Below, one piece after another: positions 1-64,000 of a DNA stretch of 64,000 nt. Positions within the stretch are counted from its first letter, which is position 1. Each line of letters opens with the position of its first letter. Both the position numbers and the translations under genes were made by a program. Source of the stretch: Amycolatopsis sp. 2-15 (GTDB taxonomy: Bacteria; Actinomycetota; Actinomycetes; Mycobacteriales; Pseudonocardiaceae); NCBI RefSeq assembly GCF_030285625.1, contig NZ_CP127294.1:3730001-3794000 (forward strand). The letters run 5' to 3'. The notes beneath the pieces were generated by a model. It saw only the letters and a program-made list of their open reading frames with translations. It searched no databases and was not told the origin of the DNA.

Positions 1-984
1 CCGGCCGTCATTGCGCACGCGGACCTGCAGCTCGCTCTCCTGGCGGTGGAGGTCGACGTCCACCGCGGTGGCTTTCCTGGCGTGGCGGTGCACGTTGGTG
101 AGGGACTCCAGCACCACACGGTAGGCCGACGAAGCGACCTCGGGCGGCACGTCGTCGAGACTGCCCTCCACGCGCAGCCGGGCCCGCGGGCGGTCGAAAC
201 CGTCGACCAGGGCGGTGAGCTCGGGCAGACCGGCGAGCGGGGCGAGCGGGGCGGCGTCGGCGTCCGGGGAACGAAGCATCCCGACCATCCGGCGCATGGC
301 GGTCATCGCCTCGCCGCCGGCGTCCTGGATTTCCTGCAGCGCCTGTGCGACCGCCTCGGGCTCTTCGTCCACGACCTCGTGCGCTCCCTGCGCGAGCACG
401 ACGATGCCCGTCACGTGATGGGCGACGAAGTCGTGCAGGTCTCGCGCGAACTCGGCGCGCTGTTCCGCTTTCACCGTGCCGATCTCGGCTTCCCGGGCCG
501 TGCGGACGAGCTTCAGGTAGGCCGCGACCGCGGTCGTGGACGTGGCGATGAACAGCAGGACGAGCGAGAAGATCACGGCGTGGTCGGTGAACCCCTTCTG
601 CAGGGGCTGGGTGGTCACGGCTACGAGCACGAGCGCGACGAGCGGGGCCGCGCGCCAGGACCGGAGCCGGATCGTCGTCGTGAAGAGGACTCCCAGCAGC
701 GCGGCGGTCTCGACGAGGCCCCAGTCCGTGTTGACCTCCTGCCCGGACGTGCCGAACAGCCAGGTCGTGGTGATCGACGCCGCGCCGGCCGCGGTGGCGA
801 GCATCGAGTGGGGCCGCAGCCACGCGGCGGTGGCGAGCACCGCGGTGACCAGTCCGCAGGGGCCGTACCAAGGCATCCGGGACGGCATCTGCAGGACCCC
901 GGCGCCGGCGTCGACCAGCGCCAGTACCACCAAAGCCGCGGGCGCCGCCCACTTCCAGGCCGACCTCATCCACTGGATCTTCAC
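1..984 (-). CDS. Sensor histidine kinase, partial (C-terminus beyond left edge)
   Basis: Two-component sensor kinase of the actinobacterial DHp_3 type, which passes phosphate from a membrane-bound kinase to a response regulator. The minus-strand reading gives about 160 residues rich in hydrophobic segments, then a dimerisation helix with LHDFVAHH (phosphoacceptor His near residue 184), then the start of the ATPase domain with an N-box like NVHRHARKA before the sequence leaves the window. I chose the GTG at 984; an ATG lies five codons inside. The partner regulator would lie to the left, outside the window. It is divergent from an ABC efflux pair, a common arrangement for antibiotic- or envelope-stress-responsive systems, so it may control that pair (inference). 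Confidence 0.85.
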   Translation of the reverse strand, partial: MKIQWMRSAWKWAAPAALVVLALVDAGAGVLQMPSRMPWYGPCGLVTAVLATAAWLRPHSMLATAAGAASITTTWLFGTSGQEVNTDWGLVETAALLGVLFTTTIRLRSWRAAPLVALVLVAVTTQPLQKGFTDHAVIFSLVLLFIATSTTAVAAYLKLVRTAREAEIGTVKAEQRAEFARDLHDFVAHHVTGIVVLAQGAHEVVDEEPEAVAQALQEIQDAGGEAMTAMRRMVGMLRSPDADAAPLAPLAGLPELTALVDGFDRPRARLRVEGSLDDVPPEVASSAYRVVLESLTNVHRHARKATAVDVDLHRQESELQVRVRNDGR

Positions 985-1057
985 GTGAGCCGACTGTAGG
1001 CCGCCGCGGCCGCACAGAGATCAGCCGATCGGCCGAGGTGGTTCGTGCTTACGGCAG

Positions 1058-1777
1058 ATGGCGCGCCGGACAAGGCCGACGACGATCGCGGTCGTGAAAC
1101 CGTTCACCACTGAAGCCGCCGTGGCCGCGCGTGAGCTGACCAAGCTCTACGGCACCGGCGCGGCCGCCGTGCGGGCCCTCGACGACGTCAGCGTTTCGTT
1201 CGAGGCCGGCGCGTTCAGCGCGATCATGGGGCCGTCGGGATCCGGGAAGTCGACGTTGATGCACTGCCTGGCCGGCCTGGAGACGCCGACGTCGGGACAC
1301 GTGTTCGTCGGCTCGCTCGACCTGGCGGGGCAGCCCGACCGGGTCCTGACGGCGGTGCGCCGGGATCGGATCGGGTTCGTGTTCCAGGCGTTCAACCTCC
1401 TGCCGTCGATGAGCGCGCAGGACAACATCGTGCTGCCGTTGCGGCTGGCCGGGCGGAAGGCGGACCAGGCCTGGTTCTCGACGCTCACGGAGTTCCTGGG
1501 GCTGCGCGAGCGGCTCGCGCACCGGCCCGCGGAGCTGTCGGGCGGTCAGCAGCAGCGCGTCGCGCTCGCGCGGGCGCTCGTGACGCGACCGGACGTCGTG
1601 TTCGCCGACGAGCCCACGGGCAGCCTCGATTCCACCGCGGGCACCGAAGTCCTCACGCTGCTGCGCCACTGCGTGCGCGAGTTCGGGCAGACGGTGGTCA
1701 TGGTGACGCACGACGAGCGCGCGGCGGGGCACGCGGACCGGGTCGTGCACATGGCCGACGGGAAGGTCTCCGAGTGA
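1058..1777 (+). CDS. ABC transporter ATP-binding protein, MacB/LolD type
   Basis: Cytoplasmic ATPase that powers the permease encoded next. Walker A is GPSGSGKS (about residues 57-64), the signature is LSGGQQQR, Walker B is VVFADEPTGSLDS, and the H-loop follows in MVTHDERA. The EPTGSLD box is typical of the LolD/MacB subfamily, which works mechanically with FtsX-like permeases rather than as an importer. An in-frame GTG at 1094 is an alternative and perhaps better start, since the ATG gives 12 extra residues without family similarity. The stop overlaps the permease start by 4 nt (GTGA), indicating translational coupling. It is divergent from a sensor kinase. Function is certain at family level; the substrate is unknown. 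Confidence 0.9.
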   Translation: MARRTRPTTIAVVKPFTTEAAVAARELTKLYGTGAAAVRALDDVSVSFEAGAFSAIMGPSGSGKSTLMHCLAGLETPTSGHVFVGSLDLAGQPDRVLTAVRRDRIGFVFQAFNLLPSMSAQDNIVLPLRLAGRKADQAWFSTLTEFLGLRERLAHRPAELSGGQQQRVALARALVTRPDVVFADEPTGSLDSTAGTEVLTLLRHCVREFGQTVVMVTHDERAAGHADRVVHMADGKVSE

Positions 1778-3582
1778 AGCGCTTCCTGCCAGTCGTGGCC
1801 ATCGGTTTCGCGGCGTTCTTCGCCTTCGGCGCCGTGCTGGCCCAGGGGATCACGGCGGCGACGCTGGCTCGCGGACACGTCGGTCACCTCGACCAGATCT
1901 CGGCGGTGCTCGCCGCGTTCGTGCTCGTGGCCGCACTCACCGCCGTTCTCGTCGCGACCACGGTCTTCCGCATCACCTTCGCCCAGCGCACGGGGGAGCT
2001 GGCACTGCTGCGGCTGCTGGGCGCGGGCCGCGGCCGGGTCGCGGTGCGGATGATCGGCGAAGGGGTGGTGACGGGCTTGCTGGCCTCGGGTGCGGGTGTG
2101 CTCGCCGCGTTCGCGGTCGGCAGCGCGGCTCCGCTCGCCGGCTTGCCCGCGCCGGAATTCCCCTGGGCGGGGGCTGTCGCGGTGGCGTTCGGCGGCGCGG
2201 GGATCACCGCGCTGGCCGTGGTTTCCCCGGCCGTCGCGGCGTCCGGGGTGGCGCCCTTGCAGGCGTTGCGGGAATCGTCGGTGCAGGACGACGGTGTGCG
2301 TCGGGTGCGGCTGGTCGCCGGCGCGCTCGCGCTGCTGGGTGCCGTGGTCCTCCTGGTCAGCACGCTGATGAGCGGGCTGGGCGACGACGCGCGCCCGGCC
2401 GGCGTGACGGAGAGCCTGCTGACCCGGACGGTGTTGAGCGCGGCCCTGTTCTTCTGCGCGTTCGCCTGCTTCGGGTCGGTGCTGATGCCTGGTCTGCTCC
2501 GGGTGGCAGGTCTTCTGACGCGCCGGTTCGGGGCCGTCGGGCGGCTGGCGGTGTCCGGAGTGGGCGGCGCGCCGCGCCGGGCCGCGGCGGTGACCATGTC
2601 GGTCGCGCTCGGGGTCTCGGTGGTGATCGGCAGCCTCGCCGGCGCCGCGAGCATGCGAGCCAACGGGGAGACCGAGATGGCCTCCTCGTACCCGACGGAT
2701 CTGGAACTCACCGGCAGCTTTCCCTCCGGCTACGAGGAAACCCTGCGTGCCGCCGGTCTCCGGCACGTGCTCGGTTACCGGCGCCTCGACGTGGGGTTCA
2801 CCAGCGCGACGGACCACATCGTCGCGGGCTCGACCGACGTGACTCTGCCGGACCTGCCGACGGCGGACCGGCTCGACGTGGCGACCGGGTCCCTGCACGG
2901 CGTGGTGCTGGGCGGCGCGCTCGCCCGCACGTTGCACGTGTCCGCCGGCGAGCACCTCCGGCTCGAAGCGCGTGGCCGGTCGGTCGAGGTGACGGTCGGG
3001 GGCACCCTGCACGGCTCAGTGCCGCTGGGGAGCGCGGTGCTCGGGAGTGACGTGCTCGACGCACTCGGCGCGCCGGCCGAGCTCGACGGTTTCCTCGCCG
3101 ATGGCAGCGAGCGCGCCGTACCCGCCGGCAACGACATCCAGGTCGAGTCACTGGCCCAGTCGCGGGAGAAGAAGGAGAGCTGGCTGGGGTCGTTGTCGGT
3201 GCTCGCGGTGGTGTTGCTCGCGCTGACACTGGTGATCGCCGTGGTCGGGATCGGTGCGACCACTTCGCTCTCGGTCCTGGAGCGCGTGCGCGAGTCGGCC
3301 CTGCTGCGTGCCATCGGCCTGTCGCGGCGCCGGCTACGGACGATGATCACGCTCGAATCCGCCGTCTACGGTCTCCTCGGTTCCGTCCTGGGCCTGGTGA
3401 TCGGCCTGGTGCACGCGTGGCTCGCCGTCTTGGCTCTCGGCGAGGACTGGCCGCTGCGTGTCCCGGTCCTCCCGCTGGCCGCGGTCGTCGTGGCTCTGGT
3501 GGTGCTGAGCGCGGCGGCGGGCTTGGTTCCGGCCCGCCGAGCCGCGCGCGTCAGCCCGGCTGCGGGGCGGACCGACGGCTGA
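1774..3582 (+). CDS. ABC transporter permease, FtsX-like
   Basis: 602-residue membrane partner of the upstream ATPase. There is an N-terminal membrane segment, a block of three or four helices near residues 40-280, an extracytoplasmic region near 280-460, and a second FtsX-type helix block in the last 140 residues containing the typical stretch RESALLRAIGLSRRRL. Family members export or rearrange envelope lipids, peptides or antibiotics. GTG start within the overlap with the ATPase stop. At about 600 residues it is shorter than the roughly 800-residue two-FtsX-domain proteins. Its 3' end overlaps the convergent glycosidase-like gene by about 30 nt. Substrate unknown. Confidence 0.85.
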   Translation: MKRFLPVVAIGFAAFFAFGAVLAQGITAATLARGHVGHLDQISAVLAAFVLVAALTAVLVATTVFRITFAQRTGELALLRLLGAGRGRVAVRMIGEGVVTGLLASGAGVLAAFAVGSAAPLAGLPAPEFPWAGAVAVAFGGAGITALAVVSPAVAASGVAPLQALRESSVQDDGVRRVRLVAGALALLGAVVLLVSTLMSGLGDDARPAGVTESLLTRTVLSAALFFCAFACFGSVLMPGLLRVAGLLTRRFGAVGRLAVSGVGGAPRRAAAVTMSVALGVSVVIGSLAGAASMRANGETEMASSYPTDLELTGSFPSGYEETLRAAGLRHVLGYRRLDVGFTSATDHIVAGSTDVTLPDLPTADRLDVATGSLHGVVLGGALARTLHVSAGEHLRLEARGRSVEVTVGGTLHGSVPLGSAVLGSDVLDALGAPAELDGFLADGSERAVPAGNDIQVESLAQSREKKESWLGSLSVLAVVLLALTLVIAVVGIGATTSLSVLERVRESALLRAIGLSRRRLRTMITLESAVYGLLGSVLGLVIGLVHAWLAVLALGEDWPLRVPVLPLAAVVVALVVLSAAAGLVPARRAARVSPAAGRTDG

Positions 3583-4504
3583 CGGTGGAGCGCGCGACGA
3601 TGAGGTCGCGGATGGCGGCAAACGCCGGCTTGCGAGAGTAGTCGTCACGCAGCAGCCCGAAGCCGCTGGTCCACCCAGCGTCGGTGCGGGTGTCGCGAAG
3701 TCCGAAGAACTCATACGCCGCAACGCCGACGCTCGAGTCCACAATGGTGTTCGCGACGGTCTCGAGGACGACGCGCTGGGTCGCCTCCTCCCGGTCGTCG
3801 CCGGTGGGCCAGCCCGTTTCGGTGATGTGGATGGGCGTGGTCGTCGGGACGCCGGCCTCTGTAGTGACCGAGCGGAATCCCGTGAGCAGGACCGTCACGG
3901 CGCCGGCGAGCCGGTCGTGCGGGATGCGGCGGAAGACGTCGGGGAAGAGGTCCAGGCCGACGAAGTCCAGGCGCGCCAGGTGGTCCGGGCCGATCGCCGA
4001 GGCCAGCCGGCCCCAGAACGCCGGGTCGGCGGGACCCGCCGAGTTCACTCCGATCTCGACGTCGGCGCCGAGGCGCTCGCGTTCGTCGAAGGCCGCGGCG
4101 ACGCCGGCGCCGACGGCTTCGAAGCAACTCGGGCTGCCGCCGTCGAGCGGAGCCGGCACGTTGAGCTCCTCACCGACCTGCACCTTGCCGCCGCCCCACG
4201 CGGCGACGTCGCGGACGGCTTGGCGTACGAAGCCGGCGAAGGCCGCCGGGTCGGGTTCGCGGCTCTGGTAACACGCGACCAGGTCGATCAGCCGGCCGTC
4301 GCCCGTGTACAGCTCGGGCCGTTCGGGCGTCCGGCGCCACTCGTTCCCGAAGTGCCGGTAGCAGCGGACGTAGAAGTGCGGCGCTTCCCCTTGGAGTTCT
4401 TTCAAAGCCGCCAACGTCGCGCCCGGGTCTTCCGGTGGGCAGGGCAGCGGCTTCAACTCGACCAGGTCGGCGTCGACGACACCGGGCCAGATCCCGAAGA
4501 TCAC
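3551..4504 (-). CDS. Clan-A glycoside-hydrolase-like protein
   Basis: 317-residue cytosolic protein (no signal peptide) that looks like a single (beta/alpha)8 glycosidase-type barrel. A strand-4-like GEELN carries candidate acid/base Glu 112 or 113, and HITETGWP near residues 227-233 carries the candidate nucleophile Glu229; the second pattern is typical of GH17/GH53/GH5-related clan-A proteins. The canonical Asn-Glu acid/base pair is not exact, so activity is uncertain. The start is the GTG at 4504 because a strong GAGGAGG precedes it by a few bases; longer in-frame openings would read through the operator. It is divergent from PadR across two identical palindromes, so it is probably PadR-repressed. 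Function inferred from fold motifs only. Confidence 0.6.
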   Translation of the reverse strand: MIFGIWPGVVDADLVELKPLPCPPEDPGATLAALKELQGEAPHFYVRCYRHFGNEWRRTPERPELYTGDGRLIDLVACYQSREPDPAAFAGFVRQAVRDVAAWGGGKVQVGEELNVPAPLDGGSPSCFEAVGAGVAAAFDERERLGADVEIGVNSAGPADPAFWGRLASAIGPDHLARLDFVGLDLFPDVFRRIPHDRLAGAVTVLLTGFRSVTTEAGVPTTTPIHITETGWPTGDDREEATQRVVLETVANTIVDSSVGVAAYEFFGLRDTRTDAGWTSGFGLLRDDYSRKPAFAAIRDLIVARSTVSRRSAPQPG

Positions 4505-4520
4505 AGGTACCTCCTCATAG

Positions 4521-4544
4521 CCGTATACGGCTAACCGTATACGG
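4521..4544. promoter_or_regulatory. Tandem palindromic operator, PadR-type
   Basis: The perfect palindrome CCGTATACGG occurs twice, at 4521-4530 and 4535-4544, centres 14 bp apart. The first extends to AGCCGTATACGGCT (4519-4532). Both lie in the short divergent spacer between padR (start 4566) and the glycosidase-like gene (start 4504), where a repressor would block both promoters. The binding protein is inferred from position; the repeat itself is directly visible. Confidence 0.75.
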
Positions 4545-4565
4545 GCAATGGGGTAATGTTCAAGC

Positions 4566-5102
4566 GTGCCCAAGAACGCGCTCGACAACCCGTTGGTGCT
4601 GCCGATCCTCGGCCTGCTCGTGGAGCAGCCACGCCACGCGTACGCGGTGTTCAGCGAAGTCCGCGGCCGCTACGGCTACCTCGAAGTGCGCAACGCGACC
4701 GTCTACACGCTGCTGGAGCGGCTCACGGCCGAAGGCTGGGTCGCCGCGACGGGCGGTGCCGAGCGCGACGTGCTCGCGGTGACCGACGACGGCGTGGCGG
4801 CGCTGGCCGAGCGTGTGCGCAAGCAGCTCGGTGCGGATCTGACCGGTGGGCCGCCGTTCGTGACGGCGTTGGCGTACCTCGGGATTCTGCCGCCGGCGGA
4901 AGCGCAAGCCGTGCTGCGCGAGCGGATCGAGCTCGTCCGCGAGGAGATCGAGGGGCTCGAAACAGTCACGCGCGAAGCGGCCACACTCGAGGTCCACATG
5001 ATCGAGGCCCACTACCTGCTGTCGCGGCTGCACCACGACGTCGAGTGGCTCGAGGGCACGGCGGACCGCATCGGCGACGGCGAGCTCGCCTGGCCTCAGT
5101 GA
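4566..5102 (+). CDS. PadR family transcriptional regulator
   Basis: 178-residue repressor. A winged helix occupies about residues 8-85 with the family pattern LPILGLLVEQPRHAYAV and NATVYTLLERL, followed by a C-terminal coiled-coil dimerisation region (about 100-175). PadR proteins usually repress their own gene and a divergent neighbour until a small ligand, often a phenolic acid or a transporter substrate, binds. GTG start; no strong ribosome-binding site is visible, and the operator lies only 20-45 nt upstream. The stop overlaps the convergent ABC ATPase stop by a few bases. The likely target is the glycosidase-like gene. Ligand unknown. Confidence 0.88.
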   Translation: MPKNALDNPLVLPILGLLVEQPRHAYAVFSEVRGRYGYLEVRNATVYTLLERLTAEGWVAATGGAERDVLAVTDDGVAALAERVRKQLGADLTGGPPFVTALAYLGILPPAEAQAVLRERIELVREEIEGLETVTREAATLEVHMIEAHYLLSRLHHDVEWLEGTADRIGDGELAWPQ

Positions 5103-5716
5103 CCGGCGCCCGTCAACGAGATCGTGCGGTCGGTGTGCGCGGCCAGCAGGGGGTCGTGGCTGGCAACGAGCACGGCGGCGCCCTCGTCGGCGGCGGTGCG
5201 CAGGCGGGCGAGGACGACTTCGGCGTGGGTGCGGTCCTGGTGTGACGTGGGTTCGTCGGCGAGCACGAGAGTCGGCGCGGTGGCGAGGGCGCGGCCGACG
5301 GCGGCGCGTTGTTGTTCCCCACGGCTGATTTCGGTGGGGAGGCGGTCGGCGAACTTGGCGAGGTCGAGGGTTTCCAGCAGCTTGGCGAGGTCGGCGTTGC
5401 CGCCGGTGCGGGCGGCTAAGGCGAGGTTGTCGGCGACCGTCAGCTGGTCGAACAACCCGATGGACTGCGGCACGAAACCCAGGTGCTGCCACGGCATTCG
5501 GGCCAGAGGGACGTCCGGCAGCAACGACCCCGGCGTGACACTGCCGGTGTCCGGGGTTTCCCAGCCGCCGGCGATCATCAGCAGCGTGCTCTTGCCGGAA
5601 CCCGAAGGGCCGGTCAACGCCACCAGTTCGCCGGGCCGCAGCTCGAAGCTGATCGGGCGCAGCACCTGCGTGCGGCGGTAGCTCTTCGAGACGTCGGTGA
5701 GCGTCAGCACGGTCAT
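5096..5716 (-). CDS. ABC transporter ATP-binding protein
   Basis: 206-residue ATPase with Walker A GPSGSGKS (about residues 35-42), a Q-loop in GFVPQSIG, a signature altered to ISRGEQQR, Walker B LVLADEPTS and the H-loop SHDP. The signature has Arg where LSGGQ has Gly, a modest deviation that also occurs in paired ATPases of this FtsX class. It is the last gene of a minus-strand unit: permease, ATPase, ATPase; its start overlaps the previous ATPase stop by 4 nt (ATGA). Two non-identical ATPases could form a heterodimer working with the single large permease (inference). Cytoplasmic; substrate unknown. Confidence 0.87.
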   Translation of the reverse strand: MTVLTLTDVSKSYRRTQVLRPISFELRPGELVALTGPSGSGKSTLLMIAGGWETPDTGSVTPGSLLPDVPLARMPWQHLGFVPQSIGLFDQLTVADNLALAARTGGNADLAKLLETLDLAKFADRLPTEISRGEQQRAAVGRALATAPTLVLADEPTSHQDRTHAEVVLARLRTAADEGAAVLVASHDPLLAAHTDRTISLTGAGH

Positions 5717-6384
5717 CGGATGCGTCCGTCCACGAGTTCGATCACGTCGTCGGCCACGGTGACCAGCTCGGGGTCGTGAGTGGCGACCACGATGGCCTGC
5801 CCGAGGGCCGCCAGCCGGCGAACGGCGTCGCCGACGAGGTGGGCCGACGCGCGGTCGAGCTGGGCCGTGGGTTCGTCGGCGAGCAGCGCGGCCGGGTCGC
5901 CGGCGGCCGCGAAGGCGAGGGCGAGGGCGACGCGTTGCTGTTCGCCGCCGGACAGGCCGCTGGGTCTGCTGTCGCCGCGGTGCCCGAGGCCGAGGGTGGC
6001 GAGCAGCTCGCTCGACGGGGTGCCGGTGCCGCGCAGGCGGGCGGCGAGTTCGAGGTGCTCGTCGACGGTGAGGTAACCGAGCAGGTTGTCGACGGGGTTC
6101 TGGAAGACGTAGCCGAGCCGTTTCCGGCGCAGCCCCCGGCGGCCGCGGGCCGACAACGCCGTCGCGTCGACGCCGTCGACCTCGACGCGGCCGCGGACGG
6201 GACGTTCGAGACAGGCGAGGATCCACAGCAGCGTCGACTTCCCGGAGCCGGACGGTCCGACGAGCGCGGTGACCCGGCCGCGGGCCGCGTACACCGAAAC
6301 CTCTTGCAGGGCAACGACGTCGTGCGTCGCGGTCCGGTAGGTCTGGTGCACGTCTTCGCACCGCAGCGCGTCAGTTCGTGTCAC
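5713..6384 (-). CDS. ABC transporter ATP-binding protein
   Basis: 223-residue ATPase with Walker A GPSGSGKS, signature LSGGEQQR, Walker B ALLADEPTAQLD and H-loop THDP, all canonical. The start is the GTG at 6384, which overlaps the expected permease stop (TGA at 6371-6373) in another frame, the usual translational coupling. In the sequence as given, the permease frame runs without a stop straight into this one because a base is missing in a C run near 6399-6404, which would create a permease-ATPase fusion. I treat them as two genes because the fused junction residues look unlike coding sequence while the other frame gives a typical permease end, SEVLRD. Confidence 0.85.
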   Translation of the reverse strand: MTRTDALRCEDVHQTYRTATHDVVALQEVSVYAARGRVTALVGPSGSGKSTLLWILACLERPVRGRVEVDGVDATALSARGRRGLRRKRLGYVFQNPVDNLLGYLTVDEHLELAARLRGTGTPSSELLATLGLGHRGDSRPSGLSGGEQQRVALALAFAAAGDPAALLADEPTAQLDRASAHLVGDAVRRLAALGQAIVVATHDPELVTVADDVIELVDGRIR

Positions 6385-9065
6385 GCAGCACCTCCGAAGG
6401 GGGGCGCGCGAGACGGCGCGCTGGGCGGTGAGGGTGGCGAGCACGGCGGCCAGCAGGGTCGCCGCGGCGAGGCGCGCGGTGAGCGACCACGGAGCGGCGA
6501 TCAGGGTGCCGGGCGCGGCGGCGGGGTCGAGGTCGTAGCCGGCGCTGGTGATGGCGACGGCGATCGCGGCGAAGCCGAGGCCTGCGACGAAGCCGGTGGC
6601 CAGCAGGCCGCCGACTTCGTAGAGCAGGGCCCGCCAGTGGGAGCGGGGCCCGATGTCCATGCGCCGCAACAACAAGTACGCGCTGCGCCGCGCCCGGGCC
6701 CGCGAATTCAGGTACAGCAACAGCCCCACGAGGACGATCGCGCCGGCCAGCACGGACACCGCGGTGAGGAACAGGAACGTGTAGGTGATCGCCGCGTAGA
6801 CACCGTTGGCAGTCACGTCCTGGGCCTGGCTCGGCGTGCCGACGGGTACATGCGCGGCGGACAGCGCGGGCACGATCCGCGCCGGGTCGCCGCGCAGCCA
6901 CAGCTCGTGGTGCAGGTTCTTACCTGCCAGCCGGGTGAGCACGTCGCGGCGGACGAACATCAGCGGGACCCCGGCGCTCTTCCCGGGCAGCTGCGCGACG
7001 CTCGTGACGGAGAAGTCGACGGGGTGGCCGTTGATCTCCACCTGCGTCGGCCCGGACACCCCGGGGATCCCGGCCAGCACGCCGGCCGGTGCGCCGGGTG
7101 CGTTCAGGCCGGCGATCAGGTAGTCGAGGGTCGGACCGGGCAGGAGGTTGTCCCAGAAGGCGGTGCTGGTGAACGACGCGGGGTCGACGCCGAGGACGTT
7201 GCCGGTGGTGTGCCCGACCGTGCCGGAGTCGTAGCGCTCGACGAAGCTCGCCGGGAACCCGGGCGGCGCCTGCGTGGGCCCGGTCAGGTCGACGACCACG
7301 TCGGTGCCGACCACGAGCTGGCCTTCGGCGTGCAGCGTGCGCTCGACGGAGCCGGTGACCGTGGTCGCGTTAGACCGACAGCGCGATCGGGATCGCCGTC
7401 GCGCCGATCAGCACGGCCGCTGCGGCCGGCGCGGACGCGAGCCGCCGCCACGACAGGAACGCCACTGCCCGCGACAGCGACACCGGGCGCAGGCGTACCA
7501 CGGAGAACCGGACGATGCGCGCGGCCAGCAGAGCCAAGCCGATCACCAGCAACAGCGGCACCACGATCAGCCGGGGCGGGATCCGCGCGACGGTCCCCGC
7601 CGCACCGACACCGGCTTCCGGATCGTCAGCGAGCACGAAATAACAGACAAGCGCCGCGCCAAGCGGCAGCAGCTCCCACGGCCAGTTGCGGCGGCGGGTG
7701 GTGCGCGCGTCGAACAACGCGGTGATCCGGCGCCCGCTGGAAACGCGATCGCGCCCAGCGTCACCAGCAGTGCGGCGGCGGCGCCGAGCACCGATCCGAC
7801 CAGCGCGCCGGGGGTGACGAGCGGGCTCGGCCCCAGCGCCGCCACCAGGTAGCGCGCGAGGAACCAGCCCGCGACACTGCCGAGCACCACGATCGTGCCG
7901 ACCTCCAGCACCGCTTTGCCCACCAGCGCGAACGGTCCCACCCCACGCGAGGACAGCACCGCGAGCTCCGCGCGGCACCGGTCCACCCAGAACGAGCCCG
8001 CTGCTGCGGCGATCACCAGCCCGGCCAGCGCGCCGACCACGCCCATCGGCACGACGGTGGTGGCCAGCGGGGTGGTCACCTGGTCGGCGCGCACCACCAT
8101 GCCGCCCAGCGAAGACGTGTACTCCGTGCTGCCGAAGCGGTGGAACGCCTGCCCGAGCGGGTCGTCGGGATTCTCGGTGCGGGCGCGGACGTGCTCCAGC
8201 CCGGCCACCACGGGCGGCGCGCTCGCCGTGGTCATCTCCGTGGTGTCGACGGAGCTCTCCACCAGGTTCTGCGCGCCGGAGTCCGGTGTGGCGATGTGGA
8301 AGAAGTCGTCCGGAGACACGAGTGCCACCGGATAGGGGCCGGTGCTCGACAGCGGGCTGCCGCGGTAGAGGCCGACGAGGCTGCACCAGTACTGCTGGTC
8401 CGGTAGCGAACGCAGGTCGCGGTAGATCCCGGCGACGCGCATCGTCGACGTGCTGCCGCCTTCGGGCGCGGTGGCTTTGCCGGTGGGCTTGAGGTCGTTG
8501 CGGGAGCCGCCGCGGACGGTCACGAGGTCGCCGCGTGGAGGTTCTTGAGCGCCGCGAACTGGTCCGGCAGCCAGATGCCCGGCCCGGTCCCGCGCTGGAC
8601 GACCTGGATGTGGTCCTGGAAGCCGGTGCGTGAGATGAGGTTGACGACCGTTTGCTCGGGGTGCGCCGGCGTGCCTGTCGCCGTTTCCACCGACGCGCCG
8701 GAGACCACGGTCGACACCGGCGCCGAAGCCCGCGGCACGTCGGCGGTGGCCTGGCCGGCCAGCTTCGCGCGGGTGTCGTAAAGAGTCTTCCCGACCTGCT
8801 CGGCCACGGCGGGGTCGCGCTGCTGCATCGGCAGGCCGCCCTGCCACTGCGCGCCGACCGCCCAGCCGCACGCCAGAGACGTCTGCTGCTGCAGTGTCGC
8901 GTTGCCCGCCGCCGAAAGGAACGGTGCGACGGCTGTGGCGGGAAGCGCCACCAGAACCGCGGCCGCCGCGACGGCGATCACCACCGCCGGATTGCGCCAC
9001 CCCGTTCGCAAGGCCCGCGACCACGGCGTGGGCAACCCCCTCCTCGGCATGTCGAGGAGTTTCAC
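6371..9065 (-). pseudogene. FtsX-like ABC permease interrupted by four single-base indels
   Basis: About 900 residues of a two-block FtsX permease can be assembled only by changing frame four times: near 8531 (one C short on the plus strand), near 7744 (one base short), at 7370-7372 (one extra T, making a stop after IALSV where IALSVYATTV is expected) and in the G6 run at 6399-6404 (one base short). The N-terminal part (9065 to about 8530) holds a signal-anchor helix and extracytoplasmic domain; helices with FtsX features follow to 6371. Both partner ATPases downstream are intact. Either a recent pseudogene or uncorrected homopolymer sequencing errors; all four changes are single bases and the rest of the reading is clean, so I lean toward errors. 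Confidence 0.75.
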
Positions 9066-9160
9066 ACAAGCGTTTGCCGGTCAGGGTGCGCCGAGATCGT
9101 TTCGAAACGGCAGGCTGGCCGACCGCGCCCGCGCGACGACGGGCTGTGGCGGAATCCCGC

Positions 9161-9586
9161 TCAGCGGGCTTCGGGGTGCGCGTGCCCGTCGGGGGCGCAG
9201 TGCGAGCACACGCCGGTGAGGATCGGCGCGCCGGTGGCTTCGGCCGTGCCGACGGAGTCGAGGCGGCCGCAGTTCGTGCACAGCAGGTGGCCGTGTTCGG
9301 GCCCGGTCAGCTCGTAGCGCTGGGCGACGCCGACGGTGTCGAAGCGGCGGACGAGCCCGGCCGACACACCGGTGGCGAGGACGTCGTGGATCGCCCGGGT
9401 GGAGGCGAAGCGGAGGCGGTCGCGGACGTGGGGGAGCAGCTCGGCGACGGTGGTGTGCGGCTGCTCGGCGAGGGTTTCGAGCACGACCTGGCGGGCGGTG
9501 GTCACGCGCAGGCCGGCGCGGCGCAGGCGGGCCTCGGCGTCGAGGCGGCCGGGCGACGGCTGGGGGAGCGTGGGAGTCGTGGGCAC
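9161..9586 (-). CDS. Fur family transcriptional regulator
   Basis: 141-residue metal-dependent or peroxide-sensing repressor. The winged helix (about residues 20-85) includes LRVTTARQVVLETL and TRAIHDVLATG; the dimerisation domain has HGHLLCTNCG and a second CSHC pair, giving two CxxC structural zinc motifs, then a His-rich tail HAHPEAR. The Thr-Arg-Gln recognition segment and the two CxxC pairs resemble the FurA/CatR group that governs oxidative-stress genes in actinomycetes, but no catalase is adjacent. GTG start. Divergent from a second Fur-like gene; TTGATGCAGTC boxes lie between them. Confidence 0.85.
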   Translation of the reverse strand: MPTTPTLPQPSPGRLDAEARLRRAGLRVTTARQVVLETLAEQPHTTVAELLPHVRDRLRFASTRAIHDVLATGVSAGLVRRFDTVGVAQRYELTGPEHGHLLCTNCGRLDSVGTAEATGAPILTGVCSHCAPDGHAHPEAR

Positions 9587-9608
9587 AAGACCTTTCTAGT
9601 GCCTAGAG

Positions 9609-9729
9609 TTGATGCAGTCAATTGTCAGATGGAGTCAAATGTGGGTCACTCAGTGGCGTAGTGGCAGGTAGGCAAGGGTTCGGCGGGTCACCTGTGAGCT
9701 TCTCCACGCCAGACTTGATGCAGTCCATT
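9609..9729. promoter_or_regulatory. Two TTGATGCAGTC boxes between divergent fur genes
   Basis: TTGATGCAGTCAATT (9609-9623) and TTGATGCAGTCCATT (9715-9729) differ at one base. The first contains TTGA-N5-TCAA, an inverted repeat. One copy lies just upstream of each divergent fur-like gene, as expected for auto- or cross-regulation. The repeat is seen directly; the assignment to Fur proteins is by position. Confidence 0.6.
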
Positions 9730-9747
9730 CTGGGGTACGCTGCGGGC

Positions 9748-10170
9748 ATGGATGCGTTCGGGGTGCGGTTGCGCCGGGTAGGGCTGCGCAACACGCCGCA
9801 GCGGCGAGCGGTGCTGGCCGCGGTCGAGCGGCACCCGCATTCGACGGCGACCGAGCTCGCCGTGGACCTCGAAGCCGACGGCGTGGCCGGTGGGCTGTCC
9901 CGCCAGGGCTTGTACAACGTGCTCGAAGACCTCGTCTCGGCCGATCTGCTGCGTTCGCTGGAACCCGCGGGCTCACCCGCGCGCTTCGAGCCGCAGCGGC
10001 ACGACAACCACCACCACCTCGTGTGCCGCGGCTGCGGTGCGATCCAGGACGTGCCGTGCGCGGTCGGCGCCCCGCCGTGCCTCGACCCGGTCACCGCGCC
10101 CGGCTTCCGTGTCGAAGCGGCCGAGGTGACGTGGTGGGGCGTGTGCGACGCGTGCGCCGCTGCTGAGTGA
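9748..10170 (+). CDS. Fur family transcriptional regulator
   Basis: 140-residue Fur-like repressor paralogous to its divergent neighbour. The winged helix contains RNTPQRRAVLAAVE and SRQGLYNVLEDL; the C-terminal half has HDNHHHLVC, CRGC and a final CDAC, giving two CxxC zinc pairs. I start at the ATG at 9748, since the longer reading from 9622 adds residues with no family similarity and would translate the second regulatory box. After the stop come 228 bp without a clear gene. The sensed signal (iron, zinc, nickel or peroxide) cannot be read from sequence with confidence. Confidence 0.85.
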   Translation: MDAFGVRLRRVGLRNTPQRRAVLAAVERHPHSTATELAVDLEADGVAGGLSRQGLYNVLEDLVSADLLRSLEPAGSPARFEPQRHDNHHHLVCRGCGAIQDVPCAVGAPPCLDPVTAPGFRVEAAEVTWWGVCDACAAAE

Positions 10171-10398
10171 TCTTCGTCCACAACGGACTGACGGCCGCCG
10201 GCGGTCACCGCAATTCGGCGCCCGTCCAATTCGAGGCGACTGCGAATCTATTAAGAGGGGATTCCGCGTTCGCGGATATCACTGTTCCGGAAATGGCCGG
10301 TAATCGTCGGCCTTGAGCCACGCGGTACGGCTGGGCAACAACGCCCGCCGGGACCGGCTCCGCACTGTGGCGGAAGCCCCGAAGATCAACAGCCGGCT
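10171..10398. other. Intergenic with possible coding relic
   Basis: No intact gene. The part from about 10230 to 10310 is AT-richer than the surroundings. A plus-strand frame ending in a TAG at 10400-10402 reads plausibly as a protein C-terminus (about 29 residues including LGNNARRDRL), which may be a relic of a lost gene. I cannot name its family. Confidence 0.35.
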
Positions 10399-11325
10399 CT
10401 AGTCGCCCGGCTGCGCCCGCAGGTGGCGGCGCAGTGTCTCGTCGCTGCCCAGCCCGCTGCGCCGCGCCGCCGCGGCCACGGTTTCGCCGCTCATCACCAA
10501 GGCGATCGCCGCTTCCCGGCGCACGGCGGCGACGTAGGTGGCCGGTGTCTGCCCGGTGCCTTCCTTGAACAGCCGCGACAGGTGGCGCGTGCTGAGGCCG
10601 GCGCGCTGCGCCATGCTCGTGAGGCAGTGGTCACCAGCCGGATCGGCGGCGACCTCGTCGCAGAGCGCACGGACGATGTCGCGGCGCGGGCGCGGTGTGC
10701 GGGCGGGCACGGAGAGCTGGGGCTGCGCGCCGCGGCGGCGCATGAACACCACCAGCTCGCGTGCGATCTCGTGGGCCAGGACGTCGCCGGCGTCCTCCTC
10801 CACGAGCGCGAGCGCGAGGTCGATGCCGGAGCTGACGCCGGCGGAGGTGAGCACGCGACCGTCGCGCACGTAGATCGCCTCGGGGTCGACCTCGACGGCG
10901 GGGTAGCGCTCCTGCAGCGTGTCGGCGTGGCGCCAGTGGGTGGTGGCGCGGCGGCCGTCGAGCAAACCCGCGGCGCCGAGCGCGAACGCGCCCGCGCACA
11001 CCGATGTCACGCGCCGGGCGCCGCGCGAGAGGTGCCGGATCGAGGTGAGCAGCTCGGCGTTCGCGCCGGGTTTCACGAGGCACTCGCCGCCGGGGACGAC
11101 CAGCGTGTCGACGTCGGTGACCTCGGCCGCGGCCCGGTCGACGCCGATGCGCAAGCCGCTCGACGTGGTGATGTCGTGCCCGTCCGGGGAACACATCGTG
11201 ACGACGTAGCCGGTGCCGAGCTCGGCGGCGACGTCGAACACCTCCAGGGGCCCGGTCACGTCGAGCAGCCGGACGCCGTCGAACACGAGGACGGCGACCG
11301 GGACCGACGGTCTCGACAGGCCCAC
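10399..11325 (-). CDS. GlxA family transcriptional regulator (DJ-1/PfpI + AraC)
   Basis: 308 residues. An N-terminal DJ-1/PfpI-like sensory domain (about 10-195) has the nucleophile-elbow-like SVCAGAFALG and THWRHAD; a C-terminal AraC double helix-turn-helix (about 215-305) has the first helix in LTSMAQRAGLSTRHLSRLF. Family members activate catabolic genes in response to nitrogenous metabolites. It is divergent from the nitrile hydratase operon across about 120 bp and is the obvious candidate activator (inference). One of three GlxA-type regulators in this window; all keep the elbow Cys. Confidence 0.87.
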   Translation of the reverse strand: MGLSRPSVPVAVLVFDGVRLLDVTGPLEVFDVAAELGTGYVVTMCSPDGHDITTSSGLRIGVDRAAAEVTDVDTLVVPGGECLVKPGANAELLTSIRHLSRGARRVTSVCAGAFALGAAGLLDGRRATTHWRHADTLQERYPAVEVDPEAIYVRDGRVLTSAGVSSGIDLALALVEEDAGDVLAHEIARELVVFMRRRGAQPQLSVPARTPRPRRDIVRALCDEVAADPAGDHCLTSMAQRAGLSTRHLSRLFKEGTGQTPATYVAAVRREAAIALVMSGETVAAAARRSGLGSDETLRRHLRAQPGD

Positions 11326-11447
11326 CCAGGGAATCTACGACGGCCCCCGGCGACAGGAAAGGGCCGGATGTGTGGGCTGCGTGTCTGCTTCCGGCCGGTT
11401 ACGCGGTGTTAGCTTCTTCTCGGACGACGCGAAGGCGGTGCCCCAGG

Positions 11448-12212
11448 ATGAAGCTGCAACACGGTCTCGGCGGTCTCGAAGGCCTCGAGGGTTTCCCGTT
11501 GGACTACGAGAAGCGCGTGTTCGTCGAAGACTGGGAGAAGCGCATCTTCGGCATCCACGCGGCGATGATGGGGCTGAGCGCTTCGCTGCGCGACTCCGTC
11601 CCCGGCTACGACCTCGACGCGGTGCCCACCACGTTCAACACCACGTGGACGTGGGCCCACCTGCGCTCGGGCGCGGAGGCGATGCACCCGTTCGAGTATT
11701 TCAAGTTCCGCTACTACGAGAAGTGGCTGGGCGGTATCAGCGCGTACCTCGTCGAGCAGGGTTACCTGACGCAGGAGGAGCTGGATGCCGCCACGGAGCG
11801 CTTCCGCGAGCAGCCGCAGGCGCAGCTGCCGGATCGCGACGCCGAAGCCGTCGACGAGCAGGTGCTCGACTACCTGCGCCGCGGCGACACACCGAGGCGC
11901 GGCCCGGCCACGCCGGCGTTCGCGGTGGGAGACGAGGTTGTGGTGCGCAACCCGCCGGCCACGGAGCACACGCGGCTGCCCGGTTACCTGCGCGGGCACC
12001 GCGGCCGCGTGGAGCGGGTGTTCGAGGGCAACTACTCGTACTTCGTCTCGACCGGCGGCGACGGGCTCGGGCAGCCCATGTCGGTGTACATCGTGCGGTT
12101 CGAGCCCGACGAGCTGTGGGGCGAGGAAACCGAACGCGCGGCCGGCCCGCTGTACGCGGAGCTGTACGAGACCTACTTGTCCGCCGGATCGACGAGGGAC
12201 GGAAACCGATGA
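11448..12212 (+). CDS. nthB: Nitrile hydratase subunit beta
   Basis: Structural subunit of the alpha/beta nitrile hydratase, which hydrates nitriles to amides in the cytosol. 254 residues, slightly longer than the usual 210-235. The start is the ATG opening MKLQHGLGG, close to the family N-terminus; the family helix WEKRIFGIHAAMMG and the C-terminal SH3-like beta barrel (AFAVGDEVVVRN, LPGYLRGHRGRVE) are present. It overlaps the alpha gene by 4 nt (ATGA). The beta-alpha-accessory order is the one usual in cobalt-type operons. Probably activated by the divergent GlxA regulator. No amidase is adjacent in this window. Confidence 0.93.
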   Translation: MKLQHGLGGLEGLEGFPLDYEKRVFVEDWEKRIFGIHAAMMGLSASLRDSVPGYDLDAVPTTFNTTWTWAHLRSGAEAMHPFEYFKFRYYEKWLGGISAYLVEQGYLTQEELDAATERFREQPQAQLPDRDAEAVDEQVLDYLRRGDTPRRGPATPAFAVGDEVVVRNPPATEHTRLPGYLRGHRGRVERVFEGNYSYFVSTGGDGLGQPMSVYIVRFEPDELWGEETERAAGPLYAELYETYLSAGSTRDGNR

Positions 12213-12829
12213 GCGAGCTGTTCGCCTACCCCGACGACCGCGAGGAGGCGAGCGCCGCGCAAGTGAAGGCGCTCGAGGCGCTCCTGATCGAGAAGGGCGT
12301 GATCACCGGGTCCACTGTGGACAAGGTGCTCGGCTACTTCGAGTCGGAGATGACGCCGCTCAACGGCAAGAAGATCGTGGCCCGCGCGTGGGTCGACCCG
12401 GAGTTCGCGCGGCTGCTGGCCACGGACACCCCGAAGGCGATCGCGCAGCTGGACCTGCCCGAGGGCATGGCCGGCGCCGAGGGTGAGCACATCGCGGCCG
12501 TGGTCAACGAGCCCGGCGTGCACAACCTGGTGATCTGCTCGCTGTGCTCGTGCTTCCCGTGGCCGGTGCTGGGGCTGCCGCCGTACTGGTACAAGGACCC
12601 GGTGTTCCGCGCCCGGGCGGCGCGCGAGCCGCGGGTGGTGCTGGCTGAGCTGGGCGTGGAGCTCGACGACGACACCGAGGTGCGCGTGTGGGATTCGAGC
12701 GGGCACTCGCGGTGGTTCGTGGTGCCCGCGCGGCCTTCGGGCACGGAGGGCTGGAGCGAGGAACAGCTCGCGGAGCTCGTGACGACGGAGTCGATGATCG
12801 GCGTGGCCCTTCCGGGCCCGGCGGCGTGA
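12209..12829 (+). CDS. nthA: Nitrile hydratase subunit alpha
   Basis: Catalytic metal-binding subunit, 206 residues. The metal centre is CSLCSC at residues 110-115, with Cys110, Cys113 and Cys115 matching the claw-setting ligands; Cys113 and Cys115 are the positions oxidised to sulfinic and sulfenic acid in known enzymes. Ser between the first two Cys is the iron-type signature (Thr marks cobalt-type), while gene order and the P14K-like accessory are cobalt-type features. LGLPPYWYKDP just after the motif is strongly conserved. Translationally coupled to the beta gene. The amide product would need an amidase encoded elsewhere. Confidence 0.95.
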   Translation: MSELFAYPDDREEASAAQVKALEALLIEKGVITGSTVDKVLGYFESEMTPLNGKKIVARAWVDPEFARLLATDTPKAIAQLDLPEGMAGAEGEHIAAVVNEPGVHNLVICSLCSCFPWPVLGLPPYWYKDPVFRARAAREPRVVLAELGVELDDDTEVRVWDSSGHSRWFVVPARPSGTEGWSEEQLAELVTTESMIGVALPGPAA

Positions 12830-12839
12830 GGGGGCGGGC

Positions 12840-13172
12840 GTGGCAATCGACATCAGCACGCTGAACTACGACGAGACCGGGCACGTCAAGTTCCACTCGT
12901 CGTGCTCATCGGACCTCGAGCAGCCGGTGTTCGACGCGGAGTGGCAGCGGCGCGCGTTCGGCCTGGCGGTGGCGCTCTCGGAGTTCGGCCACTACGCGTG
13001 GGAGGACTTCCAGCGCGAGCTGATCGCGGCCATCGGCTCGTGGCAATCCGCACCCGACGACGAAAAGGGCCGCTGGGAGTACTACCGGCACTGGGTGACG
13101 GCGCTCGACACCGTCGTGCGGCGCCACGGCCTGCTCGAAGAGGGGTACGTCAACCCCGAGGACCGCGACTGA
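12840..13172 (+). CDS. Nitrile hydratase accessory protein (P14K/NhlE-like)
   Basis: 110-residue protein similar to the N-terminal helical half of beta subunits (FDAEWQRRAFGLAVAL, FGHYAWEDFQREL). In cobalt-type systems such proteins hold the alpha subunit and deliver metal by subunit swapping. GTG start 10 nt after the alpha stop with a G-rich ribosome-binding site. No CobW-like P44K/P47K iron-type activator follows; the next gene is a MarR regulator. It therefore most likely matures the adjacent hydratase. Confidence 0.85.
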   Translation: MAIDISTLNYDETGHVKFHSSCSSDLEQPVFDAEWQRRAFGLAVALSEFGHYAWEDFQRELIAAIGSWQSAPDDEKGRWEYYRHWVTALDTVVRRHGLLEEGYVNPEDRD

Positions 13173-13245
13173 GCGTTCGCCTAGACTTCCTCCTCACCGG
13201 GCGAGCGGGGCCTCGCTGCCGGACGACGCGGAGGAGGCGGCAGGG

Positions 13246-13704
13246 TTGGTCAGCCGGGCCGAGAAGAACGAATCGAACCCCGACCTGGGCGTCCTCGCCG
13301 GGCGGCTGCTCTTCGCCGTGCAGCACGAGCTCTTCACCTCCCTGGCCGCCCAGGGCTTCGCCGACCTCCACCCACGCCACGGCGCCGTGCTCGCCTATCT
13401 GGACACCGAGGGGGTCCGGGCGACCGAGCTTTCGCGCCTTTCGGGGCAGCACAAACAGGTGATCGGGACGATGATCGACGAGCTGGAGTCCCTCGGGTAC
13501 GTCCAGCGCCGCCCGGACCCCGCCGACCGCCGCGCGAAGCTGATCTGCCCGACCGAGCGCGGGCTGGCCGAGATGCGCGCGGCGGGCCGGATCATGACGG
13601 CTTTACAGGAACGCCACGCGCGCCGGCTGGGGCGTGAGGTTTATACGCAGTTCAAGACGGTGTTGCTGGATGTGGTGGAACACCAGCGGAAACGCACGGT
13701 GTGA
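13246..13704 (+). CDS. MarR family transcriptional regulator
   Basis: 152 residues with a helical dimerisation N-terminus, a winged helix around LRATELS-like helix VRATELSRLSGQHKQVIG and the wing in RRPDPADRRAKLI, which includes the DRR motif of the family. The start is a TTG at 13246 preceded by GAGGAGG. It lies 73 nt after the nitrile hydratase accessory gene on the same strand and could be co-transcribed. Its 3' end abuts a decayed carboxylesterase on the other strand. Ligand unknown; aromatic acids are typical. Confidence 0.85.
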   Translation: MVSRAEKNESNPDLGVLAGRLLFAVQHELFTSLAAQGFADLHPRHGAVLAYLDTEGVRATELSRLSGQHKQVIGTMIDELESLGYVQRRPDPADRRAKLICPTERGLAEMRAAGRIMTALQERHARRLGREVYTQFKTVLLDVVEHQRKRTV

Positions 13705-13705
13705 T

Positions 13706-14584
13706 GCTCGGCCGATCCGGTGTGGGCCGGGCCCGGCCCAGCCGGGGTTTCCCCGGGCGATGAAGGAAACCCACGCGTTGTGGGTGGTTCGGGCGAGATC
13801 TGCGGGTGATTCGTCGGGGCCGAGCAGCGCGCGTTCGCCGCGCAGGCCGGGAAGATCGACACAGTCGAAGACGAAGGGCAGCTCGACGCAGTGACACGCC
13901 CCGAGGTGGCCGTCGAACGCCGGTGAGCGCCAGCGGAAATCGTACGTGTAAGTGCCCAGGTTTTCGTTGGCTTCCCCGAACGCTCGCGTGGTGACCGCGG
14001 TGCGCTCGGGCGGGTGGCAGCACAGGGCGTGACCGCTCTGACTGCCCGCCGACGGTGACGTTGCCGGGGTTCCCGCCGAAGTTCGTGATGTTCGCGTTGA
14101 TCCATTCGAGAGCGGCCAGCACGTCGAGCAGCCCACGATTGGCGGGCGCGCCAGGCAAGTCGAGCCAGCCGATCGCGCCGAGCCGGTAGTTCACGGTGAC
14201 CAGCACGACGCCGTCGCGCGGAAAGGCACCGGTGGCGTACACGGGCGCCGGGCCGGTTCCGGTGGCGAAGCCTCCACCGTGCAGGAAAACGAGCAGGGGC
14301 AGGTTTCTCGTGCCGGGGTCCGGCGTGGAGACGGTGAGGCTGAGGTAGTCGCCTGGCGCCGTCGTCGTCCCGAGAACCGGCGACAGGTCGGCCCGCCCGA
14401 GCGGCCCAGGTCTCTGAGGCGCGGTGGTTCTGGCCGCGCCCCTGACGCCGTCCCACCTCGGCCCCGGTGCGGCGAACCGCCCCGTTCCGACCGGCGTCGG
14501 CGCGTACGGAATCCCGGCGAACGTGATGCCGTGCGCGCTCCGGTGGCCGAGCACCTTGCCCGAGCTGGTACGGACGGTGGTCAC
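13706..14584 (-). pseudogene. Type-B carboxylesterase, internally deleted remnant
   Basis: The N-terminal half reads as a type-B carboxylesterase/para-nitrobenzyl esterase: GITFAGIPYA, the oxyanion-hole region LVFLHGGGF, NYRLGAIGW and FGGNPGNVTV, which normally leads into GESAG. There the frame breaks; another frame continues with the family C-terminus (FGEANENLG, then HNAWVSFIARGNPGW). About 150-200 residues carrying the serine elbow and acid/His region are gone, and the extreme C-terminus is also missing. It cannot be catalytic. It sits 10 nt downstream of the DUF885 gene stop, same strand. Confidence 0.8.
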
Positions 14585-14594
14585 CGGTGTGGCC

Positions 14595-16208
14595 TCAGCG
14601 CAGCGCCTCCTGCAATGCCGCCAAGCCCACCGGGCCCACCGCGAGCGCGTCGTGGTGCCACTGCCGCAGTGAGAAGTCCGGGCGGGAGGCCGCTTCGGCG
14701 CGGGCGGCGAGCCAGGAGCGTTCGCCCAGCTTGTACGCGATCGCCTGGCCCGGCCAGCCGAAGTAGCGCACCACCTCGGCGTGCACGCGGTGCTCGGCGG
14801 CCAGGCCGCGTTCGTGGAGCACGCGGCAGGCCGTGTCGAAGTCCCAGCGCGAACCGTCGGGCAGGGGGAGGTCCAGGTGCGCGCCGATGTCGATGACGAC
14901 GCGGGCGGCGCGCATGGCGGAGCCCGCGAGCATGCCGAGGCGGGTGCCGGGCTGGGTGTACCAGCCGAGTTCGTCGGCGAGGCGCTCGGCGTAGAGCGCC
15001 CAGCCCTCGGCGTGGCCGCTGACGGAGTGCACGCGGGCGAAGCGGCTGACGCGGTCGGCGGCGAGCTTCGCGGTGCCGATCTGCAGGTGGTGGCCCGGCA
15101 CGCCCTCGTGGAACACCGTGGTCAGCTCCGACCACACGGCGAAGCGCGATCGCCCGCCGAGCGGCCACCACGTGCGGCCCGGGCGGACGCCGTCCTCGCT
15201 CGGGCCCGTGTAGTAGGGCGCACCCGAGGCGGAGCCGTGGGCGATGGTCACGTCGATGGCGCGCAGGGGTTCCGGGATGTCGAAGTGGGCGGCGGCGTCG
15301 GCCATCGCGCGGTCGTGGGCGGCGCGCAGCCAGTCCACATAGGCCGGTTCACCGTCCACAAAGTACTGATCGTCGAGCAGCGCCATGGCCTCCGCGACCG
15401 AAGCGCCCGGACGCACCTGGACCGCCTCCGCCGCCAGCTCCTGCTCGATGCGCTCCAGCTCGGCCCAGCCCCACTCGTACGCCTCGGCCAGGTCGATGTC
15501 CGCGCCCAGGCTCAGGCGCGCGCCGGCCGCGTAGCGTTCGGCGCCGACGCCCTCGACGGTGCTCGCGCGCGGCGCGTAGTCCTCGCGCAGGAAGCGGGCC
15601 AGCTCGGCGTAGCCACGGTGGGCGGCGTCGGCGGCGGAACGCAGGTCGGGGGCGAGCGGGCCGTCGCCGTAGGAAGCCACGAGGGCTTCGTGGACGCCGG
15701 CGAACCGGTCGGCCTGCGACGCCGTCTCCAGGGCTTGCCGGCGCGCGGCGACGAGGCCGCGGTCGAGGCCGGCGCGCAGCGACGTCTGCCACGCCGCCAG
15801 CATCGTCTCGACGCCGGCCAGGCGCACGCCGATCACGTGCCAGTCGTCGTCGCCGGTGCGCGGGAGCATGTCGACGGTGTCGCGCAAGGAAGTCAGCACG
15901 CCGAACTGCGCCTTCACGGTGCGCAGCGGCTCGCCGAGGTCGTGCCACGCGAGCTGGGCCTCGAGCCGTTCCTTGAGGTGCGCGCCCGCGATGCGGTCCT
16001 CGGCCGACTCGGGGGTGAGCGTGGCCAGGGTCGCGAGCGTCCGCCGCGCCTGGTCGGCGCGGGCGTCGAACCCGTCGGGCGAGAAGTCGGTGAGCGTGGC
16101 GGGGTCGGGGGTGGTGATCCCGCGCATCGTCGCCGCCACGGGGTCGAGGGCGGCTTCCGCGGTCACGTGCTCGTCGGAGAGCTGGAAGATCGGCGTCACC
16201 AGGCTCAC
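14595..16208 (-). CDS. DUF885 family metallopeptidase-like protein
   Basis: 537-residue soluble, mostly helical protein of the DUF885 family, related to M32-like zinc carboxypeptidases. The zinc motif HEGVPGHHLQ lies near residues 365-374, with a downstream HAEGWALYAE that supplies the third ligand in the family. I start at the GTG at 16208; a nested GTG three codons inside is possible. Long antisense frames across this gene are shadows. It is divergent from a GlxA regulator with a perfect 20-bp palindrome between them. Peptidase activity is the family expectation; substrate unknown. Confidence 0.85.
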   Translation of the reverse strand: MSLVTPIFQLSDEHVTAEAALDPVAATMRGITTPDPATLTDFSPDGFDARADQARRTLATLATLTPESAEDRIAGAHLKERLEAQLAWHDLGEPLRTVKAQFGVLTSLRDTVDMLPRTGDDDWHVIGVRLAGVETMLAAWQTSLRAGLDRGLVAARRQALETASQADRFAGVHEALVASYGDGPLAPDLRSAADAAHRGYAELARFLREDYAPRASTVEGVGAERYAAGARLSLGADIDLAEAYEWGWAELERIEQELAAEAVQVRPGASVAEAMALLDDQYFVDGEPAYVDWLRAAHDRAMADAAAHFDIPEPLRAIDVTIAHGSASGAPYYTGPSEDGVRPGRTWWPLGGRSRFAVWSELTTVFHEGVPGHHLQIGTAKLAADRVSRFARVHSVSGHAEGWALYAERLADELGWYTQPGTRLGMLAGSAMRAARVVIDIGAHLDLPLPDGSRWDFDTACRVLHERGLAAEHRVHAEVVRYFGWPGQAIAYKLGERSWLAARAEAASRPDFSLRQWHHDALAVGPVGLAALQEALR

Positions 16209-16213
16209 GCTAT

Positions 16214-16233
16214 ACCCGCTTCGCGAAGCGGGT
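16214..16233. promoter_or_regulatory. Perfect 20-bp palindrome between divergent genes
   Basis: ACCCGCTTCGCGAAGCGGGT is a perfect 20-bp palindrome only 6 bp upstream of the DUF885 start and 60 bp upstream of the GlxA-type gene. Its place right at a translation start suggests an operator, or an RNA hairpin affecting initiation, rather than a terminator; there is no T tract. Confidence 0.6.
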
Positions 16234-16292
16234 GTGAACTTCAGGAAGCCACACTGCTTGGCGAGAATACCGGCGACCACTAGGATCTCGCC

Positions 16293-17234
16293 ATGCACTC
16301 CGTGGTGATCCTCGCCCTGGACAAGGTCGTGCCGTTCGATCTGGCCACGCCCATCGAGGTGTTCACCCGCACGCGCCTGCCCGACGGCCGCGCCGCCTAC
16401 CAGGTGCGGGTGTGCGGTCCGGCCGAGGTGATCGACGCCGGTGCCTTCACGATCCGGCCACGGCACGGCCTCGAAGCCCTCGCCGAAGCGGACACGATCA
16501 TCGTCCCCGGCCGCGACGAGCTCGAAGAGGTGCCCGCCGACGTCGTCGAAGCCCTGCGCGCAGCCGCTGCGAGGGGCACGCGCATCGCGTCCATCTGCTC
16601 CGGTGCGTTCATCCTCGCCGCCACCGGTCTGCTCGACGGGCAACGCGCCACCACGCATTGGGCCGCCGCGCCGCAGCTGGCCGCCCGCTACCCGGCGATC
16701 GAGGTCGACGCCGACGTGCTCTACGTCGACAACGGCGCCATCCTCACCTCGGCCGGCGCCGCCGCGGGCCTCGACCTCTGCCTGCACCTCATCCGCCGCG
16801 ACCACGGCTCCGCGGTCGCCGCCGACGCCGCCCGCCTGTCGGTGATGCCGCTCGAACGCGAGGGCGGCCAGGCGCAGTTCATCGTCCACGACCAGCCGCC
16901 GACCCCGCGCGGGTCGGTGCTCGAACCGGTGCTGCGCTGGCTCGACGAGAACTGCGCGAAAGACCTCACGCTCGACGACATCGCCGCCCACGCCGGCATG
17001 AGCAGCCGCACGCTCAACCGCCGCTTCCGCGAACAGACCGGCACCAGCCCGCTGCAGTGGCTCCTGCGTGCCCGCATCCGCCAGGCGCAGCACCTGCTGG
17101 AAGCCACCGACCACGGCGTGGACCGCATCGCGGGCCAGGTCGGCTTCGGTTCGCCGACGTCGTTCCGCGACCGCTTCAAACGCATCGTGGGCACCAGCCC
17201 GCAGGCCTACCGCGGCAGCTTCCAGCGCCGCTGA
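16293..17234 (+). CDS. GlxA family transcriptional regulator
   Basis: 313 residues: DJ-1/PfpI-like domain (1-190) with elbow SICSGAFILA and THWAAAPQL, then an AraC-type DNA-binding domain (about 215-312) with helices in LDDIAAHAGMSSRTLNRRF and VDRIAGQVGFGSPTSFRDRF, both complete. Divergent from the DUF885 gene and followed, convergently, by the catabolic island. Which of these it controls is not evident; the divergent neighbour is the simplest guess. One of three paralogues in the window. Confidence 0.88.
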   Translation: MHSVVILALDKVVPFDLATPIEVFTRTRLPDGRAAYQVRVCGPAEVIDAGAFTIRPRHGLEALAEADTIIVPGRDELEEVPADVVEALRAAAARGTRIASICSGAFILAATGLLDGQRATTHWAAAPQLAARYPAIEVDADVLYVDNGAILTSAGAAAGLDLCLHLIRRDHGSAVAADAARLSVMPLEREGGQAQFIVHDQPPTPRGSVLEPVLRWLDENCAKDLTLDDIAAHAGMSSRTLNRRFREQTGTSPLQWLLRARIRQAQHLLEATDHGVDRIAGQVGFGSPTSFRDRFKRIVGTSPQAYRGSFQRR

Positions 17235-17298
17235 GCAGCGCCCTTGCACACTGGAGACCGGCCGGACGCGACGGCGACCGCCGCGCCCGGCCGGGGGA

Positions 17299-18714
17299 TC
17301 AGTGCAGCAAGCCGGTCAGCTCCGAGAGGTCGCCCAGGCCGGCCAGCCCGTAGGTCAGCTCCGTGATCCGATCGGCCGTCTCCGCGGAGACCACGCGGGT
17401 GGCGTTGAGGCGGAACTTCGTGGCCAGCTCGTCGGCCGACAGCGGGTTGTCCGGGCCGCCGCGGTTCACGTCCACGCGTTCCTCCACCTCGGTCCCGTCG
17501 GTCAGCCGGGCCCGCAGGACGGCGGGGAACTGGTGCGGGAAGATCTCGTCACACCGAGAGTCCGGCACACACGTCACCTTGGCCGCCAACGCGAGCCGCT
17601 CGGGGTCCGCCGCCGCGGAGTCGGTGAAGTCCTCGTGGAACACGCCCAGCCCGCCGCCGCCGAGGAACGCCGCCGCGACCGTGTACGGGCCGGAGAACGC
17701 CGCGTGGTAACCCGACTTCGGGTGGATCTTGTCCTCACGCGGCTCGCCGATGGTGCGCAGCACGGCCGTCGGCGCGCCGAGCTCCAGACTGGTGATCGAA
17801 GCCGGATCCACGCCCCGGGCCCGCAGCCGGCGCGCGGCGTCGATGCCCGCGTGCGTGAAGTGGTTGCAGGGATACGGTTTGAAGAAGATCCCCGGCAGCT
17901 CCCAGTCGGTGCCGAGCCCGGTGACGATCTCGTCGACGTGAGCCTGGTCCCCGCAGAACGCCTGCAGGAAGCCGAACCGGCCCTCCAGCACGGTCGGCGG
18001 GCCGGTGATGCCGTGGCGCGCCATGCCGGCCGCGGTCACCGCGGCGTGCGCGGCCCAGCCGCAGTGCACGCGCTTCACCGTGCCGCCGGTGCGGTTGGCT
18101 TCCAATAGGCCGGAGCCCATGCTGGCCGCGATGCCGATGGCGTCGGCGATCCCGGATTCGTCCACATCGGACAGCATCGCGGCGGTGGCCGCGGCACCGA
18201 GGGCGCCGCAGATCGCCGTGGCGTGCAGGCCGTGCTCGAAGAACACGGAGTTGCCGAGCTCCTCGTCGTATCCCGCCATGCCGAGCCGCACGGTGATCTC
18301 GACGCCGACACCGATCGCGTCGAGCAGCTGCGCGCCCGTGGCACCACGGGATTCGGCGACGGCGAGCGCCGCGGGCACGACCGAGGCCGACGGGTGCAGC
18401 ACCGAGGGCAGGTGCGTGTCGTCGAAGTCGAGCGAGTGCGCGAGGGTGCCGTTGAGCAGGGCCGCGCTCGGGTCGGGCAGCTTCTCACCACTGCCGATCG
18501 CGGTGGCCCGGCCGTTGCCGCCCCACTCCCGAACGAGCGCGCCCACGGCCGCGGCCGGACGTTCACCGGTAGCGGCGAGGCTGTTGCCCAGCACGTCGAG
18601 CACCCGCCGGGCGGCATCTTCGCGCAGCTCCGGGGGCAATCCCTTGGCGCGCACGGAAGCGGCGAACTCCGCGACGCGCTGCACGATCGTTTGCGTGATG
18701 GCGGTCTGGGTCAT
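17299..18714 (-). CDS. MmgE/PrpD family protein
   Basis: 471 residues of the 2-methylcitrate dehydratase/cis-aconitate decarboxylase fold. Features: the N-terminal all-helical domain with SLDFDDTH, GVEITVRLG and FEHGLHATA; GTVKRVHCGWAAHAAV; and the small C-terminal domain after GYHAAFSGPY. PrpD relatives dehydrate, isomerise or decarboxylate tri- and dicarboxylic acids; many members in catabolic islands have unknown substrates. It overlaps the preceding cyclase gene by 4 nt, forming a two-gene unit whose promoter carries the 25-bp box at 19563. A second, distantly related MmgE/PrpD gene lies in the importer operon at 26651. Confidence 0.88.
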   Translation of the reverse strand: MTQTAITQTIVQRVAEFAASVRAKGLPPELREDAARRVLDVLGNSLAATGERPAAAVGALVREWGGNGRATAIGSGEKLPDPSAALLNGTLAHSLDFDDTHLPSVLHPSASVVPAALAVAESRGATGAQLLDAIGVGVEITVRLGMAGYDEELGNSVFFEHGLHATAICGALGAAATAAMLSDVDESGIADAIGIAASMGSGLLEANRTGGTVKRVHCGWAAHAAVTAAGMARHGITGPPTVLEGRFGFLQAFCGDQAHVDEIVTGLGTDWELPGIFFKPYPCNHFTHAGIDAARRLRARGVDPASITSLELGAPTAVLRTIGEPREDKIHPKSGYHAAFSGPYTVAAAFLGGGGLGVFHEDFTDSAAADPERLALAAKVTCVPDSRCDEIFPHQFPAVLRARLTDGTEVEERVDVNRGGPDNPLSADELATKFRLNATRVVSAETADRITELTYGLAGLGDLSELTGLLH

Positions 18715-19532
18715 GCCGTCACCGCCGCGAGCGGACGCACGGGGGAGCCGGTGCCGCCGACGATCCGCAGCGGCGCCAGCACGAACACGAACTCCGACAG
18801 GCCTTCCTCGGCCACCGCTTCGAGGTTCAGGTGCTCCATGATGAAGATCCCCGACTGCACCAGGAGAATCCGGTGCACCGGCAGCACCGCGTGTCCGGCG
18901 CCGGCCGGGATCTGCTCGTACGCCGTGGTGTCCGAGCCGGTGGCGGCGATCTTGCGCTCGGCCAGCCACTCGGCGGCGGAAGTCGCCGCGCCCGGAACAC
19001 CGGTCTCCTTGCCCAGATACGCGGCCGTGTCACCGAAGTTGCGGGCCCACCCGGTGCGGATCAGCGCGACGTCACCCGGACCGGGCTCGGTGCCCGCGCT
19101 CTTCGCGGCGGCTTCGAGGTCCTCGGCCGTGACGCCGTAACCCGGCTCCAGCGTGGGAACGCCGTGCACAGCGGCGACGTCGAGCAGGACCGCGCGGCGC
19201 AGCAGGCCGGGCAGGTTCTCGGCGCCGTGCGTGCGGAACACGCCGCCCTGCTGGGCCTCGGCCGCGTCGACGCCGCCGTGCAGCTCACCGTCGTGGCTGA
19301 CGTGCGAGAGCGCGTCGATGTGGGTGCCGACGTGCCCGCCGGTCACGATGATCTCGTTGGCCGCCGAACCGCCGTCCGGGCGGCGCATGTCGCCGTGGCG
19401 GCGGATCAGGGTCATCCGGAACCCGGGATGGTTCGGCGAGCAGGGCATGCCGGTGAAGAACGGCTGACCGAGCTCGATCAGCCGGACCCCGCCGGCGACC
19501 GCCGCCAGCAACGGATCCTGGGTACGTGTCAT
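18711..19532 (-). CDS. Cyclase family protein (kynurenine-formamidase-like metal hydrolase)
   Basis: 273 residues with the family metal motif HVGTHIDALSH near residues 68-78. Members are Mn or Zn amidohydrolases such as bacterial KynB or isatin hydrolase that open cyclic amides or hydrolyse formamides. First gene of a two-gene minus-strand unit with the MmgE/PrpD gene. The start lies about 30 nt downstream of the shared 25-bp box. In context it may hydrolyse an amide or lactam intermediate (inference). Confidence 0.85.
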   Translation of the reverse strand: MTRTQDPLLAAVAGGVRLIELGQPFFTGMPCSPNHPGFRMTLIRRHGDMRRPDGGSAANEIIVTGGHVGTHIDALSHVSHDGELHGGVDAAEAQQGGVFRTHGAENLPGLLRRAVLLDVAAVHGVPTLEPGYGVTAEDLEAAAKSAGTEPGPGDVALIRTGWARNFGDTAAYLGKETGVPGAATSAAEWLAERKIAATGSDTTAYEQIPAGAGHAVLPVHRILLVQSGIFIMEHLNLEAVAEEGLSEFVFVLAPLRIVGGTGSPVRPLAAVTA

Positions 19533-19562
19533 GAGTGCGTGCCTTCCTCGACGTGCCGTTCG

Positions 19563-19587
19563 TTACCAATCCGACCACAGCCACGGC
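19563..19587 (-). promoter_or_regulatory. 25-bp catabolic-island box, copy 1
   Basis: A 25-bp element beginning TTACCAATCCGACC on the plus strand is identical, inverted, to 30078-30102. Both copies lie 30-40 nt upstream of a start codon (cyclase at 19532; amidohydrolase at 30141) and in the same orientation relative to it. A third partial copy is at 30011. Likely operator or operator plus promoter of the local IclR regulator (inference from position). Confidence 0.75.
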
Positions 19588-19595
19588 CGAATGCC

Positions 19596-20480
19596 TTACG
19601 TAGCAACGGTTGCGTCCTGTTCGGGGGTCGGCCTACTTTTGGCCGGATCAGTAACATGCTTTTCTCCCGACTCCGCGAGCGCGAGCACCCAGCGGGCGCG
19701 GGCCACGATCGCGGCGTCGACGAACTGTCCGTGGTCATCGATCCAGGCGGCGTCGCCCGACGACTCGAGGCGGCCGAGCAGCTCGCGCGCCCACGCCGTC
19801 TCCGCCGGATCGGGAGCGCACACCTCGTGCACCACGGGAATCTGGGACGGGTGGATCACCGACCGGCCGAAAAACCCGGCGCGGCGTCCCGCTTCGGTAC
19901 TCGCGCGCAATCCGTCGAGGTCGCGCACGGCGGTCCACACGCTCTGCACCGGGCTCGGCAGCCCGGCCGCGCGCGCGGCGACGACCACCCGAGACCGCGG
20001 CCACACCAGCGCAGGGCTGTCAGAGCCACCGGCCACGCGCAGGTCGGCGGCGAGATCCGCTTCACCAAGGGAAATCCCGGCGACGAGCGGGTGCGCGGTG
20101 GCCAGCGCGAGCGCGTTCTCCACGCCCAGCGCCGATTCGAGGATCGGGTACAGCGCCACGCCGAGCGTGTCGGCGACGCAGCGCAGCTCGTCCGGGTCCT
20201 CGGCTTTGGGCACGCGCACCCCGGCAGGCTTGCCGTCCGCCGCCGCCAGCGCGGCCAGGTCTGCCTCACCGGCGGCAGTGGCGGGGGCGTTGATCCGCAC
20301 ATAGATCGCGGCGCCTTCGGCCAGCGTCGTCACCACGGTGCGGCGCGCCTCGTCCTTGGCGGCCACCGCGACGGCGTCCTCCAGGTCCACGACCACGGCG
20401 TCGGCCGGGCCCGCGAGCGCCTTGGCGATCCGGTCGGGCCGGTCGCCGGGCACGTAGAGCCAGCTGCGCACCACCGTCAC
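19596..20480 (-). CDS. HpcH/HpaI aldolase / CitE-like acyl-CoA lyase
   Basis: 294 residues of the CitE-like TIM-barrel family (malyl-CoA, citramalyl-CoA and beta-methylmalyl-CoA lyases). Visible are SWLYVPGDRPDRIAKAL at the N-terminus, DLEDAV (Mg-binding), PKAEDPDEL, ILESALGVENA with the Mg-ligand Glu, and GRSVIHPSQIPVV near the C-terminus. The GTG start overlaps the CoA-transferase stop by 4 nt, so the pair is co-translated: a CoA ester made by the transferase, perhaps after hydration, would be cleaved here into a short acyl-CoA and an oxoacid. Cytosolic. Exact substrate unknown. Confidence 0.88.
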   Translation of the reverse strand: MTVVRSWLYVPGDRPDRIAKALAGPADAVVVDLEDAVAVAAKDEARRTVVTTLAEGAAIYVRINAPATAAGEADLAALAAADGKPAGVRVPKAEDPDELRCVADTLGVALYPILESALGVENALALATAHPLVAGISLGEADLAADLRVAGGSDSPALVWPRSRVVVAARAAGLPSPVQSVWTAVRDLDGLRASTEAGRRAGFFGRSVIHPSQIPVVHEVCAPDPAETAWARELLGRLESSGDAAWIDDHGQFVDAAIVARARWVLALAESGEKHVTDPAKSRPTPEQDATVAT

Positions 20481-21664
20481 TTGATCACGCCTTTTTCGCG
20501 CAACGAAGCCAGCTCCGGCTCGCCGAAGCCATAGCGGCCGAGGATCTCGGCGGTGTGCGCGCTGAGCGGCGCACCGGTCGACGTGATCCCGCCCGGCGTC
20601 TCCGACAGCCGGAACAGCACGTTCTGCATCTTCACCGGACCGAGCTCGACGTCGTCGACGGTCGTGATGCTGCCGAGCGCCGCGAACTGCGGGTCGGTCA
20701 TCACGTCGGCGGCGGTGTAGATCGGCGCGACCGCGGCCTGTGCCTCTTCGAACGCCTTCACCACGTCGTCGCGGTCGCGCTCGGCGATCCACGAGCCGAC
20801 CGCGTCGTCGAGCTCGTCGGCGTGCTTCGCGCGTTCCGCACCGGTGGCGAACCACGGCTCGTCGACCAGCTCCGGGCGCCCGACCAGGCGCATCACGCGT
20901 TCCGCGATCGACTGCGCGCTCGTGGAGATGGCGACCCAGCTGCCGTCACGGGTGCGGTAGGTGTTGCGAGGCGCGTTGTTCGTGGAGCGGTTGCCGGTGC
21001 GCGGCTGCAGCGTGCCGAGCTGGTCGTAGGCGATGATCTGCGGCCCGAGCAACGTCAGGATCGGTTCGATGATGGCCAGGTCCACGACCTGCCCGCGCCC
21101 GGTCTGCTCGCGCGCCCGCAGTGCCGTCATCACCGCGAACGCGGTGGTCAGCGCTGCGATGCCGTCGGCGAGACCGAACGGCGGCAGCGTGGGCGGGCCG
21201 TCGGGCTCGCCGGTGATGGCGGCGAACCCGCTCATCGCCTCGGCGAGCGTGCCGAAGCCGGGGCGCTTCGAGTAGGGGCCGATCTGCCCGAAACCGGTCA
21301 CACGCGTGAGCACCAGTCCGGGGTTGATCTCGCGCAGCTCGTCGTAGCCCAGCCCCCAGCGCTCCAGCGTGCCCGGGCGGAAGTTCTCCACGACCACGTC
21401 GGCGTCGGCCACCAGCTTGCGGAAGATCTCCTGGCCCTCGGGGGAACCGAGGTAGAGCGTGATGGCCTTCTTGCCGCGGCCGAGCATCTTCCACCACAGG
21501 CCGACCCCGTCGCGCTGCGCGCCGTGGCTGCGGACCGGGTCGCCGTTCGGGTGCTCGATCTTGATCACCTCGGCGCCGTAGTCGCCCAGCAGCGTCGCGG
21601 CCAGCGGGCCGGCGAACAGGGTGGCGGTGTCGAGTACCCGGATCCCGGACAAAGCGCCCGTCAT
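20477..21664 (-). CDS. CaiB/BaiF family III CoA-transferase
   Basis: 395 residues with the complete family pattern: ALSGIRVLDTATLFAGP at the N-terminus, LGDYGAEVIKIEHPNGDPVR, the nucleotide-binding region near KKAITLYLGSPEG, and VVENFRPGTLERWGLGYDEL, in which the catalytic-type Asp lies upstream near residue 170. Transfers CoA between carboxylic acids without a free acyl-phosphate. First gene of a minus-strand unit with the CitE-like lyase; divergent from the importer operon. Likely activates the dicarboxylic acid generated by the pathway (inference). Confidence 0.9.
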   Translation of the reverse strand: MTGALSGIRVLDTATLFAGPLAATLLGDYGAEVIKIEHPNGDPVRSHGAQRDGVGLWWKMLGRGKKAITLYLGSPEGQEIFRKLVADADVVVENFRPGTLERWGLGYDELREINPGLVLTRVTGFGQIGPYSKRPGFGTLAEAMSGFAAITGEPDGPPTLPPFGLADGIAALTTAFAVMTALRAREQTGRGQVVDLAIIEPILTLLGPQIIAYDQLGTLQPRTGNRSTNNAPRNTYRTRDGSWVAISTSAQSIAERVMRLVGRPELVDEPWFATGAERAKHADELDDAVGSWIAERDRDDVVKAFEEAQAAVAPIYTAADVMTDPQFAALGSITTVDDVELGPVKMQNVLFRLSETPGGITSTGAPLSAHTAEILGRYGFGEPELASLREKGVIK

Positions 21665-21928
21665 GGGGCCTACCTGCCTTTCTCATCCGGCGGCCGAGAC
21701 TCGTGCTCGTTGTTTCGCCGGGAGGAACAACTGTGAACGCGATGTTTCCAACCCTTGTCGCGGGCTGGTCACCAAATTCGCACTGATCACAGCGTTCCGT
21801 CAAGTTATGCGCAGATATTGACCTGACGTGGAGGCCGGTGTCACGATATCCGGCAACAATCCCGGTGTTTCTCCAAGCGGAACGCCGATGCTGCCAGCGG
21901 GAAGAGGCTTCCATTGGGAAGAGGTGAC
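21665..21928. promoter_or_regulatory. Divergent promoter region, CoA-transferase / importer operon
   Basis: 264 bp between two divergent operons with no gene. An inverted repeat GTTGTT (21709-21714) / AACAAC (21726-21731), 11-nt spacer, lies just upstream of the CoA-transferase gene. The 25-bp island box is absent here, so this pair of promoters may be controlled differently. GAAGAGG precedes the importer start at 21929. Confidence 0.5.
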
Positions 21929-23176
21929 ATGTCCGCGCGAAAGCTCACCGCCGTGCTCAGCGCGTGCGCCCTGTTCGCGGCGGCCGGGTGCGGAGGTTCG
22001 GCCCCGGCCGGGGCCGGTGGCGCGGCCGCAGGCCGGGACGAGGGCCCGGTGAAGATCGGGGCGTTGCACCCGGTCAGCGGATCCAACGCCGTCGACGGGC
22101 TCCAGATGCGCCGGGGCGCGCAGATGGCGGTCGACGCGATCAACGCGGCCGGCGGCATCAAGTCTCTCGGCGGCCGCAAGGTCGAACTGATCACGGGAGA
22201 CACGCAGGGCAAGGCCGACATCGGCCAGAGCGAAGCCCAGCGGCTGATCTCCGCCGGCGCCGTGAGTCTCGTCGGCACCTACCAGAGCGCGGTGAGCACC
22301 AACGTCGCCGTGGTCGCGGAACGCAACCGGGTCCCGTTCGTGATGGACGTGACCGCCTCGGACGCGATTTTCGGCCACGGCTACCGGTACTCGTTCCGCG
22401 TGCAGCCCGGCAGCAAGGCGATCGCCACCGCCGCCGCGCAGTACCTCAAGGAGGTTTCGGAGCAGGCCGGGAAACCGGTCCACAAGGTGGCTTTCCTGCA
22501 CGAGCAGAGCGATTTCGGCAGCGGCGCGGCCGACGCGTTCAACGCCGCGGCGCAGCAGCTCGGGATGGCCGTCGGGCCGAACATCAGCTACGACGCCACC
22601 ACCGTCAGCGACCTCACGGCGCAGATCACGCAGGTCAAGGCCTCGGGCGCCGACGTGCTCGCCATCGCGGGCTACTACCGCGACAGCCTGCTGGCCGCGA
22701 AGGCCATCGACTCGGTGAAACCGGCGCTCAACGCCGTGTGGGGCGTCTCCAACGGCGCCTTCGACCAGCCGAAGTTCGTGACCGACGCCGGGAAGCTCGG
22801 CGCGCTCTACTTCAGCGCCAACTACCACTACGACGCCACCAACGCGCAGACTGTCGCGTTGCGCGAGAAGTACCAGCGCCAGTTCGGTGACCCGATGCGC
22901 ACCGGCGCCGTGCTGTCCTACGACGCGGTCGACGTGATCGCGCAAGCGGTCGAGAAGGCCGCGAGCACCGATCCCGAGAAGGTCCGCGACGCGATCGCCG
23001 CGTCCCAGGTCGCTCCGCTGACCGTGGGACACGGGCCGATCTCCTTCGCGGCCAACGGCGACAACCGCAACGCGTTCCCCGTCCTGATGCAGGTCCGCGA
23101 CGGTCAGGTCAAGCAGGTCTTCCCCCCGGACAAAGCCGAATCCCGGCCCGACTACACGGTGAACTGGCGGCCATGA
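21929..23176 (+). CDS. ABC transporter substrate-binding lipoprotein, branched-chain amino acid type
   Basis: 415-residue extracytoplasmic binding protein. A lipoprotein signal has a basic start, a hydrophobic core and lipobox AAGC with Cys21 as the lipidation site. The mature protein has a type I periplasmic-binding fold: VKIGALHPVSGSNAVDG, GVSLVGTYQS-like strands and the hinge near GSGAADAFN. The start is the ATG at 21929, preceded by GAAGAGG; an upstream TTG at 21914 is less likely. Such proteins also bind aromatic acids, ureas, short amides and dicarboxylates, so the ligand should be judged from the pathway, not the family name. First of eight tightly coupled genes. Confidence 0.9.
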   Translation: MSARKLTAVLSACALFAAAGCGGSAPAGAGGAAAGRDEGPVKIGALHPVSGSNAVDGLQMRRGAQMAVDAINAAGGIKSLGGRKVELITGDTQGKADIGQSEAQRLISAGAVSLVGTYQSAVSTNVAVVAERNRVPFVMDVTASDAIFGHGYRYSFRVQPGSKAIATAAAQYLKEVSEQAGKPVHKVAFLHEQSDFGSGAADAFNAAAQQLGMAVGPNISYDATTVSDLTAQITQVKASGADVLAIAGYYRDSLLAAKAIDSVKPALNAVWGVSNGAFDQPKFVTDAGKLGALYFSANYHYDATNAQTVALREKYQRQFGDPMRTGAVLSYDAVDVIAQAVEKAASTDPEKVRDAIAASQVAPLTVGHGPISFAANGDNRNAFPVLMQVRDGQVKQVFPPDKAESRPDYTVNWRP

Positions 23177-24189
23177 GCGAACTCTCCCCCGGGGCCACGC
23201 TGGCCCCCGAATTCTCCCCTCCGGACGACACCAAAGCCCGCCAGCGCAAGGCTTTCCTCAGCCGCGCCGGCGTGGTCGCCATCGTGCTCGTGGTCGCGAT
23301 CGTCGTCGCGCTCCTGCAGTCGGGCAGCGGCCTGGTGGTCTGGCAGTCGGTGGTCACCGGCATCCTCACCGGCGGGCTCTACGGCCTGATCGCGATGGGG
23401 CTGACGCTGATCTTCGGCGTGCTCGACATCGTCAACTTCGCCCACGGCGCACTGCTGGCCGTCGCGATGTTCATCTCCTTCGGCATGGTGGCCGGCACCG
23501 GCATGCACCCCTACCTCACGCTGATCGTGGCGGTTCCCGCGTTGTTCCTGGTCGGCGCCGCCGTGCACCGCGGGCTGCTCTCGGGTTCCGCGGGCAAGAC
23601 GCTGGAGAACCAGCTGCTCATCACGCTCGGGCTCTCGTTGCTGCTGGAGAACCTGCTGCTGATGTTCTTCGGCGCCGAGCCCAAGAGCATCGCGCTGCCG
23701 GGCGACTTCCAGTTCTCCTTGCTGGGCGCGATTGTCGCGGGCTCGCGGCTGTACGCGTTCCTCGGCGCGATCCTGCTCGGCGCGGTGCTGTTCTGGCTGC
23801 TGCGCCGCACGCGGCTCGGCACGGCGATCCGCGCGGTCGCCGCCCACGGCCCGGGCGCCGAGCTCGTGGGCATCAACGTGAAGCGGATCCACACCGTCAC
23901 CTTCGCGATCGGCACAGCCTGCGCCGGCGCCGCCGCGGCACTGGCGGGACCGCTCGTCACGGTGACGCCGACGCTCGGCGAGCAGTTCAACATCACCGCG
24001 TTCGTGGTGGTGGTGCTCGGCGGGATGGGCAACGTCCTCGGCGCGCTCGTCGGCGGCCTGCTGATCGGGCTGGTCGAGCAGCTCACCACGATCTACCTCG
24101 GCGGCCAGAGCTCCCTGCTCGGCGTGTTCGTGGTGTTCGTGCTGGTGCTGTTCCTCCGTCCGCAGGGCCTGTTCGGGAGGCGAGCATGA
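23173..24189 (+). CDS. ABC transporter permease, LivH type
   Basis: 338-residue inner-membrane subunit with about eight predicted helices and the family stretch IAMGLTLIFGVLDIVNFAHG near residues 72-91. A somewhat polar 30-residue N-terminal extension precedes the first helix. It overlaps the binding-protein stop by 4 nt and the LivM-type gene by 4 nt. Pairs with the next permease to form the import channel. Confidence 0.92.
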   Translation: MSELSPGATLAPEFSPPDDTKARQRKAFLSRAGVVAIVLVVAIVVALLQSGSGLVVWQSVVTGILTGGLYGLIAMGLTLIFGVLDIVNFAHGALLAVAMFISFGMVAGTGMHPYLTLIVAVPALFLVGAAVHRGLLSGSAGKTLENQLLITLGLSLLLENLLLMFFGAEPKSIALPGDFQFSLLGAIVAGSRLYAFLGAILLGAVLFWLLRRTRLGTAIRAVAAHGPGAELVGINVKRIHTVTFAIGTACAGAAAALAGPLVTVTPTLGEQFNITAFVVVVLGGMGNVLGALVGGLLIGLVEQLTTIYLGGQSSLLGVFVVFVLVLFLRPQGLFGRRA

Positions 24190-25235
24190 CTGCCATCACC
24201 ATTGCCGGACCGGCCGGCGCGACCGAGAAGGTCAAGGCGCCGCCGCTGCGTCCGCAGAACCGGCAGTACGCGATCCTCGCGCTGCTCGTGCTCATCGCGG
24301 TGCCGCTGCCGCTGATCCTGCCGGCGGCGCAGGGCGCGGTCGCCGTGCGGATCCTGATCTTCCTGCTCATGGCCGTGGGCTGGAACATCATGAGCGGGTT
24401 CGGCGGGATGTTCAGCTTCGGCCACGCCGCGTACTTCGGGCTCGGCGCGTACACCAGCGCGTACCTGCTGGTGAAGCAGAACGTGTCGCCGTGGATCGGG
24501 ATGCTGGCCGGGATGGCGGTGGCCGCCGCGGTCGCCGTGCTCATCGGCTACTTCTCGTTCCGCTACAAGCTGCAGGGCGCGTACTTCGCCCTGGCTACCT
24601 TCGCGTTCGCGGAGATGCTGCGGCTGATCGTGACCAGCAGCACGTTCGCCAACAAGTCGGTGGGCTTCAGCGTGCCGCTGATCCAGGGCTCGTCGCTGTG
24701 GCTCATCCAGTTCCCGGCCGACTCGCCCGCGTACTTCTGGGTGGCGCTCGTGCTGGCCGGGGCCGCGGTCGCCGTCAGTATCGGGTACCTGCACTCGCGC
24801 GCCGGCCGCTACGTCACCGCGATCCGCGACGACGAGCTGGCGGCGTCTTCGCTCGGGGCGCCCGTGATGCGGCACAAGCTGACGACGGTGGCGCTCTCGG
24901 CGGCGATCACCGCCGTGGCGGGCGCCTTCTACACGCAGTACTACCTGTTTGTGAACCCCGATCTCGGGTTCGGCTCCGCGATCTCGATCCAGGCGATCGT
25001 GCCCGTGGTGATCGGCGGCATCGGCACGATCTGGGGCCCGGTGGTGGGCGCGATCATCGTCGGCTCGCTCACCGACGTCACGGCGACGCTCTTGCGCACC
25101 CCACCCGGGTTCCTCGGGTTCCTGCAGGGCCGCAGCGGGCTCGACGTGGTGCTCTACGCCGTGCTGCTGATCCTCATCGTGCGGTTGCTGCCGAAGGGCA
25201 TAGTCGGGACGCTGACTGCGAGGTGGCGGCGATGA
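24186..25235 (+). CDS. ABC transporter permease, LivM type
   Basis: 349-residue membrane subunit with the LivM hallmark SGFGGMFSFGHAAYFGLGAY and a second conserved region near GSAISIQAIVPVVIGGIGT, which provide the ATPase-coupling loop. About nine to ten predicted helices. Four-nt overlaps with both neighbours. Heterodimerises with the LivH-type subunit. Confidence 0.92.
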   Translation: MTAITIAGPAGATEKVKAPPLRPQNRQYAILALLVLIAVPLPLILPAAQGAVAVRILIFLLMAVGWNIMSGFGGMFSFGHAAYFGLGAYTSAYLLVKQNVSPWIGMLAGMAVAAAVAVLIGYFSFRYKLQGAYFALATFAFAEMLRLIVTSSTFANKSVGFSVPLIQGSSLWLIQFPADSPAYFWVALVLAGAAVAVSIGYLHSRAGRYVTAIRDDELAASSLGAPVMRHKLTTVALSAAITAVAGAFYTQYYLFVNPDLGFGSAISIQAIVPVVIGGIGTIWGPVVGAIIVGSLTDVTATLLRTPPGFLGFLQGRSGLDVVLYAVLLILIVRLLPKGIVGTLTARWRR

Positions 25236-25966
25236 ACCTGGTCGAGGTCAAGGGCGTGGGCAAGTCCTTCCGCGGGCTGCACGCGCTGTCCGATGTGGAC
25301 TTCGCGGTGGCCGAGGGCGAGATCCTCGGCGTCATCGGGCCCAACGGCGCGGGCAAGACCACGCTGTTCAACGTGGTGTCGGGCGCGCTGAGGCCCGACA
25401 CCGGCCGCGTGCACCTCGCCGGCGCCGACGTGACGGGCCGCTCGCCGGACCGGATCGCACGTGCCGGCATGGTGCGCACGTTCCAGCTGATGCGGCCGTT
25501 CTCGAGCATGACCGTGCTGGAGAACGTGAGCCTCGCCGCGCAGCACCACCGCTTCGGCGCGAAGGAGCTGCGCAAGCATTCGCTCGATGTCGTCGAACGG
25601 GTGGGGCTGGGGCCGTGGGCGCACCGCGCGGCTCCCGACCTGCCGACAGCGGGGCTCAAGCGGCTGGAGCTGGCCCGCACCCTCGCGATGCGGCCGAAGG
25701 TCCTGCTGCTCGACGAGGTGCTGGCCGGGCTCGTGCCGGCCGAGCGCGAGCCCGTGCTCGACCTGCTCGCCACGCTGCGCGAGCAGGAAGGCGTGACGCT
25801 GGTGTTCATCGAGCACATCATGGCCGCCGTGATGCGGCTGGCCGACCGCGTGCTCGTGCTCGACCAGGGCCGGGTGCTCGCCGTCGGGTCGCCCGAAGAG
25901 GTCACCAGCGACCCCCGGGTGATCGACGCTTACCTCGGGGAGGAGCCGACCCGTGCTGAAGCTTGA
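25232..25966 (+). CDS. ABC transporter ATP-binding protein, LivG type
   Basis: 244-residue ATPase: Walker A GPNGAGKTT, LivG-type insertion with VRTFQLMRPFSSMTVLENV, Walker B VLLLDEVLAGLVP and H-loop IEHIM. The signature region is unusual: TAGLKRLELARTL rather than the usual LSYGxQRRLE, a variation seen in some LivG relatives. Walker B is followed by DEVLAGL instead of DEPxAGL. Starts within the LivM-type stop (ATGA). Confidence 0.9.
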   Translation: MNLVEVKGVGKSFRGLHALSDVDFAVAEGEILGVIGPNGAGKTTLFNVVSGALRPDTGRVHLAGADVTGRSPDRIARAGMVRTFQLMRPFSSMTVLENVSLAAQHHRFGAKELRKHSLDVVERVGLGPWAHRAAPDLPTAGLKRLELARTLAMRPKVLLLDEVLAGLVPAEREPVLDLLATLREQEGVTLVFIEHIMAAVMRLADRVLVLDQGRVLAVGSPEEVTSDPRVIDAYLGEEPTRAEA

Positions 25967-26654
25967 CAAGGTCTGCGCCGGTTACGGGCGCATGCGGATC
26001 CTCCACGACGTGGACCTGGAGCTGGCCGCGGGCGAGATCGTCGCCCTCGTCGGGGCCAACGGCGCCGGCAAGACGACAACGCTGCGCAGCATCTGCGGCC
26101 AGCTGAAACCGATGTCGGGCACCATCACGCTCGACGGTGAGCCGACCGCGGGCCGCCGCCCCGACCAGCTGGTGCGCGAGGGTCTCGTGCACGTGCCCGA
26201 GGACCGCGCGCTGTTCGGCACGCTCACCGTGGAGGAGAACCTCCGCATGGGCGCGTGGACGCGCACCTCGGCACAGGCCACGAAATCGCTGAAGGAGGTC
26301 TACGAACTGTTCCCGGTGCTCGCCGAGCGCCGGAGCACGGTCGCGCAGACCTTCAGCGGCGGGCAGCAGCAGATGCTCGCAATCGCGCGGGCGCTGATGG
26401 CCGGGCCGCGGCTGCTGATGCTCGACGAGCCCTCGACCGGGCTGTCGCCGAAGCTCACGTGGACGATGCTGGAAGCGGTGCAGCGGATCCGCGACACCGG
26501 TGTGGCGGTGCTGCTGGTGGAGCAGAACGCCAAGCAGACATTGGCCATCGCCGACCGGGCGTACGTTCTGGAGAGCGGGTCGACCGTGCTCGCGGGCACG
26601 GGCGCCGAACTCGCGGACGACAGCCGGGTCAGGAAGGCGTACTTGGGACTGTGA
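25953..26654 (+). CDS. ABC transporter ATP-binding protein, LivF type
   Basis: 233-residue ATPase with Walker A GANGAGKTT, the LivF-specific LVHVPEDRALFGTLTVEENL, signature FSGGQQQM, Walker B LLMLDEPSTGLSP and H-loop typical EQNAKQTL. The GTG start overlaps the previous gene by 14 nt. Partners the LivG-type ATPase. Its stop overlaps the MmgE/PrpD start (GTGA), which ties transport to catabolism in one transcript. Confidence 0.92.
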   Translation: MLKLDKVCAGYGRMRILHDVDLELAAGEIVALVGANGAGKTTTLRSICGQLKPMSGTITLDGEPTAGRRPDQLVREGLVHVPEDRALFGTLTVEENLRMGAWTRTSAQATKSLKEVYELFPVLAERRSTVAQTFSGGQQQMLAIARALMAGPRLLMLDEPSTGLSPKLTWTMLEAVQRIRDTGVAVLLVEQNAKQTLAIADRAYVLESGSTVLAGTGAELADDSRVRKAYLGL

Positions 26655-28006
26655 AAACGGAACAGGCCACCGAAGCGACCGCGGCGCTCGGCGCGTGGGT
26701 GTCCGAAGTGGACGTCACGGCCGTGCCGGCCGCCGTGCTGGACCGGCTCGCCCTGGTGCTGCTCGACGTCGTCGGCGTGACGGCGATCGGCGCAACACTG
26801 GCCGAGCAGCGGGCGTTGGTCACGGCTTGGCGGGCTCCGGACGGTCCTTCGCCGTTGATCGGGGCCGGGCGGCTGGTCTCCACGGACGCCGCCGCCTGGC
26901 TCAACGCGATGGCGCTCGTGTCGCTGGAGCTCGACGAGGGCAACAAGTACGCCAAGGGCCACCCCGCGGCCCACGGTTTCCCCGCGGTGCTGGCGCTGGC
27001 GGCCGAACTGGACAGCACCGGCGCCGACACGGCGGCGGCGCTGCTGGCCGCGTACGAGGTGGCGTCGCGCTTCGGCCGCGCCACCTCGTTGCGCGCGGGC
27101 GCGCACCCGCACGGCAGCTGGGGTGTGCCCGGCGCGGCGGCCGGGTGCGCGCGGCTGCTGGGTCTTTCGCCCGGCGCGACCGCGGCGGCGATCGACACCG
27201 CGGCCGGGATGGCCATCGCCGGGCACTTCGACTCGGCGACGCAGGGCAACCCGGTGCGCAACGCGTGGCTGGGCGCCTCGGCGATGTCCGGGCTCGCCGC
27301 CGCGCGGATGGCGGCGGCGGGCATGGCGCGTACGACGGGCACAGCCGCGCTCTCGCTGGGCACGGTGCTGGGCTCGTTCGACGCGGCCGAGCTGACCACC
27401 GAACTCGGCACGCGGTGGGACATCGCGCGCGGCTACTTCAAGCGGCACGCGTCGTGCTCCTTCACGCACCCGGCGGCCGACGCCGTGCTGGAGCTACGGA
27501 GTTCGGGGGAGTTCCGGGCCGACGGCATCACGAAGATCGTGGTGGAGAGCCACCTGCTGGGCGCCGGACTGTCCGGAGTGGGCTGGTCGAACCGGCTCTC
27601 GGCGATGTTCTCCACGCCGTTCGTGGTGGCCACGGCCGCGCTCACCGGCGAGGTCGCGCCGGGTTCGGCCCTCGACGATCCGGACGTGCGTGCGCTGGCG
27701 CGGCGCGTACGGCTCGTCGAGGCGGCCGACCTCACCGCGCGCCTGCCCGACGAGCGCGCGACCCGGGTGCAGGTGTGTCTCGACGACGGCACCACGCTCA
27801 CGCGTGAGGTGCCCAACCCGGTCGGCGACGCCGACCACCACCCGCTGACCGAGCCGGACGTGCTCGGCCTGCTGAAGACGTGGCTGCCGCAGCAGCCCGA
27901 ACTCGTGGACCGGGCCGCCGTGCTGGGCCACGAACTGCCCGGCCTGCTCCGCGTCGGCGCGGCGCTGCGCGAGCTGGCCGGGACCGACGAGAAGGAGCTG
28001 AACTGA
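26651..28006 (+). CDS. MmgE/PrpD family protein (second copy)
   Basis: 451 residues; family features include LEQRALVTAW-type helices, SLELDEGNKYAKGHPAAHGF, where the DEG-KGHP region corresponds to DDTH-type active-site residues, AYEVASRFGRA and YFKRHASCSFTHPAADAV. It differs clearly from the PrpD at 17299, which has FDDTH and CNHFTHAG at the equivalent places, so the two probably act on different intermediates or stereoisomers. GTG start overlapping the ATPase stop. Confidence 0.87.
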   Translation: MKTEQATEATAALGAWVSEVDVTAVPAAVLDRLALVLLDVVGVTAIGATLAEQRALVTAWRAPDGPSPLIGAGRLVSTDAAAWLNAMALVSLELDEGNKYAKGHPAAHGFPAVLALAAELDSTGADTAAALLAAYEVASRFGRATSLRAGAHPHGSWGVPGAAAGCARLLGLSPGATAAAIDTAAGMAIAGHFDSATQGNPVRNAWLGASAMSGLAAARMAAAGMARTTGTAALSLGTVLGSFDAAELTTELGTRWDIARGYFKRHASCSFTHPAADAVLELRSSGEFRADGITKIVVESHLLGAGLSGVGWSNRLSAMFSTPFVVATAALTGEVAPGSALDDPDVRALARRVRLVEAADLTARLPDERATRVQVCLDDGTTLTREVPNPVGDADHHPLTEPDVLGLLKTWLPQQPELVDRAAVLGHELPGLLRVGAALRELAGTDEKELN

Positions 28007-28641
28007 TGCGTGCCCTCGCGGTGACGCCCATCCACCTGCCCGCCGATGAGGTCGCCCGGCGCCAGGCCCGCTACGACCGCCTCGCGCCGCCGGGCGTGGA
28101 GATCGAGCTGCGCAACGTGGGCCCGGCCGGGCCGGCCACTTTGGACACCGCCGGGTCGATGCGGGACTCGGAGCGGGAAGTCGCCGCGCTGCTCAAGGAG
28201 GCGGGCGGCGGCTTCGACCTCGCGTTCCCGGACTGCGTGCTCGACCCGTCGGTGCCCGACGTCGTTGCCGACCCGGCGCTGCCGGTGCACGGCATCCTCA
28301 AGCTGTCGGCGACGCACCTGGCCGGCAAGGGCGTGCGGTTCGGTGCCGTGGTGCGCAACGAGGCCATCAAGGACGAGTTCGCCGACCGGATCTCCGCGTA
28401 CGGGCTCGACGAGTACCTCGCCGGCATCCGCGTGCTCGACCTGCCGTTCTCCGCGATCGCCGAGACCGAGGTGTGGAACGCGGCGCTGGGGTCGGCCGTG
28501 CGCGAGCTGGCGGAGCTGGGCGCGACGGCGGTGATCAACGGCTGCTCGGCGGTCGACGTCGAGCCGGCCGACCTGCCGGCGCGGATCGTCGACCCGACGG
28601 AGCTTGCGATGCGGCTGCTCGCCGTCGAGGGGGCGCGGTGA
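28006..28641 (+). CDS. Asp/Glu/hydantoin racemase family protein
   Basis: 211 residues of the cofactor-independent two-cysteine racemase/isomerase superfamily (aspartate, glutamate and hydantoin racemases, maleate isomerase, arylmalonate decarboxylase). The catalytic Cys pair is visible: FPDCVLD at Cys77 and INGCSAVD near residue 180, so racemase or cis-trans isomerase chemistry is possible, rather than a single-Cys decarboxylase. Overlaps its upstream neighbour by one base (TGATG). With a hydantoinase-like gene 1.5 kb downstream, hydantoin racemisation is one option; maleate-type isomerisation is another. Confidence 0.8.
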   Translation: MRALAVTPIHLPADEVARRQARYDRLAPPGVEIELRNVGPAGPATLDTAGSMRDSEREVAALLKEAGGGFDLAFPDCVLDPSVPDVVADPALPVHGILKLSATHLAGKGVRFGAVVRNEAIKDEFADRISAYGLDEYLAGIRVLDLPFSAIAETEVWNAALGSAVRELAELGATAVINGCSAVDVEPADLPARIVDPTELAMRLLAVEGAR

Positions 28642-30002
28642 GCGACGGACCGGACCTCGTCGTCGCCGGCGCCGGTGGCGGGCTCGCCGGTGCGCTGCGG
28701 GCGGCGGAGCTGGGGCTGAGCGTGCTCGTCGTCGAGGCGAGCGAGCACTTCCGGCGGGGCAACAACACGTCGATGTCCACGGCCATGTTTCCCGGCGCGG
28801 GTTCGCGCTGGCAGGCCGAGGCGGGCGTCGAGGACTCGCCGGAGCAGTTCGTCGCCGACATCATGGCGAAGACGAAGGGGCAGGCCGACCCGCGGCTGGC
28901 CCGGACGCTCGCCTCGGTGAGCGCACCGCTGGTCGAATGGCTCGCCGATTCGGCGGGGTTGCCGCTCTCGTTGGTGACGGACTTCAACTACCCCGGCCAC
29001 GCCGTCACGCGCTGCCACTCGATCCCCGGCCGCCACGGTTCGGGCGTGATCGACCACCTGGCGCGGCGCGTCACCGAGCACGAGAACATCGAGCTGCTGG
29101 TGCCGGGCAAGCTCATCGAGGTGCTGTCCGGTGAGGACGGTGTGCGCGCGGTCGTGGTGCGCTACCCCGACGGCATCGAGGAAGAAATCCCGACGCGTGC
29201 GGTGCTGCTGGCCACCAATGGCTTCGGCGCCGACAAAAACCTCGTGGCCCGGCACCTGCCGGAGATCGCCGGAGCGCTGTACCAGGGCAGTGACCAGTCG
29301 CTCGGCGACGCGTTGCGCATCGGCGAGAAACTCGGTGCCGCGACGGGATTCCTCGACGCGTACCAGGGCCACGGCGCGGTCGCGGCCAACGCCGGCACGC
29401 TCGTGGGCTGGGCGACGATCATCCACGGCGCGTTCCTCGTCGACCTCGGTGGCCGCCGCTTCGGCGACGAGACGCGCGGCTATTCGGAGTATGCGGCGGA
29501 GCTGGCCGCGCGGGAAGGCTCGACCGGCTGGATCGTACTGGACGAGACGATTTTCGAGCAGTGCCAGCCGTTTCAGGACTTCCGGGACACCGTCGCGTCG
29601 GGTGCGCTGGTGTGGGCCGACGACGCGGCCGGCCTGGCCGCCGTGACGGGCCTACCGGCGGACGCGCTGGCCGCTGAGCTGTCCGGTGTGGCCGCGATCG
29701 CCCGCGGCGAGCGGGCGGACGAGTTCGGCCGCACCAACTGGGAGCGCCCGCTTTCGGGCCGCTACGCCGCGGTGCGTGTCGTGCCCGCGTTGTTCCACAC
29801 CCAGGGCGGCCTGATGGTCGACGAGAACGCGGCCGTGCTCGACGCGCAGGGCAACCCGATCCGGGGCCTCTACGCCGCCGGCGGCGCGGCCGCGAGCATC
29901 TCCGGCCACGGCGCCGCCGGTTACCTGCCGGGCAACGGGCTGCTACCCGCGTTCGGCCTCGCCTATCTTGCCGCGGGCGACGTCGCCCGCCGTCACCACT
30001 GA
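28638..30002 (+). CDS. FAD-dependent oxidoreductase, fumarate-reductase/KstD flavoprotein family
   Basis: 454 residues. An N-terminal FAD Rossmann motif LVVAGAGGGLAGALRAAELG is followed by VVEAS (ribose-binding acidic end), the capping domain, the second FAD contact VLLATNGFG and the C-terminal family box GGLMVDENAAVLD then GLYAAGGAA and GYLPGNGLLPAFG. Members reduce or desaturate C-C bonds next to a carbonyl (fumarate, urocanate, 3-ketosteroids). GTG start in a GTGA overlap. Last gene of the importer operon. Probably a soluble enzyme, since no signal is seen. Confidence 0.87.
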   Translation: MSDGPDLVVAGAGGGLAGALRAAELGLSVLVVEASEHFRRGNNTSMSTAMFPGAGSRWQAEAGVEDSPEQFVADIMAKTKGQADPRLARTLASVSAPLVEWLADSAGLPLSLVTDFNYPGHAVTRCHSIPGRHGSGVIDHLARRVTEHENIELLVPGKLIEVLSGEDGVRAVVVRYPDGIEEEIPTRAVLLATNGFGADKNLVARHLPEIAGALYQGSDQSLGDALRIGEKLGAATGFLDAYQGHGAVAANAGTLVGWATIIHGAFLVDLGGRRFGDETRGYSEYAAELAAREGSTGWIVLDETIFEQCQPFQDFRDTVASGALVWADDAAGLAAVTGLPADALAAELSGVAAIARGERADEFGRTNWERPLSGRYAAVRVVPALFHTQGGLMVDENAAVLDAQGNPIRGLYAAGGAAASISGHGAAGYLPGNGLLPAFGLAYLAAGDVARRHH

Positions 30003-30010
30003 CTTTCCTT

Positions 30011-30102
30011 TTACCAATCCGACCCATAAGTAGGCGGGCACGCAACGGGACGGTTACCGCGTCAGGCAACGGTTCCCGCCGTGGCTGTGGTCGGATTGGT
30101 AA
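30011..30102 (+). promoter_or_regulatory. 25-bp island box, copy 2, with an inverted half copy
   Basis: TTACCAATCCGACC at 30011-30024 faces its exact inverse GGTCGGATTGGTAA at 30089-30102, spacer 64 bp; the latter is the end of the full 25-bp box (30078-30102) shared with 19563-19587. The arrangement could support DNA looping by a dimer-of-dimers regulator. It lies between the FAD gene and the amidohydrolase, showing that the latter has its own promoter. Confidence 0.75.
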
Positions 30103-30140
30103 ACAATCAGCACAGCCCATACCGCAAGCGGAGGAGAAGA

Positions 30141-31610
30141 ATGGCAACCACGGAACTGCTCGTGAAGAACGTCCGGGTCGTCCGGCCCGACGACCCCGAC
30201 GGGTCGCAGCCGGAACTGCTGGACATCGCCGTCAACGACGGCAAGATCACGCGGGTGGCGCCGAACCTGCCCGAGGACGACGCCGCCCGGGTGGTCGACG
30301 GTCGCGGCCTGCTGGCTTTCCCCGGCGTGGTCGACGCGCACCAGCACTGGGGCATCTACAACGAGCTCGCCACCGACACCCGCACCGAAAGCCGCGCGAG
30401 CGCGCAGGGCGGCGTCACCACGTCGCTGACCTACATGCGCACGGGCCAGTACTACCTGAACAAGGGCGGCAGCTACCGCGACTTCTTCCCCGAGGTCCTC
30501 TCGGCGGCGCAGGGCAACGCGTACGTGGACTACGCGTTCCACCTCGCGCCGATGAGCTCCGAGCACATCTCGGAGATCCCGTACCTCGTCGAGGAACACG
30601 GCGTCACGTCGTTCAAGATCTTCATGTTCTATGGCAGCCACGGCCTGCACGGCCGCTCGACCAGCCAGAGCGACTTCCTCATGATCCCGCCCGATGAGCG
30701 CTACGACATCGCGCACTTCGAGTTCGTGATGCGCGGTGTGCAGAACGCGCGCGAGATCCTCACCGAGTACGCGCCGCACCTGTCGCTCTCGCTGCACTGC
30801 GAGACGGCCGAGATCATGACCGCGTACACGAAGCTGGTGGAGCAGGACGGTTCGCTGTCGGGCCTGCGCGCGTACAGTGCTTCGCGGCCGCCGCACTCCG
30901 AAGGCCTCGCGGTGACCATCGCGTCGTACCTGGCGCACGAGACGGGCCTGCCGAACATCAACCTGCTGCACCTGTCGTCGGAGAAGGCGCTTTCGGCCGC
31001 CTTGACCATGGCGTCGGCGTTTCCCCACATCGACTTCCGCCGCGAGGTGACCATCGGCCACCTGCTCGCGGATGTGGACACGGCTTCCGGCATCGGCGGC
31101 AAGGTCAACCCGCCCTTGCGCGAACGCGAGGACGTCGAGGCCCTCTGGCGCCACGTCCTGGCCGGCAACGTCGACTGGGTCGTCAGCGACCACGCCTGCT
31201 GCCGCGACGAACTCAAGTTCGGCGCCGACCGCGACGACGTCTTCCTGGCGAAATCCGGCTTCGGCGGCGCCGAGTACCTCCTGCCGGGCCTCGTCGGCGA
31301 GGGCGCCAAGCGCGGCCTCTCGCTGCAGCGCATCGCCCAGCTCACCTCGACGAACCCCGCCCGCCGCTACGGCCTGCTCACCAAGGGCACCATCGCCGAG
31401 GGCTACGACGCCGACTTCGCCCTCGTCGACCCCGACGTCCGCTGGACCGTCCACGCGGCCGACTCGGAGTCCACCCAGGAATACACCCCGTTCGAGGGTT
31501 TCGACATGACCGCCAAGGTCACCGACACCTTCGTCCGCGGCCACCACGTCTACACCGACGGCAAAATCACCGGCGACCCCATCGGCCACTACCTCAAGCG
31601 CGGCCGCTGA
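30141..31610 (+). CDS. Hydantoinase/dihydropyrimidinase-like amidohydrolase
   Basis: 489-residue cyclic-imidase-type enzyme with all ligands for a binuclear metal site: HQH at His67/His69, the carbamylated Lys at about 159 in TSFKIFMFYG, His in LSLHCETAE, His in LLHLSSEK and Asp in VVSDHACC. It hydrolyses ring amide bonds in cyclic ureides or imides; the substrate loops are not diagnostic (allantoinase, dihydropyrimidinase and others remain possible). GAGGAGA precedes the ATG at 30141. Own promoter with the 25-bp box, followed by a strong terminator, so it is monocistronic. Confidence 0.88.
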   Translation: MATTELLVKNVRVVRPDDPDGSQPELLDIAVNDGKITRVAPNLPEDDAARVVDGRGLLAFPGVVDAHQHWGIYNELATDTRTESRASAQGGVTTSLTYMRTGQYYLNKGGSYRDFFPEVLSAAQGNAYVDYAFHLAPMSSEHISEIPYLVEEHGVTSFKIFMFYGSHGLHGRSTSQSDFLMIPPDERYDIAHFEFVMRGVQNAREILTEYAPHLSLSLHCETAEIMTAYTKLVEQDGSLSGLRAYSASRPPHSEGLAVTIASYLAHETGLPNINLLHLSSEKALSAALTMASAFPHIDFRREVTIGHLLADVDTASGIGGKVNPPLREREDVEALWRHVLAGNVDWVVSDHACCRDELKFGADRDDVFLAKSGFGGAEYLLPGLVGEGAKRGLSLQRIAQLTSTNPARRYGLLTKGTIAEGYDADFALVDPDVRWTVHAADSESTQEYTPFEGFDMTAKVTDTFVRGHHVYTDGKITGDPIGHYLKRGR

Positions 31611-31622
31611 GTTCTCCCGAGA

Positions 31623-31661
31623 GTGGGCCCTTCACGCTCCGGCGTGGAGGGCCCACTTTTT
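31623..31661 (+). terminator. Rho-independent terminator
   Basis: GTGGGCCC (31623-31630) pairs with GGGCCCAC (31649-31656); inner bases extend the stem (TTCACGC with GCGTGGA), and a T5 run follows at 31657-31661. It ends the amidohydrolase transcript. Confidence 0.9.
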
Positions 31662-31917
31662 GCGCCCCAATGCGGCATTGGTTGCGCTTTGGCCCCTACC
31701 CAACCGCGGCCCAACAACGCAACAACGCTTGCACCCAGACCCGCCCCGGCACCCCGATCCGAAGCCTCCTTGCCGGCCGTAACACACTCCAGCTTCGGGG
31801 TGCGTATTCAACAGCAAGCCGCTCCTGCGACGAACCGCATCAACGCCGCCTTGCCGCAACACGCCCTGCGAGGAAACAAAATCAACCCCCCGCAACCCTC
31901 CTGCGCGGCCCAAGAAA
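31662..31917. repeat. Intergenic with CCAATGC-G-GCATTGG palindrome
   Basis: About 250 bp without a convincing gene. CCAATGCGGCATTGG at 31667-31681 is a perfect palindrome around one base, right after the terminator. It resembles short palindromic units that recur between genes in some actinomycetes (from memory, not checked). The rest is C-rich with low GC3 contrast in all frames; a 93-codon minus frame here has no coding signature. Confidence 0.5.
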
Positions 31918-32745
31918 TCACCTCCCTGCAGAATCCCCCGAATCCCTCAACCAAGCCCAGCTATGCCGTATCTCCTCCGCAGCATCCCTCACCAACACCC
32001 GATACCGCCCCACCACCTCAGGCGTAAACCGATACTCCGGCCCACAAACACTGATCGACCCGTGAATCTCCCCATCCGGCCCGAACAACGGCGCCGCCAC
32101 CGACCCCGCCCCCGGCTGCCGTTCCCCCAACGACACCGCAACCCCTTCACGAGCAGTCTCCGCCAACACCGTCCGCAAATCATCCGCCGCCGTGATCGTC
32201 TTCTCCGTCAACGCCGGCAATTCCCGCCCCAGCACCGCCGCCTGCCGCTCCTCCGGCAGAAACGCCAAGATCACCTTCCCGGACGACCCGGCGTGCAACG
32301 GAAACCGCCGTCCAATGTCGACAGTCATCTTGATCTCACGGGGACTCTCGAACTGATCGAGATACACCCGCTCATCGCCGACCAGCCCGGACAACGTCGT
32401 GGTCTCACTCGTCTCGTCCCGCAGCCGGCGCAACACCGGGGTGGCGACCGTCCGCGCATCGAACCTCCGCAACGCACTCGCCCCCAGCGCCACGGCCGCC
32501 GGACCGAGCCGGTAACCGGCGACACCAGGGTCGGTGGCGAGCATCTCCCGCGAGACGAGCGACTGCAGGATCCGGTGCACCACGGCCTTCGCCAGCCCGA
32601 GCTCCCGGCTGATCGCGCTCACCCCCAGGTACCGGGGCCCGCCGGTAAAGAGCAGCAGCACGTCGGCGACGCGCGCGGCCGCTTCCGTGCCGGCGTTGTC
32701 GGACGAAGCTGCGGGCTTGCGCCCGGCGGTACTGTGGGTGCTCAA
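31918..32745 (-). CDS. IclR family transcriptional regulator
   Basis: 275 residues: winged helix (about 20-90) with LGVSAISRELGLAKAVVHRIL, then an IclR effector domain (about 95-270) with the conserved GSSGKVILAFLP and SVAAPLFGPDGEIHGSISVCG. It lies at the end of the catabolic island facing the amidohydrolase and is the best candidate to bind the 25-bp box. Effector presumably a pathway acid. Confidence 0.88.
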   Translation of the reverse strand: MSTHSTAGRKPAASSDNAGTEAAARVADVLLLFTGGPRYLGVSAISRELGLAKAVVHRILQSLVSREMLATDPGVAGYRLGPAAVALGASALRRFDARTVATPVLRRLRDETSETTTLSGLVGDERVYLDQFESPREIKMTVDIGRRFPLHAGSSGKVILAFLPEERQAAVLGRELPALTEKTITAADDLRTVLAETAREGVAVSLGERQPGAGSVAAPLFGPDGEIHGSISVCGPEYRFTPEVVGRYRVLVRDAAEEIRHSWAWLRDSGDSAGR

Positions 32746-32857
32746 ACCGGTGGTCCTCGGAATTCTGGTTGTGTTCCGCTGATGGGAACGTGGGTGAACT
32801 GCGCACTGGCGCCCAGTTTACCGTTTCCGAGGCATTTTCGGGACCACCCCGTTCCGG

Positions 32858-33802
32858 TCAGCGATACGGCAGCACTCGCGCGAGGGCCTCGACGGCCGCC
32901 GTCGGGTCCGGCCCCGCGGGGATGAACACGACGTGGCCCGCACCGGCGGCCTCGAGCTCGCCGAGCCGGGCCCGGGCGTCGGCCGGGGTGCCGACCACCG
33001 CCAGCTGGTCCACCCACTCGTCAGGCAGCGCCGCCGCGAACTCCTCCTGTGACCCGGCCGCCTTGCGCAGGGCGGCGAACTCCACGGCGAACGGCAACGG
33101 CGCGAGGTGTGGCGCCCAGTCCGGCTCGCCGATCGCCGTGAGCGCCTGCCGGGCCAGGGTCCGCGCGTGGTCGGGGGAGTCGTCGACGGCCGCGACGTTG
33201 TAGGCGATGAGCTCGTGCTCCGCCCCGACGATCTCGCGCACGGCCCGCAGATACTCCGGCGTGACGGGCTCCGCGAGGATCGTCCCGTCCGCCACCTCGG
33301 CCGCGAGCGCCAGCGACTTCGGCCCGCGCACCCCGGCGTACAACGGCGGCACGACCTCCGGCGGGCTCTGCAGCCGGACGTCACGCAGCTGTACTTCGGC
33401 GCCGTCGAAGCCGACGCGCTCGCCGGCGAGGATCGCCCGGACGGTGGTGAAATACTCGCGCAGCAGCGTCAACGGGCTCCCCGGCCACGCCCCGGCCTGC
33501 CGCAGCCACGCCGGCATCCCGTGCCCGATCCCGGCCAGCAGCCGCCCCGGGAACATCCCGGCGAGCGTCGCCACCTCCATCCCCGCGAACGCGACATTCC
33601 GCGCCCCGGCGGGCAAAACCCCGATGCCGACCTGGATCCGCTCGGTCTTCGCCAGCGCCACCGCCGCCTGCGCGATTCCGCCGCGGAAGAAGCAGTCCTC
33701 GACCACCCACAGCTCGTCGAACCCCAGCCGCTCGGCCCGCTGCGCGTAGCCGACGAACTGGGTGACACCGAGATCCGGTGGCGCGACGAGACCGATCTTC
33801 AC
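32858..33802 (-). CDS. LLM class flavin-dependent oxidoreductase
   Basis: 314-residue luciferase-like TIM barrel: MKIGLVAPPDLG, GFDELWVVEDCFF, IQVGIGVLPAGARN, LLAGIGHGMPAW and VVPPLYAGVRGPKSLALAAEVADG, the F420/FMN-binding signature. The GHGMPAW and ADGTILAEP segments are typical of the F420-dependent subset (5,10-methylene-H4MPT-reductase-like), so F420 is the likely cofactor. Its place beside the IclR gene makes it a possible redox enzyme of the same pathway; it is transcribed separately. Confidence 0.85.
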   Translation of the reverse strand: MKIGLVAPPDLGVTQFVGYAQRAERLGFDELWVVEDCFFRGGIAQAAVALAKTERIQVGIGVLPAGARNVAFAGMEVATLAGMFPGRLLAGIGHGMPAWLRQAGAWPGSPLTLLREYFTTVRAILAGERVGFDGAEVQLRDVRLQSPPEVVPPLYAGVRGPKSLALAAEVADGTILAEPVTPEYLRAVREIVGAEHELIAYNVAAVDDSPDHARTLARQALTAIGEPDWAPHLAPLPFAVEFAALRKAAGSQEEFAAALPDEWVDQLAVVGTPADARARLGELEAAGAGHVVFIPAGPDPTAAVEALARVLPYR

Positions 33803-33871
33803 GGCGGGGTTCCTCCCGTATGTTCTCCGGCTGAGGTGTCTTTTGTACCCGCTGTCCGGAGCAAGTGGTCA

Positions 33872-34058
33872 TCATTGCTCGGAGAAGCGCTTCGCCATCG
33901 GGGCGAACGGGTCGGAGTCGTACCGCAGCGTCAGCAGCTCGTCCTGGCAAACCTGGCTGAACGTGGTGCTCGGGTGGTCGTTGTGAAACCAGTCGGTGAA
34001 CGAACCCGACCGCAGGCACGCCGCGGCCGTGGTCGGGTCGTGCACGGTGAAGCCCGGC
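33872..34058 (-). pseudogene. LCAT-type hydrolase, inverted fragment
   Basis: On the minus strand, 33872-34058 reads without interruption as an N-terminal segment of an actinobacterial lecithin:cholesterol-acyltransferase-like protein (DPTTAAAC, FTDWFHNDHP, FSQVCQDELLTL, APMAKRFSEQ). In intact relatives, from memory, such a segment runs directly into PGVDVSV, which here sits on the opposite strand at 34053. The segment is therefore flipped in place. Confidence 0.7.
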
Positions 34059-34567
34059 GTCGACGTGTCGGTGCTCGGTTACGGCACGACCGCGAGCGCG
34101 CCCTTCTACGGGCCGCTCAACCGCACCCTCGAGGCGCACGGCTCCGCTGCGACCAGGACATCCGCGTGGTCGGCGACGACGCGCGGCTCACCCCGGACAT
34201 CGGCGGCTTCGCCGGCAGGTACCTGACCGCGCCCACCACGTACCTGAGCGCTGCCGACCCGAAGGTCTTCGGCGACCGGGAGACCGTGCTGGTGGACCAG
34301 TCCACCGGCCGCTCGTACACCCCGGACGACTACGCGCGCCTGCCGGACCTCACCGTCGGCCAGGTGGCCGGCCCGCCCTCCATCACGATCACGCGCGACG
34401 GCGACGGCAACCAGGAAGACCTCACCAACGAGGCGACCCGCGTGTGGCAGGGCACGTCGTGCTGCTCGTACCGGCTGGACGACAATCCCGGTGTCGACCA
34501 TTTCTCCTTGCCCGCCAACGAGAACGTGCTCACCCGGCTGCTCGCCGACCTCGGGGTGCGCAGCTGA
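34053..34567 (+). pseudogene. LCAT-type hydrolase, C-terminal remnant
   Basis: Plus-strand reading gives PGVDVSVLGYGTTASAPFYG, then after a frame change near 34146 IRVVGDDARLTPDIGGF, then jumps to the far C-terminus (FGDRETVLVDQSTGRSYT, DGDGNQEDLTN, NPGVDHFSLP) and stops at 34567. The region that should carry the GHSNG-type nucleophile, more than 100 residues, is deleted. With the inverted fragment to its left this is a dead gene with at least three lesions. Confidence 0.75.
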
Positions 34568-34588
34568 CTCGGCACGGTTTGCCGCGCG

Positions 34589-34681
34589 TCAGGAAGGTTC
34601 CTTCGCTGGGGTCTCCTCGGGCCAGTCGAGACCGGCTTCCGTGATCAGCGTGTCGAAGATGGGCGTGTCGGGCTGGGTCAT
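34589..34681 (-). CDS. Tiny hypothetical protein
   Basis: 30-codon frame starting at the ATG at 34681, overlapping the upstream small gene's stop by 4 nt (ATGA). The product is acidic and polar (TPIFDTLITEAGLDWPEE). No family recognised. The overlap is the only evidence that it is translated. Confidence 0.4.
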   Translation of the reverse strand: MTQPDTPIFDTLITEAGLDWPEETPAKEPS

Positions 34682-34899
34682 GTCGGGGCCACCACGTCGA
34701 TGATCGCGTCGGCGCGGACCCATTCGCCGGCGTCGTGATTGCCGTCGGCTTGGACGGGGACCCAGGTGACGTCGGTGTCGGTGTCGAGCACGGGCGGGCC
34801 GGTCACGATGCCGCGCCGGCACAGGCGTTGGGGGCCGGGCTTGCGCTTGCCCGGCAGGTAGGTGACGCGGTGGCCGCGCACCAGTGGTTCCTCGTTCAT
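34678..34899 (-). CDS. Small hypothetical protein
   Basis: 73 residues from the ATG at 34899, which follows GAGGAGGGG. Predicted small beta-rich soluble protein (VRGHRVTYLPGKRKPG, DVTWVPVQADG). No family recognised. Precedes and overlaps the 30-codon frame; probably the same transcript as the sigma-factor gene upstream on this strand. Confidence 0.55.
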   Translation of the reverse strand: MNEEPLVRGHRVTYLPGKRKPGPQRLCRRGIVTGPPVLDTDTDVTWVPVQADGNHDAGEWVRADAIIDVVAPT

Positions 34900-34936
34900 G
34901 GTTCCCCTCCTCATGATGTTCCCCTGCGTTTCCCTC

Positions 34937-35722
34937 TCAGGCCGGAAGTTCGTCGTTGACCTCCGTGAGCCCCGCGGTCACGACCCGGCACGGCGCGCAG
35001 CCCGCGACGTGCCCGTCGATCACCGTCGACCGCCGCCGCGACAGCCCGCCGCGCACCCACGCGCCCAGATTGCGGCGCGCCTCCGCGCAGTACGGGTCTT
35101 CCGCGCTCGGCACCTGGACCTGCAGGTACGCCTGGCGCAGGCCCTCGCGTGCCCGTCCGGCGAGCACGGCGGCGCCGTTCGGCGAGACGCCCAGCAGCAG
35201 CGCGGCCTCCGCGGTCGAGCCCCCTTCCGCAGCGGTGCGCCACAGGACCGTTCGCCACCGGCCGGGCAACGTGCAGTAAGCCGACCAGACGAGGTCGACG
35301 TCGGACCGTCGCACCGCCTCTTCCTCGGCCACCGCCCGCGCGCCGGGGGGCTCGGGGACGGTTTCGCACAGGTCGACGCGGTTGTGGTGCCGGCTCCAGC
35401 GCGCGGCGAGGTTGCGCATCGTGACGATCAGGTACGGCCGGGCGTCCTCGCGCGGCCCGCCGCCCGCGCGCACGGTGGTGATCACCCGCGTGAACGCCTC
35501 GGCGACCAGGTCCTCGCGCTCCGCCGGCCGGTGGCTCAAGCGCGCGGCCGTGCGGCGCATCGGCTCGACGTGACGGCGGTAGAGTGCCCCGCTCGCGTGG
35601 AGGTCACCGGCGCGGACGGCCGCGAGCAGCACCGGGTCCGGCGGCTCGCCGTCCACGCAACTCCCCACGCGGCTCTCCACGATCGTCTGGACACTCTCCG
35701 TATGAACACTGACCGTGTTCAA
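34937..35722 (-). CDS. ECF-like RNA polymerase sigma factor with C-terminal zinc-finger-like tail
   Basis: 261 residues. Sigma region 2 (about 30-95) has LYRRHVEPMRRTAARL and EDLVAEAFTRVITTV; region 4 (about 130-190) is weaker but has TAEAALLLGVSPNGAAVL, the helix-turn-helix. The last 45 residues carry VIDGHVAGCAPC, an HxxxCxxC motif like the zinc-binding anti-sigma domain, fused in cis. The listed TTG start at 35722 may be too early; GTG codons 15 or more residues in are alternatives. Divergent from a TetR gene across a CAGGTAC palindrome. No separate anti-sigma gene is next to it. Confidence 0.8.
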   Translation of the reverse strand: MNTVSVHTESVQTIVESRVGSCVDGEPPDPVLLAAVRAGDLHASGALYRRHVEPMRRTAARLSHRPAEREDLVAEAFTRVITTVRAGGGPREDARPYLIVTMRNLAARWSRHHNRVDLCETVPEPPGARAVAEEEAVRRSDVDLVWSAYCTLPGRWRTVLWRTAAEGGSTAEAALLLGVSPNGAAVLAGRAREGLRQAYLQVQVPSAEDPYCAEARRNLGAWVRGGLSRRRSTVIDGHVAGCAPCRVVTAGLTEVNDELPA

Positions 35723-35738
35723 TAGGCACTTAAAGTAA

Positions 35739-35758
35739 CAGGTACGGAAGTGTACCTG
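35739..35758. promoter_or_regulatory. TetR-type palindromic operator
   Basis: CAGGTAC-N6-GTACCTG, 7-bp perfect arms, lies between the divergent sigma-factor gene (start 35722) and the TetR gene (start 35789). Position and geometry suit TetR autoregulation. Confidence 0.7.
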
Positions 35759-35788
35759 ATATCGTAGGGAGCGCTACACTTCCCGCCG

Positions 35789-36484
35789 ATGACGTCCCCG
35801 GGCACCCCCCACAAGGCTGACGGCCGGGCGGCGCGCTGGGCGGGCCAGCGGGAACGCCGCCGCCGCGAGTTCGTCGAGGCCGGGTTGCGCGCCATCGCGC
35901 GCCACGGACCGGACGTGTCCACCGAACAGATCGCCGAGGAAGCCGGCGTCGCGCGCACGCGGTTGTACAAGCACTTCGCCGACGCCACCGACCTGCAGTG
36001 CGCCATCGCCGACCGCGCGGGCGAGCTGATCACCGCCGAGTTCGCGCCCCTGTGGGACCCGCCCGGCACCCCCATGCAGATGATCCGCGGCGCGATCGGC
36101 GCCCACACGCGCTGGCTCGCCGACCACGCCCACCTCTACCGCTACCTCACGCAGGTCTCCGGCCGCCCCGGCACCCGCGACGTGGTCGCCGACGTGAAGA
36201 CCGCCATCGCCCGCCAGCTGACCGTGCTGTTCGAGCGCTACCTCGCCGCGTACGCCATGGACACGCGCGTCGCCGACACGATCGCTTTCGCCCTCGTGGG
36301 CCTCGTCGAGTCCAGCACCGCGCGCTGGCTGGAAAACCCGCGGGGCCTCGACCAGGCCGACCTGGCCACCCTCTTGGCCCGCTGGACCTGGCGCATCCTC
36401 GACGACGCCCTCCGTGCCGGCGGTATCACACTCGACCCGGATGTGCCGTTGCCGGAAAGCGTTGCCGGGCCGGGGGATTCTTGA
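35789..36484 (+). CDS. TetR/AcrR family transcriptional regulator
   Basis: 231 residues: N-terminal helix-turn-helix with RREFVEAGLRAIARHG and STEQIAEEAGVARTRLYKHF (about 25-70), then an all-helical ligand domain with LIKADV-free, TetR_C-like features (HTRWLADHAHLYRYL). The operator just upstream suggests autorepression plus control of the divergent sigma factor. Ligand unknown. Confidence 0.87.
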   Translation: MTSPGTPHKADGRAARWAGQRERRRREFVEAGLRAIARHGPDVSTEQIAEEAGVARTRLYKHFADATDLQCAIADRAGELITAEFAPLWDPPGTPMQMIRGAIGAHTRWLADHAHLYRYLTQVSGRPGTRDVVADVKTAIARQLTVLFERYLAAYAMDTRVADTIAFALVGLVESSTARWLENPRGLDQADLATLLARWTWRILDDALRAGGITLDPDVPLPESVAGPGDS

Positions 36485-36502
36485 GTCGCTTGTGGACTGT
36501 GG

Positions 36503-36667
36503 TCAGTCGAGTCGCTGGCGGATCGAGGTGAAATCGCCGTTGTCGAGCAGTCCTTCGAGCACGCCGACGATGGCGCTGACCCCGGGCTCGCGCACGATCA
36601 GGCCGTCGGAGACCCAGAAGTAGCGGCCGCCGAGGGCTTCTCTGGATCCGGTCCGGCGCCGCATCAT
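36503..36667 (-). CDS. Small hypothetical ORF, possibly a truncated gene
   Basis: 54 codons from the double ATG at 36667, reading well as protein (ALGGRYFWVSDGLIV, SAIVGVLEGLLDNGDF). A second frame just upstream (RTDRLEAAFLTNADDA, about 36740-36667) also looks coding, so the gene may once have begun earlier and now be frameshifted near 36660. No ribosome-binding site is clear. No family recognised. Confidence 0.45.
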   Translation of the reverse strand: MMRRRTGSREALGGRYFWVSDGLIVREPGVSAIVGVLEGLLDNGDFTSIRQRLD

Positions 36668-36755
36668 CGGCGTTGGTGAGGAACGCGGCCTCGAGCCGGT
36701 CCGTGCGCACGCGTCTGGCGGGCGGAGCCACCTGCCTCAAGCGATTTTCGCGGGT

Positions 36756-38126
36756 TCAGCGGGTGATGAGGGACGCGAAGGCGGCGCGCACGTCGGCGTC
36801 CGAGGCGTCGACCGGCATGTCGGACGGCGGGCCGAGGTCGGTGTAGCCGTAGGAGGTGTAGGAGACGGACGGGGGGCAGCTCGTGCCACCGATCTCCACC
36901 TTGGTGTCGGCGACGAGTTTGCCGGTGCGGAGCTCGTAGGCCTTGAGAGGGATGGCGATCTTGTGGAAGGTCACGTCGTCGGGGAAGCCCTTGAACGTGC
37001 CCTCGTACTGGCAGGTGCGGACGGCGGTGCCGTTGGTGTCGTCGCCGGCGCAGACGATCAGGACGGCCTTCGTCGGGTCGGTTACCCGCCAGCCGGCGGG
37101 GAGGCGGTTGGTGAAGTCGTCGTTGCCGGAGAAGATCGCGTGGTTCGTGCCCTTGCCGTACGGCGGCGCGGCGCTGTAGGGGGCAGGCTTGGTGCAGTAC
37201 TCGGGTGCGCTGGTGTTCGACAGGAGGCTGCGGACGTTCGCCAGTTCCCCCGCGACCTTGGCCTTCTGGTTGCCTTCGGTGGCTCTCGCGGCGACGGCGC
37301 TGTGCGGGTACTGGTCGAGCGCCTGCTGGTACCGCGTGCGGGCGTTCTGCCAGTCGCCGGTGGCCAGCAGGCCGTCGGCGCACGAGACGAGGGCGCCGGG
37401 CCGGGTGCGCTCGACGACGGCCGTGGCTTCGTGGCGGGTCCGCAACCAGTCGGTGTCCACGGCGAGGTCACACGGGTTCTGCGCCGGCAGCTTGGTGAGG
37501 AAACCGTCGAGCACGACGTCGGCCATGCGCTCGTTGCCGGGCAGGTCGGTGCGCACTCCGGCCAGAATGTCGAAACCGGTCCTTAGCTGACCAGGGTTGC
37601 CGGGCAGGCCGTCGGTCAGTGCCTCAGCCGCGGTGTGGAGCCGGCCGCACGCCTGGGCCGTCGCATCTCCGGCGGCAGCCAGCGGCGCGTCGGCGAGGCG
37701 GTGGCCGAACCACACGCGGTCGAGCGCCCCCTCGGCCTTGGCGCAGTCGCCACTTTCGCGCGCGTCAGCCACATCCCGGGCGATCCCGACGGCATCGAAC
37801 CGCAGCAACGCCGCCACCACGAGCACCGGCACCGCGACGGCCAGCGCCACCACCCAGTCCCGCCACCCGTTCTGCGCCGTCGGCCCCGCGAGGAACCACC
37901 CGTGCACGATCCCGGCCGCCCACCACACCAGCACCACGATCTCGAACCACACCGTCGGGAACGCCGTCACCAGCAGCACCGCCGGCACGACCGTGCCCAC
38001 GACGTTCGCGACCGCCAGCCCTCGCCGCCCCTGCAGCAGGTACCCGACCCCCAGGAACGACGCATTCCCGACCGCCACGGCGGCCGCACTGGCCCCACGC
38101 ACGGGCACCCACGGCGGTTCGAACAT
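36756..38126 (-). CDS. Membrane protein with TPR-like region, unknown function
   Basis: 456 residues. Four hydrophobic segments in the first 130 residues (ASFLGVGYLLQGRRGLAVAN, VVPAVLLVTAFPTVWF, IVVLVWWAAGIVHG, VVALAVAVPVLVVAALLRF) are followed by a large extracytoplasmic domain with paired Cys and a TPR-like helix pair around ARTRYQQALDQYPHSAVAARA. The start is the ATG at 38126, after GGGAAAGGGAG. The last 120 residues look beta-rich (FKGFPDDVTFHKIAIPLKAY). Similar architecture occurs in uncharacterised actinobacterial proteins; function unknown. Confidence 0.75.
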   Translation of the reverse strand: MFEPPWVPVRGASAAAVAVGNASFLGVGYLLQGRRGLAVANVVGTVVPAVLLVTAFPTVWFEIVVLVWWAAGIVHGWFLAGPTAQNGWRDWVVALAVAVPVLVVAALLRFDAVGIARDVADARESGDCAKAEGALDRVWFGHRLADAPLAAAGDATAQACGRLHTAAEALTDGLPGNPGQLRTGFDILAGVRTDLPGNERMADVVLDGFLTKLPAQNPCDLAVDTDWLRTRHEATAVVERTRPGALVSCADGLLATGDWQNARTRYQQALDQYPHSAVAARATEGNQKAKVAGELANVRSLLSNTSAPEYCTKPAPYSAAPPYGKGTNHAIFSGNDDFTNRLPAGWRVTDPTKAVLIVCAGDDTNGTAVRTCQYEGTFKGFPDDVTFHKIAIPLKAYELRTGKLVADTKVEIGGTSCPPSVSYTSYGYTDLGPPSDMPVDASDADVRAAFASLITR

Positions 38127-38290
38127 CGGCTCCCTTTCCCCACCACACGACGACCGCCGCCGATTGTGGCCACCCGCCCCGGGAGGGGTCCCGGTGCCCG
38201 AAACCGGCGACCACAGCCGGACGAGTGTCGTCCGGCGCGATTGTCGGGGCGGGGTTGGCTTGTCGGCCGGAGGTGCCATGTTCCGGTCAC

Positions 38291-38527
38291 GAGTTGCGAC
38301 TCCGCTCGGTCGCCGGCCCGGGTCGCGGGCCGGATGTCACGGAGCCGCCCCTCTCGAGAGGTGAGTGAGTGGCGCGGCGGAGTTCGCGGTCGAAGCCGGG
38401 CAGTGCGAACCTTCCACGCCGCCGGGTGTCACGGATCCTGGCTTCTCAGGAGTTGCGGCTCCGCTCGGTCGCCGAGGTCGGTGAGTGGCGTGGCGGAGTT
38501 CGCGGCTGAAGTCGGGCCGTGCGAACC
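38291..38527. repeat. Two-copy imperfect direct repeat
   Basis: Copy 1, 38291-38411, and copy 2, 38450-38527, both begin GAGTTGCG(A/G)CTCCGCTCGG and end GTGCGAACC, sharing GGCGGAGTTCGCGG inside; copy 1 holds about 43 extra bp in the middle. No frame is conserved. Copy 2 abuts the 3' end of a truncated small gene. Behaves like a short interspersed repeat. Confidence 0.65.
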
Positions 38528-38664
38528 GCGACGTCGTCGGGCGTGCTGAAGCCGCCGTGCACGAGTGGCCGCGCGAATTCGACGGCCTCGGCCGCCGTGT
38601 CGGCGGGCAGGTCTTTCTCCTTGCGTCCCCACATGCCCGCCATGGTGCCCCCCACCCCCGACAA
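38528..38664 (-). pseudogene. Small hypothetical gene truncated by a repeat
   Basis: Minus-strand frame with good coding character for about 45 residues (MWGRKEKDLPADTAAEAVEF, RPLVHGGFSTPDDVA) that then runs into repeat copy 2, where coding character ends. ATG candidates lie at 38664 and a few codons inside. Probably a small soluble protein that has lost its C-terminus. Family not recognised with certainty. Confidence 0.5.
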
Positions 38665-38709
38665 AAACGGCGGTTATCCTGGAACGTCCGTGCGGCGAGG
38701 AGCGAAACG

Positions 38710-39320
38710 ATGGTTGTGGAGAAGGCGACCCGGACCTACCGGATGAGCCGGCGGGCCGACGCCATGGAGGACACGCGCCGCCGGATCACGGAGGCGATCG
38801 TCGAGCTGCACGGGTCGATCGGCCCGGCGCGCACGACCATCGCGGGCATCGCCGAGACCGCCGGGGTGCAGCGCCACACCGTCTACCGCTACTTCCCGAC
38901 CGAGGAAGACCAGCTCGCCGCGTGCTCCGCGCACTTCTGGTCCGGCATCCGCGCCCGGATCTCGAAGGCTGGCGGGCGATCGGCGAGCCGGCCGAGCGCA
39001 TCACGTACGCGCTGAAGCAGCTCTACGCCTTCTATTCCGAAGTGGAACCGATGCTCGTCAACGCCCTGCGCGACGCCGTCGAGATGCCCGCCGTCGAGCG
39101 CGCGCTCGGGTCGATGTCGGCGTTCCTCGAAGACGCCACAAGCCTGCTCTCGGCGGGCTGGTCGCCGGCCCGCGGGCGCAAGCGGTTCGTGGTCGCGGCG
39201 GTGCGCCACGCGCTCGCGTTCGACACTTGGCGCTCACTGGTGCGCGAAGCCGGCCTGAGCACCAACGACGCCGCGAAGCTCATGGCCACCATGGTCGCCG
39301 CCGCGAAAACCACGCCCTGA
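38710..39320 (+). pseudogene. TetR family regulator with a single-base frameshift
   Basis: From the ATG at 38710 the helix-turn-helix is intact (RRRITEAIVELHGSIG, TIAGIAETAGVQRHTVYRYF). Near 38943 one C appears to be missing: TGGTCCGGCATCC should read with CCC to give WSRHPRPDLEGW, after which another frame carries the complete ligand domain (YALKQLYAFYSEVEP to the stop at 39320). Either a sequencing error or a fresh frameshift; with the base restored it would be a normal protein of about 203 residues. Confidence 0.75.
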
Positions 39321-39346
39321 CAACGGAAAAACGGCGTCGACAGGAC

Positions 39347-39580
39347 TCAAGCGGCCCGGCCGGGCACCAGATCCCGGGCGCCGTTTCGCGATTCGTGACC
39401 CGGCATACCGCGCCGACGCCTTCGTCTCATCGCTGATCGGGATGGTGCCCTCACCGTCGGCGTGCGAAGGCCCGTACGGCGTGCCCGTCGCGAACTGCAC
39501 GGGGTCCGCACCTCCTCGCCCGCACCCTCCGCGCCGGCCGCGTACTCCTGTGCCAGCAGCGCGAAACTGTCAATCATTCG
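39347..39580 (-). pseudogene. Flavodoxin-family (WrbA-like) reductase remnant
   Basis: A short frame from 39580 (ALLAQEYAAGAEGAGEEVR) resembles the first helix of flavodoxin-type quinone reductases; a different frame then gives the family C-terminal region (FATGTPYGPSHADGEGTIPI, ASARYAGSRIAK). The middle, which holds most of the FMN site, is absent. Recognition rests on two short stretches. Confidence 0.5.
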
Positions 39581-39605
39581 AGTGCACACAGATGGTCGAT
39601 GAAAG

Positions 39606-40529
39606 CTAGAGCACGCTGTGCATCCGCCGGTAGCCCGTCGGCGTGGTGCCCACCTCACGGCGGAAGATGATGCGGAAGTTCGCCGCCGTCCCGAAACCGG
39701 TGGCCGCGGCGATGCGCTCGACCGGCCAGTCGGAGGTCTCCAGCAGCCGACGTGCGCTGAGGATGCGGTGGTGAACGACCCAGCGCATCGGCGACATGCC
39801 CGTCTCGAGCTCGAAGTGCCGGATGAACGTGCGGCGCGGCAGGTTGCTGCGTTCGGCCATGCGCTGCACGGTGATCGGGTCGCCGATGTGCTCCATGACC
39901 CAGCTGCGCGTGGCCGAAAGATCCGTGCGCGCGGCGGTGAGCACGTCGACGTACTGCGGCTGCGCGCCGCCTCGCGCGGGGGAGGCCACGACCTCCTTGC
40001 CGGCCTCGTGGGCGGCCGCCACGCCGAAGTCGGTGCGGATGAGGTGCAGGCACGCGTCGATGCCGGCGCCGGCCCCCGCGGACGTGAGGAATTTCCCGTC
40101 CTCCACGAACAGCTGGTTCTCCAGCACGCGCACCGCCGGGTACTGCTCGCGCAACGCGGCGAGGTAGCGCCAGTGCGTGGTCGCCTCGCGGCCGTCGAGC
40201 ACGCCGCTCTCCGCGAGCGCGAACGCGCCGGTGCAGATCGCCACCACGCGGGCACCGCGCTCGGCGCCGAACCGGATCACGTCGAGGTACTCCTCGGGCA
40301 GCGGGACCTCGGGTTCGTCGTATCCGGGTACGATCACGATGTCGGCCTCCGGCGCGTCGGCCAGCGAATGCGTCGGCGTGATGCCCATCGGCGAACCCGT
40401 GGTCTCCTTGCCGCACACGAGCACCTGGTAACCCTCTTGCCGGCCGAGGATGTGCGCGGGGATGCTGAAGTCGAGCCCCATGACCCGGGGCACGGCCAGC
40501 AGCGCCACGACCAGCTTCGTGCGGGGCAA
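39606..40529 (-). CDS. GlxA family transcriptional regulator
   Basis: 307 residues; DJ-1/PfpI-like sensor (1-195) with elbow AICTGAFALAESG and THWRYLAAL, AraC DNA-binding domain (about 210-305) with VQRMAERSNLPRRTFIRHF and VERIAAATGFGTAANFRIIF. Divergent from the RidA gene across about 155 bp, so RidA is the probable target. Third GlxA-type regulator here. Confidence 0.88.
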   Translation of the reverse strand: MPRTKLVVALLAVPRVMGLDFSIPAHILGRQEGYQVLVCGKETTGSPMGITPTHSLADAPEADIVIVPGYDEPEVPLPEEYLDVIRFGAERGARVVAICTGAFALAESGVLDGREATTHWRYLAALREQYPAVRVLENQLFVEDGKFLTSAGAGAGIDACLHLIRTDFGVAAAHEAGKEVVASPARGGAQPQYVDVLTAARTDLSATRSWVMEHIGDPITVQRMAERSNLPRRTFIRHFELETGMSPMRWVVHHRILSARRLLETSDWPVERIAAATGFGTAANFRIIFRREVGTTPTGYRRMHSVL

Positions 40530-40684
40530 CGGACTTCTCCTCGGATCGCACCGGAACCAACTGCCGCCAGGCTACCCGCAGTGGCACGATCCTTGCCCAT
40601 TCTGGCATCGAAACGGCTGGTGAGAGCCGTCTGCTCGCTCGTAGTGTTCGGTCTCGACGAGGCTGCAGGAAGGCGGAAACCCCC

Positions 40685-41122
40685 ATGAGTGAGCCGATCG
40701 AGAGGACCACGGAGAACTTCGGGGTGCCGTGGGAAGGTATTTACGGCTACGTCCAGGCCGTGAAACACGGCGACACCATCTACGTCTCCGGCCAGCTGTC
40801 CCACGACGGTGACCAGCTCGTGGCGCCCGCGCCCGTGGATGCCAACGGTGCCGTCACCGACTTTTCCGCCATGGAAGAGCAGATGCGCCGCTCGTACGTG
40901 AACGCCGCCGAGCTGCTGAAGCGCTTCGGCGCGACACTGGCCGACGTCGTCGAAGAGGTGCTCTACGTCCTCGACATCGACGCGGCCTTCGCCGTGGCGG
41001 GTCCCGTGCGCAAGGCGGCCTACGGACGGGAGGACCCGCAGGTCGCCAGCACCCTGGTCGGCACGACGCGGCTCGCCTTTCCCGAGCAGCTCGTGGAGAT
41101 CAAGCTGATCGCTCGGGTCTGA
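40685..41122 (+). CDS. RidA/YjgF/Rid family protein
   Basis: 145 residues of the trimeric Rid fold (YGYVQAVKHGDTIYVSGQLS, LLKRFGATLADVVEEVLYV, RKAAYGREDPQVASTLVGT). RidA itself hydrolyses reactive enamine/imine intermediates using an Arg in its C-terminal RVA-type motif; here the equivalent place reads STLVGTTRLAFPEQLVEI without the canonical Arg, so this is one of the diverged Rid subfamilies with another activity. Divergent from GlxA and 1.4 kb from an amine-oxidation-like operon. Confidence 0.85.
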   Translation: MSEPIERTTENFGVPWEGIYGYVQAVKHGDTIYVSGQLSHDGDQLVAPAPVDANGAVTDFSAMEEQMRRSYVNAAELLKRFGATLADVVEEVLYVLDIDAAFAVAGPVRKAAYGREDPQVASTLVGTTRLAFPEQLVEIKLIARV

Positions 41123-41486
41123 CTCGTCCGTGGAGCGCCCTCGCCGGGGGATCCGGTGGGGGCGCTCAGGCGGCGTCGTGCACGGAGTCGCGGCCGGCGT
41201 CCACGAAGAACGCCATGCCGATGACGCTCGGCGGTCCGAAGAGGACACCCAAGGGTCACGTCCGGCGATTCACTCGCGAAGATCACCGTGGCACCGTTGC
41301 TGACACTGCTCATCGTGCACTCCGGGTGGCGTTCGGCGTTCTTCACGCAAGAGCGGCTGCGCGGCAAGCGCAAGGGAGATGCGGTCGGCGCGGCTCAGGT
41401 CTGGCGACGGTGACGAGCGGGATCTCCGGCGTTCTCGAGCCCGGTGCTCAGGTCACCGGCATGGAAGTCCCACCGAACCCGCGGTA
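41123..41486. other. Intergenic, small coding relic
   Basis: 364 bp with no intact gene. On the minus strand a short frame ending at a TGA near 41168 (GVLFGPPSVIGMAFFVDAGR) resembles the end of a membrane transporter such as an MFS protein, but the rest is not continuous. I see no terminator hairpin with a T tract. Confidence 0.4.
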
Positions 41487-42284
41487 TCAGACGAGCTGCG
41501 GTTGCAGTTCCTCCGCGGCTTCCCGCAGCACGGGCAGCACGCGTTCCCGCATGTCCGCCTCGGAGATCCGCTCGACGCTCGTCCCGAGGTTCAGCGCGGC
41601 GATCGGCGTGCCGTCCCAACGGAGCAGCGGCACGGCGGCCGAGTGGAAGCCCGCCTCGACCTCGTGGGCGACGTAGGCGCACCCGGCCTCGGCCACCTCG
41701 GCGACCTTTTTCTCCAGCGCGGCCACGCCGGCGTCGTCGAGGCCCGCGTGACTGACCAGGTGGCGGTGCCGGCGCTCGGCGTCGAGGCCGCTGAGCAGCA
41801 CGAGTCCCAGCGCGGACTGCGCGGCGGGCACCTGGAAGCCGATGCCCTCGCCGATCGGCAGGGTGTGGCGCGGCAGGGCCCGCGCGATCATCACCGCCGC
41901 CGGTCCGTCGAGGACCGCCGCGGTGCAGGAGGCCTGGAAGACCTCGGCCAGCCGGTCGCACTGCGGCTGCAGCACCTGGCTCACCGGGTTGGTCGTGAGG
42001 TAGGCCGATGCGAGCGTGAGCACCTTCGGAGCCAGGCGGTAGGCCTTGTCGTCGGCGACGACGTAACCCATGTGCGCCAACGTGAGCAGGGCGCGGCGCA
42101 CGGTCGCGCGGGGAAGTTCGAGTTTGCGGGCCAGCTGTGCCTGCGTGAGCCGCTCCGCGGTGTGGTCGAATGCGGTGAGCACGAGCAGGCCGCGTTCGAG
42201 GGCTTCGGAGTAGTCCGAGCGGCTGGTGCCGTCCACTTCGCGGGCTGCCCGGCGGGCCTCGTCCCGGGCGTTGAGCTTCGACAC
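41487..42284 (-). CDS. IclR family transcriptional regulator (PcaU/PobR-like)
   Basis: 265 residues: winged helix (about 25-90) with LTQAQLARKLELPRATVRRAL and effector domain with LPIGEGIGFQVPAAQSALGL and VPLLRWDGTPIAALNLG. The subgroup with RATVRRALLTLAHMGYV is typical of aromatic-catabolism activators (PcaR, PobR). Divergent from the Rieske oxygenase operon with two related GTTCG-TTAA sites between, so it is the presumed regulator. Confidence 0.88.
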   Translation of the reverse strand: MSKLNARDEARRAAREVDGTSRSDYSEALERGLLVLTAFDHTAERLTQAQLARKLELPRATVRRALLTLAHMGYVVADDKAYRLAPKVLTLASAYLTTNPVSQVLQPQCDRLAEVFQASCTAAVLDGPAAVMIARALPRHTLPIGEGIGFQVPAAQSALGLVLLSGLDAERRHRHLVSHAGLDDAGVAALEKKVAEVAEAGCAYVAHEVEAGFHSAAVPLLRWDGTPIAALNLGTSVERISEADMRERVLPVLREAAEELQPQLV

Positions 42285-42296
42285 TCCACCAGCTCC

Positions 42297-42414
42297 GTTC
42301 GATTAACGCACACCTTGTCGCGAAATGTAGCACGAACGTCGTCCGGGGCCTTGCGACGACCAACCGCGCGTGCCTACAGTGCTCACATCAGAACCAAATG
42401 TTCGTTAATTGAAC
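42297..42414. promoter_or_regulatory. Divergent promoter with two IclR-like sites
   Basis: GTTCGTTAATTGAAC (42400-42414) has GTTC/GAAC arms with a 7-nt spacer; GTTCGATTAACGCAC (42297-42311) is a related, less symmetric site adjoining the IclR start. Each lies near one of the divergent genes (IclR start 42284; oxygenase start 42473). Confidence 0.6.
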
Positions 42415-42472
42415 ACAACAGACTGCCGGCTCCCACCACGCTGGACGACGAAGTCGCGAGGAGAACGCTGCC

Positions 42473-43894
42473 ATGCGCGCGGACGACAACCGGAAGATCA
42501 CCGAGACCGGGCCCGGCACTCCGGGCGGCGACTGGATGCGGCTGTACTGGCAGCCCGTAGCGCTGACCGAGGAGCTCGACACCGAACGCCCGGTCGTTCC
42601 GCTGCGGGTGCTCGGCGAGGACCTCGTGCTGTTCCGCAACGCCGACGGCTCGCTGGGCCTCATCGACCGTCGCTGCGCCCACCGTGGAGCCGATCTTTCG
42701 TTGGGGCGCCTGGAAGACGGCGGCCTGCGCTGCTACTTCCACGGCTGGCTCTTCAACGGCGACGGGTCCTGTATGGACACTCCGGCCGAGCCTGAGGACA
42801 GCAAGCTCAAGGCCAAGGTGAAGATCCGCTCGTACCCGGTGCGGGAGTGCAACGGGATCGTGTGGGGCTACCTCGGTGACGGCGAGCCGCCGAACCTGCC
42901 CGCGCTCGACTGCTTCGTGGCGCCGCCGGAGTACACGTTCGCGTTCAAGGGTTACCTCGACTGCAACTGGCTGCAGGCGCTCGAAGTCGGCATCGACCCG
43001 GCGCACGCTTCCTACCTGCACCGGTTCGAAGAGGACGAGGACACGGGCGACAGCTACGGCAAGCAGTTCCGCGGCGCGTCGCTCGGCACGAACCTGCCGA
43101 TGACGAAGATCCTGCGCGAGTACGGCCGGCCCGAGATCCTCAACGCCCGCACCGAATACGGCCAGCGCATCGTCGCCCTGCGCACGCTCGACAAGGACGG
43201 CCTCGACGGGTCGTCCACCCACGTGCGCATCACGCACCAGGTGTTCCCCCACGGCATCACGATCCCGTTGAGCTCCACCATGGCGATCACGCAGTGGCAC
43301 GTGCCGATCGACGACGTCTCCTGCTACTGGTACGCGATGTTCACCAGCCTCGACGAGCCCGTGGACGCCGAAACCATGCGCGCGCAACGGCTCGACGGCA
43401 TCACGCTCCCGGACTACAAACCGGTGCGCAACCGGGCGAACAACTACCGCTTCGACTTCGAGGAGCAGCGCACGCAGACCTACACCGGGCTCGGGCGCGA
43501 CATCAACGTCCACGACCAGATGGCGGTCGAGGGCCAGGGTTACATCTACGACCGCAGCCGCGAGCACCTCAGCCGCTCCGACCGCGCGATCGTCACCTAC
43601 CGGCGGATGGCGTTGCAGGCCATCGACACCGTCGCCGAAGGCGGCAGCCCCGACCTGCTGCTCAAGGACAGCGCGGACGTCGAGAGCCGCGGCCCCATCC
43701 CGCTCGACGGCATCGGCCCCACCGGCGAGTGGGAGGACTACTGGGCGAGCTCGATCGCCGACCTGCGCAAGGCGAGCCCGTGGGCTTCTCACCTGCAGGC
43801 GGCGCTCGCGACGGGGCCGGCGGGAGTGCCGGGCTCGGCGGTCGAGCCGGATCGTTCCTCGTCGCCCGACGCCTACGACCGCGCGCGGGACTGA
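42473..43894 (+). CDS. Rieske non-heme iron oxygenase, alpha subunit
   Basis: 473-residue aromatic-ring-hydroxylating or demethylating oxygenase. The Rieske cluster ligands are Cys68-x-His70 (CAHRG) and Cys87-x2-His90 (CYFHGW). The mononuclear iron site is visible in LEVGIDPAHASYLHRF, which matches the D-x2-H-x4-H pattern. No beta-subunit gene follows, so it belongs with the alpha3-type group (phthalate/vanillate/carbazole-like), fed directly by the PDR-type reductase encoded two genes on. First gene of an IclR-controlled operon. Confidence 0.9.
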   Translation: MRADDNRKITETGPGTPGGDWMRLYWQPVALTEELDTERPVVPLRVLGEDLVLFRNADGSLGLIDRRCAHRGADLSLGRLEDGGLRCYFHGWLFNGDGSCMDTPAEPEDSKLKAKVKIRSYPVRECNGIVWGYLGDGEPPNLPALDCFVAPPEYTFAFKGYLDCNWLQALEVGIDPAHASYLHRFEEDEDTGDSYGKQFRGASLGTNLPMTKILREYGRPEILNARTEYGQRIVALRTLDKDGLDGSSTHVRITHQVFPHGITIPLSSTMAITQWHVPIDDVSCYWYAMFTSLDEPVDAETMRAQRLDGITLPDYKPVRNRANNYRFDFEEQRTQTYTGLGRDINVHDQMAVEGQGYIYDRSREHLSRSDRAIVTYRRMALQAIDTVAEGGSPDLLLKDSADVESRGPIPLDGIGPTGEWEDYWASSIADLRKASPWASHLQAALATGPAGVPGSAVEPDRSSSPDAYDRARD

Positions 43895-43902
43895 GGCCGG
43901 TC

Positions 43903-45339
43903 ATGGGGTTCATCGAGAAGTTCGGGCTCTGGACCGAGGAACAGCAGGAAGCGGCGAGAGCCGTCCTGGCGCGGGTCGGCTCGGAGGGCCTGCGGACGAT
44001 CCGTGTGTCCTTTGTGGATCAGCACGGGATCCTACACGGCAAGACGATCCCGGCGAGCGGGCTGGCCGCGGCGTTCCGGGGTGGGTTGAGCTGCGTGTCG
44101 ACTTTGCTGTCGAAGGACACATCCGGCACCACCGTGTTCTCGGCCTTCAACGCCGACGGTGGCCTCGGCGTGGCCGAGATGGCGGGCGCGGCCGACGTGG
44201 TGATGGTGCCGGACCCCACGACGTTCCATCTCGTGCCCTGGGCCGAGGACACCGCGCGGGTCCTCTGTGATCTGCGGTTCCAGAACGGTGAGCAGGTGCC
44301 GTTCTGCAGCCGTGGCGTGTTCCGCACGGCGCTGGACCGCGCGAGCGTCGCCGGGTTCACGTACGTGACGGGGCTGGAGATCGAGTTCCACCTTTACCGG
44401 CGGGCTTCACATTTCCCCAACGACGACGGGATCGGCCGCTGCACCACGCCAACGCCGGTCGAGCCGATCAACCAGGGTAACCAGCTGCTGAGCGAGAACC
44501 TCGGCGACGAGGTCGAACCCGCCACGCGGCGGATCCGCGAGGTGCTGGAACGGATGGGCATCGAGTTGCGCAGCATCGAGGTGGAGCTGGGGGCCAACCA
44601 GCTGGAGGTCACGCTCGACCCCGCCGCCGGCCTCGCTCCGGCGGACGCGATGGTGCTGTTGCGCAGCACGGTCAAGCAGGTGGCGCGGCGCACCGGTTAC
44701 CACGCGACGTTCATGTGCCGGCCGCAGATCACCGACAGCAAGTCGAGCGGCTGGCACCTGCACCAGAGCCTGGTCTCGCCGGACAGTGGGCGCAACGCGT
44801 TCGTCCCGGCCGACGGCGAGGGGGCCATTTCGTTGGTGGGCAAGCAGTTCATCGCGGGTCAGCTCGCGCACGCCAGCGCGGCGTGTGTGTTCGCGAATCC
44901 GACGGTGAACGGGTACAAGCGGTTCCAGCCGTACTCGATGGCGCCCGACCGGATCGCGTGGGCGAGGGACAACCGCGGTGCGATGATCCGGCTCGTCGGC
45001 TCGGCCGAGGACGGCTCGACGCACCTCGAGAACCGGGTGGGGGAGTCGGCGGCCAATCCGTATCTGTATATGGCTTCGCAGCTGCATTCGGGTCTGAACG
45101 GGGTTGAGGGATCGTTGCCGTTGCCACCCTCGGCCGACGATCCGTACACGACCGAAGCCGGGCGGCTGCCGGCGAACCTGGCCGCGGCCGTCGACGCGCT
45201 GGAGGCCGATGCCGGGCTGCGGCGGGTGATGGGTGAGCAGTTCGTGTCGTACTACGCCGCGATCAAGCGGGCCGAGGTCGCGCGGTTCGAGCGGACGGTG
45301 ACAGATTGGGAGCATCGTGAGTACTTCGACCTCTACTGA
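43903..45339 (+). CDS. Glutamine-synthetase-family ligase (gamma-glutamylamide synthetase-like)
   Basis: 478 residues, type I glutamine synthetase fold. N-terminal beta-grasp region has IRVSFVDQHGILHGKTIP; the catalytic domain has GLEIEFHLYR (metal-binding Glu pair), QITDSKSSGWHLHQSL and NPTVNGYKRFQPYSMAP. The missing adenylylation loop and the relaxed motifs mark it as a gamma-glutamyl-amine/anilide ligase (PuuA, IpuC, AtdA1/TdnQ relatives) rather than ammonia-assimilating GlnA. Ligating glutamate to an aromatic amine before dioxygenation is the established first step in aniline catabolism; that role is the natural inference next to a Rieske oxygenase. ATG start 8 nt after the oxygenase stop. 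Confidence 0.85.
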   Translation: MGFIEKFGLWTEEQQEAARAVLARVGSEGLRTIRVSFVDQHGILHGKTIPASGLAAAFRGGLSCVSTLLSKDTSGTTVFSAFNADGGLGVAEMAGAADVVMVPDPTTFHLVPWAEDTARVLCDLRFQNGEQVPFCSRGVFRTALDRASVAGFTYVTGLEIEFHLYRRASHFPNDDGIGRCTTPTPVEPINQGNQLLSENLGDEVEPATRRIREVLERMGIELRSIEVELGANQLEVTLDPAAGLAPADAMVLLRSTVKQVARRTGYHATFMCRPQITDSKSSGWHLHQSLVSPDSGRNAFVPADGEGAISLVGKQFIAGQLAHASAACVFANPTVNGYKRFQPYSMAPDRIAWARDNRGAMIRLVGSAEDGSTHLENRVGESAANPYLYMASQLHSGLNGVEGSLPLPPSADDPYTTEAGRLPANLAAAVDALEADAGLRRVMGEQFVSYYAAIKRAEVARFERTVTDWEHREYFDLY

Positions 45340-46270
45340 GCTGTCGTTGCGGGTCACGCGCGTGACTTGGGAAGCCGCGGGGGTGGTGGGGCTTCGGCTG
45401 TCCAGCGGTTCTCCGTTGCCGGCGTGGGAACCGGGCGCGCACCTCGACCTGAAGCTGCCGTCGGGACTGGGCCGGCAGTACTCGCTGTGCGGCGACCCGG
45501 CCGACCGTCTGCACTACGACCTCGCCGTGCGGCTGGAGGACGCCGGCCGCGGTGGCTCGGCCGAGGTCCACGGCACGGCGCTGGTCGGGCGGGAGCTGCT
45601 GGTCGAGCGGGTGCGCAACCACTTCCCGTTGGCGGCCGCCGAGTCGTACCTGCTGATCGCCGGGGGAATCGGTGTCACGCCGCTGTTGCCGATGGCGCGG
45701 GCTCTGGCGGAGCGTGGTGCCGAGTTTTCGATGGTCTACTGTGGACACAGAGCCGAGACCATGGCCTTCCGCTCTGAGCTGGCCGCGATCTGTGGTGACC
45801 GGGTGTCCTTCGTGGACACTGCGGTTGCGCCCCGGCCGGATCTGAAAGAGCTGATCGGGGGGCTGGCCCCGGGCGCGGCGGTGTACTGCTGCGGCCCGGT
45901 CGGTTTGCTCGACAGCGTCACCGAGGTCTGTGCGGCCGCGGGCGTTCGGTGCGAGACCGAACACTTCGCCGCGGCCTTGGCTTCTCTTGACGATTCCGGG
46001 GGCGAAGCGGTGGAACTCGAACTCCGCAAGTCCGGCCTGACCGTCGTGGCCGACGCCGACACCACCCTGCTGCAGGCCATCCGCGACGCCGGGGTCGACC
46101 TCGAGTCCGACTGCGAAGAAGGCTACTGCGGCACCTGCGAAACCCGGGTGCTGGAGGGCACGCCCGACCACCGAGACGTCGTGCTGTCCAATGCCGAACG
46201 CGCGGCGGGGAAGACGTTCTTCCCTTGCGTGAGCCGAGCCTGTGGCCGCAAGCTCGTGTTGGACCTGTGA
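45317..46270 (+). CDS. Phthalate-dioxygenase-reductase/VanB-type oxidoreductase
   Basis: 317 residues, GTG start overlapping the ligase gene by 23 nt. N-terminal FMN-binding barrel (GRQYSLCGDP in place of the RxYS motif), NADH domain (LLIAGGIGVTPLLPMARAL, YCCGPVGLLD), and C-terminal plant-type 2Fe-2S domain with CEEGYCGTC and a final Cys in FFPCVSRACG. Transfers electrons from NADH to the Rieske oxygenase alpha subunit, completing a two-component system. Confidence 0.92.
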   Translation: MSTSTSTELSLRVTRVTWEAAGVVGLRLSSGSPLPAWEPGAHLDLKLPSGLGRQYSLCGDPADRLHYDLAVRLEDAGRGGSAEVHGTALVGRELLVERVRNHFPLAAAESYLLIAGGIGVTPLLPMARALAERGAEFSMVYCGHRAETMAFRSELAAICGDRVSFVDTAVAPRPDLKELIGGLAPGAAVYCCGPVGLLDSVTEVCAAAGVRCETEHFAAALASLDDSGGEAVELELRKSGLTVVADADTTLLQAIRDAGVDLESDCEEGYCGTCETRVLEGTPDHRDVVLSNAERAAGKTFFPCVSRACGRKLVLDL

Positions 46271-46289
46271 CTACGAGGAGGGAAACCAG

Positions 46290-46835
46290 GTGGGCGAGGA
46301 GAGTCGGACGAAGGTCGCCGTGGTGCAACCGGGGGACGAGTCGGACCAGGTGGCGCTGCCCGGGTTCGGTGCGGTGTTCAAGCTGACGCACCAGAACAAC
46401 GGCGGCGAGGTCGCGATCCTCGAGCACCCGTTCGCGGTCGGCTCCATCACCGCACCCCACCGCCACACCCGCGAGGACGAGCACTCCATCGTGCTCGCCG
46501 GGCACATCGGCTTCCGCTCGGACGACGCCGAAGTCGTCCTCGGTCCGGGCGGCTACATCACCAAACCCCGCGGCGAGCTGCACGCCATGTGGAACGCCGG
46601 CAAAACCCCGGGGCGCATCGTCGAGATCATCACCCCCGGCGGCTTCGAAACCTACTTCCGCGAACTGAGCGACCTCCTCCTCGCCCACGCCGACGGCACC
46701 CTGGGCGACGCGAAGAACCTCCACGAAACCGACGAGTTCGCCCGCCTGGCCACCAAGTACGGCCTGACCTACGGCACCCCCGACTGGCTGGACGACGTCG
46801 TCCAACGCTACGACCTCGACGCGCCCAGCCACTGA
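46290..46835 (+). CDS. Cupin domain protein
   Basis: 181 residues; a single cupin with metal motif HRHTREDEHSIVLAGHIGF (two His and Glu) and second motif GELHAMWN. The start is the GTG at 46290, preceded by GAGGAGGG; the earlier ATG reads into the reductase. Last gene of the oxygenase operon. May be a small metal dioxygenase or isomerase of the downstream pathway, or a sensor; not decidable. Confidence 0.82.
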   Translation: MGEESRTKVAVVQPGDESDQVALPGFGAVFKLTHQNNGGEVAILEHPFAVGSITAPHRHTREDEHSIVLAGHIGFRSDDAEVVLGPGGYITKPRGELHAMWNAGKTPGRIVEIITPGGFETYFRELSDLLLAHADGTLGDAKNLHETDEFARLATKYGLTYGTPDWLDDVVQRYDLDAPSH

Positions 46836-47405
46836 CGGCTGGTCTTTCGCGTCGGCCGCTGGACCTCGTCGCCGGCCTGGCCGCCGAGCCTGAGCTTCGT
46901 TGCCGGGCCGATCGCGAGTCTCGTCGGCGCGGCTGGCCGTCGCACCTCTGCCGAGCCTGCCCGTCCCGCCTGGTTGGTGGTTCCGGCGGCCGCGGGCTTG
47001 GTTGCTGAGCCCAGTCCGCGGTGAGGTCAACGCGGACAGCCACTGCGACGGGCGACCAACTCGTCGCGGCCGCTGGACTCGTCACCGCTTGGCCGCTGAG
47101 CCTGAGCTTTGTTGCCGGGGCGACCGCGAGTCTCGTCGACGTGGCTACCGCGCCTCGCCGAATCTGCCCGCTCAGTCTGCGTTCGGTTGGTGGTTCCGGT
47201 TACCGCGGCTTGGTCACGGGACTGGCCGCCAGGCCCGGTTCCGCAGCCAGGTCTGCGCGACTGGCCACTGACCGCCGGGCACCCGCCTCGACCCCTGAGT
47301 CTGAGCTTCGTTGCCGGGGCGACCGCGAGTCTCGTCGGCGCGCTCGCCCGCCGCGTGTGCGCGACCAGGCGAGCGTGCCCGGCCGCTGCGGTCCGCCCGG
47401 AGAGG
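46836..47405. repeat. Degenerate tandem repeat, about 200-bp unit, three copies
   Basis: No gene. The core TGAGCTTCGTTGCCGGG occurs at 46891, at 47103 (one change) and at 47302 (one change), each followed by CGCGAGTCTCGTCG within 25 bp; spacings are 212 and 199 bp. Between cores, TTGGTGGTTCCGG recurs at about 46972 and 47188. The long open frames here follow the repeat and lack GC3 bias. Confidence 0.7.
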
Positions 47406-47636
47406 TCAGTTCGACGCGTCCGCCGTGTCGTCGGGGCCGTCGTCGAAGACTGCCAGGGCGCGGCGCTGCTGGAGGAGGCGGAAGACCGCGTCCAGTTCGG
47501 ACTCGAGTTTGGTCAGGCGCGCTTGTTCGTCGCGCGACAGGCCGCCGCCGTGGTGCATGGCGCGGGTGCGGAGGTCGTGTTCCTCGTCGAGAAGAGCCGC
47601 GAGGCGATCGGTGATCGCGTGTGAAGTCGTGCCCAT
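47406..47636 (-). CDS. DUF2630 family small protein
   Basis: 76 residues, highly charged and helical (LAALLDEEHDLRTRA, RDEQARLTKLESELDAVFRL), matching the DUF2630 family of small actinobacterial proteins of unknown function. Start at the ATG at 47636, next to GGGTGAC; a GTG three codons upstream is possible. Cytosolic, likely a helical hairpin. Confidence 0.75.
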   Translation of the reverse strand: MGTTSHAITDRLAALLDEEHDLRTRAMHHGGGLSRDEQARLTKLESELDAVFRLLQQRRALAVFDDGPDDTADASN

Positions 47637-47726
47637 GTCACCCACTCGTTCGAGCCGGCCCGCGCCGGGTCGGGGTGACCCGGCCGGGATGACGTGAAAT
47701 GCGAAGATCCCGGCCGGGCGTGGGCA

Positions 47727-48225
47727 TCAGGCCACCTTGGCCAGTGTCGCCCGGGCGGTGGCCACCACGGCCTCGGGCGTGAACCCGAACTCGCGGAACA
47801 GCGTCGCGTAATCGGCCGAAGCGCCGTAGTGCTCGATCGAGACGATAGCCGTCCGGATCCTCGGACCGTGCGATGTCGGTATGGTCTTCGATCGAGATGT
47901 CGTTGTCGTCGTAGAACACGATCAGGGCCGCCGGCTGCCGGCGGCCCGCGATCGACGACGGCTCGGCGAGGATCCGCTGGATGTACGGCGGGAGGCTGGT
48001 GTGCCCGGCGGCCAGGACGAACCGTTCGCGCGCCGGCCACGACGGGTCTGCCGGGTCGGGGCGCCTCTCGCGTGGGAAAAGGGTATAGGCCGGCGGCGCG
48101 AGGCCGGGGTGGCCGCTGCCGGTCCGCTCCACGGCGTCGGCGGCGAGCACCCGGACGGTGTCCACGGCGCGGGTGTCGGTGGCCGTCCAGCCTTGCGGAA
48201 GGCGGGTGGTGACGGTGTCGGCCAC
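47727..48225 (-). pseudogene. Transketolase, both ends kept, centre deleted
   Basis: From the GTG at 48225 the N-terminus is clear (RVLAADAVERTGSGHPGLA, YTLFPRERRPDPADPSWPAR, RFVLAAGHTSLPPYIQ); it then jumps to LIVFYDDNDISIEDHTDIA and, after a frame change near 47850, to the extreme C-terminus (IEHYGASADYATLFREFGFT then VVATARATLAKVA and TGA at 47727). About 500 of 690 residues are gone, including the pyrimidine domain and most cofactor contacts. Non-functional. Confidence 0.88.
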
Positions 48226-48410
48226 TGCGCTCAGACTTCCCCTGCGTAGTCGGGATTTCCGCCCGTTGTGCACCCGCGCCGAGCCGGCTCCGCGTCGCCC
48301 GGCGGGCTTCCGGGCGGCGCGGTCGGTCACCGGGCTCGACTGTAATGAGCCGACGTGAGCCCCGGCAACTCACCGTGGGGCTGCTCTCAGCGAATGACTC
48401 AGCCGTGTGA

Positions 48411-49085
48411 CTATTCGGACCAGAGTGGTTCGGGAACGGACACGCCGAACTCGCGGCCCCACCGGTTGCGGCTGCTCACCTCGTGCACGGGGCGGCGGTT
48501 CGCGGCGACGCCCCACTTGCCGCGCGGGTAACCCATCGCGAGCATGGCCGTGAGCTCCCAGCCCTCGTCCTCGGGCACGGCGAGCAGCTCCATGACCCGG
48601 TCGGACTCCAGTCGCAGCATCGTGGTGAGCACCCCGCCGACCCCCTCCGCACGCGCGGCGAGCAGCGCACTCCAGATGGCGGGGTAGATGTTGGCTCCGC
48701 TGTGGTTGTCGATGGAGAAGACGAACAGCAGCAGCGGGATCTCGGTGAAGTGGTCGGTCAGGAAGTCCCCGGACTTCGCGATCCGCTTCATCGTCTCGCG
48801 GTGCTTCTCGGGATCGTGGATCGGCTGCGCGAACGTGCCGGCCGCGATCTCCTCGTACTCCTTTTCCCGGCAGCGCCGCCAGATCGGGGCGAGTTCGGCC
48901 TTGATGCCCGGATCGTCCACGGCAAGGAAGTGCCAGCGCTGGGTGTTGCCGCCGTTCGGCGCCCGGATCGCGGCGTCGAGGATGCGCGCCTGTACGTCCA
49001 GGGCAATCGCGTCCGGATGCATGCGCCGCATCATCCGCGTGGTGTAAAGGGCTTCGTGGACGTCCATCGCGGGCACAGGCGGCAT
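48411..49085 (-). CDS. Nitroreductase family protein
   Basis: 224 residues of the FMN-dependent nitroreductase fold: MHPDAIALDVQARILDAAIRA, RAPNGGNTQRWHFLAV (FMN phosphate and ring contacts), LLARAEGVGGVLTT-like helix and GYPRGKWG near the C-terminus. Two-electron reduction of nitro or quinone groups with NAD(P)H is the usual activity. Same strand as, and downstream of, the TetR gene, with an operator-like GTTACA site at 49110 just before its start. Confidence 0.87.
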   Translation of the reverse strand: MPPVPAMDVHEALYTTRMMRRMHPDAIALDVQARILDAAIRAPNGGNTQRWHFLAVDDPGIKAELAPIWRRCREKEYEEIAAGTFAQPIHDPEKHRETMKRIAKSGDFLTDHFTEIPLLLFVFSIDNHSGANIYPAIWSALLAARAEGVGGVLTTMLRLESDRVMELLAVPEDEGWELTAMLAMGYPRGKWGVAANRRPVHEVSSRNRWGREFGVSVPEPLWSE

Positions 49086-49109
49086 GGAGACGATTATGCC
49101 CCGGCTTAC

Positions 49110-49130
49110 GTTACAGTCAACGATCGGAAC
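49110..49130. promoter_or_regulatory. TetR-site candidate 1 (nitroreductase)
   Basis: GTTACAGTCAA (49110-49120) is the exact inverse of 50699-50709; in the 21-bp frame GTTACA-N9-TGTAAC its right arm is CGGAAC (4 of 6). Lies 25 bp upstream of the nitroreductase start. Confidence 0.55.
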
Positions 49131-49139
49131 TGATGCGGG

Positions 49140-49817
49140 TCACCGTTTGCCCGAAGTGGACGCCCGGCGCCGCGGCGCGGGCTTCTTCTCCAGCGCCGGC
49201 CAGAGCACGGACACGACCGCCGCGGGGATCTCGGTTTTGGCTTCCCCACGGTAGAACGCCGCGAAGTAGGCGCCGAAGCACATGGTCGCGATGGTGTGCT
49301 TGTCGATCTCGTCCCGCACGGCGCCGCTCTCCTGCAGCCGGGTCAGCACGCTTTCGACGAGCTCCACGCGCGGCTCGACGGAATGCTTGCGCAGGATGTC
49401 GAGCAGCTCCGGCGTGCGGATCGCCTCGCCCGCGAAGTTGCCCATGAGCACCATGGCGTCCGGGTTGAAATACGCCGGGTCGAGCCGGCGGACGGCCTCC
49501 GTGAGCGCCTCGCGCGGCTCGAGTCCAGTGAGGTCGAACGCGTACATGTCGCGCTGCTTGCGGAAACCGTAGTCGAGCGCGTCGACGACGAGCTCGAACT
49601 TCGTGGCCCAGCGCCGGTAGAGCGTGGGGCGGCTGACCTTCGCGTCGGTGGCGATGTCGCCGATCGTCATGCGGGAGTAGCCGTCGAGGACGAGCCGCCG
49701 GCGTGTGGCGAGGATGATCGCCTCGTCGAGTGCGGCGTCGCGGGGCCGCCCGCCCGGCCGGGGTCCGTCTTCGGTGCCGACCTGCTCGTCTGCCGTCGCT
49801 TCGCGTGTCCGCGCCAT
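49140..49817 (-). CDS. TetR/AcrR family transcriptional regulator
   Basis: 225 residues with the helix-turn-helix in YSRMTIGDIATDAKVSRPTL (about 45-75) and a TetR_C_11-like ligand domain. N-terminal 25 residues are polar and disordered-looking. Divergent from the arylamine N-acetyltransferase gene, with two 21-bp site candidates between them and three more at neighbouring genes, so it is probably the local repressor of a nitroaromatic/arylamine system. Confidence 0.87.
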   Translation of the reverse strand: MARTREATADEQVGTEDGPRPGGRPRDAALDEAIILATRRRLVLDGYSRMTIGDIATDAKVSRPTLYRRWATKFELVVDALDYGFRKQRDMYAFDLTGLEPREALTEAVRRLDPAYFNPDAMVLMGNFAGEAIRTPELLDILRKHSVEPRVELVESVLTRLQESGAVRDEIDKHTIATMCFGAYFAAFYRGEAKTEIPAAVVSVLWPALEKKPAPRRRASTSGKR

Positions 49818-49863
49818 GGCTCCACCTCGCCGAGAAAACCGATCCGCGAAGCATATCCGATCC

Positions 49864-49912
49864 GTTACACGACGGTGTTGTTATCCTGATAGTTACGTGT
49901 ACTAACTGTAAT
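49864..49912. promoter_or_regulatory. TetR-site candidates 2 and 3 (divergent promoter)
   Basis: GTTACA-N9-TGTTAT at 49864-49884 and GTTACG-N9-TGTAAT at 49892-49912, between the TetR start (49817) and the N-acetyltransferase start (49936). AT-rich compared with surroundings, as expected for a promoter. Confidence 0.65.
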
Positions 49913-49935
49913 AAAACAGCGCTGGAGGAACGATC

Positions 49936-50712
49936 GTGGACGTCGAGGACTACCTCCACCGGATCGGCGCGGTCCGCCCCCCGGTGCCGGACCTGGCGGC
50001 GCTGCGCGAACTGCAGCGGCGGCACCTCGAAAGCGTGCCGTTCGAGAACCTCGGGTTCTACCTGGGGGAGCAGATCGAGCTGGCGGAGCCGGCGCTGCTC
50101 GACAAGATCGTGGGCCGGCGCCGCGGCGGGCTCTGTTACGAGCTCAACGGGGCGTTTGCCCTGCTGTTGCGCGAAGTGGGCTTCGACGTGCAGCTGCTGG
50201 CCGGGCGGGTGATGCGCCGGGAGGGGTTCTTCGGGCCGCCGTTCGACCACTTGGCGCTGCGCGTGGAGCTTGACGAACCGTGGCTGGTCGACGTCGGCTT
50301 CGGCCGCTTCAGCCTCGCGCCGCTGCGGCTGGCCACAACCGACGTCCAGCTCGATCCGGGTGGCCGGTTCACCGTCGAGCCCGCGCCGCACGGCGACGTC
50401 GACGTGGTGTGCGACGGCGCGATCGTCTACCGGCTCGAGCCGCGGCCGCGCGAGCTCGACGACTTCGCCGCCATGGCGTGGTTCCACGAGACCTCGCCCG
50501 CCTCGCCGTTCACACAGGGGCCGACGTGCTCGCGCCCGACCGCGGACGGACGCGTGACGATCACCGGGGCCCGTCTCATCGAGACGACCGGCGGGGAACG
50601 CGTCGAGCGGGCGCTCGAAAGCGACGCCGCGATCCTCGAGGCCTACCGCGAGCACTTCGGCTTGCGGCTTGACCGCATACCTAGTTTCGTTACAACACTT
50701 GACTGTAACTGA
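49936..50712 (+). CDS. nat: Arylamine N-acetyltransferase
   Basis: 258 residues, cytosolic, acetyl-CoA-dependent. The catalytic triad is complete: Cys67 in RGGLCYELNG, His105 in PPFDHLALRV and Asp119 in WLVDVGFG. N-terminal PFENLGFYLG is the family signature region. GTG start 23 nt after the candidate operator. N-acetylation detoxifies aromatic amines and hydroxylamines, products expected from the two nearby nitroreductases. Confidence 0.95.
   Translation: MDVEDYLHRIGAVRPPVPDLAALRELQRRHLESVPFENLGFYLGEQIELAEPALLDKIVGRRRGGLCYELNGAFALLLREVGFDVQLLAGRVMRREGFFGPPFDHLALRVELDEPWLVDVGFGRFSLAPLRLATTDVQLDPGGRFTVEPAPHGDVDVVCDGAIVYRLEPRPRELDDFAAMAWFHETSPASPFTQGPTCSRPTADGRVTITGARLIETTGGERVERALESDAAILEAYREHFGLRLDRIPSFVTTLDCN
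50689..50709. promoter_or_regulatory. TetR-site candidate 4, perfect palindrome
   Basis: GTTACA-N9-TGTAAC with perfect 6-bp arms, overlapping the end of the nat gene and 59 bp upstream of the lyase-like gene. Best-formed member of the set. Confidence 0.7.
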
Positions 50713-50767
50713 ACGTGGACGTACGGTTCGAGAACGCCGAACCACAGCGGACCGAACGGAGTCGACG

Positions 50768-51277
50768 ATGACCACGCCCCAGGAGCTGATCGACCGCAGC
50801 ATCCCGTTCCTCGACGAGGTGAAGAACCGCACCGCGGGCGGGGAGCTCGAGTCCTGGCTCAACACCCGCTACGGACCGGACAGTGAGCTCTACCAGGACC
50901 TGGCGCGCATGATCACCGAGGGCGTCGAGGCCGGCTGGGCCGCCAACATCGAGGTCGAAGGCAAGATGTACCGCCGCAGCCGCATCGCCGACCCGCAGGA
51001 CGTGCTCAACTACTTCAGCATCACGGCCGTCTACATGGACAGCGTCGAGCCGTTCCGCGGCCAGTACCACCAGCACCCCTACGGTGAGCTCAACCTCGTG
51101 GTGCCGCTCGACGCCGACGCGAAGCTGATGGGCCCCAACGGCTGGAGCGGCCCCGGCTGGACCGCGCCCGGCCCCGGCAGCCACCACTACCCGGAGGTCA
51201 AGGGCGGCGCGCTGATCGCGTTGTTCTACCTGCCCGCCGGCCGGATCTCCTACGACATCCAGCCGCCCGCGGCCTGA
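50768..51277 (+). CDS. pnbB: 4-hydroxylaminobenzoate lyase-like protein (PnbB/DUF4863 family)
   Basis: 169 residues matching the DUF4863/PnbB family: N-terminal helices (ELIDRSIPFLDEVKN) and a compact cupin-like domain with VEPFRGQYHQHPYGELNLVV, AKLMGPNGWSGPGWTAPGPG and ALIALFYLPAGRISYDI. PnbB of nitrobenzoate degraders converts 4-hydroxylaminobenzoate to protocatechuate and ammonia. Here it is followed 18 bp later by a PnbA-like nitroreductase, the enzyme that would supply the hydroxylamine, which strongly supports the assignment. Recognition is from memory of the family; substrate specificity is not proven. Confidence 0.7.
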   Translation: MTTPQELIDRSIPFLDEVKNRTAGGELESWLNTRYGPDSELYQDLARMITEGVEAGWAANIEVEGKMYRRSRIADPQDVLNYFSITAVYMDSVEPFRGQYHQHPYGELNLVVPLDADAKLMGPNGWSGPGWTAPGPGSHHYPEVKGGALIALFYLPAGRISYDIQPPAA

Positions 51278-51295
51278 ACCGGGGAGCCCAACGCC

Positions 51296-52015
51296 ATGAA
51301 CCCGGCGTCCACGATCGAGGAAGCGATGGCGACGCGGCGCAGCTGCCGAGCGTTCCTGCCGACGCCCGTGCCGCGGGCGCAGGTCGAACGGCTGCTCGCG
51401 CTGGCGTCGTCCTCGGCCAGCAACTCCAACAGTCAGCCGTGGCAGGTCCACGTGCTCACCGGTGCCGCCAAGCGCGCGTTGACGGCCGACCTGCTGTGCG
51501 CGTATGACGAGGGCCGCCGCGCCGTCGGCGAGTTCGCCTACCAGCCGGCGGCGGACTCGTGGCCCGAGCCGTTCCGCTCGCGCCGCCGGCGCTTCGGTGA
51601 AGGTCTGTACTCCGAAACGCTCGGCCTCGCGGCCGACGACACCGCGGGCCGCAGTGGCCACCATCGGCGCAACTACGACTTCTTCGGCGCGCCAGTGGGC
51701 CTGGTGCTCACCGTGAGCCGGGCACCACTGCAGGGCGCGCTGATCGACGCCGGTCTGTTCCTCCAGGGACTGATGTTGTCCGCGCGCGGAGCCGGGCTGC
51801 ACACCTGCGCACAGGCTTCGTTCATCGATTACCACCCGGTGTTGCGCCGCCACCTCACCATTCCGGACGATCACCTCGTGGTGTGCGGAATCGCACTCGG
51901 CTATGCCGACGACGACCATCGCCTTGGTGGATATCGCACATCGCGGGAGCCGGTGGAATCCTTCGTCACCTTCTACGATTCCGCCGCCGTGACCCACCAG
52001 GCCGAACCGGTGTGA
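51296..52015 (+). CDS. Nitroreductase family protein (nitrobenzoate-reductase-like)
   Basis: 239 residues: AMATRRSCRAFLPTPVPRAQ (FMN phosphate-binding Arg cluster), SSASNSNSQPWQVHVLTG and the longer insertion WPEPFRSRRRRFGEGLY that marks the NbzA/PnbA-like group, then LTISDDHLVVCG-type end. Coupled to the hydroxylaminobenzoate-lyase-like gene by 18 nt. Would reduce an aromatic nitro group to hydroxylamine with NAD(P)H. Stop overlaps a decayed hydrolase start. Confidence 0.87.
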   Translation: MNPASTIEEAMATRRSCRAFLPTPVPRAQVERLLALASSSASNSNSQPWQVHVLTGAAKRALTADLLCAYDEGRRAVGEFAYQPAADSWPEPFRSRRRRFGEGLYSETLGLAADDTAGRSGHHRRNYDFFGAPVGLVLTVSRAPLQGALIDAGLFLQGLMLSARGAGLHTCAQASFIDYHPVLRRHLTIPDDHLVVCGIALGYADDDHRLGGYRTSREPVESFVTFYDSAAVTHQAEPV

Positions 52016-52406
52016 CGGTCGACCGCGATCTCGAATACACGACGGTCGGCGGTACCCGGCTGATGGTGGATATCCACCACGCCCCCACCACGGGAGCGCC
52101 CGTCGTGCTGTACCTGCACGGCGGCGGGTCGACCCTCGGCGACCGGCGCGGCGAGGCAGCCACGGCGGCAGGCGCCTTGCGCAGAACACGGCGTGACCGT
52201 CGTGTCCGCGGATTACCACCTGGCACCAGGGGTGGTGTTCCCGCGGCAGGTGCACGACGTCAAAGGCGCCGTGCACCTGCTGCGAGCGCGGGTTTCGGCG
52301 CCCGCCGTTCCTGATCGCACACGGCGACCGCGCCCGGATCGTGCCGCCAGGGGAGGGCCGGGCGTTGCACGACGCGCCCGTGCGGGCCGCGGAACTTCGG
52401 GACTAA
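52012..52406 (+). pseudogene. Alpha/beta hydrolase remnant
   Basis: GTG at 52012 overlaps the nitroreductase stop (GTGA), the mark of a former operon member. The N-terminus reads normally (TTVGGTRLMVDIHH, VVLYLHGGGSTLGD, the oxyanion-hole HGGG), then needs a frame change near 52190 to give VSADYHLAPGVVFPRQVHD, then skips the nucleophile region to FLIAHGDRARIVPPGEGRAL and ends at TAA 52406. The catalytic Ser and the end of the fold are missing. Confidence 0.8.
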
Positions 52407-52422
52407 CGCACCTGGTTGTTTC

Positions 52423-52443
52423 GTTACAGATCATGAACGTATC
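52423..52443. promoter_or_regulatory. TetR-site candidate 5 (FrnE-like gene)
   Basis: GTTACA-N9-CGTATC; a wider reading gives GTTTCGTTAC and GTATCGAAAC as near-perfect inverted arms (9 of 10). Lies 24 bp upstream of the DsbA/FrnE-like gene. Confidence 0.6.
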
Positions 52444-52466
52444 GAAACAACACCAAGGAGGCCGGA

Positions 52467-53048
52467 ATGTCCGCGACCCCGACCGTGGAGCACTGGTTCG
52501 ATTTCCTCTGCCCCTTCTGCTACATCGCCCAGGACCGCAACCGGGTGCTCCGCGAACACGGCGTGGTGGTGAACGAACATCCGCTGCAGATCCACCCCGA
52601 GATCGGCCCCGGCGGCAGCCTGGCCGGCCCGCGCGTCGGCCCGACCTACGAGTTCCTCGCGCGCGAAGCCGAAGCCGCGGGCCTGCCCCTCGAATGGACG
52701 GACCGGATCGCCTACTCGTTGCCCGCACTGGGCGCATACACCACGCTCGACGACCCCGAAGTCGCCGACCGCTTCGCCGCATCCGTGTTCAACGCGTACT
52801 TCGGCGAGGGCCAGGACCTCGAATCGCGTGACCTGCTGCTGACGTTGACCGAGCGAGCCGGCGGCGACCCCGAGCTCGTCCGCGCCGCCTGGGAATCGGG
52901 CGAAGCGGACCGGGCCGTCGGCCGTTCGGCGATCCTCGCGTACGAGCACGGCGTCGAGGGCACTCCCGCCTGGGTGGCGGGCGGCCGGAGTTTCAGCGGG
53001 TTGCGGCCACGTGAATGGTTCGTGACGTGGGCTGGGTCTCTCGGCTGA
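52467..53048 (+). CDS. DsbA family oxidoreductase (FrnE / HCCA-isomerase-like)
   Basis: 193-residue cytosolic thioredoxin-fold protein: CPFC in FDFLCPFCYIAQ with the long helical insertion of the FrnE/2-hydroxychromene-2-carboxylate isomerase group, and cis-Pro region GVEGTPAWVAGG. The family includes disulfide isomerases, polyketide oxidative enzymes and glutathione-type isomerases of aromatic degradation. Last intact gene of the putative TetR regulon. Confidence 0.85.
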   Translation: MSATPTVEHWFDFLCPFCYIAQDRNRVLREHGVVVNEHPLQIHPEIGPGGSLAGPRVGPTYEFLAREAEAAGLPLEWTDRIAYSLPALGAYTTLDDPEVADRFAASVFNAYFGEGQDLESRDLLLTLTERAGGDPELVRAAWESGEADRAVGRSAILAYEHGVEGTPAWVAGGRSFSGLRPREWFVTWAGSLG

Positions 53049-53163
53049 ACCCAGGCCGTCCCACGATCCGTGTCACAAAGGTCTTCGCAGGTCAGCGCGG
53101 GTGATAATGTGCGGAAAAGATCACCCGCGCGGCCGATCGGTCCAGTCGGAAAGCCGCTCCACG

Positions 53164-53550
53164 ATGGTTTTGTTCGGCACGGGTGATTCGCTCACCTTCG
53201 CCTTCGACGAGTCCCGCCGGCTGCGCATCTCGGCGCCGGCCGACCAGCTGCCGTTGGCCGCCTTCCTCTACACCGACGCGCAGGCCGACGCCCACACTGT
53301 GGGGCAGCTCGTCGGCCTGCTCCGCCGAGCCCAGCGCGAAGCCAAGACCTGGCTTGGCAACGGCACTTCCGTGGCGTTCACCGCCGAGGGCGTCGTGCTC
53401 GAAAGCCTCTACGGCACCTGGCCGCCCACCGTCGTGCCGCAGCAAGTGTTCTTCACGGCGATCGAGCCCCTGCACCGTTTCCTGCTCGTGTCCGGCGCGC
53501 CCCGGCCGAAACGGGCATCACGCGCAAGGCCTCCGAATACCGCAACCTGA
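53164..53550 (+). CDS. Immunity-protein-like small protein
   Basis: 128 residues from the ATG at 53164 (an earlier ATG at 53107 is possible). Beta-rich opening (LTFAFDESRRLRIS), a helix, and TWLGNGTSVAFTAEGVVLES, which resembles UPF0231/YacL-type immunity proteins associated with polymorphic toxins. The last 20 residues are low-complexity and probably not original. Recognition is tentative and rests on pattern and on the toxin-like frame downstream. Confidence 0.45.
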   Translation: MVLFGTGDSLTFAFDESRRLRISAPADQLPLAAFLYTDAQADAHTVGQLVGLLRRAQREAKTWLGNGTSVAFTAEGVVLESLYGTWPPTVVPQQVFFTAIEPLHRFLLVSGAPRPKRASRARPPNTAT

Positions 53551-53768
53551 AAAACGGCCGCTTCTCCTTCGTCGACCACACCTACTTCCCGCCCGACTGG
53601 ACGCCCGAGGCCGTGTCCGCGGCCGGCACTGCCGCCTGGTCCTCGCCGGACGTCCTGCGCGACCCCGCCACGGGCGCGTGGTCCGGTTCCTTCGCCGACC
53701 TGGAGATCGCCGGCTACCACAACCCGGCGACGGGCGAGGTGCTCACGTATTTCCCTGTGCAGCACTGA
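53508..53768 (+). pseudogene. EndoU-like toxin tip, fragment without start
   Basis: An open frame with no start codon of its own encodes about 85 residues (ITRKASEYRNLKNGRFSFV, TYFPPDWTPEAVSAAG, GSFADLEIAGYHNPATGEVL) ending in a typical YFPVQH. The end resembles the C-terminal half of bacterial EndoU-type toxin domains in polymorphic toxin proteins; the catalytic His-containing part is missing. Overlaps the immunity-like gene in another frame. Likely an orphan displaced toxin cassette. Confidence 0.45.
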
Positions 53769-53791
53769 TCCGCATCCCTAGGCTCACGGCC

Positions 53792-54604
53792 ATGGCGGGC
53801 TGGGAGTGGGACGAATCGCTGTACTCGGGCAGCGCGGCTTACTACGCGAGAGGCCGCGTCGCCTATCCGCCCGCGCTCGCCCGCGCGATCGCCGACGCAC
53901 TGCAGCTCGACGGATCCGGCCGCCTGCTCGACGTCGGCTGCGGCCCGGGCTCCCTCACCCTGCACCTCGCCACTCACTTCGCCGAAGCCGTCGGCCTCGA
54001 CGCCGACCCCGACATGCTCGCCGAAGCCGCCCGGCTGGCCGCGGCGAAAGGAATCACCACCACCCGCTGGGCCCACGCGAAGGCCGAGGACCTGCCGGCC
54101 GGGCTCGGTACGTTCCGGCTCGTCACGTTCGCCCAGTCCTTCCACTGGCTCGACCGCCCCCGGGTCGCCGCGGCGGCGCGCGGAATGCTCGACCCCGGCG
54201 GCGCGTGCGTCCACGTGCATGCCACCACCCACCGCGGCACCACGTCCGCGTCGGCGCCACCCCACGAGCAGATCACCGAGCTCGTGCGCGGGTACTTCGG
54301 CGAACCCCGGCGCGCGGGCCGCGGTGTCCTCCCCGAAGGCACGGCCGGAGGGGAGCCGGAGATCTACCGCTCCGCCGGGTTCACCGGCCCCGAGCGGATC
54401 GCGGTACCCGGCCCCATTGTCGTCCGGGATGTCGACGACGTCGTCGCCACGGTGTTCTCGTTGTCGAGTTCCGCCCCGCACCTCTTCGGCGATCGCGTGG
54501 CCGCTTTCGAGTCCGAATTGCGCGGCCTTCTCGCCGCCGCCAACCCATCCGGAAAGTTCCGTGAGCAGATGCGCGAGTTCGTCGTCGATGTCTGGCGGCC
54601 GTGA
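53792..54604 (+). CDS. Class I SAM-dependent methyltransferase
   Basis: 270 residues with motif I LLDVGCGPGSLTLHLA, motif II acidic AVGLDADPDML, and motif III region FRLVTFAQSFHWLDRP. The AQSFHWLDR box is typical of the type-11 group of small-molecule methyltransferases. Start at the ATG at 53792, 24 nt after the toxin-fragment stop. Substrate unknown. Confidence 0.85.
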   Translation: MAGWEWDESLYSGSAAYYARGRVAYPPALARAIADALQLDGSGRLLDVGCGPGSLTLHLATHFAEAVGLDADPDMLAEAARLAAAKGITTTRWAHAKAEDLPAGLGTFRLVTFAQSFHWLDRPRVAAAARGMLDPGGACVHVHATTHRGTTSASAPPHEQITELVRGYFGEPRRAGRGVLPEGTAGGEPEIYRSAGFTGPERIAVPGPIVVRDVDDVVATVFSLSSSAPHLFGDRVAAFESELRGLLAAANPSGKFREQMREFVVDVWRP

Positions 54605-54942
54605 AATCAGGCGAGGTTGTCACACCAACGGGTGGTTTCTTCGACGATCACTCCGAGGAGCACCGCGTGTCTCCGAACGAGCGGCCAGGATCCCCGCCCC
54701 GCAGGCGAAGTGGACGAAACCGGCCGCACCTCGCTGACCACGGGGAATCGTCGCGAAGGGGTGAATTTCCCTAGTCCCCCTAATGGGGCGGGACCCGAAA
54801 TCCCTAACGCCGATGCGCCGAACCCCCGGGGTGGCCCCCGATGGCCACCGAACGGCGGCGTCCTATCTTCGTCCCGAACCCCTTCGACTTCGCGGCATGC
54901 CCACGACGGCCGAATCAATCAGTGCACAGGAGACAACAGACT
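54605..54942. other. Intergenic with TetR-like C-terminal relic and IniB-gene promoter
   Basis: Just after the methyltransferase, the minus strand (stop at 54607) reads LVRRHAVLLGVIVEETTRWC, plausibly the last residues of a lost TetR-type or similar helical protein. The region to 54942 is the leader of the IniB-like gene and contains CCCTA-rich blocks around 54770 and 54802. The ribosome-binding site is CAGGAGAC. Confidence 0.4.
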
Positions 54943-56061
54943 ATGGACGCGGTGCAGAACCTGCACGAATTCGCCATGACCCTGCTGAGCAACCCGCAGG
55001 CCGCGGCTGCCTACGCCGCCAACCCGCAGGGCCTGCTCGACGCTGCTGGCCTGGCCGACGTTTCGCCGGCCGATGTGCAGGACATCATGCCGCTGCTGAC
55101 CGACATGGCCCCGGTGGCCGCCGCGCCGAGCCTGCCGGTCTTCGGCAACGTGCTCGCGCACGCGGCCGGCGAGCGCGCCGACCTGCCGAACGTGACCGGC
55201 CTGGCGAGCGGCCTGCCGAACCTGAGCGGCGTGTTCGAGACCGTCAGCGACGTCGCGGACTCGACCGGCCTCAACACCCTCACCCACGGCACGCTGGGCG
55301 AGGTCTCGCACGTCGTCGACGGCGTGGCCGGTGCGGTCAACGGTGTCCCGATCGCCGGCCCGGTCGTGGCCGCCGGTGCGATCGACCTCGAGAACACCGT
55401 GAGCGCGGTGGGTGAGCACCTCTTCGACGGCAAGCTCGTGGGCTCCGCGGTCGACGCCACCACGAACCACCTGGGCGACGCCCTCATGCCGCAGGCCGCG
55501 GTGGCCGCGATCGCCGGTGTCCCGGCGGTCGGCGGCCCGGTCTCGGGTCTCGTCGAGGACGTCCGCGTCACCGGCGCCGGCCTGCTCGGCCACGTCAACG
55601 AGGCCATCGGCTCCACCCCGGTCGGCGCCGCGCTGAACGGCGACGAGCGCGCCGACTTCGGTGCCGCGGGCGACCTGTCGCACACGCTGGACCACGTCGT
55701 CCCGGCCGCGGCCGCCGTTCCGGCGCTGCCGGCCCTCCCGGCGGTTCCGGGTGTCCCGGCCGTCCCGGCGCTGCCGGCCGTCCCGAACGTGACCGGCGTC
55801 GTCGGCTCCGTGACCCACACCCTGTCGGCCGCCGCGCCGCAGGCCCCGGTCGCGGGCGACACCGTGCACCACGTGCTCGACACCGTCGGCCAGGCCGACA
55901 CCGCGGGCATCCAGCACACGCCGATCGCCGACGTCGCGGACGCGACCCACACGGGCTCGCCGCTGGGTGGCGTCGAGACGCACGCGCAGGACCTGGTCCA
56001 CGGCCTCGACCTGCACACCGCGACCGACGCGCTCGGCCACCTGCCGCTGCTCGGTCACTGA
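54943..56061 (+). CDS. IniB N-terminal domain-containing, Ala/Val/Pro-rich protein
   Basis: 372 residues. The first 50 match the IniB N-terminal domain (LHEFAMTLLSNPQAAAAYAA, GLADVSPADVQDIMPLL). The rest is low-complexity, rich in Ala, Val, Gly and Pro, with a repeat stretch of V-P-A-L-P units near residues 260-285 and no signal peptide. IniB is the isoniazid-induced envelope-stress protein of mycobacteria, function unresolved. Strong codon bias and a strong terminator suggest high expression. Monocistronic. Confidence 0.85.
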   Translation: MDAVQNLHEFAMTLLSNPQAAAAYAANPQGLLDAAGLADVSPADVQDIMPLLTDMAPVAAAPSLPVFGNVLAHAAGERADLPNVTGLASGLPNLSGVFETVSDVADSTGLNTLTHGTLGEVSHVVDGVAGAVNGVPIAGPVVAAGAIDLENTVSAVGEHLFDGKLVGSAVDATTNHLGDALMPQAAVAAIAGVPAVGGPVSGLVEDVRVTGAGLLGHVNEAIGSTPVGAALNGDERADFGAAGDLSHTLDHVVPAAAAVPALPALPAVPGVPAVPALPAVPNVTGVVGSVTHTLSAAAPQAPVAGDTVHHVLDTVGQADTAGIQHTPIADVADATHTGSPLGGVETHAQDLVHGLDLHTATDALGHLPLLGH

Positions 56062-56081
56062 GTTCGACCGCTCCAACCGAA

Positions 56082-56116
56082 AACAGGCCCGGACCGGTTG
56101 GTCCGGGCCTGTTTTT
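56082..56116 (+). terminator. Rho-independent terminator
   Basis: 14-bp perfect stem: AACAGGCCCGGACC (56082-56095), loop GGTT, GGTCCGGGCCTGTT (56100-56113), followed by T-rich TTTG. Ends the IniB-like transcript. Confidence 0.92.
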
Positions 56117-56152
56117 GTGTCTAAGAAGGACCGTGTCCACAAAGGACCGTGC

Positions 56153-56758
56153 TCACGAAGGCGAATCCGCGTGCGTCCGCCGGTAATGGCGTGCCACCCG
56201 CGCCCGGTTGCCGCAGATGTTGCCCGTGCACCACTGCCGCCGCTTCGTCTCCGCGACGAACAGCATCGAGCACGCGGGGTTCGCGCAGCGGCGCAGTTTC
56301 TCCAGCTGCGCCGGCGAAGACAGCAGCTCGATCGCCTCGGTGGCGATCGAGGCCAGCGCCGCGTTGCCGCCGTGTTCGGTGTGCCAGCGCGTGGCCGCGG
56401 TGAGCGTGCCTTCGGCGTCTTCCGCCAGCCGCAGGCTTCGCGGCACGGCCGAGGCGAACGCGTTGAGGTCCTCGATCGAAACGGCCTGCGGCGCCCGCGT
56501 CTCCAAGTGTGACTCCAGCAGGTCGCGGATCGCCGCGCGCAGTCGTCGGGTCGCCGCCGCGGCGGGGACGCTCGCCTCGGGCAGCCGGGGCAGCTGCAGC
56601 CGCCACCAGGTCTCGTACCCGTCCGTCGGTTTGATCAGGTCGACGGCGGGGTCCACCGCCGTCATGAGGGTGTCGGCGAGGTCGAGGGCCACGAGCGGCT
56701 CGCCGCCCATCGGGAACCCGGCTGCCTGCACGTCCTCGAGGGTCGGTCCGGCGGTCAT
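56153..56758 (-). CDS. CGNR zinc finger / ABATE domain regulator
   Basis: 201 residues: N-terminal ABATE ligand-binding domain (GGEPLVALDLADTL, WHTEHGGNAALA) and C-terminal CGNR zinc finger (CANPACSMLFV, QWCTGNICGNRARVARHYRR). Thought to be transcription factors that sense small molecules. Divergent from an MFS exporter across a GTAACC inverted repeat, the layout of a resistance gene pair. 60% or more alike by eye to the paralogue at 59540. Confidence 0.87.
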   Translation of the reverse strand: MTAGPTLEDVQAAGFPMGGEPLVALDLADTLMTAVDPAVDLIKPTDGYETWWRLQLPRLPEASVPAAAATRRLRAAIRDLLESHLETRAPQAVSIEDLNAFASAVPRSLRLAEDAEGTLTAATRWHTEHGGNAALASIATEAIELLSSPAQLEKLRRCANPACSMLFVAETKRRQWCTGNICGNRARVARHYRRTHADSPS

Positions 56759-56807
56759 GGCTCCACGATATCCGTCACACCGTCGCGGGGTGGTCAGGGC
56801 GCCGTTA

Positions 56808-56827
56808 GTAACCCATACTGAGGTTAC
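56808..56827. promoter_or_regulatory. Inverted repeat between CGNR gene and MFS gene
   Basis: GTAACC-N8-GGTTAC at 56808-56827, 19 bp upstream of the MFS start. Likely operator of the divergent CGNR regulator (inference). Confidence 0.65.
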
Positions 56828-56845
56828 CAATACGCTGGAGGTGTC

Positions 56846-58003
56846 ATGAGGCCGTGGGCCAGGGTCGGCGCGGCGGTGCTCGCGGTCGGCTGGGGCGCGA
56901 ACCAGTTCTCGCCGCTGCTCATCGTCTACCGCGACCAGGAGCACCTCTCGCCGACGATCGTCACGGCGATCTTCGGTGCGTACGTGGTCGGGCTGATCCC
57001 GGCCCTGCTGCTGGGCGCGCGGTTCTCCGACCGGCTCGGGCGCCGCCGCGTGATGCGTCCGGTGCTGGTGCTTTCCGCGCTGGCTTCGGTGATCCTGTTG
57101 TTCGGCGCCGGGTCGACGTGGGTGCTGGCGCTCGGCCGGCTCGTCGCGGGAGTCGCTTCGGGTGCCGCGTTCGGGCCGGGCAGCGCGTGGATCAAGGAGC
57201 TTTCCACGGACGCCGGCCCGGGTGCGGGTGCGCGCCGGGCTGCGATTTCGCTGTCGGTCGGGTTCGGGAGCGGGCCGCTGGTCGCCGGGATCCTCGCGCA
57301 GTGGCTGCCGGCGCCGGCCGTGGTGCCGTACCTGGTGCACATCGCGGTGACGGTGGTGGTCGGCGTGCTGGCGTGGCACGTCCCGGAAACCGTGACGGCC
57401 GCGGCTTCTCCGGGAGAGCGGCGGCGCGAGATCAAGCACGCCTTGACCAGCCCGGAGTTCCTCCGCCGGATCGTCCCGAGCGCGCCGCTGGTGTTCGGCG
57501 TGGCGACCACGAGTTTCGCCGTGCTGCCGACGTTGTTGCCCGCGCCGGTCGCGCCCGTGGCGAGCAGCGGTGTGATCGCGGGGCTGACCTTGGGCAGCGG
57601 GCTGCTCGTCCAGCCCGTGGCCCGCGCTCTGGAACGGCGGCGCAGTCCACTGGTGCTGACGTGCGGCCTCGGCCTGACCACGGCGGGGTTCCTGCTCGCC
57701 GCGTTGTCGACGGAGCTGGGGCAGGCTCTCCTGACGCTCCCCGCGGCCGTGGTGCTGGGCGCTGCGTACGGGATGCTGCTGGTCGGCGGGCTCAGCCGTG
57801 TCGAGGCCCTGGCGGAGGCGGCCGATCTCGCGGGCGTGACGGCGGTTTTCTACTGCCTGGCCTACCTCGGTTTCGCGGCGCCGTACCTGTTCGCGGCGGT
57901 CGACGTCGTCATCCCGGCGCCGGTGGCCTTCGTGGTCGCCGCCGGAGTGAGCGTGGTGCTGGTCGTCGTCACCGCGCCCTTCCCCGCTCGCGCGGCGCAG
58001 TGA
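56846..58003 (+). CDS. MFS transporter
   Basis: 385 residues with about 12 helices and the loop 2-3 motif GARFSDRLGRRRVMRP. Efflux of a small hydrophobic compound is the usual role in this size class. Flanked by two CGNR regulators: one divergent, one overlapping its stop by 4 nt (GTGA). Confidence 0.88.
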   Translation: MRPWARVGAAVLAVGWGANQFSPLLIVYRDQEHLSPTIVTAIFGAYVVGLIPALLLGARFSDRLGRRRVMRPVLVLSALASVILLFGAGSTWVLALGRLVAGVASGAAFGPGSAWIKELSTDAGPGAGARRAAISLSVGFGSGPLVAGILAQWLPAPAVVPYLVHIAVTVVVGVLAWHVPETVTAAASPGERRREIKHALTSPEFLRRIVPSAPLVFGVATTSFAVLPTLLPAPVAPVASSGVIAGLTLGSGLLVQPVARALERRRSPLVLTCGLGLTTAGFLLAALSTELGQALLTLPAAVVLGAAYGMLLVGGLSRVEALAEAADLAGVTAVFYCLAYLGFAAPYLFAAVDVVIPAPVAFVVAAGVSVVLVVVTAPFPARAAQ

Positions 58004-58614
58004 TCGCGGTGACCCAGCCCCGTGTCCGCGTGACCGCCCAGCTCAAGGAACTCCGATTCGACGCCGGTTCCCGCGCCCTCGACCTCGTCGCCACCCTGGG
58101 GCGCCGCCCGACCGCGGCCATCGAACGCCTCGGGGACACCACCCGCCTCGACGCGTGGGCCACCGGCGTCGGCCTGCCGCTGCTCCCGGGCGAGGCGACC
58201 GACGCCGCCCTGTCCGACGCGCAACGCTTGCGGGAGGCCGTGTTCCGCGTGGTCACGGACGTGCTGGCCGATGCCCCGGTAGACCCCGCCGCGGCGGCGA
58301 CGGTCGAGGCTTACGCCGTCCTCGTCACGGCACCTCCGCGGCTGGAACTGGCTGCCGACGGCCGTCTGGCTTCGGGGCCTCGCCTGCGCACGTCCGCCGA
58401 GCTGCTGGCCACCGTCGCCCGCGACGCCGTCGACATCGTCACCGACCCGGCCCGCCGGACCCACCTGCGCACCTGCGACTCACCCGTGTGCCGCATGCTC
58501 TTCCTCGACCCGCCCGGCGGCCGCCCGCGCCGCTGGTGCTCCATGCGGCGCTGCGGCAACAGCAGCAAAGCGGCGGCCTTCCGGGAGCGGTCTGTGTCTA
58601 CTGTGGACTCTTAA
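58000..58614 (+). CDS. CGNR zinc finger protein, co-translated with MFS
   Basis: 204 residues: diverged ABATE-like domain (FDAGSRALDLVATLG) and a CGNR finger CDSPVCRMLFLD then RRWCSMRRCGNSSKAAAFRE. More distant from the other two CGNR proteins and shorter in the ligand domain. GTG start in the MFS stop. Stop overlaps the convergent PNPOx-like gene by 4 nt. Confidence 0.82.
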   Translation: MIAVTQPRVRVTAQLKELRFDAGSRALDLVATLGRRPTAAIERLGDTTRLDAWATGVGLPLLPGEATDAALSDAQRLREAVFRVVTDVLADAPVDPAAAATVEAYAVLVTAPPRLELAADGRLASGPRLRTSAELLATVARDAVDIVTDPARRTHLRTCDSPVCRMLFLDPPGGRPRRWCSMRRCGNSSKAAAFRERSVSTVDS

Positions 58615-59528
58615 GCCGTCACCCGGGGGTTGTGCGGCGAAGGCACCACGTCCGACGCGTGCAGCGGCACTCCGGTGCGCGACACCACGCGGGTCGGGTG
58701 GAAGCGGACGCGGCGGCCCGTGGCGTCGTCCTCGCCGGCAGTGCCCGGGGCGACCCATTCGAGCGCGGCGGTGCCGGTCAGCTGCAGGGTGGTGCCGGTG
58801 GTGAAGTCGACGAACAGCAGTGACGCCTCGGGGTCGGTGGTGATGTTGCCGAGGCTGTTGAACAGGTTGTTGCCCGCGTAGTCCGGCCACCACACGTCGT
58901 CGCCGTCGAGGCGGACGAAGCCGGGCTCGCCGCCCTTGTGGGACGAGTCGGCGCCGCGCGTCGGGTGGATCGTGCCGAGGAAAAACGTGTCCGCGCGGCG
59001 GATGAGGGCGCGCTGGGTATCGGTCAGGGCGTCCGACCGTTCGACGGCGGCCGGCGCCGGCTCGGGGTCGATCTCCAGCCGGCGCTGCTGGATGTAGGAC
59101 GGGCAGTTGCCGTAGGCCTGCTCCACGTCGAGGAGGAACCCGCCCTCGGCCGCGGCCACGACGGTGCCGTTCACCCGCAACCGGCGCCTGGTCGCGAACT
59201 CGACGGCGATCAGGCCGGCCGGCTCGGCGGTGGGCAGCTCGTGCAGGGGATCGCCGGCGCCGGGGCGCGTGTGCACGACCAGGGTCGTGTCGAAACCCTC
59301 CAGGAACCCGGCCGGTCCGAGCAGGGGAGACGTCCACAGTGTCCCGTCGGAGTCGCGCGCCGTGACGGCCGCGAACTCGCGTTGCGCGAGGAAACCCTCG
59401 GCGCCGCGGCTCAGCTGAGCGGGCGCGAGCATGCCTTCGAGGCGGGCCGTTTCGAACTCGAGCCCGGCCTGCCGTTGCACACTCAGCTCACCGCTGTGGA
59501 ACCCGGCGACGATCGGCTGCGTGGTCAT
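58611..59528 (-). CDS. Pyridoxamine 5'-phosphate oxidase family flavoprotein
   Basis: 305 residues, split-barrel FMN fold: RDSDGTLWTSPLLGPAGFLE, VNGTVVAAAEGGFLLDVEQA, and LTDTQRALIRRADTFFLGTI preceding a second half PGFVRLDGDDVWWPDYAGNN. Two-domain members often couple to ferredoxin reductases. ATG 11 nt downstream of the CGNR gene stop (59540), so the two form an operon: regulator then flavoenzyme. Confidence 0.85.
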   Translation of the reverse strand: MTTQPIVAGFHSGELSVQRQAGLEFETARLEGMLAPAQLSRGAEGFLAQREFAAVTARDSDGTLWTSPLLGPAGFLEGFDTTLVVHTRPGAGDPLHELPTAEPAGLIAVEFATRRRLRVNGTVVAAAEGGFLLDVEQAYGNCPSYIQQRRLEIDPEPAPAAVERSDALTDTQRALIRRADTFFLGTIHPTRGADSSHKGGEPGFVRLDGDDVWWPDYAGNNLFNSLGNITTDPEASLLFVDFTTGTTLQLTGTAALEWVAPGTAGEDDATGRRVRFHPTRVVSRTGVPLHASDVVPSPHNPRVTA

Positions 59529-59539
59529 GGTGTGCCCTC

Positions 59540-60142
59540 TCATCCGGCTTGCTGGTCGTGGGTTCGGCGGTAGTGACGGGCGACCCGCACGCGGTTCCCG
59601 CAGACGTTGCCCGCGCACCATTGGCGACGCCGGTTCGTGGCGAGGAACAACATCGTGCAGTCGGGGTTCGCGCAGCGGCGCAGCCGGGCGAGGCGGGCGG
59701 GGTCGGCGAAGAGCTCGATCGTCTCCCGGGCGATGGCCGCGAGCGCGACGTTGCCGCCGTGCTCGCTGTGCCAGCGCGTGTGCGTCTCCCAGGCTTCGTG
59801 CGCTTCGAGCCGCGGGCTGGTCGGCACGGCCGCCGCGACCGCGTTGACCTCCTCGAGCGAAGCCGGCGCGGCCCCGCGGCCGTCGAGGTGCGCTTCCAGC
59901 AGGTCGCGGATCGCGGACCGCAGCCGGCGGGTGGGCACGAGCTCCGGTGCCGCCGACCCCGGCAGACGTCGCAGCTCCAGCTGCCACCAGATCGCGCTGC
60001 GCTCGGGTGAGGCGAGGAGGTCGCCGTCGCCCGGCTCCGTCTCGGCCGCGAGCGTGTCGGCGAGATCCAGCGCGACCAGCGGCTCGCCGCCCATGGGGAA
60101 GCCCGCCCGTTGCATGTCCTCCAGGCTGACACTACTGCTCAT
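59540..60142 (-). CDS. CGNR zinc finger / ABATE domain regulator
   Basis: 200 residues, close paralogue of the protein at 56153 (shared FPMGGEPLVALDLADTL, WHSEHGGNVALAAIA, RRQWCAGNVCGNRVRVARHY). I start at the ATG at 60142 (MSSSVSLEDM), matching the paralogue; the earlier frame adds 12 unsupported residues. Divergent from the DUF427 gene with a 10-bp-arm inverted repeat between. Probably self- and neighbour-regulating. Confidence 0.87.
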   Translation of the reverse strand: MSSSVSLEDMQRAGFPMGGEPLVALDLADTLAAETEPGDGDLLASPERSAIWWQLELRRLPGSAAPELVPTRRLRSAIRDLLEAHLDGRGAAPASLEEVNAVAAAVPTSPRLEAHEAWETHTRWHSEHGGNVALAAIARETIELFADPARLARLRRCANPDCTMLFLATNRRRQWCAGNVCGNRVRVARHYRRTHDQQAG

Positions 60143-60206
60143 GGAACGAGTGTACGCATTAGCCATGGGCGTCGACAAGGTTCTGAAGAGGCCTTGTGCT
60201 CGTCAA

Positions 60207-60239
60207 GCTAACGGATATACAGTCTGCGAATCCGTTAGC
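60207..60239. promoter_or_regulatory. Inverted repeat with 10-bp arms (CGNR operator candidate)
   Basis: GCTAACGGAT (60207-60216) and ATCCGTTAGC (60230-60239) are perfect inverses with a 13-nt spacer, 20 bp upstream of the DUF427 start. AT-rich flanks suggest it overlaps the promoter. Confidence 0.75.
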
Positions 60240-60258
60240 TAGAAGGAAGGCGAAAGTC

Positions 60259-61125
60259 ATGGGACTGGCATGGCAGCAGGGACCGCTTTCGACGAGGTCG
60301 GTCGGCAGGTTCCTCACCCCGGAGCCGTTGCCCGAGCGGTTGCTCTTCGTGGAGCCGCTGCGCAGGCGGATGCGGGTCCGCTTCGGCGGCGAGTGGCTCG
60401 TCGACAGTGAAGACGTGCTGCTCCTGCACGAACCGGGCCACTACCCGGTGGCGTTTTTCCCGAAGGCCGCCGTCGCCGACGGCGTGCTGGAGTCGAGCGG
60501 CCGCGTGACGAAGCACCGCGAGCTGGGCGACACCACGTGGTACACGGTCGCGGCCGGCGAAGGCCGCGCCGAGCGTGCGGCGTGGGAGTACACCGGGCTG
60601 CCGGAGTACGCCGACGTGCTGAAGGACCGTGTCGCGTTCGCGTGGCGCGCCATGGAGGCCTTCTACGAGGAGGACGACCGGATCGTCGGCCACGCGGCGG
60701 ACCTCTACCACCGCAACGACATCCGCAGCACGTCGCGTCACCTCGTGGTCCGCGACGGCGACCGGGTCATCGCCGACACCCACAACCCGGTGGTGCTGTA
60801 CGAATCCGGCTTCGCGCCGCGCTGGTACGTGCCGCGCGAGGACATCGTGGACGGAGCGCTGACCCCGGTCGAGGGACAGACGTTCTGCCCGTACAAGGGC
60901 ATCGCCAGCTACTACGACATCGGCTCGCACGCCGGCGCCGCCTGGTCGTACGAGCAGGCCTGGACCGAGGTCGAACGCGTCTCCGGCCTGGTGTCCTTCG
61001 AGCCGGACAAGATCGAGGTCTACCTCGACGACGTGCGGCAGTCGCTGGAGCCCGGCCAGACCGTGATCCCGCACGGCGTGGACCGCGGCCTCGACACCGA
61101 CGAGATCGAGAAGCGCACCGCCTGA
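60259..61125 (+). CDS. DUF427 family protein, two tandem domains
   Basis: 288 residues with two copies of the DUF427 fold: first around MRVRFGGEWLVDSEDVLLLHE, second around RHLVVRDGDRVIADTHNPVV then FCPYKGIASYYDI. Function of the family is unknown. ATG at 60259 follows GAAGGAAGG. First gene of a plus-strand run with the MOSC/reductase fusion, 91 bp later. Confidence 0.85.
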   Translation: MGLAWQQGPLSTRSVGRFLTPEPLPERLLFVEPLRRRMRVRFGGEWLVDSEDVLLLHEPGHYPVAFFPKAAVADGVLESSGRVTKHRELGDTTWYTVAAGEGRAERAAWEYTGLPEYADVLKDRVAFAWRAMEAFYEEDDRIVGHAADLYHRNDIRSTSRHLVVRDGDRVIADTHNPVVLYESGFAPRWYVPREDIVDGALTPVEGQTFCPYKGIASYYDIGSHAGAAWSYEQAWTEVERVSGLVSFEPDKIEVYLDDVRQSLEPGQTVIPHGVDRGLDTDEIEKRTA

Positions 61126-61216
61126 ACGGGCGGGCCTTACCGAATCCGAACGAGCCGGGGAAACCGGTGGGAACCGTGTCAGAGTGGTACGTCTTCGCGG
61201 CCCAGGAGGTACCGGC

Positions 61217-62923
61217 ATGACCGCAACAATGCTTTCGGTGAACGTCGGGATGCCGAAAAACGTGTCCTGGCAGGGCAAGACCGTCTACACGGGAGTGTGG
61301 AAGCACCCCGTCGACGGCCCGGCCATGGTGCGCCGTCTCAACATCGACGGCGACGGCCAGGGCGACAAGGGCGGCCACGGCGGCGAGCAGCGAGCCGTGT
61401 TCGTCTACCAGATCGGCTCCTACCGCCACTGGGAGCGGCACTTCGGCCGCGACGGTCTGGAATACGGCTCGTTCGGCGAGAACTTCACCGTCGACGGCCT
61501 GCCCGACGACGAGGTGTGCATCGGCGACCGCTACCGCATCGGCGAGGCCGAGTTCGAGGTCACGCAGCCGCGGGTCACCTGCTACCGCGTCGGTATGCGG
61601 CTCGGCGAGCCGGAGCTGCCCGCGCTGCTCGTGGCCCACCACCGGCCCGGGTTCTACTTCCGCGTCATCCGCGAGGGCCACGTCGTGGCCGGCGACGCGA
61701 TCGTGAAGACGCGCACCGGGCCGGGTGCGCTGAGCGTGGCCGACACCGACGCATTGCTGTACCTGCCTGAAAAAGACGGGGAGAAGCTGCGGGTCGCCGC
61801 CGGGATCCCCGCACTGAGCCCGGGGTGGCGGCAGTCGTTCGAAGAGCTGCTGGGCATCGGGAGCGTCGTTCAAGGCCCCGCGTGGGACGGCTTCCGGCCG
61901 CTGCGCGTCACGGCGGTGCGACCCGAGAGCGCGTCGGTGGCGTCGGTGTACTTCGAGGCCGAAGACGGCAGCGCGCTGCCCGCCGCCCTGCCCGGGCAGT
62001 ACCTGACGCTGCGGGTCCCGGGCGCCGCCGCACCGGCCCCGGTGCGCAGCTACTCGATCTCGTCCGCGCCGGGCTCCGGCGGCTACCGCATCAGCGTGAA
62101 GCGTGAGGGTGTCGCCAGCACGTTCTTGACCACGCAGCTGGCCGCCGGTGCGGTGCTGGACGTTGCCGCGCCGCGGGGCGACTTCGTGCTCGGCGACGGT
62201 TCGTCGCCGGTGCTGCTCGTGTCCGCCGGGATCGGGGTGACGCCGGTGCTGGCGATGCTGCACCAGCTGGCCGCGCAGGGCAGCACCCGCGGGGTGTGGT
62301 GGATCCACGGCGCGCGCGGGCCGGGGGAGCACCCGCTGGCCACGGAGGCCCGGACGCTGCTCGCCGCGTTGCCCGGCGGCCGCGCGGACATCTTCTACAG
62401 CGCGGCGACGGCGGAGGAACGTGCCTCGGCCGGCGCCCACGAAGGCCGGCTGACCAAAGACGCGCTGGTGGAGCTGGGCGTGCCCGCCGATGCGTCGGCG
62501 TACCTCTGCGGCCCGGTGGCGTTCATGACGGACATGACCGCCGCGCTCACCGCCGCGGGTCTGGATTCGGCCCGCATCCACAGCGAGCTGTTCGGCGCGC
62601 TGGACGCCATCAACCCCGGCCTCGTCGGCCAGACCACGCGTCCGCCGCACGTGCCGGAGGGGTCGCCCGGGACCGGGCCGACCGTCACGTTCGCGCGCAG
62701 CGGCATCTCGGCCCCGTTCCCCGGCGGCAGCCTGCTGGAGCTGGCCGAGGCGTGCGACGTGCCCGCGCGCTGGAGCTGCCGCAGCGGCGTCTGCCACACG
62801 TGCGTGACGCCGGTGCTCTCCGGTTCCGTCGACTACTCGCCCGCGCCGCTGGAGCCGCCCGCCCCGGGGCAGGCGCTGGTGTGCTGCGCCGCGCCGCACA
62901 CCGACCTCGTCCTTGACATGTAA
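61217..62923 (+). CDS. MOSC domain fused to ferredoxin reductase and 2Fe-2S ferredoxin
   Basis: 568 residues in three parts: MOSC domain (1-200) with KTVYTGVWK, GDKGGHGGEQRAVFVY and the possible Mo-ligand Cys in VTCYRVGMR; FAD/NAD reductase (about 225-450) with VRSYSISSAP and VLLVSAGIGVTPVLAM; C-terminal plant-type ferredoxin with CRSGVCHTC and a last Cys. Relatives (YiiM, PDR-like) reduce N-hydroxylated compounds such as 6-hydroxylaminopurine or hydroxylamines. ATG after GGAGGT. Confidence 0.87.
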   Translation: MTATMLSVNVGMPKNVSWQGKTVYTGVWKHPVDGPAMVRRLNIDGDGQGDKGGHGGEQRAVFVYQIGSYRHWERHFGRDGLEYGSFGENFTVDGLPDDEVCIGDRYRIGEAEFEVTQPRVTCYRVGMRLGEPELPALLVAHHRPGFYFRVIREGHVVAGDAIVKTRTGPGALSVADTDALLYLPEKDGEKLRVAAGIPALSPGWRQSFEELLGIGSVVQGPAWDGFRPLRVTAVRPESASVASVYFEAEDGSALPAALPGQYLTLRVPGAAAPAPVRSYSISSAPGSGGYRISVKREGVASTFLTTQLAAGAVLDVAAPRGDFVLGDGSSPVLLVSAGIGVTPVLAMLHQLAAQGSTRGVWWIHGARGPGEHPLATEARTLLAALPGGRADIFYSAATAEERASAGAHEGRLTKDALVELGVPADASAYLCGPVAFMTDMTAALTAAGLDSARIHSELFGALDAINPGLVGQTTRPPHVPEGSPGTGPTVTFARSGISAPFPGGSLLELAEACDVPARWSCRSGVCHTCVTPVLSGSVDYSPAPLEPPAPGQALVCCAAPHTDLVLDM

Positions 62924-62968
62924 TCCCGTGCTCGACGTAATCCCGTGCTCGACGTAATCCCGTGCTCG
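62920..62968. repeat. Triple 17-bp tandem repeat at a gene end
   Basis: Unit GTAATCCCGTGCTCGAC at 62920-62936, 62937-62953 and 62954-62968 (last base differs). The first copy contains the TAA stop of the MOSC gene, the third leads into the ribosome-binding site of the next gene. Confidence 0.9.
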
Positions 62969-62982
62969 AAAGGAACACCACG

Positions 62983-63411
62983 ATGAACTGGGCTCTCGAG
63001 GTCCTCACCCTGGCCGTCGGCGACGTCGACAAATCGCTGAAGTTCTACACCGACCAGGTCGGGTTCTCCCTCGACGTCGACTACCACCCGCAGGACGGCT
63101 ACCGCGTCGTCCAGCTGACCCCGCCCGGCTCCGCCTGCTCCGTCCAGTTCGGCACCGGCCTGACCGACGCCGCCCCCGGCTCGGCGCGCACCACCTACCT
63201 CGTCGTCACCGACCTCGAAGCCGCCCGCAGCGAGCTCTCCGGGCGCGGTGTCCCCGTCGGCGACTTCCGGCGCAAGGCCAACCTCGCCGACTGGCAGGGC
63301 GACTGGGCCCCCGGCCTCGACGCCGACCGTCGCGACTACGCGAGCGCCTTCGACTTCGCGGACCCGGACGGGAACACGTGGGTGGTGCAGGAGATCGGGT
63401 ACCGCGCCTGA
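62983..63411 (+). CDS. VOC superfamily (glyoxalase/dioxygenase-like) protein
   Basis: 142 residues with paired beta-alpha-beta-beta-beta modules: ALEVLTLAVGDVDKSLKFYT, AARTTYLVVTDLEAARSEL and FDFADPDGNTWVVQEIGY, whose Glu is the second metal ligand. Metal-binding resistance protein or small-molecule dioxygenase. AAGGA before ATG. Confidence 0.85.
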   Translation: MNWALEVLTLAVGDVDKSLKFYTDQVGFSLDVDYHPQDGYRVVQLTPPGSACSVQFGTGLTDAAPGSARTTYLVVTDLEAARSELSGRGVPVGDFRRKANLADWQGDWAPGLDADRRDYASAFDFADPDGNTWVVQEIGYRA

Positions 63412-63424
63412 CGAGATCGGCGGG

Positions 63425-63461
63425 TGTGCGGAAACTGCCGGGGGATGTGCGGAAACTGCCG
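63425..63461. repeat. 21-bp-period repeat upstream of FGE-like gene
   Basis: TGTGCGGAAACTGCCG at 63425-63440 and again at 63446-63461, with a decayed third unit near 63467. Non-coding. The 138-bp gap otherwise holds a GAGGAGG and the next gene's leader. Confidence 0.7.
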
Positions 63462-63549
63462 CCGGGTGTTCGGGAAGTTACTGTGCGGGTGAGGAGGTCC
63501 CCATCCCGTGTCCGATTGCTGTCCGCCTTCGCGCTTTTCGTACCATCCC

Positions 63550-64000
63550 GTGGCCACTGAGGTTCCGGCGGGGCCCGCGACCAACGCCGACGGGTTGATC
63601 ACCCTGCCCGGCGGTGGCTTCCGGATGGGGACCGACGACGCCGACGGCTTCCCCGACGACCGGGAAGGCCCGGTGCGGGAAGTCACGGTGGCGCCGTTCG
63701 CCATCGACGCCCACGCCGTGACCAACGCCCGCTTCGCCGAGTTCGTCGACGCCACCGGCCACCGGACCGAGGCCGAGGACTTCGGCTGGACCTACGTGTT
63801 CGCGAAGTTCGTCCCCGGCGCGCTGCGCAAGATCTCGCCGCGGCCGGAGCAGACGCCGTGGTGGTGCGGGGTCGCGGGCGCGTACTGGCGGGCGCCGGAA
63901 GGACCGCACAGCAGTGTCGAGGACCGGTGGGACCACCCCGTGGTCCACGTGTCCTGGAACGACGCCCTGGCCTACTGCGCGTGGGCCGGGCGTCGGCTCC
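63550..64000 (+). CDS. Formylglycine-generating enzyme/SUMF1 family protein, partial
   Basis: The first 150 residues of an FGE-sulfatase-like protein: LPGGGFRMGTDDADGFPDDR, PVREVTVAPFAIDAHAVTN, FAEFVDATGHRT, and PVVHVSWNDALAYCAWAGRR at the right edge. Truncated there; family length is about 280-320. GTG start at 63550. The catalytic Cys pair is beyond the window, so activity (sulfatase maturation versus hercynine-type or other function) cannot be judged. Confidence 0.85.
   Translation, partial: MATEVPAGPATNADGLITLPGGGFRMGTDDADGFPDDREGPVREVTVAPFAIDAHAVTNARFAEFVDATGHRTEAEDFGWTYVFAKFVPGALRKISPRPEQTPWWCGVAGAYWRAPEGPHSSVEDRWDHPVVHVSWNDALAYCAWAGRRL

Follow-up and report, generated by a model that had tools for sequence, protein, structure and literature searches.

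The 64,000-nt stretch of Amycolatopsis sp. 2-15 DNA analyzed here (NZ_CP127294.1; "the window", to whose positions all coordinates refer) contains 14 genes which, with roughly even probability, form a single catabolic regulon with its own IclR protein, importing and degrading a small cyclic imide or amide with a branched dicarboxylate skeleton. The genes are conserved as a unit, with swapping of the importer; they have a common operator, and the metal-binding and cysteine residues of their enzymes are intact. Literature searches found no description of this gene module.

The module consists of two divergent operons, caiB-citE-cyc-mmgE1 and sbp-livHMGF-mmgE2-rac-fad-hyd, plus iclR. Family scans were run on ten island proteins with Pfam and on nine with NCBIfam; none of the nine passes an NCBIfam cut-off. 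The minus strand carries caiB (20477..21664, 395 aa), coding for a class III CoA-transferase (PF02515, 417 bits); citE (19596..20480, 294 aa), for an HpcH/HpaI-type CoA-ester C-C lyase (PF03328, 118.7 bits); cyc (18711..19532, 273 aa), for a "cyclase" metal hydrolase (PF04199, 100.1 bits); and mmgE1 (17299..18714, 471 aa), for an MmgE/PrpD family enzyme (PF03972, 222.5 bits; PF19305, 129.4 bits). Overlaps of 4 bases join caiB to citE and cyc to mmgE1. On the plus strand, sbp (21929..23176, 415 aa) codes for a branched-chain-amino-acid-type binding protein (PF13458, 183.2 bits). It is followed by livH- and livM-type permease genes (23173..24189, overlapping sbp by 4 bases, and 24186..25235), named by sequence reading and gene order, and by livG- and livF-type ATPase genes (25232..25966 and 25953..26654), placed by coordinates and presence in related loci. 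Then come mmgE2 (26651..28006, 451 aa), for a second MmgE/PrpD family enzyme (PF03972, 103.7 bits; PF19305, 91.2 bits); rac (28006..28641, 211 aa), of the Asp/Glu/hydantoin racemase superfamily (PF01177, 47.8 bits, cut-off 31); fad (28638..30002, 454 aa), for a flavin enzyme of the fumarate reductase/3-ketosteroid dehydrogenase class (PF00890, 157.1 bits); and hyd (30141..31610, 489 aa), for a hydantoinase/allantoinase-like cyclic amidohydrolase (PF01979/PF07969, over cut-off). The gene for the IclR-family regulator, iclR (31918..32745; PF01614, 139.2 bits, and PF09339, 44.8 bits, over cut-off), lies on the minus strand. From sbp to fad, neighbors overlap by 1 to 14 bases; these are the eight tightly coupled genes of an earlier note on this DNA, and every gene named there was found, with the same family and strand.

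One spacer of each operon is occupied by a copy of the same dispersed repeat: on the minus strand at 19541..19656, between citE and cyc, where it provides the last 19 codons and the stop of citE, and on the plus strand at 30010..30124, between fad and hyd. The repeat, about 105 bp long and strongly covarying, is present in at least 26 copies in this genome, and has no Rfam match at gathering score. It first came to notice through 13 matching bases ahead of cyc and hyd, with strong predicted folds; 60 repeat-like regions, picked by eye, were examined, other genera and a few matches within the genus being set aside. A role as a riboswitch or common regulatory leader was rejected, since the repeat is dispersed, its copies show mixed orientation relative to genes (as assigned by a crude ORF caller) and it is absent from the same spacer in relatives. 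Among the 14 genus relatives read for the two spacers, that between fad and hyd measures 3-46 nt and is repeat-free in all 14; citE and cyc are adjacent without the repeat in 12, while a copy separates them in L226 and both have been lost from L225. Because both spacers are mostly repeat-free in relatives, two continuous divergent operons are the normal layout: the division into two pairs and a lone hydantoinase gene, as first described, is true of this strain and one relative, and does not hold in general.

The grouping of the genes is not due to chance. An earlier search of 397 genomes of the order gave 22 racemase matches outside the own genome, and 20 loci were read: 19 of the 22 racemase relatives adjoin citE, caiB, iclR, fad and hyd. 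The two weakest matches, L120 and L121, feature rac alone on their 3.6-kb stretches. A second set, which shares nine contigs of equal length with the first, includes 80 actinobacterial loci, kept out of 118 relatives retrieved with the racemase as query. The six enzyme genes cyc, citE, caiB, fad, hyd and rac are all present in 54 of the 80 loci, and are accompanied by iclR in 51; when the count is confined to the 59 loci spanning 20 kb or more, the corresponding numbers are 50 and 48, at least one of the seven genes being missing in 11 (five are missing in L186 and L188). Taken singly, mmgE1 is found in 56 of the 80 loci, cyc in 63, citE in 66, caiB in 66, mmgE2 in 72, fad in 75, hyd in 64 and iclR in 67. 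The genome-context check proposed in the earlier note thus finds the families together in relatives, not scattered. The LLM gene (32858..33802), which had been included in the island, is judged to lie outside the module and was rejected as a member, since the LLM protein, used as query, matched none of the related loci (0/20 and 0/80).

The importer is the variable part: Liv, MFS, sugar-type ABC or NMT1-type ABC systems occur in different loci, with the enzymes mostly retained; sbp is present in 50 of the 80 loci, livH in 51, and both together in 50. In the closest relative (G051), sbp, caiB, citE, cyc and part of mmgE1 are lost. A Rhodococcus gordoniae plasmid carries the module core, without rac and mmgE2, next to HyuA/HyuB oxoprolinase-type hydantoinase genes and an amidase gene, and in locus L141 rac and mmgE2 lie next to HyuA, HyuB and amidase genes. 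Distance correlations between island proteins are mostly 0.6-0.97 (0.42-0.67 for mmgE1, over 32 loci); having no neutral control, they carry little weight.

As judged from the distribution of an IclR-type palindrome, GTTCCGCTNAGCGGAAC, the module is most likely one regulon. With two mismatches allowed, 108 sites are found in 59 of the 80 loci, none of them inside island genes, which make up 58% of the bases; 20 column-shuffled control patterns yield a mean of 1.7 and a maximum of 8 sites. The pattern was defined on the caiB/sbp region, where 47 of the 108 sites are located; the other 61 are elsewhere, for example before iclR, fad, rac, cyc or an MFS gene. In all of the 26 loci where caiB (minus strand) and sbp (plus strand) are adjacent, the region between them has at least one site, and in 21 it has two. 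At the same stringency the operator is lacking in 21 of the 80 loci, the CUT2 and NMT1 importer groups among them.

A single operator site is found in the window with two mismatches allowed: GTTTCTCCAAGCGGAAC, upstream of sbp (21867..21883), which has 0 mismatches. An operator-like palindrome by caiB, GTTTCGCCGGGAGGAAC (21712..21728), has 3 mismatches to the pattern; at its position, the aligned loci keep GTTTCGC...GGAAC. Upstream of iclR, a weak operator-like palindrome, GTTCCGCTGATGGGAAC (32773..32789), also has 3 mismatches, and is absent at 2. The own genome contains 24 matches to the pattern versus 13 for a reversed control, a difference too near background for regulon members outside the island to be named. 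The module has the features of an IclR-controlled regulon, namely an IclR protein and a conserved palindromic putative operator at promoters, and the enzymes and importer, assigned to one island in the earlier note, have this putative operator in common. The iclR product would be the module's own regulator, probably acting through these palindromes.

The metal-center residues of hyd (H67, H69, K159, H219, H277, D350) are invariant in 18 out of 18 aligned sequences, taken from the window and 17 of 20 related loci (all but L128, L137 and L141). The binuclear metal center of cyclic amidohydrolases, a family including imidase, is described as composed of four His, one Asp and one Lys (PMC9863593). 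By its metal ligands, hyd belongs to this hydantoinase/allantoinase/imidase superfamily. For rac, a score above the Pfam cut-off is joined by two cysteines, C77 and C180, invariant in 21 out of 21 aligned sequences, which places it in the racemase superfamily; its predicted structure has a pLDDT of 92.0, and it matched no NCBIfam model and no PDB sequence at E 0.1. The fad product scores 204.4 bits with TIGR01813, below the cut-off of 285.45. When it is aligned to flavocytochrome c3, whose active-site residues are H365, R402, H504 and R544, H365 alone is kept, as H245, while Y282, F386 and Y429, invariant in 15 out of 15 sequences, stand at the other three positions. It fails, by residues and cut-off alike, as a fumarate reductase or flavocytochrome c; because only one of the four residues is kept, it seems unlikely to bind a free dicarboxylate in the fumarate reductase manner.

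The closest solved chains of mmgE1 are Bacillus IRG1 and cis-aconitate decarboxylase; both mmgE1 and mmgE2 match chains 2hp0/2hp3 of iminodisuccinate (IDS) epimerase, a member of the MmgE/PrpD fold, and both fail the PrpD 2-methylcitrate dehydratase model NF042438 (82.9 and 26.3 bits, cut-off 950). The cyc product weakly matches isatin hydrolase chains; that of caiB matches seven NCBIfam CaiB-type models, all under cut-off. Membership in families as broad as PF04199, MmgE/PrpD, the racemases and the flavin enzymes does not determine the reactions. Family matches had suggested pathways for ergothioneine, allantoin, hydantoin, itaconate and methylcitrate; these were rejected, every curated cut-off being missed. 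Routes for heme- or chlorophyll-derived maleimides, nicotinate-like and dimethylmaleate-like compounds were weighed on chemistry alone and dropped, nothing being found in their support.

In the proposed pathway, the cell would first take up a small cyclic imide or amide. The fad enzyme would make or remove a C=C bond adjoining a ring carbonyl, hyd would convert the ring into a half-amide, and cyc, in a second hydrolysis, would take off the remaining amide (or a lactam or lactone). The resulting unsaturated diacid may be isomerized, epimerized or hydrated by rac and the MmgE/PrpD enzymes to a hydroxy diacid, onto which CaiB would transfer CoA; CitE would then cleave the hydroxyacyl-CoA into acetyl-CoA or propionyl-CoA and a 2-oxo acid. 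Import, ring opening, isomerization, CoA activation and cleavage had already been suggested: family knowledge agrees with this series, and the co-occurrence of the families is confirmed. Where a cyclic amide or a dicarboxylate had been named as substrate, the best reading is both in turn, a cyclic imide or amide becoming a branched dicarboxylate.

A more detailed version can be put forward tentatively: an undescribed, widespread actinobacterial pathway, under one IclR operator, may mineralize a branched cyclic imide via a CoA-dependent branch, with desaturation of the ring by fad to a maleimide-like compound, hydantoinase-type opening, half-amide hydrolysis, cis-trans isomerization or epimerization by rac, hydration by MmgE/PrpD, activation by CaiB and cleavage by CitE. 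If true, soil, plant-associated and aquatic actinobacteria have a dedicated pathway for consuming a common, unrecognized class of compounds, and functions would be gained for seven enzyme subfamilies, now labeled in databases by superfamily only (e.g. "aspartate/glutamate racemase family protein"). The compound releasing the IclR protein from GTTCCGCTNAGCGGAAC would be the inducer or near it, so that the operator makes the substrate question directly testable.

It is rather unlikely that the substrate is a hydantoin or ureide, where hyd and rac would turn a 5-substituted hydantoin or dihydropyrimidine, by ring opening, into an N-carbamoyl acid, from which MmgE/PrpD, as a C-N lyase, would free urea or carbamate and pass an unsaturated diacid to the CoA branch. 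The conserved rac cysteines and the IDS-epimerase matches are in line with it, as are the top NCBIfam scores of hyd, for allantoinase (224.8 bits), AllB (222.5) and ErtD, a hydantoin-5-propionate amidohydrolase (196.2). These scores, however, are far under the cut-offs (631, 357.85 and 650), and D-hydantoinase is missed too (183.1, cut-off 393.25); no member of the N-carbamoylase family is present among the ten Pfam-scanned island proteins, and the R. gordoniae core does without rac. Somewhat less probable is a nitrogen-free substrate, a small lactone or sugar-acid-like compound on which hyd and cyc would act as lactonases or esterases, the remainder degrading a branched dicarboxylate. Certain loci do have an MFS importer, with the D-galactonate type as best subfamily, and others an ABC binding protein of the sugar type (PF13407), but their scores are under cut-off, the commonest importer is of the amino-acid/amide type (sbp and livH), and HyuA/HyuB and amidase genes adjoin module genes in two loci. 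Itaconate/mesaconate-type dicarboxylate degradation by CaiB and a citramalyl-CoA lyase, with unrelated neighbors, is very improbable: citE resembles RipC (160.3 bits) and caiB succinyl-CoA:mesaconate CoA-transferase (223.2 bits), but both miss the cut-offs by far (375 and 700), the window island has no MaoC-type hydratase, and the supposedly unrelated neighbors are conserved along with caiB and citE.

The cyclic imide or amide pathway proposed here can be set beside four known systems. Cyclic-imide metabolism by a dihydropyrimidinase-like imidase, reportedly described by Ogawa, Soong and Shimizu, likewise has a hydantoinase-family enzyme with a four-His/Asp/Lys metal center, which opens a cyclic imide; that metabolism is not known to need the CoA-transferase, CitE, racemase, MmgE/PrpD or dedicated flavin enzyme found in the module. 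The nicotinate pathway of Aspergillus nidulans, with cyclic imidase HxnM and amidase HxnN, shares ring reduction, imide opening and amide hydrolysis to a dicarboxylate, but uses other protein families (HxnM is likened to PgdA/PuuE proteins) and, in the available portion of the source, no CoA steps (PMC9304392). Itaconate degradation, by a CoA-transferase, a hydratase and the citramalyl-CoA lyase RipC, has CaiB-type activation and CitE-type cleavage as similar end steps; the module differs in having no hydratase, extra ring-opening enzymes, and caiB and citE far under the curated cut-offs. Hydantoinase/racemase/carbamoylase systems, finally, are amino-acid systems: the module resembles them in its hydantoinase-like and two-cysteine racemase-like proteins, but differs from them in its CoA branch, its flavin enzyme and the absence of a carbamoylase among the scanned proteins.

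The island (17299-33802) belongs to a host genome consisting of a single contig of 10.05 Mb; those relatives of the same genus that could be named are Amycolatopsis. Its minus strand carries mmgE1, cyc (a PF04199 metal hydrolase), citE (a C-C lyase) and caiB (a CoA-transferase), while the plus strand carries sbp, livH, livM, livG and livF, coding for a Liv-type ABC importer, followed by mmgE2 (like mmgE1, an MmgE/PrpD enzyme), rac (two-Cys racemase-like), fad (a flavin enzyme) and hyd (hydantoinase-like); the regulator iclR and an LLM gene, located after hyd, are again on the minus strand. The families which the earlier note had named from sequence alone are borne out by Pfam for the ten proteins scanned. 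NCBIfam, run on nine island proteins and the LLM protein, gave no family at cut-off among the matches listed (the best 25 of 28 families for fad, the best 25 of 57 for hyd). Elsewhere in the window, at 7393-7479, ARAGORN predicts a tRNA-Ala (cgc) of 87 nt, which is exceptionally long for tRNA-Ala.

The gene set is conserved as a unit, as found by the genome-context search for co-occurring families that the same note had called for. Searching 397 genomes of the order with the racemase yielded 23 matches, one from the own genome. Of the other 22, 20 were read at about 20 kb: citE, caiB, iclR, fad, rac and hyd occur all together in 19 of them, the exception being L141, which does not have all six. 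The remaining two (L120, L121) were seen in 3.6-kb stretches, which feature rac alone. When a collection of named genomes was scanned with an alignment of the racemase, 118 relatives came up, and 80 of them were kept; their titles are actinobacterial throughout, including Amycolatopsis, Nocardia, Prauserella, Actinomadura, Micromonospora, Streptomyces, Saccharopolyspora and Rhodococcus, along with freshwater and marine metagenome bins. This set overlaps with the 20 loci and is not independent of them. Besides rac, present in all 80 loci, fad is found in 75, mmgE2 in 72, iclR in 67, citE and caiB in 66 each, hyd in 64, cyc in 63, mmgE1 in 56 and sbp in 50. The six enzymes cyc, citE, caiB, fad, hyd and rac are complete in 54 of the 80 loci, and in 50 of the 59 that reach at least 20 kb; when iclR is added, at least one of the seven is absent from 11 of the 59 long loci, and five are absent from L186 and L188. 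As hyd is found, at E <=1e-150, in 15 of 80 genus genomes, the module is accessory.

The separate gene groups described by the earlier note do exist in the window, but are not the general layout: the split is caused by repeat insertions between citE and cyc (19541-19656, minus strand) and between fad and hyd (30010-30124, plus strand). In all 14 relatives the fad-hyd spacer measures 3-46 nt. One locus, L225 of the closely related genome G051, has a hyd 98% identical to that of the window across its length, and a fad-hyd spacer where both flanks match the window and about 111 bases are absent. The citE-cyc insert, which encodes the last 19 residues of the window CitE, is absent in 12 of 14 relatives and common to the window and L226. 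Since relatives mostly lack the inserts, the ordinary form is two continuous divergent operons. In the 12.5 kb examined of L225, sbp, caiB, citE and cyc have no match and mmgE1 a partial one, so that an intact liv-mmgE2-rac-fad part lies next to gene losses. A second hyd (66% identity) is present in G051.

The inserted repeat, about 105 bp long, contains a 15-bp outer stem and an inner stem; AAAAGTAGGC, GCCGTGGCTGTGG and the tail GATCGGCACAGTA are conserved. Among 63 distinct copies, drawn from L039-L098 and the window, 95.6% of cells pair; double changes number 117, versus 30.1 in shuffles, and values are much lower when slid. A hand count gives 65 cells of G-T type and 11 of A-C type (33 versus 10 without column 14): this excess, through G-U tolerance, is a hint that this strand pairs as RNA. 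With a covariance model, at least 26 copies are recovered from the own genome, and 45 of 80 genus genomes contain matches; both counts are lower bounds, as 46 candidates were scored per genome. Among 150 family genomes, non-genus matches occur in three alone, with E from 0.0015 to 0.008, near chance; an Rfam search of the window returned no match for the repeat at gathering score. Insertion is polymorphic among relatives, and L077 features tandem copies with a 105-bp period. Being found inserted into spacers, the repeat evidently moves or has moved, and it resembles REP or MITE elements.

In the caiB-sbp intergenic alignment of 27 loci, a 17-bp IclR-type palindrome, a putative operator, is kept twice, one near each operon. 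The derived pattern, GTTYCKCYWAGCGGAAC, with at most two mismatches, has 108 matches in 59 of the 80 loci, none of them within island genes, though these span 875,743 of 1,519,987 bases; 20 column-shuffled patterns give a mean of 1.7 matches (maximum 8). Of these sites, 47 fall in the caiB/sbp region used for derivation and 61 elsewhere, including the iclR-sbp, iclR-fad, iclR-rac and iclR-mmgE2 gaps, and positions upstream of cyc or caiB in rearranged loci. In L201 a site adjoins an MFS gene; a Rhodococcus gordoniae plasmid (L222) likewise has two, in its iclR-fad gap. The case is weakened by the 21 of the 80 loci that show none at this threshold, and by the window itself, which contains one, plus three weaker places at three mismatches. 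The island is nevertheless most likely one regulon, whose palindrome would be bound by the IclR protein.

Importer type varies between loci while the enzymes stay. A Liv-type binding protein and permease are present in 50 of the 80 loci; in 15, a related MFS gene replaces the Liv importer or sits nearby. L203 and L205 combine a sugar-type permease and a binding protein of family PF13407, relatives of which occur in L212 and L219, and binding proteins of NMT1 type are found in L188 and L221. In six loci (L130, L182, L203, L205, L212 and L219) the module contains a further inserted two-gene unit coding for small proteins, one PNPOx-like and one EthD-like; it spans 12018-12925 in L182 and 7620-8584 in L203.

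HyuA/HyuB oxoprolinase-type hydantoinase genes and an amidase lie beside the core in the R. gordoniae plasmid (L222, 5106-10374) and beside rac/mmgE2 in L141 (about 11520-15640); this proximity favours a cyclic amide or imide as substrate. Neither rac nor mmgE2 is present in the plasmid core, so these two may be part of a side branch. A Shinella plasmid, L224, carries a hydantoinase-like gene (33% identity) neighbored by two aconitases and by PEP mutase/isocitrate lyase family, isochorismatase-family and MmgE/PrpD genes, possibly a different ring-opening pathway.

Gene content, conservation, operator and residues are observed; the reactions of the following pathway are each suggested by family knowledge. 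A small cyclic imide or amide would be imported by the binding protein and ABC importer, its ring saturation altered by the flavin enzyme and its ring opened by hyd; cyc would remove the second amide, isomerisation and hydration of the diacid would fall to rac and the MmgE/PrpD enzymes, and CaiB and CitE would perform the final steps via a CoA thioester. Searches of open-licence PubMed Central papers for this gene combination gave nothing relevant.

Conserved residues were compared with known enzymes. The alignment of mmgE1 to chains of IRG1 and cis-aconitate decarboxylase runs through conserved Asp, His and Lys stretches; in rac, C77 and C180 are kept in 21 of 21 aligned sequences. fad aligns with flavocytochrome c3, the top-scoring chain being one with Tyr at position 402. 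Of the flavocytochrome c3 active-site residues (H365, R402, H504, R544), H365 alone is kept; the other three are replaced by Tyr, Phe and Tyr, which do not vary across 15 of 15 aligned sequences. Because of these replacements, a free dicarboxylate is an unlikely ligand of fad; one may reasonably guess that it acts on a neutral ring carbonyl, like ketosteroid dehydrogenases. In hyd, H67, H69, K159, H219, H277 and D350 are kept in 18 of 18 aligned sequences: this set agrees with the metal centre of cyclic amidohydrolases, imidase included, which PMC9863593 describes as composed of four His, Asp and Lys.
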